NCBI RefSeq assembly: GCF_900258475.1
Contig: NZ_LT984887.1
Coordinates: 745,475 to 780,634, forward strand
DNA from: Anaerococcus sp. Marseille-P3915
Lineage (GTDB): Bacteria > Bacillota > Clostridia > Tissierellales > Peptoniphilaceae
Direction of reading: 5' to 3'
Length of the DNA stretch: 35,160 bases
Positions 1 through 35,160 of the stretch are shown here, one piece after another; positions within the stretch are counted from its first letter, which is position 1, and each line of letters begins with the position of its first letter. The notes below the pieces were generated by a model. It was not told the DNA's origin. It was given only the letters and a program-made list of their open reading frames with translations, and made no database searches. Both the position numbers and the translations under genes were made by a program.

Positions 1-28
1 TAACAAAACTTACATACCGAATATTTAG
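1..28 (+). CDS. IS110 transposase, C-terminal end (partial)
   Basis: These are the last codons (reading NKTYIPNI, then TAG at 26-28) of an IS110-family transposase, identical to the end of the complete copy at 5588-6763. The gene runs off the left edge of the window. Confidence 0.85.
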
Positions 29-132
29 TTGTTATTTAGTTTTTCTAAGCCTAATTTTTAGGCTTATTTGATGTGCCATAAATTACAAGATTAATTATTT
101 TTTATTTTCTCTTGACATTTGATAGCTGGTCT
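1..132 (+). mobile_element. IS110-family element, right end only (copy 1)
   Basis: Bases 1-132 match 6736-6867 base for base as far as I can compare, so this is the right end of a second copy of the IS110 element at about 5400-6867. It holds the last eight codons and stop (26-28) of the transposase and about 100 bases of 3' non-coding sequence ending in GATAGCTGGTCT. The match stops after base 132, which fixes the right end. The rest of the copy lies outside the window. Confidence 0.9.
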
Positions 133-277
133 TGTTTAATTGTGCATGTGACTATCACAATTATACTTTAAGGAGGTTTTCTTGGTGCTTGAAGCTAAAG
201 CTTAATCCCTCCACCTGCATAGCAGGTGGTTTATTGTTTCGCTCTCTTTCGTTCGCTCAACTCACTTAAGTGGACAA
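133..277. other. Non-coding flank of IS110 copy 1 with IS200/IS605-like hairpins
   Basis: No gene is visible. There is an AATTGTG/CACAATT hairpin (138-162), a strong hairpin CCACCTGC-ATA-GCAGGTGG (212-230) followed by a T-rich stretch, and a CACTTAAGTG palindrome (264-273). The 212-230 hairpin resembles the subterminal hairpins of IS200/IS605 elements. The 11-mer at 142-152 is the reverse complement of GTCACATGCAC near 4800 beside the IS200 element here. It is probably a decayed IS200/IS605 end, but no transposase remains to prove it. Confidence 0.35.
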
Positions 278-312
278 TAAAAATGCTCCCAAGACTTAAG
301 CTCAGAAGCATT
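278..312 (-). terminator. Rho-independent terminator of the 3-hydroxyacyl-CoA dehydrogenase gene
   Basis: On the minus strand AATGCTTCTGAG pairs with CTTGGGAGCATT (three G-U pairs) around a short loop and is followed by a T-rich tract. It starts six bases after the stop codon of the gene at 319-1272. Confidence 0.7.
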
Positions 313-318
313 ATTAAT

Positions 319-1272
319 TTATCTGTATTTGTAGAAGCCTTCTCCTGTCTCAATTCCCTTAAGTCCCTTGGCTTCCCTTTCTTTAAGTTTCTTTAGAGCC
401 TTGCCCATAGGAGATGATGGATCTTTAGCATCTTCCCTAGTGCTTGTAACATTAATTACGGTAGTAATTCCTATGATATCGATCATCTCGAAAGGCCCCT
501 TTGGTGAACCTGATCCAATCTTCCAGTCCATATCTATATCTTTTGGCTCTGCAATATCATCTCCGTAAAGAGCAAGAGCTGCATCTAAAAGAGGAACGAG
601 TATTGAGTTTAAGATATAGCCAGGATTCTCTTTTTTTATAATAGCAGGATACATTCCTATATCTCTTGCAAATTGAGCTACAGTATCTATCACTTCCTTA
701 CTTGTAGTGTCATGACCCATAACTTCTGCTAGATTTTGTCTATGAATACTGTTTGCGAAGTGTAAGTGAAGGAATCTTTCTTCTCTTCCAGTGAAGTCTT
801 TAAGCATTGATGGCATAAAGGTTGAAGAGTTTGAAGCAAGTATTGCGTCATCCTTTAAGATATCCTTAATCTTCTCATAAAAGTCCCTTTTCTCGTCAAC
901 TTTCTCTGCTATAGCCTCTATAACTAAATCAGCATCAGCAAAGGCCTCTTCTAAGTCGACTGTATATTTTAAATCTTTGTAGGCTTTTTCGTTATTTTTC
1001 TTTAACTCTTCGATCTTTTCTAAATTTATATCCTTAACATCATCAAAAAATGACCTAGGATAGTTTGGGAATTCTGCTCCGATGTATCTTGGTGCAAGTT
1101 CCAATTCTTTCGTATAAGTCTCATATACCTTGTTAATCCTTGGCTTAGCTCTTTCAATCGAACCTTCGCTTCTTCCCCATATAGTAACGTCAAAACCATG
1201 AAAGGCAGCGGCATAGGCAATTTGAGCTCCCAAAACTCCACCGCCTGCAACAGTAACTTTTTTAATTTCCAT
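319..1272 (-). CDS. 3-hydroxyacyl-CoA dehydrogenase (NAD-binding)
   Basis: A 317-residue protein of the 3-hydroxyacyl-CoA dehydrogenase family, which oxidises 3-hydroxyacyl-CoA to 3-ketoacyl-CoA with NAD+ in cytosolic fatty-acid or butyrate-type metabolism. A Rossmann motif (VAGGGVLGAQIA) begins at residue 8, and the family NSST motif with its conserved region (ASNSSTFMPS, then HLHFANS) lies near residues 145-175. The C-terminal helical domain includes NPGYILNSILVPLLDAA. The length is somewhat above the usual 280-290. The start is set by AAGGAG seven to eight bases upstream of ATG. It is followed by its own terminator and separated from hemW by about 65 bases. No thiolase or crotonase is next to it, so the pathway is not shown by context. 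Confidence 0.85.
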   Translation of the reverse strand: MEIKKVTVAGGGVLGAQIAYAAAFHGFDVTIWGRSEGSIERAKPRINKVYETYTKELELAPRYIGAEFPNYPRSFFDDVKDINLEKIEELKKNNEKAYKDLKYTVDLEEAFADADLVIEAIAEKVDEKRDFYEKIKDILKDDAILASNSSTFMPSMLKDFTGREERFLHLHFANSIHRQNLAEVMGHDTTSKEVIDTVAQFARDIGMYPAIIKKENPGYILNSILVPLLDAALALYGDDIAEPKDIDMDWKIGSGSPKGPFEMIDIIGITTVINVTSTREDAKDPSSPMGKALKKLKEREAKGLKGIETGEGFYKYR

Positions 1273-1337
1273 AATATAATCTCCTTCTATGTTCTATATG
1301 ATATTTACCCACTTAGGAAAATATAATTCACTAAAGT

Positions 1338-2463
1338 TTAAATGATTTCAATATAGAATTCATTGGAAAGACTCATTCCTTTTTTAGTAAAATAGAAATT
1401 ATCATCAAGCTTATAAAAATCTTGGTCCTTGAATTTTTCTATCACATCTTGATATTTAACTAGGAAATCACAGGCAAATTTCTTCTTAAATTCTCTTAGA
1501 TTTATTCCCTCGCTCTCCCTAAGTTTAAATATAATATATTCTTTCTCTCTTTCATCCTTATCTATAAATTCTTCAAAAACGATAGGATACCTAGCTTCTC
1601 TAATAGCCTTGTCATATTTTACAAAATTTCTAGTGTTGGTATATCTCTTATTAGATAAAAATCCCGAAGCTCCTAGGCCAAAGGCTATATAGTCATCTAT
1701 ATTCCAGTATTTCTTGTTATGGATAGACTCCTTACTAGCTTTCGCAAAATTGGATATCTCATATCTTTTAAGTCCCAATTTATCTAAGCTATCAACAAGA
1801 TATGAAAATATAACTACCTCTAGGTCATCTTCCATCAGGTCTAGCTTGCCCTTTTTTATCTAAAGCATAAAATCTTGATCCTTCTTCTAGAATAAGAGAA
1901 TACCATGATATGTGTTCAGGAGAAATCTTTTTTACCATAGCTAGTTCATTTTTAACAGACTTATAAGTTTGCCTTGGAAGATTGAGCATGAGGTCAAAGG
2001 ATAAGTTGTCAAAGCCAGCATCCCTGATCATATCTATATCTTTTAGGGCAATATCCGCTGTATGATTTCTGCCAATTTCTTTTAAGACTTCATCATCAAA
2101 AGATTGGACACCAAGAGAAATCCTATTGATACCAATATCCTTATAGATTGCTAGTTTTTCCTTAGATATAGAGTTTGGATTACATTCTATGGTAAATTCT
2201 TTTATTTTCTCTATCTTAAATTTCTTTATTTCATTTACTATTTCTTCAATATATTTTGCATCTACATAAGAAGGAGTACCCCCACCTATGTGAATAGTAT
2301 CTATTTCTATATTTAGTCTTTCTTGGTAGAGCTTAATTTCCTTTATTAAATTTTTTATATAGGGTTCAACCCTATTTTCTACATTCATATATGCACAAAA
2401 ATCACAGTAATAGCACTTTTTTTGACAAAAAGGAATATGTATGTAGCATCCAACTTTTTCCAT
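1338..2463 (-). pseudogene. hemW: HemW heme chaperone / coproporphyrinogen oxidase-like radical SAM protein, frameshifted
   Basis: Two consecutive frames together make one HemW: residues 1-212 from 2463 to about 1828, and 165 residues from 1835 to 1338. The N-terminal part has the radical SAM cluster motif HIPFCQKKCYYCDF (Cys13, Cys17, Cys20) and the GGGTPS SAM-binding motif. The C-terminal part has the HemW C-terminal domain (KYWNIDDYIAFGLGASGF). The break is at a run of six A on the coding strand (DKKGQ... instead of DKKGKLDLMEDD). Removing one A restores a continuous frame of about 375 codons, the usual family length. HemW is believed to handle heme and is related to, but is not, HemN. The defect may be a real mutation or a homopolymer sequencing error. 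Confidence 0.85.
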
Positions 2464-2506
2464 TTTTTCTCCTTTATATAAAAAAAGATGGCAATGCCAT
2501 CAATTT

Positions 2507-3238
2507 TTAGTATATAATATTATAATTTTCTAAGCTTTGTAAAAAGATATCTCTTTTTTCCTTATCCTTATCGATAACAATGGCTTGTTCACTTATTCCT
2601 TCTTCTAATAAAACAAATAGAGTATCCAACAAGAAATTTTCGCTACCAACCACATAAAAATATGAGTCTGACCTATCATTAGCAAGCTCTTTTATTTTCT
2701 CAAGATAGTCGCTTCTACTATCTAGCCAATATTTGACTAAAAGTGATCCGTCAATATTTTCAAAATCACTTTCGTAAAGATGAGTATCCTTGGTATTTAC
2801 ATTTACACTTATGAATTCTGGAATATCTGTGTTATCTTCTTCAAATCTTTTTATAAGTGGCCTAATAGTTGACATTGCAAGACCTTGAGAAAGGGCAACA
2901 AGCGGTCTATTTTCTCTTTTTAAGGACATGTGAGATTTTAGCTTAAAAATTGTTACTGTATCTCCAATCTTAAGAATCGATAAAGTCTTCTTAAAAGGTG
3001 ATTTTCTTATAGGAATTTTTGTAGTAAATCTAATATTCCCCTCACTTGTAAGTGTGTTTATACTTAAGTGATGAATTAGTTTTTTATTTACCTCTCCTGT
3101 CTCATCGTAACCTGGTAGAGCCAGATGAAAGCTAGAACCCTCATCCCAATTTAAATCATCGGGTTTTTCTAAGGTATATGTCCATACATACTTGTATTCT
3201 TCTTTTATATCCAAAATCTTAACTTGAAATTTATCCAT
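2507..3238 (-). CDS. Ferredoxin-NAD(P)H reductase-like FAD-binding oxidoreductase
   Basis: A 243-residue protein with the ferredoxin-reductase superfamily layout: an N-terminal beta-barrel FAD domain with HHLSINTLTSEGNIRFTTKI (matching the RxYS/T flavin-binding region, with HHLS here) and a C-terminal nucleotide-binding half (RPLVALSQGLAMSTIRPLI near 110-130, and a YFYVVGSENF motif near 200). No iron-sulphur ferredoxin domain is attached. The start ATG has AAGGAG five bases upstream. A near-palindromic Fur-like box lies just before the ribosome-binding site, which suggests a ferric or siderophore reductase role, but that is inference. It follows the AI-2E-family gene by 50 bases. Confidence 0.7.
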   Translation of the reverse strand: MDKFQVKILDIKEEYKYVWTYTLEKPDDLNWDEGSSFHLALPGYDETGEVNKKLIHHLSINTLTSEGNIRFTTKIPIRKSPFKKTLSILKIGDTVTIFKLKSHMSLKRENRPLVALSQGLAMSTIRPLIKRFEEDNTDIPEFISVNVNTKDTHLYESDFENIDGSLLVKYWLDSRSDYLEKIKELANDRSDSYFYVVGSENFLLDTLFVLLEEGISEQAIVIDKDKEKRDIFLQSLENYNIIY

Positions 3239-3251
3239 AATATCTCCTTAC

Positions 3252-3266
3252 TGATAATTGTTATCA
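3252..3266 (-). promoter_or_regulatory. Fur-like 7-1-7 box in the leader of the FNR-like gene
   Basis: TGATAATTGTTATCA differs from a perfect 7-1-7 palindrome at one pair and matches the TGATAATNATTATCA Fur-box form at all but one position. It lies 14-28 bases upstream of the ATG of the flavoprotein gene, overlapping the likely start of its transcript. The base pattern is seen; regulation by Fur is inferred. Confidence 0.4.
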
Positions 3267-3288
3267 CTAAGAACAATATACTTAATTT

Positions 3289-4449
3289 TTAATTTTCTTC
3301 ATCTGGAATATCCAGTTTTCTTTTTCCAATGTTTAATGTATCACTAATATATTTAAAAAATAGTTTATAATCATAAATCCAATTATCAATTATTCCAGAC
3401 CTATAAATTCCTACAATAAATATAAATACAACTGGCAACAATATGGCTCCCATCACTCCAAAAAGTTTAAGTCCAGCATAAAGAGCTATAACTGATAGAA
3501 TTGGGTGTATATCTGCAGAACTTCCTATTACCTTTGGAGCTATGACTTGTCTAAGCCCAGTCCAAGCTGTCAATACAATCAATAGTCCTAAGGATTTTAT
3601 GGTATTATCAAAGATAAGTAGTTCTATTATTGACCATGGCAAGAGGACTATTATAGGACCAATCATAGGAAGTAGGTCTACAAATCCTAATATTAGGGCT
3701 ATTGGCATGAAGTATTGTTGGCCTATGAAAAACAGGAAAATCGCCATTATTATTGTGCACAGAAAGGCTAGTTTTAGTTGGGATTTTATATAATTCCAGG
3801 TTGAATTCTTAAAGACAGCCCTTATCAAAGAAAGGTTATTCTTTGACTTTTCTGGTATCAATAGATGGTATTTATCATAAACATTTTGCATATCGCCAAG
3901 TATTATATAAAATGCAACTACAAAAGTAATCACAAAAAATATTATTTCATTGGAGGTATTTATAAAAGCTTGGGTAAAGCCAAAGGTAATATTGATTGCG
4001 TTTTTTTGTAAGCTACCCAACCATTCATACAAAGACTTAAGTCCAGACCTTATTGTGTTTGATACATAGTCTGGCATGAGGTTAATCTGTGAATTGGCAT
4101 CATTGATCCAAGTATTTACAGAAGATACAATCTTATCCCAATTGCTAATGATATTACCTACCAAGCCAGAGACTTGATTTACTATAAACTGAACAAACCA
4201 TACCAAGAAAAATAATAGAAGCAAGAGCAGGATTGTACCAAGCAGGTAGGATACCGCCTTGTGTTTGATTGGCAGGATATGGTCAATCTTTCTTATAGAT
4301 GGTGCCAATAATCCCACGATTACTAGAGCTAGTATTATGGGCATGAGGGCATTTAATAGGGCTGGTGCAAGGAATAATAAAAATAATATGGTTAAAATAA
4401 TAATTGTTGTTCGTAAAAATATCCTTTCATAAAGTTCTTTATTTCTCAT
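3289..4449 (-). CDS. AI-2E/PerM-family membrane transporter
   Basis: A 386-residue integral membrane protein of the AI-2E transporter (PerM/TqsA/YtvI, formerly DUF20) family. It has hydrophobic segments at about 12-50, 65-90, 165-185 and 225-345, a long extracytoplasmic stretch around 95-160, and the family signature around DLLPMIGPIIVLLPW (about 255-275). Family members are proposed exporters of small molecules or ion antiporters, and the substrate cannot be read from sequence. The start ATG has AAGGAG seven bases upstream. It is divergent from the truncated sigma gene, and the 57-base gap holds an AT-rich partial palindrome (4468-4486) that may serve both promoters. Confidence 0.8.
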   Translation of the reverse strand: MRNKELYERIFLRTTIIILTILFLLFLAPALLNALMPIILALVIVGLLAPSIRKIDHILPIKHKAVSYLLGTILLLLLLFFLVWFVQFIVNQVSGLVGNIISNWDKIVSSVNTWINDANSQINLMPDYVSNTIRSGLKSLYEWLGSLQKNAINITFGFTQAFINTSNEIIFFVITFVVAFYIILGDMQNVYDKYHLLIPEKSKNNLSLIRAVFKNSTWNYIKSQLKLAFLCTIIMAIFLFFIGQQYFMPIALILGFVDLLPMIGPIIVLLPWSIIELLIFDNTIKSLGLLIVLTAWTGLRQVIAPKVIGSSADIHPILSVIALYAGLKLFGVMGAILLPVVFIFIVGIYRSGIIDNWIYDYKLFFKYISDTLNIGKRKLDIPDEEN

Positions 4450-4506
4450 GGCATCTCCTTTAATATTTGATAATATTATTATATCATAAAGAGTGAGGAG
4501 GGCAAA

Positions 4507-4716
4507 ATGGATATCGAAAAAATATATAGAATATACTTTGAAGATGTTTATAGATTTTTGCTCTCTTTGAGTAAAAATAAGGACGTAGCCCAGGATATAA
4601 CAAGCGAAACTTTTCTAAAAGTCATAAATAATAGTAAGAAAATAGAAAATACTAGAAATATTAAGGCCTATATTTTTACTATAGCAAAAAATACTTACAT
4701 CAACTACTATAATCAA
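4507..4716 (+). pseudogene. ECF-type sigma-70 factor, truncated by the IS200 element
   Basis: The reading frame starts with a strong GAGGAGG ribosome-binding site and encodes sigma region 2 (IYFEDVYRFLLSLSKNKDVAQDITSETF, then NIKAYIFTIAKNTYINYY). After about 70 residues it runs into the hairpin end of the IS200 element and stops within a few codons. Region 4, needed for -35 recognition, is absent, so the protein is not expected to be functional. No anti-sigma gene is present because the downstream DNA has been replaced by IS200 and IS110. Confidence 0.8.
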
Positions 4717-4823
4717 AACTACCAGCTTAGCTGGTAGTTTGCACAGCGCCTATAAGGCGCGAATACCGGCACGCCCCTATTGGGGCTGTCGAGTATTCTG
4801 TCACATGCACCACTATCCCAACT
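4716..4823. repeat. Cluster of three hairpins at the IS200 end
   Basis: Successive stems lie between the broken sigma gene and the plus-strand terminator: AAACTACCAGC/GCTGGTAGTTT (4716-4740), GCGCCT/AGGCGC (4746-4760), and GAATAC/GTATTC enclosing GCCCC/GGGGC (4761-4798). GC content is locally high. The first is the likely transposase-binding hairpin. The others lie downstream of tnpA and are unexplained by a minimal IS200 end. Confidence 0.6.
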
Positions 4824-4846
4824 ACTGCTTAAGCAGTTTTTTTATT
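4824..4846 (+). terminator. Terminator blocking read-in to IS200
   Basis: ACTGCTT/AAGCAGT followed by seven T on the plus strand is a compact rho-independent terminator facing transcription from the interrupted sigma gene. Protection of IS200-family tnpA from outside transcription is a known property of the family. Its overlap with the tnpA 3' end fits that role. Confidence 0.6.
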
Positions 4847-5312
4847 TGTTCTTATTTACTGACTTTCCCGTAAACGGGTCATAATATTCCTTTATACTTA
4901 TTTGGTCAGTGTAATAATCTTCTCTTAATTGATTTTGTATATATTCTTTTATTTTCTTTTCATTTCTTCCCACTGTATCTACATAATATCCTCTACACCA
5001 AAAATGTCTGTTTCCATATTTATATTTTAGGTTGGCATGTCTATCAAATATTATTAATGAACTTTTCCCTTTCAAATATCCCATTATTTGTGATACAGAA
5101 TATTTTGGTGATATTTCTACCAGCATGTGTACATGATCTGGACATAGCTCTGCTTCTATTATGTTTATTCCTTTTCTTGAACATAATTCTCGAAGTATAC
5201 TGCCTATATCTTTTCTTAGTTGTCTATATATTACTTGTCTTCTATATTTTGGTGCAAAAACTATATGGTATTTACATCTCCATTTGGTATGTGATAAACT
5301 ATTCTTATCCAA
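4842..5312 (-). CDS. tnpA: IS200/IS605-family transposase TnpA
   Basis: A 156-residue single-strand-specific Y1 transposase. The HUH motif is PDHVHMLVE with His60 and His62. The nucleophile is Tyr124 in KKIKEYIQNQ. HFWCRGYYVDTVG before it is a typical IS200 signature. Length is normal for the family. The start is TTG at 5312, with GAGGAGG seven bases upstream; no ATG fits better. The protein appears intact, so the element may still be active. Confidence 0.92.
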   Translation of the reverse strand: MDKNSLSHTKWRCKYHIVFAPKYRRQVIYRQLRKDIGSILRELCSRKGINIIEAELCPDHVHMLVEISPKYSVSQIMGYLKGKSSLIIFDRHANLKYKYGNRHFWCRGYYVDTVGRNEKKIKEYIQNQLREDYYTDQISIKEYYDPFTGKSVNKNK

Positions 5313-5399
5313 GTTTTAACCTCCTCGTATATTATAGTTGTAGTAATAAATACTACATTTTGTTCTCAATCCCACTTTCTTATGGGATAATAATTGTAT

Positions 5400-5587
5400 A
5401 GATAGAGGTCGTAGTTAACCTCCTTGAAGCTAGTCTTCCCAATTTAGGGTTACGCCTCTTCTTTACGTCTTTATCAGTATGAGCTGGATAGCACATTTCG
5501 TTGCTGTATGTCTAACGAGGTTTGATTGTCGTAAAGTTCTTGAGGGTCTTTTCTCTATCTAAATTTATATTAAAGCTAGGTGATTTT
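5400..5587 (+). ncRNA. Candidate bridge-RNA region of IS110
   Basis: Elements of the IS110 group express a bridge RNA from the long non-coding end upstream of the transposase; it pairs with donor and target DNA. This 5' non-coding stretch has the right place and size. It includes short stem-loops such as GAAG-CTAGT-CTTC near 5431-5443. No open frame or alternative role is visible. Position supports the call; I could not fold the RNA or identify guide loops. Confidence 0.4.
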
Positions 5588-6763
5588 ATGTTTTACATTG
5601 GTGTTGATATTGCAAAGAACAACCACGAAGCCTCAATAATTGATTCTGATGGGAAACTTGTTTCTGAGTCCTTTTCTTTTTCTAATTCTATTAGGGGTTT
5701 AGAGAAGTTTCAGAAATTTATTTCCTCTTTTTCGATTGATTCTAACAATTGTATTATTGGTATGGAAGCTACTGGCCATTATTGGCTTTCGCTTTATTCT
5801 TTCTTAATTGATTTAGGTTTTTCTTGTATTGTTATTAATCCTATTCAATCTGATGCTTTTAGAAAGATGTATATTAGACAGACTAAGAATGATTCTGTTG
5901 ATTCTTTTGTTATTGCTCAAATTCTTAGGTTCGGTGAGTTTTCTGTTTCTCATTTTTCTGATGAGGATACTTTTGCTTTAAGAAATCTTTCTAGGTTCAG
6001 GTTTGCTCTTGTTGATGAAGCTTCTGATTGGAAGAGAAAGCTTGTTTGTATTTTAGATCAGGTTTTCCCTGAGTATTCTTCGCTTTTTTCTAATATTTAT
6101 GGTGTGGCTTCTAAGGAGCTTTTGAGTAAGTATCCTTTGCCTGAGGATATGATTTCTATTCCTGCTGATGAGCTTGCTAAGATGTTGTCTAAGTGTAGTA
6201 AGGGTCGCTTTGGTATTGATAAGGCTAAAGAAATTCAAGAGAAGGCTTCTAATTCTTTTGGTGTTAAGTTTGCTTTAAAGTCTTTTCCTTTTCAAATTAA
6301 ACAGATTATTGCTCAAATTTCTTTTCTTGAAGATCAGATAGCTGATATTGAAGATGAAATTTCTTCTATGATTAATTCTTTATGCCCTGTTATTACTTCT
6401 ATCACCGGTATTGGTGATGTCTTAGGTGCTGCTATTTTCTCAGAAATTGGTGATATTTCTCGTTTTGAGAGAGCTAATCAGTTGGTTGCTTATGCTGGTT
6501 TAGATGTTGCTGTTAAGCAATCTGGCAATTTTAATGCTACTGATACTAAGATTTCTAAACGTGGTTCTCCTTATCTTAGACGTGCTATTTGGCTTGCTGC
6601 TAGTGTTGCTGCTTTTAAAGATCCTGCTTTGTCTGTTTATTATCAAAAGCTTAGACAAAGGGGTAAGGCGCATGGTACAGCTATTGGTGCAGTTGCTAGA
6701 AAACTTACTAACATAATTTTTGCTGTTTTAAGAGATAACAAAACTTACATACCGAATATTTAG
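5588..6763 (+). CDS. IS110-family transposase
   Basis: A 391-residue recombinase. The N-terminal RuvC-like DEDD domain shows Asp7 (FYIGVDIAKNNH), Glu60 (IGMEATGHYW), and Asp102 and Asp105 (KNDSVDSFVIA). The C-terminal Tnp2 domain has the nucleophile Ser327 in ISKRGSPYLRRAIW. The start is the ATG at 5588, preceded by AGGTG, because the family always begins with FYIGVDIAK; the frame is open 22 codons further upstream but this lies in the presumed bridge-RNA region. Codon use is T-rich and unlike neighbouring genes. All catalytic residues are present. Confidence 0.93.
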   Translation: MFYIGVDIAKNNHEASIIDSDGKLVSESFSFSNSIRGLEKFQKFISSFSIDSNNCIIGMEATGHYWLSLYSFLIDLGFSCIVINPIQSDAFRKMYIRQTKNDSVDSFVIAQILRFGEFSVSHFSDEDTFALRNLSRFRFALVDEASDWKRKLVCILDQVFPEYSSLFSNIYGVASKELLSKYPLPEDMISIPADELAKMLSKCSKGRFGIDKAKEIQEKASNSFGVKFALKSFPFQIKQIIAQISFLEDQIADIEDEISSMINSLCPVITSITGIGDVLGAAIFSEIGDISRFERANQLVAYAGLDVAVKQSGNFNATDTKISKRGSPYLRRAIWLAASVAAFKDPALSVYYQKLRQRGKAHGTAIGAVARKLTNIIFAVLRDNKTYIPNI

Positions 6764-6879
6764 TTGTTATTTAGTTTTTCTAAGCCTAATTTTTAGGCTT
6801 ATTTGATGTGCCATAAATTACAAGATTAATTATTTTTTATTTTCTCTTGACATTTGATAGCTGGTCTAATTTTGAGTAT

Positions 6880-6913
6880 AAAAAAGACGATAGAGTTTTT
6901 AATTTCTATCGCC
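6880..6913 (-). terminator. Rho-independent terminator after the ICE 91-residue gene
   Basis: On the minus strand GGCGATAGA pairs with TCTATCGTC and is followed by a T tract. A close copy occurs at 8265-8297 inside element A. Confidence 0.75.
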
Positions 6914-6929
6914 TATTAACACCTTATTT

Positions 6930-7205
6930 CTAGTCTTCTAAAATAGATACTTCAAGGTCTATCGCTTTAAACGTAACAGTTATTCCTACTTCGTACCTTA
7001 CTGTTTTTTCAAATAGCTCAGCTATATCATATGGGGACATATCGTATATATCTTCATACCATTCATTACTTTCATCGTACATTGTCTCACATATTGCTTC
7101 AATATAATTTTTCTTATCCATTGTGAGTTCTGTATCACTTTCCAAAATAAACTGCTCACCATTTATATTCAATATAATTAAAGATGATTTTCTATTTTCA
7201 CACAT
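6930..7205 (-). CDS. Hypothetical ICE protein downstream of the coupling-protein gene
   Basis: A 91-residue acidic protein that I do not recognise. It has an N-terminal beta-rich stretch (SLIILNINGEQFILESD), a central helix with many acidic and aromatic residues (YDESNEWYEDIYDMSPYDIAELFEKTV) and a C-terminal strand (GITVTFKAIDLEVSI). No membrane segment, signal peptide or metal motif is seen. It lies 18 bases after the coupling-protein C-terminal fragment and is followed by a terminator, so it was probably the last gene of that transcript. The small size and charge would suit a regulator, antirestriction or mimic protein, but nothing specific supports this. Confidence 0.6.
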   Translation of the reverse strand: MCENRKSSLIILNINGEQFILESDTELTMDKKNYIEAICETMYDESNEWYEDIYDMSPYDIAELFEKTVRYEVGITVTFKAIDLEVSILED

Positions 7206-7223
7206 TTTTCTTTCTCCATAGAC

Positions 7224-8024
7224 TCAAATGTTTAACCTATTTATTTTATAACTAGATTTTAACTTTACCTTATCTCTATTTGTTAGATACTCTTCCACAT
7301 CAAACAAATTTTTCTTATCATAGTCTTCCAATAACTTGTAATTCTTATGCTTTGTAATATCAAATTTATCAGATAGAAAAGGTCTTACTCCTCTTAGCTG
7401 GTATATACACTTACCACCATCCATTACAGTTATTTCATCTTGGCTCATAAGTTCTTTGCCAGTTTTTTGGTAATTTAGACCAAAGGATTTCTGGTTTGAT
7501 CTTGTTTCTGATGTGTTATATAGGTCTATGGTTTCTTTTCCTAAGGTTTCTGATAATTCTTTTACTGTCGTTTTTTCTTTTCCTCCTAAAAAGAGTGTAG
7601 AGTCGCAGTTACCAACTATTGTATCTGCATGGTCTTTGTAGATTGCTTTTAATTGAGATTGTGCTTGTAATATTATGCTTGCAGATATTTCTCTTGAACG
7701 AATTGTTGCAATCAATTTTTCAAATTTAGGAATTAAGCCTATATTTGCAAACTCATCAAGTAGACACCTAACATGAACTGGAAGTCTTCCACCATACACA
7801 TCATCTGCCTTATCACATAGTAGGTTAAATAATTGAGAATACATTATTGAGACTACAAAGTTAAAAGTATCGTCAGTATCTGATATTATTACGAACAAGG
7901 CAGTTTTTCTATCTCCAATTTTATCAAGCTCTAGTTCATCTTCACTCATTAGTTCTCTAAGCTCTCTTATATCAAAAGGTGCAAGTCTTGCTCCACAAGA
8001 TATTAGAATTGACTTGGCAGTTTT
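7224..8024 (-). pseudogene. VirD4/TraG-type coupling protein, C-terminal fragment
   Basis: About 266 residues forming the C-terminal half of a type IV coupling protein, the hexameric ATPase that delivers the relaxosome to the conjugation channel. The Walker B region is VHVRCLLDEFANIG, followed by IRSREISASIILQAQSQLKAIY, the classic T4CP stretch. The true frame starts at the element A junction (GKTAKSILISCGARLAP) rather than at the internal Met at 7949. Upstream of the junction the frame meets a TGA inside element A. The ATP-binding loop lies on the fragment at 31899-32459. Confidence 0.9.
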
Positions 8025-8027
8025 TCC

Positions 8028-8047
8028 TGTAACAACTTGTCAAGGAC
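8028..8047 (-). promoter_or_regulatory. Left end of element A with outward -35 box
   Basis: The minus strand reads GTCC-TTGACA (8043-8038) then ten bases to the core. The same TTGTCAAGGAC, at the same distance from the core, is at the left end of element B (23658-23668). In the integrated state no -10 hexamer follows at the right spacing. In the circle, the right end supplies TAGAAT after exactly 17 bases. Confidence 0.7.
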
Positions 8048-8050
8048 TTT

Positions 8051-8236
8051 CTAATCATTTTTATCTCCTTTTTGATGTTTTTTCATCTCCATTTCTCTAA
8101 GCATTATCCTTTTCAATTTATCTTGCATAGTTTCAGTCGCATTTTCATTAAAATGGACAATAACCTCATAAGTTACTTTTCCAATTTTTTTTATAGTCTT
8201 TGTTCCTGTATTATGTTCATTTTTATTTTCGTGCAT
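8051..8236 (-). CDS. tnpW: Transposon-encoded TnpW-like protein (element A)
   Basis: A 61-residue protein with the TnpW pattern IGKVTYEVIVHFNENATETMQDKLKRIMLREME, seen next to an end of Tn4451-type elements. Its role is unknown in the family. The start is the ATG at 8236, set by AGGAGGG eight bases upstream; the longer frame to 8266 lacks a ribosome-binding site. It is the last gene of element A, 24 bases from the core, and has a counterpart at the same place in element B. Confidence 0.75.
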   Translation of the reverse strand: MHENKNEHNTGTKTIKKIGKVTYEVIVHFNENATETMQDKLKRIMLREMEMKKHQKGDKND

Positions 8237-8264
8237 ATTAGTTTCCCTCCTGTTAGTTGCAATC

Positions 8265-8297
8265 AAAAAAAGACGATAGAGTTTTATTTCTACCGCC
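8265..8297 (-). terminator. Terminator between the ORF6N gene and tnpW-like gene
   Basis: Minus strand GGCGGTAGA pairs with TCTATCGTC (one G-U pair), followed by seven T. It is nearly the same hairpin as at 6880-6913 outside the element. Confidence 0.75.
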
Positions 8298-8347
8298 TTT
8301 CACAAGTCTTATAGCTATTCATTTAATAACGCTTTACCATTTACATA

Positions 8348-9355
8348 TTAAATTTTCAAATCCTTATTGTTCAGCATTCCGCCAAACATCGTATGATACA
8401 TATCCTTGGAAGATTCCTCTATCTTTGTAATACTTGATATTTTATTTCCTGCATCTTTTGATGAAGCTCCGCAAAGATAAAAGGCTTCACTGTCTGTTCC
8501 ATAGTCAATGGCAATATATCTATCGTGATACTTTTTACCTGCAATTTTCATCTTCAGATTAATATTAGGGTAATCTTTTCTAAAATCGTTAAGGATATTT
8601 TTTGTAAGCATATCCTTGTTCTTCACATTGTCGCTAAAGACTATAATTTCAACATTGTCTTTTGCAGCCCTTAATAATTCTAAGGTTTTCAAGCCTATAT
8701 AGTTGTCTATCACATAAATGCTTTTCTTTGCAGACTTATATATTTTGGTATAGGCAACATCTGCTTCAATCTTATCTCCGTTCATTAAAAGGAAATGCTT
8801 GTATGTGTCCGGATCTATAAAATTATCCATAACCTTTTTCAAATCTTCTTTTGTAGCCATTTGCGACTTTATTTCAGCTATATCCTTTGTATTTTGATTT
8901 GTCTGTACTGCTATTTGAACTAATTCTTTTGAACCGATAAAATCTTGGTTTTCAATGATAAAATCTTTCATTTGCTTAAATGTTCTAACTAAAGCTCTGC
9001 TTTGCTTAACAGCAAGTTCACCTCTTAATACAGTCATCAGCATATAAATACCTTGTTCTGTAAAGGCATAAGGATTGTATTTAATATTACTTCCTCTACC
9101 AGTCCCTCTGTTCAAGGTGAAATTTTTGCACCTTGAAAGTTCTACCATTTCTTCGTCCGTTAATTGGAACATGAAGTCTTCACCTTCAAATTTTTCTGCG
9201 TTGTTTTTCACCTGTCTATTAAAGTTTTTTGTTTCATAACCATATATTTCAGCTAAATCTGCATCAAGCATTACTTTTTGCCCACGAATAAGATATATTT
9301 TTTCTTGTATAGTTTTATCATCTACAATAACTATCTCTTTATTTTCTTCTGCCAT
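8348..9355 (-). CDS. ORF6N-domain protein with PLD-like C-terminal domain
   Basis: A 335-residue protein. Residues 10-100 are a classic ORF6N DNA-binding domain (IYLIRGQKVMLDADLAEIYGYETKNFNRQVKNN split over the domain; then FMFQLTDEE). A helical linker follows (about 120-190). The C-terminal third has KYHDRYIAID, an HxRx4D variant of the phospholipase D HKD motif, then FYLCGASSKDAGNK. ORF6N proteins are found in phages and mobile elements; the C-terminal half suggests a nuclease or effector activity, possibly defence-related (inference). The start is the ATG at 9355 with GGAGGTG upstream rather than the one at 9373. Confidence 0.75.
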   Translation of the reverse strand: MAEENKEIVIVDDKTIQEKIYLIRGQKVMLDADLAEIYGYETKNFNRQVKNNAEKFEGEDFMFQLTDEEMVELSRCKNFTLNRGTGRGSNIKYNPYAFTEQGIYMLMTVLRGELAVKQSRALVRTFKQMKDFIIENQDFIGSKELVQIAVQTNQNTKDIAEIKSQMATKEDLKKVMDNFIDPDTYKHFLLMNGDKIEADVAYTKIYKSAKKSIYVIDNYIGLKTLELLRAAKDNVEIIVFSDNVKNKDMLTKNILNDFRKDYPNINLKMKIAGKKYHDRYIAIDYGTDSEAFYLCGASSKDAGNKISSITKIEESSKDMYHTMFGGMLNNKDLKI

Positions 9356-9426
9356 GAAATGCACCTCCAACATTATCTAAATTCTTTTCCAATTCGCCAC
9401 GCACTGCGTAGCTTTTTGAATAAGTC

Positions 9427-9750
9427 TTATATTCTTTTATATTTTTCTACTCCGCCTTCAGCTTTTCCGATGTGTTCCACATTTTTTACAAGTCCCTTAT
9501 TTACATTTTCATAAAACCATCTGCCAATCAATGCCGGAGGTGTTGCGATTAACTCTCTCAAAACAAATTCTTTGTCCTTTGGTAAAGAGCTAATTTTGTT
9601 TAATAAGGTAGTATATAGGTCAGCATAGCTTGTATTTTCTTGTAAACTACTACACTTACAATATTCAGTAACGCTTGGGAAACCTCCCTCTATTGCTTTT
9701 TTAGTTAAAATGTCAAGTTCTTCATCGGTTACAGTAAATTGAATTCGCAT
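9427..9750 (-). CDS. Small DUF1413-like protein
   Basis: A 107-residue protein. Its N-terminus (MRIQFTVTDEELDILTKKAIEGGFPSV) looks like a ribbon-helix-helix-type DNA-binding segment. The C-terminal half (FVLRELIATPPALIGRWFYENVNKG, then GGVEKYKRI) resembles DUF1413, common in small mobile-element proteins of Firmicutes. It has a good AAGGAGAGG ribosome-binding site and lies 71 bases upstream of the ORF6N gene, likely the same transcript. Function is unknown; an antitoxin or regulator role is possible. The 173 bases upstream (9751-9923) hold no gene, only AT-rich promoter-like sequence. Confidence 0.55.
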   Translation of the reverse strand: MRIQFTVTDEELDILTKKAIEGGFPSVTEYCKCSSLQENTSYADLYTTLLNKISSLPKDKEFVLRELIATPPALIGRWFYENVNKGLVKNVEHIGKAEGGVEKYKRI

Positions 9751-9923
9751 TTATATATCCTCTCCTTATAACTGAGTTTATTACCATATCATTATCATTT
9801 TATCATAAATACGATATTTTTTCCATACTGCAATTTTAAGCCCTATTTTACACTTAGCTATAGTCTCATATCTATTTTATGATTAACGCTCTAAAAACAC
9901 CTTTCCACCGTCTTATGCGAAGT

Positions 9924-10676
9924 CTACAAGTGTTCACCCTTGTCATAATCTTCAAAGGTATATACTTTTGATTTACTGTTTTCCTTTAATTTCCCTTTGT
10001 CCTGTTCATACCAATGAACTAAGGTCGCATAATGGTCTTTGTAGTTTCTTCCTGTACTTTGCATATAGGTTGACAGCTTCTCTATCATTTTATCCCTATG
10101 ACCTTGCATTTTATCCTTTAATTTTCCATATTCTTCATCAGTTAAGGAAACATTTTTATATTCTCCATAAAGGTTGGGGGATATTTTTTCTATCTCCCCC
10201 TCTTTTTCTAACTCTATATCTATCTCTTTATCTATCTCTATATCTCCGTTGCAGTTTTGTTGCAAAAGGTTGCAAGGTGTTGCACCAGTGTTGCATTGCA
10301 ACGCTTTTTGTCCTCTCGATTTTCTTGAACGCCTTGTAGAAGCTGTTTCTGAACCTATAAGACTTGGGATTTCTGTTAAAAAATACTCGTCATTTTCTGT
10401 GATTATCTCCATCAAGCCTTGTGCTATAATATAATTTACTGTAACCATTACATCATCTTCCGTTTCATCAATCGTTAAGGCAATCTCTTTGATAAAGTCT
10501 GTTTCTACTCCATCATAATACAGCTTCCCACTATCTTTTAAGCTAAGTAAAAGCAATTTAAGATAGATGATTGTATAGGTATCTCCTCCTGATATTTTTC
10601 TTAGCCTTTTGATTCTCTTATCTGTAAAAAAATCTTCTTTCAATTTTAACCAATAGTATCTTCTGTTGTCTGCCAT
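9924..10676 (-). CDS. Phage replisome organizer-type replication protein (element A)
   Basis: A 250-residue protein starting with the replisome-organizer N-terminal domain (YYWLKLKEDFFTDKRIKRLRKISGGDTYTIIYLKLLLLSL), a winged-helix DNA-binding fold related to DnaD-like initiators. A low-complexity linker (about 118-165) follows, with Cys-Asn and Glu-Ile repeats, whose DNA carries five GTTGCA iterons. The C-terminal domain (SLTDEEYGKLKDKM, LSTYMQSTGRNYKDHYATLVHWY) also occurs in the ICE RepA protein at 34485-35160. It starts two bases after the mobL-side gene and probably gives the excised circle some replication ability. Confidence 0.8.
   Translation of the reverse strand: MADNRRYYWLKLKEDFFTDKRIKRLRKISGGDTYTIIYLKLLLLSLKDSGKLYYDGVETDFIKEIALTIDETEDDVMVTVNYIIAQGLMEIITENDEYFLTEIPSLIGSETASTRRSRKSRGQKALQCNTGATPCNLLQQNCNGDIEIDKEIDIELEKEGEIEKISPNLYGEYKNVSLTDEEYGKLKDKMQGHRDKMIEKLSTYMQSTGRNYKDHYATLVHWYEQDKGKLKENSKSKVYTFEDYDKGEHL
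10248..10302. repeat. GTTGCA iteron array inside the element A replication gene
   Basis: GTTGCA occurs at 10248, 10259, 10269, 10279 and 10290, spaced 11, 10, 10 and 11 bases, about one helical turn each, so all sites face the same side of the DNA. An inverted copy, TGCAAC, ends the array at 10297-10302. It lies in the linker-coding part of the replication gene, as iterons do in lambda O and other initiator genes. It is a candidate replication origin. Confidence 0.7.
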
Positions 10677-10678
10677 TT

Positions 10679-12331
10679 TTATCTTTCCTCCCCTTTATTT
10701 TTATAATTTTCTTTAGCCTTTTCCTTGGCTTTTTGTTTGTACTGCCCCTTTATTTCCTCTTGCTCTTGGAATTTTTTCAGTTGTGCAATCACACTTGGTT
10801 TATCTCCTCTCTTAATTGCCTTGTCTATCTCTATGCTTAGGTCTATTCCATACTCTTCATTGACAATCTTTACTGCATATTTGATATGGTCTATCTGCTT
10901 AAATTCGTCTTGAACTTTAGCTTTATCTTTGGTTAGCTCTTGTATCTGATTTTCAAGGCTTGATATTTCTTTCTGCCAATCACTCGACTTTATAGCTGAT
11001 GTTCCAGTAAATTTTTCTATGATCTTTCTTGCTCTTTGGTATCTGTCTATTTCTTTTTTATGGGAATTGTAAAAACTGTCTTTGAATAGTGTCTTGCTTT
11101 TGTATTCCTGATAGACTTCTTTGTTTTCTCTGATAGCGTCTATGCAGCTTACACATTGATTTAGGTCTTTTATTCTTTGTGTTTTATCTTGAATATCACC
11201 ACTTATCTTTTTACTTTGCTTTGCCAGTTCAAAGACTTTTCCTTGTAGGTCTGCTATGGTTTGAAGATGATTATCTTTCAAATAGTAGATTGCTTTTACA
11301 AATCTCTTTAGGTCTGCATTTCCCTTTTTTATCTGTCCGTAGTAGGATAAATTTTTTGTTTTTTCTCCCTGTATCTCGTTGTAGATAGAAATATACTCAT
11401 AGAGGTTAAAGAGTTCCGCTTTGTTCTCCAGTTCATCTTTCTTGGTCTGTTTATACTCATCGTATTTTGCTTGCAGATTTCCAAGTAAAGAGTCTATCCA
11501 AGAGGTGATTTCTTTTATCTTGTTCTTGATGGCTTTTACTAAAGAGTTATGCTTTTTGATTTCTCTATTGATATTTCCTTTGTCGGTTTCGATTCCTTTT
11601 TTCTCTAAGGCACTGGCACTTGCTCCCATGTGAATGGTTGGGATTTCTTCTATCCCTTGTCTTTTGTAGGAACGATGATCTACTCTCTTTTCCTGATGAT
11701 TTTTTTCTAAATACTGATTACAAAGGCTTGCAAAATTCTTTCTCCATTTCTCTGCGTTGCCTTTATCGTTCCAGTCTGTCAGCTCTACTTTTCTTGTTTT
11801 GTAATTACCACTTTTTAGTTTTATCTTTTCTCCCTTTTCATCAAGAACATATTCTTTTTTGCTTTTTGCCAGCCACTCTCCTTTTTTATTAATCGGTCTA
11901 AGAGTAGTCATAATATGTGCATGGATATTGTTATTTTCTTCATCACTTTCATCATGAATTGCAAGGTCTGCTATCATTCCTTTTGATACAAAATGTTCTT
12001 GTATGAAGTCGGTAATGAGTTTCTTGTTTTCTTCAAAGGATAATTCTTTTGGTAGAGCAATGATAAAATTTCTTGCAAGCTGTGCATTGCTTGCTTTCTC
12101 ATTTAGTTCAACGCTGTTCCATAATGTAGTTCTATCTTTTAATGCTATGGGAACATTCTCCGGCAAGAAGATTTCTGAATGTAAAAGTCCCTTTTTATTA
12201 TGGTAATCGTGAACTTCTCCGTCCCATTCATTTTTGATTTTCTCACAAGAGATATATGCTGCACTTGCAACTGCCGATTTACTTTTTCCTCTGCTTATCA
12301 TAGAAATATTAAAGTGAAATGTTTCTGCCAC
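10679..12331 (-). CDS. MobA/MobL-family relaxase (MobQ), element A
   Basis: A 550-residue relaxase that would nick oriT and lead the strand into the recipient using a helper coupling protein. The N-terminal HUH relaxase domain (1-230) begins FHFNISMISRGKSKSAVASAAY with the catalytic Tyr near 26. The metal-binding motif is IHDESDEENNNIHAHIMTT. The C-terminal 300 residues are charged and coiled-coil-rich, with no TraI/TraA-type helicase or primase signature. The start has a GGAG-like site before ATG. The oriT lies about 150 bases upstream. It is nearly contiguous with the replication gene (two bases apart). Confidence 0.9.
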   Translation of the reverse strand: MAETFHFNISMISRGKSKSAVASAAYISCEKIKNEWDGEVHDYHNKKGLLHSEIFLPENVPIALKDRTTLWNSVELNEKASNAQLARNFIIALPKELSFEENKKLITDFIQEHFVSKGMIADLAIHDESDEENNNIHAHIMTTLRPINKKGEWLAKSKKEYVLDEKGEKIKLKSGNYKTRKVELTDWNDKGNAEKWRKNFASLCNQYLEKNHQEKRVDHRSYKRQGIEEIPTIHMGASASALEKKGIETDKGNINREIKKHNSLVKAIKNKIKEITSWIDSLLGNLQAKYDEYKQTKKDELENKAELFNLYEYISIYNEIQGEKTKNLSYYGQIKKGNADLKRFVKAIYYLKDNHLQTIADLQGKVFELAKQSKKISGDIQDKTQRIKDLNQCVSCIDAIRENKEVYQEYKSKTLFKDSFYNSHKKEIDRYQRARKIIEKFTGTSAIKSSDWQKEISSLENQIQELTKDKAKVQDEFKQIDHIKYAVKIVNEEYGIDLSIEIDKAIKRGDKPSVIAQLKKFQEQEEIKGQYKQKAKEKAKENYKNKGEER

Positions 12332-12464
12332 TTTTAAGCTCCTTTCATTTTTTGTTTGTTTTCAGGTAAAGGAAAAAGCAGACAGGTTATTTTTTGTATC
12401 TTTTCCTATCTACTTTATCCGTATGTTTTTATTAAGTTTTGGATTTTTAAAGACTTGCTAAAAT

Positions 12465-12548
12465 CCCTTAGTTTTTCTAAGGGCGCAATTATACACCCTA
12501 AAGGGTGCTTTGCGTTCTGCGAAGCTTTTTGCCCTTGCAGGGAGCTTC
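12465..12548 (-). other. oriT of element A (MobQ/IncQ type)
   Basis: On the minus strand a CACCCT-TT-AGGGTG hairpin (12507-12494) is followed by TATAATTGCGCCCTTAG, matching the IncQ/pIP501/pSK41 nick region TAAGTGCGCCCT at 11 of 12 positions. Further stems are CCCTTAG/CTAAGGG (12465-12483) and GAAGCT/AGCTTC (12521-12548) around CCCT-TGC-AGGG. The block is conserved, inverted, in element B. By analogy the nick is expected in GCG/CCC near 12482-12486. The rest of 12332-12575 has no gene. Confidence 0.75.
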
Positions 12549-12575
12549 TGAAAAAACTAAGGTCTTTTATTTTAT

Positions 12576-12905
12576 CTACTCTATGTCTGTTTCATCTTCC
12601 ATATCTTTCCCATTTATCATTTCTTCATAGGCTTGTCTGTATTCTTCTGTGTGAGTAGAGATATTTAACAGTTTTTCTATCTCCTCATTGGTAAATATTA
12701 GAGGATTTTTAATGACCCTTTCTACTATCAATCCCCTTTGTATGAGCCTGTGATTTCTTCTTTTTCGTTCCTTTTCATTTGCCAGTTTTTCTAATTTTTT
12801 GCCTTGATTTTGTAATTGTTTCAGCTTTACATCGCACTTTTCTCTTTCTTCCTGAAGTTCAGAAATTTGTTCCTGTACTTCCTGTAATGTTTTTTCTTTC
12901 TTCAT
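12576..12905 (-). CDS. DUF3847-like mobilization accessory protein (element A)
   Basis: A 109-residue, highly charged coiled-coil protein (EVQEQISELQEEREKCDVKLKQLQNQ), then a basic stretch KERKRRNHRLIQRG and FTNEEIEKLLN. The same type lies beside the oriT in element B, so a MobC-like role in the relaxosome is likely. The start is the ATG at 12905 with GGAGGAATT upstream. A longer frame from a GTG at 12971 would start inside a terminator-like hairpin and lacks a ribosome-binding site. Confidence 0.7.
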   Translation of the reverse strand: MKKEKTLQEVQEQISELQEEREKCDVKLKQLQNQGKKLEKLANEKERKRRNHRLIQRGLIVERVIKNPLIFTNEEIEKLLNISTHTEEYRQAYEEMINGKDMEDETDIE

Positions 12906-12945
12906 TTTTAATTCCTCCGTTTTGGTATCTGCTTGTTTCCATAAA

Positions 12946-12981
12946 GAAAGGTTAAGCACCTTTTTTGACACTTAACCTTTC
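12946..12981 (-). terminator. Hairpin between the sigma-like and DUF3847 genes
   Basis: An 11-bp perfect stem (12946-12956 with 12971-12981) with a 14-base loop starts eight bases after the sigma-like stop codon. The T tract after it is weak, so it may be a partial terminator or attenuator. Confidence 0.5.
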
Positions 12982-12988
12982 CAAGTTT

Positions 12989-13405
12989 TTAGATTTTATC
13001 TTCTAAAATCTTTCTCAGTTTTTCTAAAATCCTATCCCTCCTCCCACTGATTGCTTGATGTGTAACTTTCTCTCTTCTGCTGATTGACCTTAGACTTTCT
13101 TCTTTGTAGAAGATGGCTTCCATTAGTTCTCGTTCTTCTTTTGTAAGAGTATTTAATGCTTTATGAAGTTCTTCAATTCGCATTTTTACTTCTACAATTT
13201 TTTCTAAGTCTATCTTTTCATCTATGATGTTATCTACAAAGTGTCCATCATGATCCAGTGCCGAAAATGGTATTACATTATGCTTCCAATCTTTTCTTTG
13301 GAGATACTTTTCATGCTCTGTTATCTTCCAATAGGCTTTGTAGACTTCTTCACTTACAGGTACGGCTTTGCCTTTTACATAAAGGTAATATTCTTTCTTT
13401 GCCAC
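12989..13405 (-). CDS. Sigma-70 region 4-type regulator of mobile elements
   Basis: A 138-residue protein with a helix-turn-helix of sigma region 4 at the C-terminus (LNTLTKEERELMEAIFYKEESLRSISRREKVTHQAISGRRDRIL split around residues 80-130). The N-terminal half (EYYLYVKGKAVPVSEEVYKAYWKITEHEKYL) matches the sigma-like proteins that accompany relaxase and recombinase genes in Firmicutes elements. It lacks region 2, so it is a regulator rather than a full sigma factor. The start is GTG at 13405 with AAAGGAGG eight bases upstream. It may control transcription of the mobilization genes (inference). Confidence 0.75.
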   Translation of the reverse strand: MAKKEYYLYVKGKAVPVSEEVYKAYWKITEHEKYLQRKDWKHNVIPFSALDHDGHFVDNIIDEKIDLEKIVEVKMRIEELHKALNTLTKEERELMEAIFYKEESLRSISRREKVTHQAISGRRDRILEKLRKILEDKI

Positions 13406-13448
13406 TTAGTCATCCTCCTTTTTAAGTTCTCTGTTTTGGTTTTGAGAA

Positions 13449-13489
13449 TAAAAAAGGAGGACTTCTACACTTTGGCGTAAAAAGTCCTC
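13449..13489 (-). terminator. Terminator at the end of the transport cargo operon
   Basis: Minus strand GAGGACTT pairs with AAGTCCTC, followed by six T. It comes 33 bases after the 35-codon ORF and separates the cargo operon from the sigma-like gene. Confidence 0.75.
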
Positions 13490-13521
13490 TCGGCTTAAAA
13501 ACTAATGTTTTATATAATTTT

Positions 13522-13629
13522 CTATTTGGTCGTTTCTGGTAAAGTATTATTGCTATGTGTAAGCAATTCCAAGAATAAAAAAGGATAATTATATCGTTCT
13601 GTGAAAACCGAAACTATAAGTTTTGACAT
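13522..13629 (-). CDS. 35-residue peptide ORF at the end of the transport operon
   Basis: ATG at 13629 with GGAGGG six bases upstream, stop at 13522. The peptide begins MSKLIVSVFTERYNYPFLFL and ends HSNNTLPETTK. It is amphipathic in the middle, with no clear signal peptide or full membrane segment. It lies 42 bases after the S-component gene and before the operon terminator, so it would be co-transcribed. A 10-bp inverted repeat includes its start codon and part of its ribosome-binding site. I do not recognise it; it is supported only by the ribosome-binding site and position. Confidence 0.45.
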   Translation of the reverse strand: MSKLIVSVFTERYNYPFLFLELLTHSNNTLPETTK

Positions 13630-13637
13630 AATTATCC
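13583..13637 (-). promoter_or_regulatory. Inverted repeat sequestering the start of the 35-codon ORF
   Basis: GGATAATTAT at 13637-13628 (minus strand) covers the 3' part of the ribosome-binding site and the first base pairs of the ATG. ATAATTATCC at 13592-13583 is its perfect complement, 35 bases downstream. In RNA this would hide the start, a possible translational switch. Confidence 0.45.
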
Positions 13638-13670
13638 CTCCATTATTTTCCCTCCTAAGTAAATTTATTA

Positions 13671-14255
13671 TTAAATCACTCCTGCTTTTTCAAAATGCTT
13701 TTTGAGTATCTTTGTTGCAACGAATGCTCCTATGCAAGCAAGAACAAATGTTATCAAGGCAAAGCCTACTGCCCATGAAACTTTGAAATAAGATAATGCT
13801 TCATTTATTTGTGCTTCACTCATTTTCCATTTTGATGCTCTTTCCACAAAAGAAGCTGTTCCGAATAAAATCACAGGAATTACTGTCCCTAAAAAATCCG
13901 CTAATGCAAATATCCCATATCCAATAATCATTCGTCCCTTGCTCTCATAATTTCCTATAATCAAATCACATATAATTCCACCGATTACAGCAAAGACTGC
14001 ATGAGGCAAATGTCCTCCTGACAATGCAATTAAACCAAGAAGCGTTCCTGATATTGTAAATACGCCCTTCTTTTTAACTTTCAAAGCCATAAGGATATAA
14101 ACGGTAGCAGCTACCATAAAGCTAACTCCTGAAGCAATAAATCCTCCAATCACTGTTGTTGCCATAGCAAATGCAACCGCCATGTATATGACAATTCCAA
14201 TTGCATTAAAGATTCCGATTGTAATAAAATCACGACCATTTAATTTGTTTTTCAT
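13671..14255 (-). CDS. MptD/Trep_Strep-family ECF transporter S component
   Basis: A 194-residue membrane protein with five to six hydrophobic segments (about 10-35, 38-58, 65-90, 108-130, 155-185). It matches the MptD/Trep_Strep family of putative substrate-binding S components of energy-coupling factor importers. The basic C-terminal tail (KILKKHFEKAG) is usual. Substrate is unknown for the family. It overlaps no neighbour: the T component ends 10 bases upstream. Together with 14266-16477 it forms a complete ECF importer (S, T, fused A-A'). Confidence 0.8.
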   Translation of the reverse strand: MKNKLNGRDFITIGIFNAIGIVIYMAVAFAMATTVIGGFIASGVSFMVAATVYILMALKVKKKGVFTISGTLLGLIALSGGHLPHAVFAVIGGIICDLIIGNYESKGRMIIGYGIFALADFLGTVIPVILFGTASFVERASKWKMSEAQINEALSYFKVSWAVGFALITFVLACIGAFVATKILKKHFEKAGVI

Positions 14256-14265
14256 AAAAGTCCTC

Positions 14266-14970
14266 CTAATAAATTTTCTGTATTACTATCACAAGAGCAA
14301 TCATCAAAGCTCCTAATAGTCCAATCAACAAATCCGTTGTTCTAAACCTCAATTTTGTTAATGTAACCCTGTTCTCATCACTATCAAGTCCTCTAATGAG
14401 TGCTGAAGCTGACAGTTCATCTGAAATCTTAATCATTCTCATTAAAAGCGGAACAAGCGTATATTCAATATATTTAATTGGATGTAGCAAGGGGAAAAAT
14501 CTACTTGTTACGATTCCTCGAATCTTCATATTCTCTTTTAATGCCTTGAGTTCTATTTTTATAGTTGGTACAAACCTAAGCAAAACACTAAAAGGTATAC
14601 CAATGCTTCTTGGTACTTTCATTCTATTTAATGCTTCAAGCATTTCACTTACACTTGTAGTCTTTGTTATATATCCACCAAACATAGCAATTAAGGTCAT
14701 CCTTGATGCAAAGTAAATAAACATATATATTGCAAATACGATACTTGCTTCACAAAACTTTCCAAGCCATAACTCTATGCAGTATAAAATCACAAAAAAC
14801 AAAATAAAGCGTAATGCTCTTTTCCACATACTGCTGTATACATACAGAAAAAAGGCAAAGAGAATCAGTCCGAAAAGTAGAATTGTATCGCTTATAAAAA
14901 AGCTCGTAAATCCAACAATTGGAAGTAGAGTAAGTTTTATTCTCGGATCGACTGTTTTTCTATCCATCAA
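14266..14970 (-). CDS. ECF transporter transmembrane component T (EcfT)
   Basis: A 234-residue membrane protein of the CbiQ/EcfT family that couples the ATPases to the S component. It has hydrophobic segments at about 12-45, 50-85, 95-120 and 215-232, and a cytoplasmic coupling region with the family's conserved charged motif (SASALIRGLDSDENRVTL, equivalent to the ARG motif regions; also ALKENMKIRGI). It follows the double ATPase by one base, implying translational coupling. Confidence 0.85.
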   Translation of the reverse strand: MMDRKTVDPRIKLTLLPIVGFTSFFISDTILLFGLILFAFFLYVYSSMWKRALRFILFFVILYCIELWLGKFCEASIVFAIYMFIYFASRMTLIAMFGGYITKTTSVSEMLEALNRMKVPRSIGIPFSVLLRFVPTIKIELKALKENMKIRGIVTSRFFPLLHPIKYIEYTLVPLLMRMIKISDELSASALIRGLDSDENRVTLTKLRFRTTDLLIGLLGALMIALVIVIQKIY

Positions 14971-14971
14971 G

Positions 14972-16477
14972 TTATCTACCTCCTCTCATCTTGTCCAATA
15001 TGAGAATTTTATTACTTTCACTCATATTCAAAACACTTTCTATTTTTCCATCTCCCATTACCCAGAGCTTACTCACTGTGTTCGCTAAAAACTCAAAATC
15101 ATGACTTATTACCAAAACTGTTATCCCTTTTTTTAATTGTTCTTCAATCAGTTTTGCGACTGAAAGCATTGAGTCTTTATCACAACCTGATGTTGGTTCA
15201 TCATAGATGAAAACTTTTGCCTGTTTCATCATTCCACAAGCTATTGTCAGTCTTTGTTTTTCTCCTCTTGATAAAGCAAACGGATGCTTATCTATATATT
15301 TATCTAAGCCAAGAACATTCAAAATAGACTTTGCCTTTTGGGTATTTTCTTTTTTATCTTTATTTGAAATACCAAGCAGCATTTCATCAAGTACACTTTC
15401 CGAAAATAACTGATAGTCTGAATCCTGAAATACAAAATATGACATATCCATTAAATCTTTACGATTCAACTCTTTATCTTTTTCCGCCCATATTTTCCCC
15501 TCTTTTATCTTCTCAAGTCCTGAAATTACCCTTGCAAAAGTAGTTTTCCCAGTACCATTTAACCCAATAAGACCAATGGCTTTTCCACACTCCATATTGA
15601 AATCAAGATGATTTAAGATGTATTGATTTTGCTTATTTCCAACCTTAGTTGCACTTGGGTAACAAAATTTCAAGCCTTTCCCACTGATACTTTCATCATT
15701 TAATTGATATAAATCTTTCTTCTCACTTATCCTGTATTCTTTTAATTCAAGAGTTCTTAGTCCATTATCATCCCAAAACTTCCCTTCAAGATGGATAACT
15801 TCTTCCCGACTCAAGTCCTGTGCAATCTCTCCATCTTTAACCAAAAGAAAACGGTCAAATAAAGATTTTACATAGTACAAACGATGTTCAATTAGAACAA
15901 CAGTTGTTCCCTTTTTCTTTAATTTTTCCAAAATTAAAAATAGGTCAAATGTTGCTTTCATATCCAAATTTGCTGAAGGCTCATCTAAAATTAAAACTTT
16001 CGGATTCATTGCATAGATGCTTGCAATAGCTATCTTTTGTTTCTGCCCGCTTGATAATTCAAAAACAGATTTTCCTTTCAGTTCCTCAATATCCAGCTCT
16101 GCATATACTTCTTCTACTCTCTGTTTGATTTCATATCTTGATTTGCAGATAGTTTGAAGCCCAAAAGCTATTTCTTCATCTGTCGTTGTCGTGAAAAATT
16201 GACTTCTTGGATCTTGAAATACAGTACCTACAATACGCCCTATTTCATGAAGCGATAATTTGCTTATATCTTTTCCGGACGCAAAGGCTTCTCCTTGCAT
16301 TTTGCCTTTGTAATAATGTGGAATAAGACCATTCATTACACTTCCAAGAGTACTTTTACCACTTCCACTTTTCCCTGAAATTAAAACAAATTCACCTTTT
16401 TTAATTTCAAGATTGATATTTTTTAAAGCAGTTCGCCCATCTTCCCATTCATAAGAAACATTTTTTAACAAAATCAT
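14972..16477 (-). CDS. ECF/CbiO-type ABC ATPase, two fused domains
   Basis: A 501-residue protein with two ABC domains in tandem. The first has Walker A GKSGSGKST, signature LSSGQKQKIAI and Walker B VLILDEPSANLD. The second has Walker A GLNGTGKTT, signature LSRGEKQRLTI and Walker B VFIYDEPTSG. It serves as both ATPases (A and A') of the ECF importer. The start is the ATG at 16477, just after the stop of the upstream ABC gene, with GAGGT seven bases before it; the nine-codon longer version lacks a site. All catalytic motifs look intact. Confidence 0.88.
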   Translation of the reverse strand: MILLKNVSYEWEDGRTALKNINLEIKKGEFVLISGKSGSGKSTLGSVMNGLIPHYYKGKMQGEAFASGKDISKLSLHEIGRIVGTVFQDPRSQFFTTTTDEEIAFGLQTICKSRYEIKQRVEEVYAELDIEELKGKSVFELSSGQKQKIAIASIYAMNPKVLILDEPSANLDMKATFDLFLILEKLKKKGTTVVLIEHRLYYVKSLFDRFLLVKDGEIAQDLSREEVIHLEGKFWDDNGLRTLELKEYRISEKKDLYQLNDESISGKGLKFCYPSATKVGNKQNQYILNHLDFNMECGKAIGLIGLNGTGKTTFARVISGLEKIKEGKIWAEKDKELNRKDLMDMSYFVFQDSDYQLFSESVLDEMLLGISNKDKKENTQKAKSILNVLGLDKYIDKHPFALSRGEKQRLTIACGMMKQAKVFIYDEPTSGCDKDSMLSVAKLIEEQLKKGITVLVISHDFEFLANTVSKLWVMGDGKIESVLNMSESNKILILDKMRGGR

Positions 16478-16479
16478 GA

Positions 16480-18189
16480 TTATACCTCGTACTGAGCTTT
16501 CCATAATTTTGTGTAGTAACCATTTTTCGCAAGAAGTTCACCATGCTTTCCTTTTTCAAGTAAATTTCCTTTTTGAAATACGAGAATTTGGTCAGCTTTT
16601 TGAATTGTTTTTAAATGATGAGCCACTACAAGTACAGTTCTATTCTTTGCAAGTTCTGTAATAGCATCCTGTATCAAAGATTCATTTACAGGATCAACAT
16701 TACTTGTCATTTCATCAAGAATTAAAATCGGTGCATCTTTTAGAAAAGCTCTTGCAATAGATATTCTTTGTCTTTGTCCACCTGATAAAATTCCTCCATT
16801 TTCGCCAATATCAGTTTCATAACCTTTTGGTAAACTCATAATGAAATCATGTATTCTTGCTTTCTTTGCAGCTTCAATGATTTCCTCTTTTGTAGCTCCT
16901 TTTTTACCTACTCTGATATTTTCTTCAATCGTGTTATCAAACAATTGAACATTCTGCATGACAATGCTAATACGGTCTAAAAGCTCATCATAAGGAATAT
17001 CCCTTATATCAATTCCTCCGAGTGTAATTTTTCCTTTATGCACATCATAAAATCTTAGAAGTAAGTTGGTTATAGTGGTCTTTCCACTACCTGATTCTCC
17101 AACTAAGGCTGTCATTGTTTTTTCAGCAATAGAAAAGCTCAATTTTTCCATTTTAAATTCATCTTTTTCATAGGAAAATCCAATGTTATCAAAAGCTATA
17201 TCATTATCTTTCGGAACAATTCCATTCACTTTATCCGGGATTACATCTGCATATAAAATTCTTGAAAGTCTTTCGTAACTATCTACCGCCGAAACATAGT
17301 TCATATAGTGTTGTTCCATAGAAGCGAACGGCTTATAAAACTCTTTTGAAATTACTGCAAAGATAATAAAATTAAGTACATCAAGACTTCCCTTTATAAC
17401 AAGTATTGCTCCTGCAATTAAAAGAACTAAATATCCAATATCCAGTAAAAACCCAAATATAGATAGCTGTTTTGCCTTGAATCTTGAAGCTACTTTGCTT
17501 GTTTCTCCAAACTTTTTTGTCTTGTTCATAAGCTCATTATCCAAGCTTTTATTGTTTGAAAAACTCTTTAGTACAGGTATTCCTCTAACATATTCAACAA
17601 ATAAGCTAACCATATCAAGAAGTGCTGAATTATTCTGATTCTCTATTCTTTCAGATTGCTTAATTGTCAGATATAGAAAGACAAGTGCAATCGGAACAGA
17701 TACAGCCATTAGAATAGCAAGTTTGAAATCAATACTTGCAAGACCGATAAATACGACTGCACCTATCAAAAAATCGCCAAACATTCTCGACCACATGTGT
17801 CCTACAACAAGAGACATATTATCAACATCTTTGTGTAAAATTGTATTGATCTCTCCCAGTCTTTCATTGGTATAAAATCCCAAACTGAATTTTTTCAATT
17901 TAATAATCATGCGTTCTCTGATTTGCTGAACAATATCAAAACCTGCACTATGCTTTTTCATATCTGCAACCATATTACAAATGCCTTTGAATACTACAAG
18001 TAACCCAATTGCAATAAAACCTTTATATAAACTTGCTAAACTCGTCCCATCAAATATCTGAAACAGTATAGAAAATACGATAACAATCATGGCTATGGAG
18101 CTTAGTCCATAAAGGGCAAAGAATACACTTGATATAATCAAATCTCTCTTGCCGGTTTTTGTAAGCAGCTTTAACATTTCTCTAAACAT
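16480..18189 (-). CDS. ABC transporter, fused permease-ATPase (exporter fold), second subunit
   Basis: A 569-residue half-transporter: six membrane helices in residues 15-310 (type IV exporter fold) and an ABC ATPase with Walker A GESGSGKTT, signature LSGGQRQRISIA and Walker B ILILDEMTS. In Walker B the usual catalytic Glu is present (DE). The gene overlaps the previous one by eight bases, so the two products probably form a heterodimer. Exporter-fold pairs next to ECF modules occur in siderophore uptake loci (YbtP/YbtQ- and IrtAB-like), so direction of transport is open. Drug export is the main alternative. Confidence 0.85.
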   Translation of the reverse strand: MFREMLKLLTKTGKRDLIISSVFFALYGLSSIAMIVIVFSILFQIFDGTSLASLYKGFIAIGLLVVFKGICNMVADMKKHSAGFDIVQQIRERMIIKLKKFSLGFYTNERLGEINTILHKDVDNMSLVVGHMWSRMFGDFLIGAVVFIGLASIDFKLAILMAVSVPIALVFLYLTIKQSERIENQNNSALLDMVSLFVEYVRGIPVLKSFSNNKSLDNELMNKTKKFGETSKVASRFKAKQLSIFGFLLDIGYLVLLIAGAILVIKGSLDVLNFIIFAVISKEFYKPFASMEQHYMNYVSAVDSYERLSRILYADVIPDKVNGIVPKDNDIAFDNIGFSYEKDEFKMEKLSFSIAEKTMTALVGESGSGKTTITNLLLRFYDVHKGKITLGGIDIRDIPYDELLDRISIVMQNVQLFDNTIEENIRVGKKGATKEEIIEAAKKARIHDFIMSLPKGYETDIGENGGILSGGQRQRISIARAFLKDAPILILDEMTSNVDPVNESLIQDAITELAKNRTVLVVAHHLKTIQKADQILVFQKGNLLEKGKHGELLAKNGYYTKLWKAQYEV

Positions 18190-19921
18190 TTTCTGTTACC
18201 ACCTCTTTCAAATTCCATCTATCTACCTTGTTCTGTGCTTCAACCATATCCTTATAGAACTCACATCTTTTCATCAACTCTTCATGGCTTCCTGCATCAA
18301 GAACAACACCCTTATCCATAACTATAATTTGGTCTGAATCTCTAATTGTGTTTAGATGATGAGCAATTGTAATAATGGTTTTATCCTTGCTTAAATCGTC
18401 AATTGCTTCGCCGATTAGTCTTTCATTTTCACTATCAACAGCTGCCATTGCTTCATCTAATATTAAAATCGGTGCATTTTTCAGTATCATTCTTGCTATG
18501 GAGATTCTTTGTTTTTCTCCACCAGATAACTTAACTCCCATTTCACCTACTCGTGTTTCATATCCATTTGGCAATGCTGAAATAAAATCATGGCATCTTG
18601 CTTTTTTAGCAGCTTCTATGACTTCTTCTTTTGTTGCATTTAGTTTTCCAATTGCTATATTTTCAAAAATACTTAAATCAAAAAGGATAACTTCTTGTTG
18701 CACACTACCAATCAGCATTGAGATATTTTCTTGACTATATTCTTTTATATCTTTTCCATTTATCAGTATTTGTCCTTCATCTGCATCCCAAAATCCCATA
18801 AGCAAATTAGATACAGTACTTTTCCCACAACCACTTGCTCCTACAAAGGCGTTCAAACTATTTTTCTTAAAATTCAAATTGATATTTTTAAGCTCAAAGC
18901 TATCTTTTCCGTATGCAAAATTCACATCTTTAAATTCTATATTTCCAAATTCTAAACCTTGTTCTGTCTTTTTCTTTGGAAGCGGAACTGTTAAAACTTT
19001 TCCAATCGCCTTTAGTGCTTCCTTAAACACAATAGAAAAATGTTGCAATGTAGCCGTCTTACTTATAGATGCAGTAAAAGCAGACGATAAAATAATGGCA
19101 AGTATAAAATTAGGGGTTGTAATATTTCCATAGTAAAGAAATATACTTCCCAAAATCATGACAATAACTACTCCAATTTCCATAAATATGTCAATGAGTC
19201 CCATTGGAATTGTAATTGCTCCCATGCTCTTTTTAACCCAGTAAATATATTCTCTTGCCGTTTTTAATGTTCTTTCACTAATCTCCTCTTCTTTAGCAAA
19301 AGCCTTAATCACAGAAATATTTTTTACATATTCCATTAGCTCTTCTCTCATCTTATTTTCATGGTTAAAGTAAATAGCAAAGTTTTTATCCATTGTTTTC
19401 TGTGAAAGAACTTTTACCAAATACATGAGTGGAACTCCAGCAATCATTCCAAGAGCAAGACGCCAATCAACAAAAATCATAGCTACAAAAATAATGGTAG
19501 GCAGAAGTGTAACTGCCATTATTTCAGGAAGACCATGGGCAAGGTATACTTCCACTTGCTCTACATCATGTTGAACAATGTTGGTAAGCTCTCCTGTATT
19601 ATGTTCTTTAAAGAATCCCAAACTTAGTTTTTTCAGATGACCGATAATATCTAACCTAAGTTCTGTTAATTTTTCGTATGCTTTCTCATGGGCAACCTTT
19701 GTTGCAAAATAATAAAACACTCCTTTTAATACAAACGATATAAAGATTCCCAAGAATATATACTTTAAATTACCTTCGTTAATATTGTTTGTGATTAAAG
19801 AACTAATCAAATATACAAGTAAGATTTGTGGTATCAAATCAAATACTATTTTTAAAGCAAGAAGTGAATTGGATAAACTATTTTTCCCAATCACTTTTTT
19901 CCTTAATTCTTTTTCCGGCAT
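18182..19921 (-). CDS. ABC transporter, fused permease-ATPase (exporter fold), first subunit
   Basis: A 579-residue half-transporter with a permease region at about 15-320 and an ABC domain with Walker A GASGCGKST, signature LSGGEKQRISIA and Walker B ILILDEAMAAVD. It is the first gene of the transport operon, starting at the ATG at 19921, which has AAGGAGAG seven bases upstream; the ATG six codons earlier has none. A palindrome resembling that in the tetR promoter lies 27-50 bases upstream of the start, so TetR control is likely. It overlaps the next ABC gene by eight bases. Confidence 0.85.
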   Translation of the reverse strand: MPEKELRKKVIGKNSLSNSLLALKIVFDLIPQILLVYLISSLITNNINEGNLKYIFLGIFISFVLKGVFYYFATKVAHEKAYEKLTELRLDIIGHLKKLSLGFFKEHNTGELTNIVQHDVEQVEVYLAHGLPEIMAVTLLPTIIFVAMIFVDWRLALGMIAGVPLMYLVKVLSQKTMDKNFAIYFNHENKMREELMEYVKNISVIKAFAKEEEISERTLKTAREYIYWVKKSMGAITIPMGLIDIFMEIGVVIVMILGSIFLYYGNITTPNFILAIILSSAFTASISKTATLQHFSIVFKEALKAIGKVLTVPLPKKKTEQGLEFGNIEFKDVNFAYGKDSFELKNINLNFKKNSLNAFVGASGCGKSTVSNLLMGFWDADEGQILINGKDIKEYSQENISMLIGSVQQEVILFDLSIFENIAIGKLNATKEEVIEAAKKARCHDFISALPNGYETRVGEMGVKLSGGEKQRISIARMILKNAPILILDEAMAAVDSENERLIGEAIDDLSKDKTIITIAHHLNTIRDSDQIIVMDKGVVLDAGSHEELMKRCEFYKDMVEAQNKVDRWNLKEVVTENV

Positions 19922-19947
19922 GAACAACTCTCCTTTCAAAATTGAAT

Positions 19948-19971
19948 AATATTGAATTTTAATTCAGTATT
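19948..19971 (-). promoter_or_regulatory. Candidate TetR operator upstream of the transport operon
   Basis: A 24-base imperfect palindrome whose half-sites are AATACTGAATTA and AAATTCAATATT (10 of 12 pairs). The left part shares 17 bases with the spacer of the tetR promoter (21249-21265). A TATTAT -10-like hexamer overlaps its end. A binding role for the neighbouring TetR protein is inferred. Confidence 0.6.
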
Positions 19972-19984
19972 AAGGTTTAAAGTA

Positions 19985-20009
19985 AGACTTTGCTGATTAC
20001 GCAAAGTCT
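19985..20009 (-). terminator. Hairpin between clbS-like gene and ABC operon
   Basis: A 9-bp perfect stem AGACTTTGC/GCAAAGTCT with a seven-base loop lies about 50 bases after the ClbS-family stop codon. The T tract on the minus strand is short (TTACTTT), so termination may be partial. Confidence 0.5.
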
Positions 20010-20061
20010 ATTTTATCCGATCACTATATTTTTTTAAATTACTGTATCAGCAAATCAAAAA

Positions 20062-20580
20062 TTATAGCACAATCTTTTTCCATTTTCTAATCTTAGTTCT
20101 AAACGTTCCAAAAGGGGCAACAGTATTAACATGAATAAACTTATAAACTTCCCATGTCGCTGTTTTAGTAGCTTCATCAGCCCATTTTCTCATATGCGGT
20201 TGAAATAATTCTTCTTCACTTAGTGTATCAATCATTGTATAGATAGATATAATATTTTCTTTCAATCGTTTCTTTAATTCTTCTATCGATAAATGAGCAT
20301 AAGTATCGGTAAACCACTGATATAATTCTCCAAGTTGATTCCATTTAAACATATCCGACGGTGTCTTTACTTCAAAACCGTTTTTCTCATCTTTTTCCCA
20401 TTTCAAAACTAATGTTGTCCATCCGAGTTGATAAGCAAGATTTTCTGCTGGTGTTCTGTCAACTTCAGGGACTCTCTTATCTTTGAGAGATTCAGGAATA
20501 ATATCAAATTCAGAAATATACTTTTCAAAACTTTTATTTATCTCAGATTTCAGTTCTTCTTTATCTTTATATATCTTCAA
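20062..20580 (-). CDS. ClbS/DfsB-family four-helix bundle protein
   Basis: A 172-residue protein of the ClbS/DfsB (DUF1706) family. Matching segments are AYQLGWTTLVLKWE (about 49-62), MFKWNQLGELYQWF (about 77-90) and FIHVNTVAPFGTFRTKIRKWKK near the end. ClbS is the E. coli self-resistance protein that opens the reactive cyclopropane ring of colibactin; the function of other members is mostly unknown. The start is TTG at 20580 with GGAGGAG seven bases upstream. It lies 50 bases after tetR and is probably co-transcribed with it, which links it to the regulated transporter and suggests protection against a reactive or toxic small molecule. Confidence 0.82.
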   Translation of the reverse strand: MKIYKDKEELKSEINKSFEKYISEFDIIPESLKDKRVPEVDRTPAENLAYQLGWTTLVLKWEKDEKNGFEVKTPSDMFKWNQLGELYQWFTDTYAHLSIEELKKRLKENIISIYTMIDTLSEEELFQPHMRKWADEATKTATWEVYKFIHVNTVAPFGTFRTKIRKWKKIVL

Positions 20581-20630
20581 AATATCTCCTCCAAAAATTT
20601 AAATTTATCGCATTTAAATATCAAATCAAC

Positions 20631-21203
20631 TTACAATGATTCCACTCCCTTGTAATAACACTTTGCAATAAGTTTTAGCATATCTTTTGCCCACTTTTCA
20701 CTTTGATAATGCCTTGCTATTTCAAGAAGTCCCTCTGTAAAGTTACTGGCTAAAATATGGGCAAGCATTGGATCATATTCCTGTTTCGATTGTCTTTTTA
20801 AACTTACTTCAATATGAACCTGCATTTGCGATATGAGTTTTTGTTTTGCTTCTGTATGCTTTGTACCTGAGCTTTTATCCATTAAAATAATTAACTTCTT
20901 ACGATCTTTTAAAAGTTCATGAATATAATTTTCTCCAACTTCATCAAACCTTTCAGAAGCAGAACCTTTTTCCAAAGATTCTTCCTCATTAAAAGCTGAC
21001 TCGAAGTTTATATAAACAGAACTTACTACTGCATCAAACAAAACTGCCTTATTTTTGAAATAGGTATAAATTAGTGCCACAGGAATATCTGCTTCTTTTG
21101 CAATTTCTGTTAATTTGGCACCTCTATAATCCTTTTTATAAAATACTTTTTCTGCTGCTTCGAGTATTCTATTTCTAACTTCTTCTTTTAATACTTGTGC
21201 CAT
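20631..21203 (-). CDS. TetR/AcrR-family transcriptional regulator
   Basis: A 190-residue repressor. The N-terminal helix-turn-helix is RNRILEAAEKVFYKKDYRGAKLTEIAKEADIPVALIYTYFKNK (split over residues 10-52), the TetR signature. The C-terminal ligand-binding domain is helical and contains ASNFTEGLLEIARHY. The start ATG has GAGG upstream. Its promoter (21243-21271) contains a sequence shared with the transport-operon promoter, so it probably represses both itself and the ABC/ECF operon until it binds a ligand. Confidence 0.88.
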   Translation of the reverse strand: MAQVLKEEVRNRILEAAEKVFYKKDYRGAKLTEIAKEADIPVALIYTYFKNKAVLFDAVVSSVYINFESAFNEEESLEKGSASERFDEVGENYIHELLKDRKKLIILMDKSSGTKHTEAKQKLISQMQVHIEVSLKRQSKQEYDPMLAHILASNFTEGLLEIARHYQSEKWAKDMLKLIAKCYYKGVESL

Positions 21204-21223
21204 AGCACACCTCTTTCTATTCC

Positions 21224-21271
21224 AATACTGAATCTATATTTAATAATAAATTAAAATTCAATATTTGTCAA
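21224..21271 (-). promoter_or_regulatory. tetR promoter with embedded operator half-sites
   Basis: The minus strand has TTGACA (21271-21266), a 17-base spacer and TATTAT (21248-21243). The spacer is the same 17 bases found in the transport-operon palindrome. A second half-site, ATTCAGTATT (21233-21224), follows the -10. Repressor binding in the spacer would block RNA polymerase. Confidence 0.65.
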
Positions 21272-21278
21272 GATAGAT

Positions 21279-23117
21279 TTAAATATTTGTTTTTATATAC
21301 TCACTCACCGGTATCCCCACTCTTTTCAAAACCTTTATTTTCTCCTGTTTCTTCTGTTCTCTTCTTGCCTTATATTTATCTTCATACTCTTTCTGTTTTC
21401 CACTCGCTTTACGCTTTAGGTAATTTTGATGTAGCTTGTCTTTTCTTTCTTCGATTTTTCTTTCTTCTTCCTCAAGTTTTTGTTTTTTTTCTTCGCTTAA
21501 CTCCGCCTGTGGTAGTTCGTAATTACCTATGAAATTAAAGTAAATTTCTATCTTTTGCTTTGATGTCTGACTTCCTTTTCTATCTCTTTCATGTACGATA
21601 ATCTTTTCTACAAACTCATTTATCATTGTAGTTGTAAGTTCATCAAAGTTTTCATAACGACTGATAAGAGATATAAATTTTCTTGCTCTGTCTGTTTCTT
21701 TTTCATATCTTGATACCTGCTGCTCTAAATCTTTGATCTCTTTGCTTAAAGTTATCTGCTCTGTTTCATATTGATTGTTTAGTATCTCATATCTGCTATT
21801 TGGTATTTTGTTAAGGATCATATCTTCGTAAATTCTGCACATAAGTCGTTCGAGTTCCCTAAGTCTGTTTTGGCTTTCCGTTAATCTTACCTTTTTCTTT
21901 TCTATCTCTATTTTTTCTTTTTCTTCCATTTCATTTTGAATGGAACAGATAAAGGCTTCATTATCTTCATCAAGGTATTTTTTAATATCTTTTAGTGTGT
22001 CTTGTATTAAATTTAAGACTACTTCCGCTTTTATTCTGTGTGCTGATGGACAAAGCATGCCACAAGGTGTTTTAGTATAGGCACTGCAAGTGTAATAGGG
22101 TATATTTTTGTAATTGCTTGTTCTATGAACATACATTTTACTTCCACAATCTGCACAATACATCAGTCCTGTGAGTGGGTGATATTCTCCCCAACCGTCA
22201 GGATACCTTTTTACATTTCCTCTTATCCTTTGCACATTGTCAAAGGTTTCTTGATCTATAATTGGCTCGTGTGTATTTTCAAAAATAAGCCAGTTATCCT
22301 CGGATACATATTTGCTTTTCTTGTCCTTGAAGTGTTTTCTTGTTTTGAAATTGACTGTATGTCCCAAGTATTCCTGTTTCTTTAAAATGCTTGCTATGGT
22401 TGAGCTGCACCAACGATAGGGATGTTCAAAGTTTTTGCTTTGATATAGTCCATAGCCTAATTTCTGTTGATGATAGGCTGGTATATCTACTTTTTCACTC
22501 TCCAATATCTTTGCTATTCGATACGGACCATTTCCTTGCATGGTCAGGTTAAATATTCGCCTTACTATCTCTGCTGCTTTTTCATCTACTATCCACTTGT
22601 TTTTATCTTTTTCATCTTTGATATAGCCATAAGGCGGTGTACTTGCAGTATGTTTCCCACTTTCGCCTTTTGACCTGAAAGTCGATTGGATTTTTCTTGA
22701 TGTATCTCTTGCATACCATTCGTTCATGATATTTCTAAAAGGGGTAAAATCATCTTCTCTGTAAAAGCTGTCTACATTGTCATTGATAGCGATTAGTCTT
22801 ACGCCCTTTTGTCTTAATATCTCCATACATTGACCAACTTTGAGATAATCTCTGCCGAGTCTACTCATATCCTTTACGATGATACAACCGATATTTCCAG
22901 TATTTACTCCATTCATCATTTCCATAAAGCCTGGTCTATCAAACTGTGTCCCGCTTATTCCGTCATCTGTAAAATGGATGATGTTGGTTAAATTATTCTT
23001 ACTTGCATATTCTTCAAGGATTTTCTTTTGATTAACGATTGAGTTACTTTCTCCTTCAAGTTCATCATCTCGACTTAATCTCTCATAGAGTGTTGTTATC
23101 TTTTCAAAATTCCTCAC
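21279..23117 (-). CDS. Large serine recombinase, TnpX/TndX-like (element A)
   Basis: A 612-residue recombinase that would excise and insert element A. The catalytic domain (1-150) has LYERLSRDDELEGESNS with the nucleophile Ser in YERLS, then KDMSRLGRDYLKVGQ. The recombinase domain follows (GYIKDEKDKNKWIVDEKAAEIVRRIF split; about 160-270). The zinc ribbon is CADCG...CSAYTKTPCGMLC (about 335-375), and then a long coiled coil runs to the end. The start is GTG at 23117 with GGAGG five bases upstream. It lies 97 bases from the right core, and a promoter for it forms only in the circular element. Confidence 0.93.
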   Translation of the reverse strand: MRNFEKITTLYERLSRDDELEGESNSIVNQKKILEEYASKNNLTNIIHFTDDGISGTQFDRPGFMEMMNGVNTGNIGCIIVKDMSRLGRDYLKVGQCMEILRQKGVRLIAINDNVDSFYREDDFTPFRNIMNEWYARDTSRKIQSTFRSKGESGKHTASTPPYGYIKDEKDKNKWIVDEKAAEIVRRIFNLTMQGNGPYRIAKILESEKVDIPAYHQQKLGYGLYQSKNFEHPYRWCSSTIASILKKQEYLGHTVNFKTRKHFKDKKSKYVSEDNWLIFENTHEPIIDQETFDNVQRIRGNVKRYPDGWGEYHPLTGLMYCADCGSKMYVHRTSNYKNIPYYTCSAYTKTPCGMLCPSAHRIKAEVVLNLIQDTLKDIKKYLDEDNEAFICSIQNEMEEKEKIEIEKKKVRLTESQNRLRELERLMCRIYEDMILNKIPNSRYEILNNQYETEQITLSKEIKDLEQQVSRYEKETDRARKFISLISRYENFDELTTTMINEFVEKIIVHERDRKGSQTSKQKIEIYFNFIGNYELPQAELSEEKKQKLEEEERKIEERKDKLHQNYLKRKASGKQKEYEDKYKARREQKKQEKIKVLKRVGIPVSEYIKTNI

Positions 23118-23216
23118 TTTTTCCTCCTTCCTCTTAATTTCTTAAATAAAAAAGAATTAAGAAGTACATGTTTCACTAAAACAGTGATTAAGTGTTCTCC
23201 TTAATTCTATTACTCC
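23118..23216 (-). promoter_or_regulatory. Right end of element A: inverted repeats and -10 of junction promoter
   Basis: No gene. CTTAATT-type motifs recur at 23133-23139, 23200-23207 and, inverted, 23055-23061 region near 23155-23161, with a TCACT/AGTGA hairpin at 23173-23187. They are candidate recombinase-binding sites. TAGAAT (23209-23204) lies four bases inside the core and becomes the -10 of a promoter once the ends join. Confidence 0.55.
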
Positions 23217-23645
23217 AGCTGCAAGCTTATATTTCTTATATTGCTTAACTGCAAAATGGCTTGGGTCTTTCTTTTCAAGAGCTTCAAATAGCCTATCAAT
23301 TGGGTTCATATAGGTTTCGTCATCTTCTCTAACTTCACTTGCGTCAATCATATCCAAAAGTGTCTTAAAGTTCTTTTCTTCTTCTGGTGCTTCATAATAG
23401 ATATAACCGATAAGGGCAGTGTAATATAGCTTCTCAGCCTTTACCCAGAAATCTTCTCCTGCCTTTTCTCCATCTCCCTTGGTGTTAGCGATAATTGTTT
23501 GGACAAGTTTTAAAATATCTTTTTCACTTCTCAAATAAGCAAAGGGATTGTACTTCATAGATTTTTTAAAGTTTATTGTGTTTAAAATCTTTTTGTCGTA
23601 TCCATTTTCATAAAGCATTTTTCCACACTCTAACACAAGTGTGCC
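23217..23645 (-). pseudogene. VirD4/TraG-type coupling protein, middle fragment
   Basis: Exactly 143 codons of the coupling protein between elements B and A: from TLVLECGKMLY, through FKKSMKYNPFAYLRSEKDIL, GEDFWVKAEKLYYTALIGYIYY and HFAVKQYKKYKLAAG. The frame continues a few codons into each element and then stops. The piece is what remains of the ICE backbone between two insertions. It lacks both Walker motifs and cannot work alone. Confidence 0.9.
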
Positions 23646-23692
23646 TTTTGGGAAGATTTGTCAAGGACATAAACAAAATTTCTTTGAAAAAT

Positions 23693-23857
23693 TTATATCT
23701 TTTCTGTTTCTCTCTTGATTAGCTTTAATATTTTATCCTTGTATGTTTCGCCTGTACCTTGCTTAAAATGTAGGTTTACAGTATATTTTGTCTTCCCAAT
23801 ATCCATAACTAACTGTTTATGTGGTGGTACTTGTATTTTTCTTCTTTCTTCTTCCAT
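23693..23857 (-). CDS. tnpW: Transposon-encoded TnpW-like protein (element B)
   Basis: A 54-residue ORF with AAAGGAG five to six bases before the ATG at 23857. MDIGKTKYTVNLHFKQGTGE followed by TYKDKILKLIKRE aligns with IGKVTYEVIVHF and TMQDKLKRIMLRE of the element A protein. It has the same place, 45 bases from the left core. Its function is unknown. Confidence 0.65.
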   Translation of the reverse strand: MEEERRKIQVPPHKQLVMDIGKTKYTVNLHFKQGTGETYKDKILKLIKRETEKI

Positions 23858-23876
23858 AAGTTCTCCTTTCCATTTT

Positions 23877-23940
23877 TAGACAATAAAAAACAGCAAACCA
23901 TTTTTGATTTACTGTTACTGTGTTAGTTTTTATTAAATTG
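23877..23940 (-). terminator. Terminator upstream of tnpW-like gene, in a 60-base repeat
   Basis: Minus strand AACAGTAAA pairs with TTTGCTGTT (one G-U pair; 23916-23883), followed by six T. The whole 23877-23940 segment recurs in direct orientation at 29325-29388 with few differences. Confidence 0.7.
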
Positions 23941-23961
23941 CTTGATTTTCAAAATTGAAAT

Positions 23962-24330
23962 TTACCTAATGCGTTTCCCAATTTTCATTTTCTTACGCCA
24001 TTCTGGTGCCAATCCATCATAAGACCAATATTCATCCATATCAACAATCAAATTATCTTCAAGATAGATAAAACTTACTACATGAAAAGACTCACTATTA
24101 TCTGTTGGAAAAACCCGACAAGCTAAAATAATAGTATCTTCATTTTCTTCAATTCTCTCTATTTCTCCGTTCCAATTTCCGGGATATTCACAATTTGCCC
24201 TTATATACTCATCTAAGGTAAAAAACTCATTTGTGCAATGCCATTTTATAACAGCATTCTTTTGAAAATATTTCCTAAGTTCTTCTGCATTTTGTGATAA
24301 AACCGTTTTGAAAAATCTATCTATATCCAT
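23962..24330 (-). CDS. NTF2/SnoaL-like family protein
   Basis: A 122-residue cone-fold protein of the nuclear transport factor 2-like superfamily. It begins MDIDRFFKTVLSQNAEELRK, has KNAVIKWHCTNEFFTLDEYI and CRVFPTDNSESFHVVSFIYL, and ends DMDEYWSYDGLAPEWR, a pattern common in small NTF2-like proteins of clostridia. Catalytic function cannot be assigned. The start is the ATG at 24330 with AAGGTG six bases before it, rather than the GTG at 24339. It follows a broken relative by about 10 bases. Confidence 0.75.
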   Translation of the reverse strand: MDIDRFFKTVLSQNAEELRKYFQKNAVIKWHCTNEFFTLDEYIRANCEYPGNWNGEIERIEENEDTIILACRVFPTDNSESFHVVSFIYLEDNLIVDMDEYWSYDGLAPEWRKKMKIGKRIR

Positions 24331-24340
24331 AGTAATCACC

Positions 24341-24592
24341 TTAAAACCAATTCACTTTTTCATCTCTAAACAATGGTGTTTCACTCTCTTTGTAAGGATT
24401 GTAGTTATTACAATTACAGCCAAACTCTTTCAATACTTTTATCTTATTATCGGCTGTCCAAACAATCAAAGAAATACCGTCAAATTCTTCAACTTTCCCT
24501 GTAGAGATACAATTGATGTGAGACCAAAAACAGGAAATTCTCTCTCCTGTTTTTGGTCTCACATCATTTACAAATGTACACTTTCTCAACAA
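24341..24592 (-). pseudogene. Remnant of a second NTF2-like protein, N-terminus replaced
   Basis: Only the last 45-50 residues (GKVEEFDGISLIVWTADNKIKVLKEFG in pieces, then YNPYKESETPLF) look like the C-terminal strands of an NTF2/SnoaL-like protein. The first part of the frame is the arm of a 21-bp inverted repeat, which makes the same DVRPKTG reading appear on both strands. The N-terminal two thirds of the domain is absent. I therefore treat it as a truncated gene, not a real 83-residue protein. Confidence 0.55.
24515..24565. repeat. Perfect 21-bp inverted repeat
   Basis: 24515-24535 and 24545-24565 are exact reverse complements around a nine-base loop. The arm begins GATGTGAGACC. There is no T tract, so it is not a standard terminator. 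It sits exactly where the NTF2-like remnant loses its N-terminus, so it may mark an old insertion or fold-back event. Confidence 0.75.
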
Positions 24593-24629
24593 ATTATAAT
24601 TTTCTATTTATCTAATTTTATTATATCGT

Positions 24630-26135
24630 TTACATTATTGGAGCAAATAATCTTAAAATAGCTTGCCATAGTCCTTTAAATAAACCATTTTTTGCTTCTC
24701 TTTCATCTACTTTATGTGATTCTTTAAAGGAATCCTCAAAATCTTTTTTGATATCTTTTATTACATTTGTATCCTTCATATAAATACCACATTCAAAATG
24801 TAAATATAAACTTCTATAATCTAAGTTTATTGTTCCTACAGTTGCTATTTCATCATCGGATAAAAATACTTTGCTATGTACAAAACCATTCGTATAAGTA
24901 TAAATTTTTACTCCACCTTTAATTAATGTATAAAAATAAGAAGAGGTTAAATCATATACAATTCTTTTATCGGGTATTCCAGGAACAACAATTCTGACAT
25001 CTACTCCTCTTCTTGCAGCTAAGATTAAACTATTTATCATATCTGTATCAATAATTAAATAAGGTGTATAAATATAAACATACTTTTTCGCTTGATTGAT
25101 AATATTTAGATAAATATCTTCGCCGGTTATAACATCATCTAATGGACTTTCCCCATAAGGTACAACGAAAGCATTTTCCTTATACTTTTCAGTAAAATTA
25201 TATTTGTATTTATTATAATCATTATCTTCTTTTTTAAATGAATTCCACATTTCTAGAAACATAACAGTAAAATTCCAAACAGCTTCACCTTTTATCCTAA
25301 TTCCATTATCTTTCCATACTCCTAATTTACTATTTATATTTATATATTCATCTGAAATATTAATTCCACCAGAAAAAACAGTATGTCCATCAATTATCAT
25401 CATTTTTCTATGATCTCTATTATTCATAATAATACCTGCAAATGGCGATAATTTATTAAATTGCATACATTTTATTCCATATTTCCCCAGTAACTTTGGA
25501 TAATTACTAGGTAGCATAGCAAAAGAACCCATATCATCATATAATACTCTTACATCTAGTCCTGAATTTGCTTTTTCTTTTAATATATCTAAAATTCCTT
25601 GCCACATAGTACCATTATTAATAATGAAATATTCTATAAAAATAAATTTTTTGGCTTTTTTTAGTTCTTCTAACATAACAGGATAAACGTCATCACCAAG
25701 AGAATAATAGTTTATCTCATTGTTTTTCGTTACAGGAAATCCTGCAAATTCACTTATATATTTTAATTGTCCTAAATTTTTAGTATCGATTTCTTTTTTT
25801 ATAAATTCATCTTGTATTAAGTATTTTTGACCATTTTCTATATTTTCATTAATATTCTTTAAAACTTTACTTCTTTTCATATTATTACTAAGTATGATAT
25901 ATAGAAGTGTTCCAATTAATGGAAAAAGCATAATCAGTAATATCCATATTAAATCGCTACTTAATCTTTTACTATACTTGATAATCATTAAAACAATTAT
26001 AATACTAAGTAAACCATAAACTACATGAATAATACTTATAAATTCTCCAAATTTTAAATATATAAATAATGTTAATAGAATTTGTATTAATAAACCTATT
26101 GCTACAACAATTCCTCTTTTTACTGCCATCCACAT
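24630..26135 (-). CDS. cls: Cardiolipin synthase (phospholipase D type)
   Basis: A 501-residue membrane enzyme joining two phosphatidylglycerol molecules into cardiolipin. Two to three N-terminal membrane helices (about 5-85) are followed by two PLD domains. The first HKD motif is DHRKMMIID in NNRDHRKMMIIDGHTVFSGG; the second is HSKVFLSD in FVHSKVFLSDDEIATVGTINLD. Both are complete. The start at 26135 is chosen because GAGGAG precedes it by seven bases, whereas the ATG five codons upstream has none. It lies about 65 bases after the bile salt hydrolase and probably shares its transcript. It is unusual as mobile-element cargo. Confidence 0.9.
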   Translation of the reverse strand: MWMAVKRGIVVAIGLLIQILLTLFIYLKFGEFISIIHVVYGLLSIIIVLMIIKYSKRLSSDLIWILLIMLFPLIGTLLYIILSNNMKRSKVLKNINENIENGQKYLIQDEFIKKEIDTKNLGQLKYISEFAGFPVTKNNEINYYSLGDDVYPVMLEELKKAKKFIFIEYFIINNGTMWQGILDILKEKANSGLDVRVLYDDMGSFAMLPSNYPKLLGKYGIKCMQFNKLSPFAGIIMNNRDHRKMMIIDGHTVFSGGINISDEYININSKLGVWKDNGIRIKGEAVWNFTVMFLEMWNSFKKEDNDYNKYKYNFTEKYKENAFVVPYGESPLDDVITGEDIYLNIINQAKKYVYIYTPYLIIDTDMINSLILAARRGVDVRIVVPGIPDKRIVYDLTSSYFYTLIKGGVKIYTYTNGFVHSKVFLSDDEIATVGTINLDYRSLYLHFECGIYMKDTNVIKDIKKDFEDSFKESHKVDEREAKNGLFKGLWQAILRLFAPIM

Positions 26136-26199
26136 ATTTTTTCTCCTCATACTAATTCATTTTTATATGTAATACTTTTATCTTCTTTATAGATAAACA

Positions 26200-27174
26200 T
26201 TAATTTTGAGTTCTTATCTGTTCTTCCTTTATCAAAGGATAACGAATAAGTACATTACTATCTAGATTTTCTTTGTGCATATCAACTGCTGTTATTTGAT
26301 GATTATCATATGTTGTATAATAATAAATTCCCTTATTTACATTACAGCAAGATGTATAAATTGTTATTTCAAATTTATCATCACCTAAATCACAGCATCC
26401 TCTTTGTTGATCAACGCTACCTAAAATGTGAAAAAATTGACTAACACTTGATTTTTCATCTTCTTTAGAAAAAGAATTTAATTTAGTATACGCTACTCTT
26501 ATGAATCTTGATTGCGATGATAAATCACCTGGTAGACCTATTGCTCCCATTCCTCTACTATATAAACTTAGATCTAATTCTTTACTAAATTTATTCTCTG
26601 GAGATTTAGGTGATAAATACATATAATTATTTAAGGCAAACATTTGCTTATCAAAAGATGGATTATTAGTTAATACCCCTACTGGATTATCATATATTTT
26701 TATTCCATCAATAACAGACTCTACAGTTATTGATTGTGTGCTATCGGAAATAATCCAATGTAAGCTAGCTAATGGTAATTTATCACTAAATGGAGTATTT
26801 AACACATTCATTTTTTCAATCAAATTTCTAGCTTCATTTACATTTGAACATTGGCTTAAAATCCATGGTATCAGTTCAAATTGAGCAACATTATCTTTTC
26901 CTTCCTGTTTTTCTTTATAATGAGCATTTCCAACAAAATTTAAACCTGCTATTGCTAACCCTTTTTCGTTTATTGCATCGTAATATAATGGATAATCTTC
27001 AGTAACAAATGCCATTCCAATTATCGCATAATGACTCTTAATGTCATCTACTTCTCTAAATTTAAATTCAAAGTTTCTTGGTGTTATTGTTACTTCATCT
27101 CCATATGAAAATTCATAATCCAATGTTCTTCCAAAATAAAAATCTTTCGTTTTATAAGTTGCTGCTGTACACAT
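26200..27174 (-). CDS. bsh: Conjugated bile salt hydrolase (choloylglycine hydrolase)
   Basis: A 324-residue Ntn hydrolase that cleaves glycine or taurine from conjugated bile acids in the cytosol. Cys2, exposed after Met removal, is the nucleophile (MCTAATYK). Arg16 and Asp19 are in FGRTLDYE, Asn79 in GLAIAGLNFVGN, Asn170/171 in VLTNNPSF and Arg223 in LSSQSRFIRV, matching the family's catalytic set. GMGAIGLPGDLSS is the usual substrate loop, so it looks like a true hydrolase rather than a penicillin acylase. The start has AAGGGAAAG before ATG. Carriage on a mobilizable element would spread bile tolerance among gut bacteria. Confidence 0.9.
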   Translation of the reverse strand: MCTAATYKTKDFYFGRTLDYEFSYGDEVTITPRNFEFKFREVDDIKSHYAIIGMAFVTEDYPLYYDAINEKGLAIAGLNFVGNAHYKEKQEGKDNVAQFELIPWILSQCSNVNEARNLIEKMNVLNTPFSDKLPLASLHWIISDSTQSITVESVIDGIKIYDNPVGVLTNNPSFDKQMFALNNYMYLSPKSPENKFSKELDLSLYSRGMGAIGLPGDLSSQSRFIRVAYTKLNSFSKEDEKSSVSQFFHILGSVDQQRGCCDLGDDKFEITIYTSCCNVNKGIYYYTTYDNHQITAVDMHKENLDSNVLIRYPLIKEEQIRTQN

Positions 27175-27243
27175 ATTCTTTCCCTTCTTTCTAATACTAT
27201 TTCTTATCTTTTATATAACTCTCTTTAAAATTACTATTTAGTG

Positions 27244-27271
27244 ATTATATTTAATTATACCATTTTTTCAC
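27244..27271 (-). promoter_or_regulatory. Likely promoter of the bsh-cls operon
   Basis: Minus strand GTGAAA (27271-27266), 16 bases, then TATAAT (27249-27244), about 70 bases before the bsh start. A second TATAAT lies a turn upstream. The -35 is a poor match, so confidence is modest. Confidence 0.4.
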
Positions 27272-27277
27272 TTAGTT

Positions 27278-28738
27278 TTATAGGTCTAACTCATTCCTCT
27301 TTACCTGTGATAGTTGTTTTTCTTGTTCCTGTAACTGCTCTATACAGGTCTTAACTTTTTCAGCCTGTTCTACTTCTTCTCGTATTTCTAATATTTTACT
27401 ATATAGGCTCTTTTTATCTTTCTTCAAAGTGGTAAGTTCCGATTTCCATTTGGATATATTTAAGGTCTTACTTTCCCCTAAATGCTCTTTGAGATGTTTC
27501 CTTGCACTTTCAAATAGAATAAGCTTCGCCGTATGCTCATTATAAAAATCTTCCTGTTTTATTTTCTTTAACTTTGCATAGGCTTTGTAGATGTCCTTGT
27601 ACTTCAAATATTTTTCTGACTGGTCGATGAGTTGTGTTTTTTCATCAATCTTTTTCTCGGTATCTTTTAAGGCTCTTGTGGTCTTGTAATTCTTATCTCT
27701 TAAAGTAACTATACTTTCTTTCAGTTCAGATAAGGAAATAATGTTTTTCTCTTTTAAGAATTGATAGCTTTCGATGTATTTTTCTAAATCTGTATTATGG
27801 TTATCTGCATTTTTACGGATAAGATTTTTAAAAACGGATAGCAAATTTTCTTTGGATGGGAGGGTAGATTTGAGATTATCAGTTTCTGCCTTTTCTTCTT
27901 TTCCTATTCCTCTTATCCAATTTAGTAAGGCTTTTATTCTTCTTGCAATCTCTTTTAATATCTTATTCTGATGTTTGATTTCTCGGTTGATATTTCCCCT
28001 GTCGGTATTTATGCCTTTCTTTTCCATTTGGGTGGCTGATACGCCTAAATGAATGGTCGGTATTTGTTCTATGCCCTGTCTTTCATAGGAACGGTGATCC
28101 ACTTTTTCCTGTATGCTATTTTCTTCAAGATATTTATTTGTAATATCTGCCCATGCTTTTCGCCAATGCTCTGCTTTGTCTTGTTCGTTCCAATCTACTG
28201 CATTTATTTTCTTTGTTTTGTAGTTGCCATTTTTAAGTTTTACTTTCTCTCCGTTTTCATCAAGGATATATTCCTTTTTTGATTTTGCTCCCCATGTTGT
28301 ATCTTCGTTTAGCGGTCGCATAGTTAATAGAATATGTGCGTGTGGGTTTCCGTCATTTTTATCATGTAGGGCAATATCGGCACACATACCAACTTTCACA
28401 AAATTTTCTTTTACATATTCCCTTACAAGTTCTATCTGTTTTTCCCTGTCTAATTCTTTGGGTAAAGCAATTTCGATTTCTCTTGCAAGCTGTGAGTTTT
28501 TACTTTTTTCTATTTTCTCAACACTGTTCCATAATACAGAACGGTTTGAAAATTCTTCAGGTGCATTTTGCGGTAATAGAATTTCGGTATAGGCTATTCC
28601 GCCTTTTCTTGTAAAGTCATGGACTATTCCGTCATATTCGTTTTTTATCTTTTCGCCACTACGATAGGCGGAAGCTGCTACTGCACTTTTGCCTTTTCCT
28701 CTTGAAATAATCTTTATACTAAGATGATATATCGCCAT
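27278..28738 (-). CDS. MobA/MobL-family relaxase (MobQ), element B
   Basis: A 486-residue relaxase. The HUH domain begins AIYHLSIKIISRGKGKSAVA with the catalytic Tyr in ASAYRSGEKI (about residue 25), and the metal site is HDKNDGNPHAHILLTMRPL. It resembles the element A relaxase over the first 230 residues and diverges in the coiled-coil C-terminal part. GGAGG precedes the ATG by about eight bases. A terminator upstream (28793-28827) separates it from the DUF3847 gene. It depends on a coupling protein supplied by a helper, since the local one is broken. Confidence 0.9.
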   Translation of the reverse strand: MAIYHLSIKIISRGKGKSAVAASAYRSGEKIKNEYDGIVHDFTRKGGIAYTEILLPQNAPEEFSNRSVLWNSVEKIEKSKNSQLAREIEIALPKELDREKQIELVREYVKENFVKVGMCADIALHDKNDGNPHAHILLTMRPLNEDTTWGAKSKKEYILDENGEKVKLKNGNYKTKKINAVDWNEQDKAEHWRKAWADITNKYLEENSIQEKVDHRSYERQGIEQIPTIHLGVSATQMEKKGINTDRGNINREIKHQNKILKEIARRIKALLNWIRGIGKEEKAETDNLKSTLPSKENLLSVFKNLIRKNADNHNTDLEKYIESYQFLKEKNIISLSELKESIVTLRDKNYKTTRALKDTEKKIDEKTQLIDQSEKYLKYKDIYKAYAKLKKIKQEDFYNEHTAKLILFESARKHLKEHLGESKTLNISKWKSELTTLKKDKKSLYSKILEIREEVEQAEKVKTCIEQLQEQEKQLSQVKRNELDL

Positions 28739-28792
28739 AAGAAAAAACCTCCTCTCTTTTTTAATGTGGGGACGATGGCGATGATAAAGACT

Positions 28793-28827
28793 TACTAAAA
28801 AAAATCGGATTGCTTTTTATCCGATTT
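28793..28827 (-). terminator. Strong terminator between oriT and mobL of element B
   Basis: AAATCGGAT/ATCCGATTT, nine perfect pairs with an eight-base loop, followed by eight T on the minus strand. It would end transcription coming from the DUF3847 gene before mobL. Confidence 0.75.
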
Positions 28828-28851
28828 CTTTTGGGAAGTACACAAGGGGTA

Positions 28852-28977
28852 GGAAATTTATTTCCGTAGGGGAGTGTAGCTCCCCTGTATCAGCGTTAGC
28901 TGATATGCTCTCTGCAAGAGCCTTCGGAGAACGCACACACCCTTTAGGGTGTATAAGTGCGCCCTTGTAAACAAGGG
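28852..28977 (+). other. oriT of element B (MobQ/IncQ type)
   Basis: Six stems follow each other: GGAAAT/ATTTCC, AGGGGAG/CTCCCCT, TATCAGC/GCTGATA, GCTCT/AGAGC, ACACCC/GGGTGT and CCCTTGT/ACAAGGG. Right after the ACACCC/GGGTGT stem is TAAGTGCGCCCT (28954-28965), identical to the nick region of IncQ, pIP501 and pSK41-type oriTs. By analogy the nick is between 28961 and 28962 on the plus strand. The core is conserved with element A, but in the opposite orientation to mobL. Confidence 0.82.
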
Positions 28978-28978
28978 A

Positions 28979-29299
28979 CTATTCCTCTATGTCCGTTTCT
29001 TCCTCTTGGTTTTCTGTGTTTTGATTTTGATTTTCTTTTCGCTTTTCTATGATTTTTAAGATTTTTTGATTGACTTCTTCTTTGATGTTTGGGAATGTGA
29101 TTAGCTGATAAAATTCGTCTTTGGTAAAATCCTTGCTTTCAATAAAGATACTTTCAAAGACTGCTCCTTTTTCATAAATCCGTCTATCCCTTTTCTTTCG
29201 TTCTTCCTGTTTCTGTTGACTGATGAGCTTTTTTCTTTTGTTTTGTAACTGCTTGATTTCTTCTTCTGTCATTAAAATTTTTTCATCTATGTTTTTCAT
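28979..29299 (-). CDS. DUF3847-like mobilization accessory protein (element B)
   Basis: A 106-residue charged protein: N-terminal coiled coil (MTEEEIKQLQNKRKKLISQQ), basic patch QEERKKRDRRIYEKGAVFES, then FTKDEFYQLITF and an acidic tail EEETDIEE like the DETDIE tail of the element A homologue. The stop codon directly abuts the oriT stem CCCTTGT/ACAAGGG. A role in the relaxosome, like MobC, is inferred from the paired locations. A terminator (29331-29364) separates it from the methyltransferase gene upstream. Confidence 0.7.
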   Translation of the reverse strand: MKNIDEKILMTEEEIKQLQNKRKKLISQQKQEERKKRDRRIYEKGAVFESIFIESKDFTKDEFYQLITFPNIKEEVNQKILKIIEKRKENQNQNTENQEEETDIEE

Positions 29300-29324
29300 T
29301 TCTGTTTTCCTTTCTTCTGTTTTT

Positions 29325-29388
29325 GGACAAAGAAAAAACAGTAAACCATTTTTGATTTACTGTTAGTGTGTTATTTTTTATTAAATTG
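29325..29388 (-). terminator. Terminator after the methyltransferase gene, second copy of 60-base repeat
   Basis: Minus strand AACAGTAAA pairs with TTTACTGTT (29364-29337), followed by six T. It is the direct repeat of 23877-23940 and starts four bases after the methyltransferase stop codon. Confidence 0.72.
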
Positions 29389-29392
29389 TTAG

Positions 29393-30112
29393 TTACTTCT
29401 TTTTCTTAAAAACCACGACTCCAAAAAATGGACAAATAGCTACCGTTTTTACTAACTCCATATTTGCTTTTTCTGACCAATGTTTCAACTCTTTCATAGA
29501 ATAGAACCAATTATCCTTGGGACTATTTTCTCTCATATCTTCAACCGTATAAACTTCATTTTCTTTAAGGTATGGTTCTATATAATTTTTATATATTTCT
29601 TCAGGCGTGGTTTCTTTTAATAAAAATCTATATACCTTATTAAATAATTCGGTATCCTTTTCTGCGTCAAATAAAAGCATGGTATCGCACAAATAAAAAT
29701 AACCATCCGTTGTAAGTATCTCTGAAATATTTTCTAACGACTTTTCTTTATAATCCCATGGCACTTGATGGAATGCTAACATACTAATAACTTTATTAAC
29801 GCTTTGATTGCAATTTAATGCTTCAAAACTTCCTTGAATATATTTTACATTTCCATTACTACGATTTATAGCTTCCTGTAAATTATCTGCATTTGGCTCA
29901 ATACCAATAACTTCATCTGAAAAATTACTACATACCTTTGAAAAATTTCCCCAACCACAACCTATATCCATTACCTTATCGCTTTTTTTCAATTCAGCTA
30001 ATTTAAGCATAAGATTAACTAACTCATCTTTACTTTCGTAGGTTTGTCTCCCATCGGGACTAATAAGTTTGTTAATGTATTTATCTAATAATGCTGTCCA
30101 ATTTTCAGCGAT
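29393..30112 (-). CDS. Class I SAM-dependent methyltransferase, start codon unclear
   Basis: Motif I is VMDIGCGWGNFSK, motif II VIGIEPNADNL, and motif III-IV INKVISMLAFHQVPWD-like (VNKVISMLAFHQVPWD). The target is not recognisable. The first ATG in frame is at 30010, with no ribosome-binding site and right at the fold. The frame is open 34 more codons (AENWTALLDKYINKLISPDG) to an ATC at 30112, which sits six bases after a strong GGAGG, where an ATG would be expected. I give the longer coordinates; the ATC may be a mutated ATG, in which case translation is poor or the gene is dying. Confidence 0.75.
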   Translation of the reverse strand: MAENWTALLDKYINKLISPDGRQTYESKDELVNLMLKLAELKKSDKVMDIGCGWGNFSKVCSNFSDEVIGIEPNADNLQEAINRSNGNVKYIQGSFEALNCNQSVNKVISMLAFHQVPWDYKEKSLENISEILTTDGYFYLCDTMLLFDAEKDTELFNKVYRFLLKETTPEEIYKNYIEPYLKENEVYTVEDMRENSPKDNWFYSMKELKHWSEKANMELVKTVAICPFFGVVVFKKKK

Positions 30113-30167
30113 ATTCTACCTCCTATTTATATTTTTATTGTCTAAATTACTAAATATTATAGCATTT

Positions 30168-31838
30168 TTAAGGTGCTTTTTCCATATCAGCTTTCTGTGG
30201 AATTTGACAGTTCCCTATAAAGTTAAAATACACATCGACCTGTTGTTTTCTCTCCTTGCCTTTTCTTCCTCCTGTTGCTTCATGGACTACAACTTTTTCT
30301 ATATACTCATTTATCATTGGTACTGTCAGTTCTTCAATATCGGTATATTTTTCTATCATCTTTAAGAATTTATCAGTATCAACTTTTCTCTGATGATAAC
30401 TTTCTATTTCATCTTCAAAATACTGTATTTGATTTTCTAAGTCTTGTTGCTCCGTATCATAGGTATTAAATAATCTATCAAAGTGTTTTACAGGAATTTT
30501 TCCAAGTGCGTGGTCTTCATATAGCTTTGTAATAAGGGTTGTTAATTCTGCATTTCTTGATGACAGTTTCTCTAACTTTTCTTTATCCCCTTGATACTTT
30601 TCTTCTCTTTTTTCATCGGACAATTTGTTCATCACTTTTAGAAATTCTTGTTTATCTTCTTTGGCAAAGTCTGTGATTTCTTTAATTGATTTCAAGAGAA
30701 TTTCATTCACTGTCTTTACTTTGATGTAGTGCATACTGCAAGTGCCTTTTCTGTGTCTGTAATGTTGGCACACAAAACAATAATCACAATCGTATTTCTT
30801 TTCTTTATGTTCTGCCGGCTCTCTGTAACTTAACTTTCCTCCACAATCAGAACAGATTAAAAGTCCTGTAAATGGGTGGGAGGTTGTACCATACTTTGGG
30901 CTTCTTCTTACTGTTTTTCTTAACCTTTGAGCATTATTCCATGTTTCTTCGTCAATAATCGCTTCATGGGTGTTTTTGAAGATAATGAGTTCATCTGCTT
31001 TCGCCTTTCTGCGTTTCTTGGTTTTGTAGTCTACACTAATTGTCTTTCCCAATACAGTATGTCCCATATATTCTTGCTTTTCTAAGATATAGCTTACTGT
31101 GGTTGGTGTCCAAAAATATGGGTCTTCTATTCCTCTTTTCTTGGAGCTGTGGTTATTTTCAGGATAGTGTATTTCTGCATAGGCTGATGGAATAAGGACT
31201 TTATCTTTGGTTAGTATATCTGCTATCTGAGTTACTCCATATCCCTCTATTACAAGCCTATAAATGCGTTTTACGACCTTTGAACTCTCTTTATCGACAA
31301 GTAGCTCCTGTTTGTTCTTAGGGTTTCTATAATAGCCGTATGGAACGCTGGGTGATACTCTTTTACCCTCTTCCATTCTTGCTCTAAAGATGGATTGTAT
31401 TTTTCTTGAGGTATCTCTTGCATACCATTCATTCATAATATTTAGAAATGGGGTAAAGTCGCTTTCTGCTTGTTTTTCGCTATCTATTCCGTTATTGATG
31501 GCAATAAATCTTACTCCCTTTTCTTTGAAAAGTATTTCGGTATAAAAACCTACTTTGAGGTAATCTCTGCCAAACCTGCTCATATCTTTTACTATCACAG
31601 TAGATACTTTGTTTTCTTCTACTGCTTTTATCATCTTTTGAAATCCCTCTCTATCAAAGGTTGTTCCGCTTACTCCATCATCGGTATAGTGATAGATATT
31701 TACAAAACCGTTTCTTTTCGCATAGCTTTCAAGCAGCTGTTTTTGATTGGTGATGGAATTGCTTTCTCCTTGCATTTCATCATCACGACTTAAACGCTCA
31801 TAAAGTGCCGTTTGTCCTGTTCTTTTCGTATTTGACAT
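30168..31838 (-). CDS. Large serine recombinase, TnpX/TndX-like (element B)
   Basis: A 556-residue recombinase for element B. Catalytic Ser is in LYERLSRDDEMQGESNS, followed by VKDMSRFGRDYLKVGFYTE. The recombinase domain is at about 165-290, and the zinc ribbon has CSDCG, then CDYCFVCQHYRHRKGTC (about 325-370). A coiled coil and the C-terminal VPMINEYIEKVVVHE motif follow. AAAGGAGG lies seven bases before the ATG at 31838, and the right core is 58 bases upstream. It is clearly related to the element A enzyme but different enough for another target (DPKG-coding site). Confidence 0.93.
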   Translation of the reverse strand: MSNTKRTGQTALYERLSRDDEMQGESNSITNQKQLLESYAKRNGFVNIYHYTDDGVSGTTFDREGFQKMIKAVEENKVSTVIVKDMSRFGRDYLKVGFYTEILFKEKGVRFIAINNGIDSEKQAESDFTPFLNIMNEWYARDTSRKIQSIFRARMEEGKRVSPSVPYGYYRNPKNKQELLVDKESSKVVKRIYRLVIEGYGVTQIADILTKDKVLIPSAYAEIHYPENNHSSKKRGIEDPYFWTPTTVSYILEKQEYMGHTVLGKTISVDYKTKKRRKAKADELIIFKNTHEAIIDEETWNNAQRLRKTVRRSPKYGTTSHPFTGLLICSDCGGKLSYREPAEHKEKKYDCDYCFVCQHYRHRKGTCSMHYIKVKTVNEILLKSIKEITDFAKEDKQEFLKVMNKLSDEKREEKYQGDKEKLEKLSSRNAELTTLITKLYEDHALGKIPVKHFDRLFNTYDTEQQDLENQIQYFEDEIESYHQRKVDTDKFLKMIEKYTDIEELTVPMINEYIEKVVVHEATGGRKGKERKQQVDVYFNFIGNCQIPQKADMEKAP

Positions 31839-31898
31839 GAGAATTACCTCCTTTCCAAGTTTTTATTATTTTCTCTGTCCCTAAGAGGTTAATCCTTT

Positions 31899-32459
31899 AG
31901 GGTCTGTTACTACATAAGAAGAGTGCATTTGCATTAGATTTGGCTTTACATAAAATCTCGTCTTACCTGATCCAGAACCACCTATTACTAATACATTTTT
32001 ATTTCTAGCGTATTTAGGGTTTTTAGGTCTTGAGTTCATTGTTAGTCTTTCGGTATTAGTTATAAGAACATTGTTTTCAAACTTAGGGTCAATGTATGGA
32101 GCAATATCCTTGATTTCTCCCCATCTTGCAGATCCATATTCCTTGCCTTGCCTATATTTCTTTTTGTTTTTACCTTTGCTATATACTATTAGCTTAACAA
32201 TGGCAGCAACTGAAATACCTACTAATAAGTCCCTTGGATTAATACTTGGTATATAGGATAAAGTTCCTATATCAGAAATTCCCACCATTATTCTATCAAT
32301 AATATCTCCTCCTACATAAGAATTGATGTGCTTAGAAAAAATATTTCCAATGTAGAAGAATGATAGATAGGGAATGTTTGATAATATAAATTTCTTTGGG
32401 TTGTCTATTTTAATTAGGTTTTTAATATCAGAAAGAATGGCTTCTAATATCTTATTCAT
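31899..32459 (-). pseudogene. VirD4/TraG-type coupling protein, N-terminal fragment
   Basis: About 189 residues with two membrane segments (about 25-45 and 75-92), KYRQGKEYGSARWGEIKDI, Walker A GGSGSGKT at 160-167 and VVTDPKG at 183-189. Element B then adds LTS and a stop. The start is the ATG at 32459, whose first bases overlap the antirepressor stop (ATGAATAA), with GAAGG upstream. Together with 23217-23645 and 7224-8024 it gives a protein of about 598 residues. Confidence 0.9.
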
Positions 32460-33186
32460 CGTAGAAACCTTCACTATCTAATAAAATTAGTAGGTAGTGT
32501 CTTCCCTTTGGTGTTATTAATGTTTGTATTCCTACAAGTGTACCTAGTGGATCAATCCATTCTTTTACTTCAAAATATCCCTTGTTCTTATCTGCATAAG
32601 GTAAGAGTTTCTTTTTCTTATCTCTGTAAATTAATCCCTTATCCATTAGAAAACTTATAAATTGATTTTGTGGTATTCCTAACTCTTTGGCAGTATTTCT
32701 AAAGTTTGTAAGTAGGTTATAATCTACTAATTTGTCATAATAATCTGCCTTTGGTCTTAATTCTTCAATCTCTTCTTCTCTTTCGGCAATAATTCTATTG
32801 GCTACAAGAATTGCATCTGCAAGTAGCTCTTCGTTAGTTTTCTTTTCTTGACCAGCTATATATCCTCCATTTTTTCTAATGCTCGGTAAAACTTCTCTAG
32901 TTACCCAAGCTTTGAATATTTTTGCTTGTGGTAGTTTTGATGAAAGGATAAGTGAATACAATCCTGATTCGTTAATTATTGAAATGTTCTGTATTCCTCC
33001 AGGGGTGTTCCATTTCGTTACACCCTTATCTTCTTCATCTACATGGTCATAAATAGCTTTTCTTGGATTAACATAACCTAACATAGTTGCTACTTCATTT
33101 GCTATAAAGAAAAACTCACCGTCTTTTTCTATAACAGTGAGTCTTCCAAAATTCTTATTTTCAAATGTTTTTAAATTACTTATCAT
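32452..33186 (-). CDS. BRO-family phage antirepressor
   Basis: A 244-residue protein with an N-terminal BRO domain (FGRLTVIEKDGEFFFIANEV, MLGYVNPRKAIYDHVDEED, FKAWVTREVLPSIRKNGGY; residues 1-115) and a C-terminal KilAC-type DNA-binding domain (ADYYDKLVDYNLLTNFRNTAKELGI, then KLLPYADKNKGYFEVKEW). Such genes often sit beside the coupling-protein gene in this ICE type and probably regulate conjugation or replication. The start overlaps the pcfB stop by four bases (ATGA), so the two are translationally coupled. Confidence 0.85.
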   Translation of the reverse strand: MISNLKTFENKNFGRLTVIEKDGEFFFIANEVATMLGYVNPRKAIYDHVDEEDKGVTKWNTPGGIQNISIINESGLYSLILSSKLPQAKIFKAWVTREVLPSIRKNGGYIAGQEKKTNEELLADAILVANRIIAEREEEIEELRPKADYYDKLVDYNLLTNFRNTAKELGIPQNQFISFLMDKGLIYRDKKKKLLPYADKNKGYFEVKEWIDPLGTLVGIQTLITPKGRHYLLILLDSEGFYDE

Positions 33187-33668
33187 AAGCTTTGCTCCTT
33201 ATGTTTATTTTTAACTTTATCTTTACTAATGGTATCCTTAGCCATATCTTTAAACTTATTTATAGTCTTCGTTATTGAATCTTTTCTATCGGCCTTTCTT
33301 TCAGAAGCCTTAACTGCTTTTTTAAAGGCGTGTTCCATAACTTTTATATCCTTAGATTAAAAAAACACAGAGTGGTTGCCAGTTTCCTTATCTTTCATAA
33401 TAGAAAACTTCACTCCATGTTTATTTAAAATTTTCTTTAGTTCTTTTAACTCAGGATCTTTTAGATTAATTTCTTCTAACTGTCCCTTTTTAACCATATC
33501 TTTTAGTTTTACTTCTTCTCCATTGTTTTTTATTACATTTTTCAAGCCTCCTTGTTCTTCTATTTGCTTGTGTACTTTCTTTAAGGCATCAAGAATTGCT
33601 TTACTTGTTGCTTTTGCAAGCCTGACTTCAAGATTAAGACTCGACCTAGATACTTCTTCATTAATCAT
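33183..33668 (-). pseudogene. pcfB: PcfB-family conjugation protein with an in-frame stop
   Basis: Codons 1-103 encode MINEEVSRSSLNLEVRLAKA through ETGNHSVFF, a PcfB (DUF3801) domain. A TAA at 33359-33357 interrupts, then the same frame continues SKDIKVMEHAFKKAVKASER to a stop at 33183. PcfB proteins read VFFK-S-KD at this point, so a single A-to-T change (AAA to TAA) explains it. A 51-codon ORF from the Met at 33338, with AAGGA upstream, may still be made. PcfB is a relaxosome/coupling accessory protein. It overlaps the DnaC-like gene by eight bases. Confidence 0.8.
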
Positions 33669-34488
33669 CTATTCCACCTCCATATAAAAGTAACTCTTTG
33701 TATTTTCTTAACTTCTCTTGATGGATTTTTCTTCTAAAATCTTCTCCCGTAACTTTAACTGGTATTGTCATTTCAAGTATTCTTGAATATATCCTCTGAT
33801 ACTCAAGGTCAATGTTTGGATTTTGAATAATTTCCAATGATAAGTTTGTAGTAAAAATTGTCGGCCTACCCTTTAAGTATCTTGAGTTTATAATGTTATA
33901 TACTTGTTCTCTTGCATAAGATGTATCCCTTTCAATTCCAAGGTCATCTAATATTAACAATGGAATATTTGATAGGTTATCTATAATTTCGTTTGAATCA
34001 ACCTTAAATGCAGATTTTTGTATTTGATTTATTACCTGAGATAAATTCAAAATCTTAACTCTAACTTGTGTTCTTTCGATTAATTCATTTGCTATTGCAC
34101 AAGCAAGGTAAGTTTTTCCACTGCCAACATCTCCATAAAATAAAAGTCCAACATTGTCTTCCTTCATTTGTTCAAAACTTTTAGCATAATTGTAAGCAAC
34201 CTTGTAAGCTTGACCTTTTTCATTTAGGAATTTCTCAAAAGTATATTGGTGTTGGTTTGGCGATGAAAAACAATCTCTTTTTAGCGATGATATTCTCGTT
34301 AATATTTCTCTTTCTGCATTTTCCTTATCTCTTTTTATTTCACATTCACATTTAATTCTTGGAATAAACTTTGTAAATCCAAGGTCAAGTAATTCTCCAT
34401 CAACTCTTTTACCGCATACCTTGCAATAGATATGTCCATTTCTTTCAATATCATTTTCTCTTAATACAAAATCTTTTAAGTTTTTCAT
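33661..34488 (-). CDS. DnaC-like ATP-binding helicase loader
   Basis: A 275-residue AAA+ protein. The N-terminal zinc-binding region has CKVCGK and a CECE pair (about 22-52). Walker A is GDVGSGKTYLA (about 119-129), Walker B LLILDDLGIE, sensor region TIFTTNLSLE and arginine-finger region RIYSRILEM. It would load a helicase on the replicating or transferring ICE together with the RepA-type initiator, whose stop it overlaps by four bases. It is intact. Confidence 0.88.
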   Translation of the reverse strand: MKNLKDFVLRENDIERNGHIYCKVCGKRVDGELLDLGFTKFIPRIKCECEIKRDKENAEREILTRISSLKRDCFSSPNQHQYTFEKFLNEKGQAYKVAYNYAKSFEQMKEDNVGLLFYGDVGSGKTYLACAIANELIERTQVRVKILNLSQVINQIQKSAFKVDSNEIIDNLSNIPLLILDDLGIERDTSYAREQVYNIINSRYLKGRPTIFTTNLSLEIIQNPNIDLEYQRIYSRILEMTIPVKVTGEDFRRKIHQEKLRKYKELLLYGGGIDD

Positions 34489-35160
34489 AAACTCTCTCCT
34501 ATATCGTAATTCATTTTTCTTGTTGATTTGTCATTCATGCTTTTCGCTTGATCATTAAGATACCAATTGATTATCGTTGCCTTGTGATCTTGATAAACTC
34601 TGTTGTTTGCTTTCATATACGATGATAATCTATCAATGTACTCACTAATTCTGCTTTCTAACTCATTTGTTAAGTCCTTGTATTCTTCATCAGTCAAAAA
34701 TATATTTTTATATATTCCATAAGGCTTTTGCCCTTTATTAAAATCATTATTTCTTAACTCATTATTACTAATATTGTTATAGTTACCTTCCGATTTTCGA
34801 AAATCTTGACTTTCGATATTCGAATCTCTTGAATTTCGATTATCGAACTTCTGGAATTTTGTTTTTCGAACTTCTTGATTTTTTAATTCCATATTATTAA
34901 ATATGCTCATAAAGTCTTTAACATAAATTCTATTAGGCTTTCCAAGTCCTTGTCTTTTCTTTTCAATCAGTCCTATTCCTGACTTAATATCAAGTTCAGC
35001 TATTAATTTGTTTGCTTTTTCACTGGCACAATTAAATTGATCTTTTATACTTTCTATTGTGTAGTAAATAAAAACTTTTCCGTCTTCATCTATCCAGCCA
35101 TTTTTATATGAAAGACCCATTCGATTAAGCATATATGAATACAAAACTTTTGCTTCAATA
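34485..35160 (-). CDS. RepA_N-type replication initiator of the ICE (partial)
   Basis: The frame is open to the window edge (reading IEAKVLYSYMLNRMGLSYKN), so the N-terminus is missing. The visible part has the rest of the RepA_N winged-helix domain (GWIDEDGKVFIYYTIESIKD, IGLIEKKRQGLGKPNRIYV). A hydrophilic linker (KFDNRNSRDSNIESQDFRKS) follows, encoded by four 23-bp DNA repeats. The C-terminal domain (YKNIFLTDEEYKDLTNEL, LSSYMKANNRVYQDHKATII) also ends the element A replication protein. RepA_N replicons commonly have the origin within the rep gene. Confidence 0.85.
   Translation of the reverse strand, partial: IEAKVLYSYMLNRMGLSYKNGWIDEDGKVFIYYTIESIKDQFNCASEKANKLIAELDIKSGIGLIEKKRQGLGKPNRIYVKDFMSIFNNMELKNQEVRKTKFQKFDNRNSRDSNIESQDFRKSEGNYNNISNNELRNNDFNKGQKPYGIYKNIFLTDEEYKDLTNELESRISEYIDRLSSYMKANNRVYQDHKATIINWYLNDQAKSMNDKSTRKMNYDIGESL
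34788..34879. repeat. Four tandem 23-bp iterons inside the ICE repA gene
   Basis: Units at 34788-34810, 34811-34833, 34834-34856 and 34857-34879 follow a consensus near TTTCGATTTTCGAA then CTTCTTGAA. TCGA at unit positions 10-13 is constant. The unit length is not a multiple of three, so the protein repeat is scrambled; selection is therefore on the DNA. It is a candidate replication origin. Confidence 0.75.

What the first reader, a model, noticed from the sequence alone, without database searches (positions are those of the whole stretch)
7224..32459. One conjugation gene split into three by two related mobilizable elements, with frame restored on excision
Fragments at 32459-31899, 23645-23217 and 8024-7224 join as DPKG+TLVLECG and KLAAG+KTAKSIL without loss of frame, giving about 598 codons. 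The target sites are conserved T4CP motifs. Mobilizable elements need a helper T4CP, so insertion in one disables a competing ICE while excision would repair it exactly. Nested insertions of mobilizable transposons in a larger ICE are known from clostridia (for example C. difficile Tn6103), but two independent hits in the same gene are striking.
Basis: partly seen in the sequence, partly recalled or inferred. Interest (0 to 1): 0.85.

Follow-up and report, generated by a model that had tools for sequence, protein, structure and literature searches.

The report
Conjugation gene split by two hitchhikers
A gene needed for DNA transfer between bacteria is cut into three pieces by two mobile elements that each aim at their own fixed spot in it, a habit already described in streptococci and C. 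difficile and often seen in relatives of this bacterium.

Summary
A VirD4-type coupling-protein gene (NF045973, CD1115 family) lies in three collinear in-frame pieces, separated by a 15.2-kb and an 8.2-kb integrative mobilizable element (IME), each with a large serine recombinase (LSR), MobA/L relaxase, DUF3847 and TnpW. An uninterrupted homologue in the same genome aligns with the pieces end to end.

The arrangement is known: IMEs in two sites of traG (virD4) in streptococci, and Tn6104 in C. difficile. Beyond the finding: three LSR lineages keep three different sites. Of the loci fetched, lineage A was at the KLAAG site in 30 of 30, B at DPKG in 15 of 18, C at GSARW in 14 of 14. Three genomes hold all three in order C-B-A, Peptoniphilus gorbachii on one contig. 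LSR and target divergence are uncorrelated (r=0.004); split genes look as constrained as intact ones.

'Disabling a competing ICE' is weak here: no T4SS gene was found beside this remnant, which ends at an IS110, and the only VirB4 found in the genome lies in another ICE whose virD4 is uninterrupted. Excision was not tested. Resistance genes lie 2.5-8.5 kb outside the window, so pieces were not joined.

The parts
31894..32459 (-). virD4/traG piece 1, ends at the DPKG site
   Evidence: NF045973 positions 1-62; maps to an uninterrupted homologue up to the core
23217..23648 (-). virD4/traG piece 2, from the DPKG site to the KLAAG site
   Evidence: NF045973 positions 66-207
7224..8025 (-). virD4/traG piece 3, from the KLAAG site to the stop
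   Evidence: NF045973 positions 234-442, TraG-D_C
23649..31893 (.). element B, about 8.2 kb IME in the DPKG site; shared core AAAGG at both ends
   Evidence: sequence at both ends; relatives with empty site
30168..31838 (-). LSR of lineage B (Resolvase, Recombinase, zinc ribbon, DUF4368)
   Evidence: Pfam
29393..30010 (-). cargo: class I methyltransferase, no resistance model over cut-off
28979..29299 (-). DUF3847 protein of element B
   Evidence: Pfam
28938..28971 (.). oriT-like motif of element B, shared inverted with 12474-12507 (nic resemblance recalled)
   Evidence: repeat I1, motif scan
27278..28738 (-). MobA/MobL relaxase of element B
   Evidence: Pfam E 7.6e-101
26200..27174 (-). cargo: bile salt hydrolase
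   Evidence: NF038245 501 bits, cut-off 350
24630..26150 (-). cargo: cardiolipin synthase
   Evidence: TIGR04265 350 bits, cut-off 290
23962..24339 (-). cargo: SnoaL-like protein
   Evidence: Pfam, at the cut-off
23693..23857 (-). TnpW at the right end of element B
   Evidence: Pfam PF14202
8028..23214 (.). element A, about 15.2 kb IME in the KLAAG site; shared core GG at both ends
   Evidence: sequence at both ends; relatives with empty site
21279..23117 (-). LSR of lineage A
   Evidence: Pfam
20631..21203 (-). cargo: TetR-family regulator
   Evidence: Pfam
20062..20580 (-). cargo: DUF1706 protein
   Evidence: Pfam
16480..19939 (-). cargo: pair of ABC exporter half-transporters (18182-19939, 16480-18189); no resistance model over cut-off among the best 25 shown for each
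13671..16504 (-). cargo: ECF-type importer genes (ATPase 14972-16504, T component 14266-14970, S component 13671-14255)
12989..13405 (-). sigma-70 region 4 protein of element A
   Evidence: Pfam
12576..12971 (-). DUF3847 protein of element A
   Evidence: Pfam
12474..12507 (.). oriT-like motif of element A (partner of 28938-28971)
   Evidence: repeat I1
10679..12331 (-). MobA/MobL relaxase of element A
   Evidence: Pfam E 9.4e-92
9924..10676 (-). replisome organiser (Phage_rep_org_N) of element A
   Evidence: Pfam
9427..9750 (-). DUF1413 protein of element A, weak NikA-like match below cut-off
   Evidence: Pfam
8348..9373 (-). ORF6N-domain protein of element A
   Evidence: Pfam
8051..8236 (-). 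TnpW at the right end of element A
   Evidence: Pfam PF14202
32452..35159 (-). ICE genes upstream of virD4: Bro-N/KilAC antirepressor (32452-33186), DUF3801 (33357-33668), DnaC-like (33661-34488), RepA_N (34485-35159)
   Evidence: Pfam, NCBIfam
5522..6872 (+). IS110-family element at which the ICE remnant ends
   Evidence: Pfam; its end sequence recurs at several places in the genome

Best explanation
The virD4 (traG) gene of a truncated ICE in an Anaerococcus genome carries two integrative mobilizable elements of the TnpX/TnpW plus MobA/L kind. Each element's large serine recombinase puts it at its own fixed site inside the gene, at a core of a few bases within a codon, with no target sequence lost. 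Lineage A uses the KLAAG site, lineage B the DPKG site, and a third lineage C the GSARW site upstream. The sites can be filled independently, so one gene can hold one, two or three elements. Shown: anatomy, exact junctions, natural empty sites, lineage-to-site pairing, and repeated movement of elements between diverged ICEs. Inferred: that the elements still excise, that they use an ICE's conjugation machinery in trans, and that coupling-gene function returns when they leave.
For: Domain content. Pieces align end to end with an uninterrupted homologue in the same genome. LSR-first test, which does not look for the target: lineage A at the KLAAG site in 30 of 30 fetched loci (47 A genes listed), B at DPKG in 15 of 18 (22 listed), C at GSARW in 14 of 14 (17 listed). 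All 16 clusters with more than one LSR keep the order C, B, A in gene direction. Four-fold-site distances of LSR A and its flanking virD4 are uncorrelated over 406 pairs of 29 loci (r=0.004; 857 of 2000 permutations as high); 18 pairs have LSR distance at most 0.03 with virD4 distance over 0.25, 6 pairs the reverse, 1 pair is close in both; pairs share loci and are not independent. Lineage A is also at this site in Veillonella, Eggerthia, Streptococcus, Mogibacterium and others.
Against: Excision, circles and mobilization were not observed. Lineage B sits elsewhere in 3 of 18 loci. Of 24 named lineage-A loci, 18 show the KLAAG site, 4 lie elsewhere (L194, L205, L209, L214), L204 has only 39 bases before the element and these do not read KLAA, and L212 was unclear. 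One search also lists some partial matches that end at other places (for example aa 539, 411 or 282), not followed up. In S. suis an intact IME in another ICE gene did not excise under the conditions tested (PMC7168690).
Confidence: 0.88

Rival explanations
1. Reversible docking: elements leave when conjugation is induced, so the interrupted gene is a latent working gene and the ICE is not harmed (the 'harmless hitchhiker' view of Coluzzi 2017 and Guedon 2017).
For: Split pieces are as constrained as intact genes: pN/pS 0.036 versus 0.041 (piece 3; 30 and 40 distinct sequences), 0.027 versus 0.025 (piece 2; 25 and 37), 0.043 versus 0.035 (part of piece 1; 25 and 38); 0, 0 and 1 stops in the split sets. 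VirB4 is present within about 28 kb of 19 of 20 split genes examined. No target bases are lost at the cores.
Against: Recent independent insertion alone would give the same ratios; only 1 of 406 pairs looks like a shared older insertion. In this strain no VirB4 was found for the window's ICE, so the idea can hardly apply to it.
Confidence: 0.45
2. Parking in wreckage: the elements persist in decayed ICE remnants, where interrupting virD4 costs nothing, and use another resident ICE as helper.
For: In this genome the only VirB4 found belongs to an ICE with an uninterrupted virD4. The window's remnant ends at IS110 sequence, and so does contig C3, which holds the only other copy of piece 3 and probably the end of the second interrupted gene (link inferred). 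[quoted passage not shown]
Against: Elsewhere in the family the occupied virD4 genes examined mostly sit in ICEs with T4SS genes, 19 of 20.
Confidence: 0.4
3. Sabotage: insertion is selected because it stops a rival ICE from transferring.
For: virD4 is essential for transfer, and transfer of Tn6103, which carries three such elements, was not demonstrated (PMC3158075).
Against: Elements without a coupling protein need one from a helper; occupied genes are not visibly decayed; recombinase specificity alone explains the sites.
Confidence: 0.1
4. Assembly artefact joining unrelated pieces.
For: The genome is in 8 contigs, and a small contig (C3) ends in IS110.
Against: The same junctions recur in dozens of separate assemblies of many genera.
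Confidence: 0.02

Closest known systems
IME_Sco1050_traG_site1 and site2 in Streptococcus constellatus C1050 (Coluzzi 2017; Guedon 2017 Table 1)
   Same: Serine-recombinase IMEs at two different sites of one virD4/traG gene, both listed with a replisome organiser; 12 of 16 streptococcal serine-integrase IMEs carry a MobQ (PF03389) relaxase
   Different: Other host group and cargo; their exact sites were not compared with ours because the sequence was not at hand; a third site and three elements in one gene are seen here
Tn6104 and Tn6105 in Tn6103 of Clostridioides difficile R20291 (Brouwer 2011)
   Same: Tn6104 has a TnpX-related LSR, mobA/mobL, an ABC transporter and sigma-like proteins; two of the three Tn6103 insertions are in one ORF; Guedon 2017 lists Tn6104 as inside traG
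   Different: GC 48-50%; 2-bp repeat; position within the gene not compared here
Tn4451/Tn4453 family
   Same: TnpX-type LSR; TnpW (its link to this family is recalled)
   Different: Tn4451 is listed with numerous GA sites; these keep mainly to one site each
IMEs in SNF2, PPI and traG genes of S. suis ICEs (PMC7168690)
   Same: Serine-recombinase IMEs fixed in conserved ICE genes, including Tn1549-type traG
   Different: Experiments there were on SNF2 and PPI elements, whose excision was not detected

Membership tests
Integrative mobilizable element (IME) | Own site-specific recombinase at one end | tested here: met
   LSR 30168-31838 and 21279-23117
Integrative mobilizable element (IME) | Own relaxase but no VirB4 | tested here: met
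   MobA/L in both; no VirB4, PrgI or TrbL match in the window
Integrative mobilizable element (IME) | Excises and is mobilized by a helper | not testable with these tools
   sequence only
Tn4451/TnpX-type mobilizable transposon | LSR with Resolvase, Recombinase, zinc ribbon and DUF4368 domains plus TnpW | tested here: met
   that this set marks the family is recalled
Tn4451/TnpX-type mobilizable transposon | GA core, many sites | tested here: not met
   core GG (A) or within AAAGG (B); one main site per lineage with some exceptions
traG-site IMEs of Guedon 2017 | Inserted inside a VirD4-type coupling gene of an ICE | tested here: met
   NF045973 pieces
traG-site IMEs of Guedon 2017 | Same two sites as in S. 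constellatus C1050 | not tested
   that sequence was not in reach
Complete ICE of the Tn5252 or Tn1549 kind | T4SS genes (VirB4, TrbL, PrgI) with the coupling gene | tested here: not met
   none found beside the virD4 gene of the window; the sole VirB4 match of the genome is in another ICE

The most novel reading that the evidence does not exclude
virD4 is a multi-slot docking gene: at least three mutually independent recombinase lineages each own one slot in it, elements come and go fast relative to the ICE, and the gene stays under selection because occupation is temporary and tied to conjugation, comparable to developmentally excised elements in sporulation genes.
Probability: 0.3. Interest if true: 0.75.

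Novelty: new member of a known kind. Interest (0 to 1): 0.42.

Why it matters
Whether IMEs inside conjugation genes are harmless passengers or harm their ICE is treated as open in the 2017 IME review. The survey gives material to answer it: three lineages, three sites, near-identical occupied and empty genes in many anaerobes, three genomes with all three sites filled, and a first measure that occupied genes are not visibly decaying. The specificity also makes these recombinases candidates for orthogonal integration tools.

Tried and rejected
Rejected: chance joining (same breaks in many genomes). Rejected: that half of the occupied genes sit in ICEs without a T4SS. A 10-kb look gave 11 of 20 split against 16 of 20 intact, but longer stretches showed cargo and a further Mob-plus-LSR element between virD4 and TrbL, and the counts became 19 of 20 and 18 of 20 (all 9 split misses were extended, the gene in G124 stayed unresolved; of 4 intact misses 3 were extended, G120 ran to a contig end, G052 was not extended). 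Weak: target sites as the most conserved DNA of the gene (84th, 57th and 83rd percentile in 26 non-redundant of 42 distinct intact genes; random triples as high in 7.7%). Unresolved: whether recent insertion alone explains the low pN/pS. A split by T4SS status gave 0.080 (12 loci) and 0.073 (11 loci) from few pairs, but used the status that one search corrected, so it is not meaningful.

In one search one alignment (aa 1-248) ran on into the element; one search showed the break at GSAR. No structure prediction was run.

Literature: PMC5704250 passages and section 13; PMC5357655 passages and sections 14 and 25; PMC3158075 passages; PMC7168690 passages and section 12; all others only as search listings. 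None of the passages or listings seen reports three IMEs in one traG gene; that is a statement about those searches only.
Full report
1. What is there. The window is C1:745475-780634 of a 2.25-Mb genome in 8 contigs. Its genus also holds Anaerococcus vaginalis ATCC 51170: handle G035, same genus, has a contig of the same length (1,884,085 bases) and a lineage-A match at the same place. A VirD4-type coupling gene (NF045973) lies in three pieces on the minus strand: 32459-31894, 23648-23217 and 8025-7224. Element B (about 8.2 kb) holds an LSR, MobA/L, DUF3847, TnpW, a methyltransferase, a bile salt hydrolase, a cardiolipin synthase and a SnoaL-like protein; element A (about 15.2 kb) holds an LSR, MobA/L, DUF3847, TnpW, a replisome organiser, a TetR regulator, two ABC exporters, an ECF importer and a sigma-like protein. 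Of ten proteins of the elements scanned, none passed a resistance model's cut-off in the rows shown (25 best at most). The LSRs share 45% and the relaxases 41% identity.

2. Each piece, searched alone, aligns to the uninterrupted homologue of the same genome (L013) so that the pieces follow each other without gap. Stretches shared by both ends: AAAGG at the first site, GG at the second, TGGG at a third. In the right-end junctions printed for the three sites, TTGACAA ends 9 nt before the shared core, probably part of the recombinase binding site (inference).

3. A second gene of the same kind in the same genome. A second virD4 gene (L010, C1:164,627 onward) is also cut twice: by element C at the GSARW site and by an 89%-identical relative of LSR A at the KLAAG site, while its DPKG site is free. 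Its last piece is probably the one on contig C3 (inferred). A third copy (L013) is free at all three sites.

4. The family picture. Of 130 genomes of the family, 88 have a virD4 match (E at most 1e-10). Among the loci compared the breaks fall at three places, apart from short C-terminal matches, one alignment that ran on into an element, and matches cut by contig ends; one search lists some further partial matches with other ends that were not followed up. Starting from the recombinase instead of the target: lineage A at the KLAAG site in 30 of 30 fetched loci, B at DPKG in 15 of 18, C at GSARW in 14 of 14 (47, 22 and 17 genes listed). The three B exceptions lie at other sites that also read AAAAGG at the junction. 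One A relative outside virD4 (L118/L209, Peptoniphilus mikwangii) is in a genome with no virD4 match. Of 66 clusters, 50 hold one LSR, 7 are B-A, 5 C-A, 3 C-B-A and 1 B-B-A.

5. Movement. LSR-A and virD4 four-fold-site distances are unrelated in 29 loci, 406 pairs (r=0.004, 857 of 2000 permutations as high). LSRs identical at such sites sit in virD4 genes that differ at 30-85% of them, and nearly identical virD4 genes hold LSRs that differ at 18-39%. Lineage A with more than 85% identity also occurs at the same site in Veillonella seminalis, Eggerthia catenaformis, Streptococcus sp. LYSM12, Criibacterium, Mogibacterium, Oribacterium and [Eubacterium] infirmum; among 18 loci with LSRs of 53-64% identity the upstream virD4 piece ends at aa 332 in 11 and at 346 in one; of 38 more distant LSRs, 4 lie at the DPKG site and 34 showed no virD4 piece in the up to 3 kb of flank held.

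6. Are occupied genes dead? pN/pS of split and intact genes is alike: 0.036 and 0.041 (piece 3), 0.027 and 0.025 (piece 2), 0.043 and 0.035 (part of piece 1), with 0, 0 and 1 stops in the split sets of 30, 25 and 25 distinct sequences. VirB4 was found near 19 of 20 split and 18 of 20 intact genes after the stretches were lengthened. This fits temporary occupation, but recent independent insertion would look the same.

7. The window's own ICE. After piece 3 only about 350 bp of the sequence that follows this gene in relatives remain before an IS110 (the match covers 7300-6866); no T4SS gene was found on that side, and the one VirB4 match of the genome is at C1:869,858, in the ICE of L013. So here the elements seem to sit in remnants, with another ICE as possible helper. 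On the other side, outside the window, lie erm(A)-type, aph(3')-IIIa, sat4 and ant(6) genes, all over curated cut-offs. For that reason pieces were not joined and functional tests are referred.

8. Known or new. Two IMEs at two traG sites, Tn6104 in traG, and excision on induction are in print. Not seen in the passages read: a third site, three elements in one gene, one lineage per site, and the selection and independence measures above. I file the locus as a new member of a known kind.

Noticed in passing
L008 3108-9164 (C1:783108-789164, right of the window): erm(A)-type, aph(3')-IIIa, sat4 and ant(6) genes over curated cut-offs, with two serine recombinase genes nearby in L008 and three more LSR matches in L009.
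   Followed up: partly
L142-L146 (genome G128): Two virD4 loci seem to have exchanged their middle piece: one has a window-type middle inside an L013-type gene, the other the reverse; recombination between the elements or misassembly.
   Followed up: partly
L314, L316-L326: A further LSR (33-37% to LSR B), with a MobA/L gene in most of these stretches, lies just before TrbL in these ICEs, and in G124 (L322) TrbL itself is split by another Mob-plus-LSR stretch.
   Followed up: partly
window 26200-27174: Bile salt hydrolase as cargo of an IME; LSR, relaxase, bile salt hydrolase and cardiolipin synthase with 100% protein identity recur in G128 (L142). Three papers hold the two search terms; only the listing was seen.
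   Followed up: partly
window 12474-12507 and 28938-28971: Shared palindrome plus a stretch resembling a MobQ-type nic site before both relaxase genes (resemblance recalled).
   Followed up: partly
window 1-137 and 6736-6872: Two 99% identical IS110 ends bracket a chromosome-like segment (AI-2E transporter, HemN in two frames, 3HCDH).
   Followed up: no
G051:C1:620038-633694: Cluster B-B-A whose first lineage-B LSR match is partial.
   Followed up: no
window 24500-24580: Inverted repeat with 36-bp arms 9 bp apart (83% complementary) in element B between the cardiolipin synthase and SnoaL-like genes.
   Followed up: no
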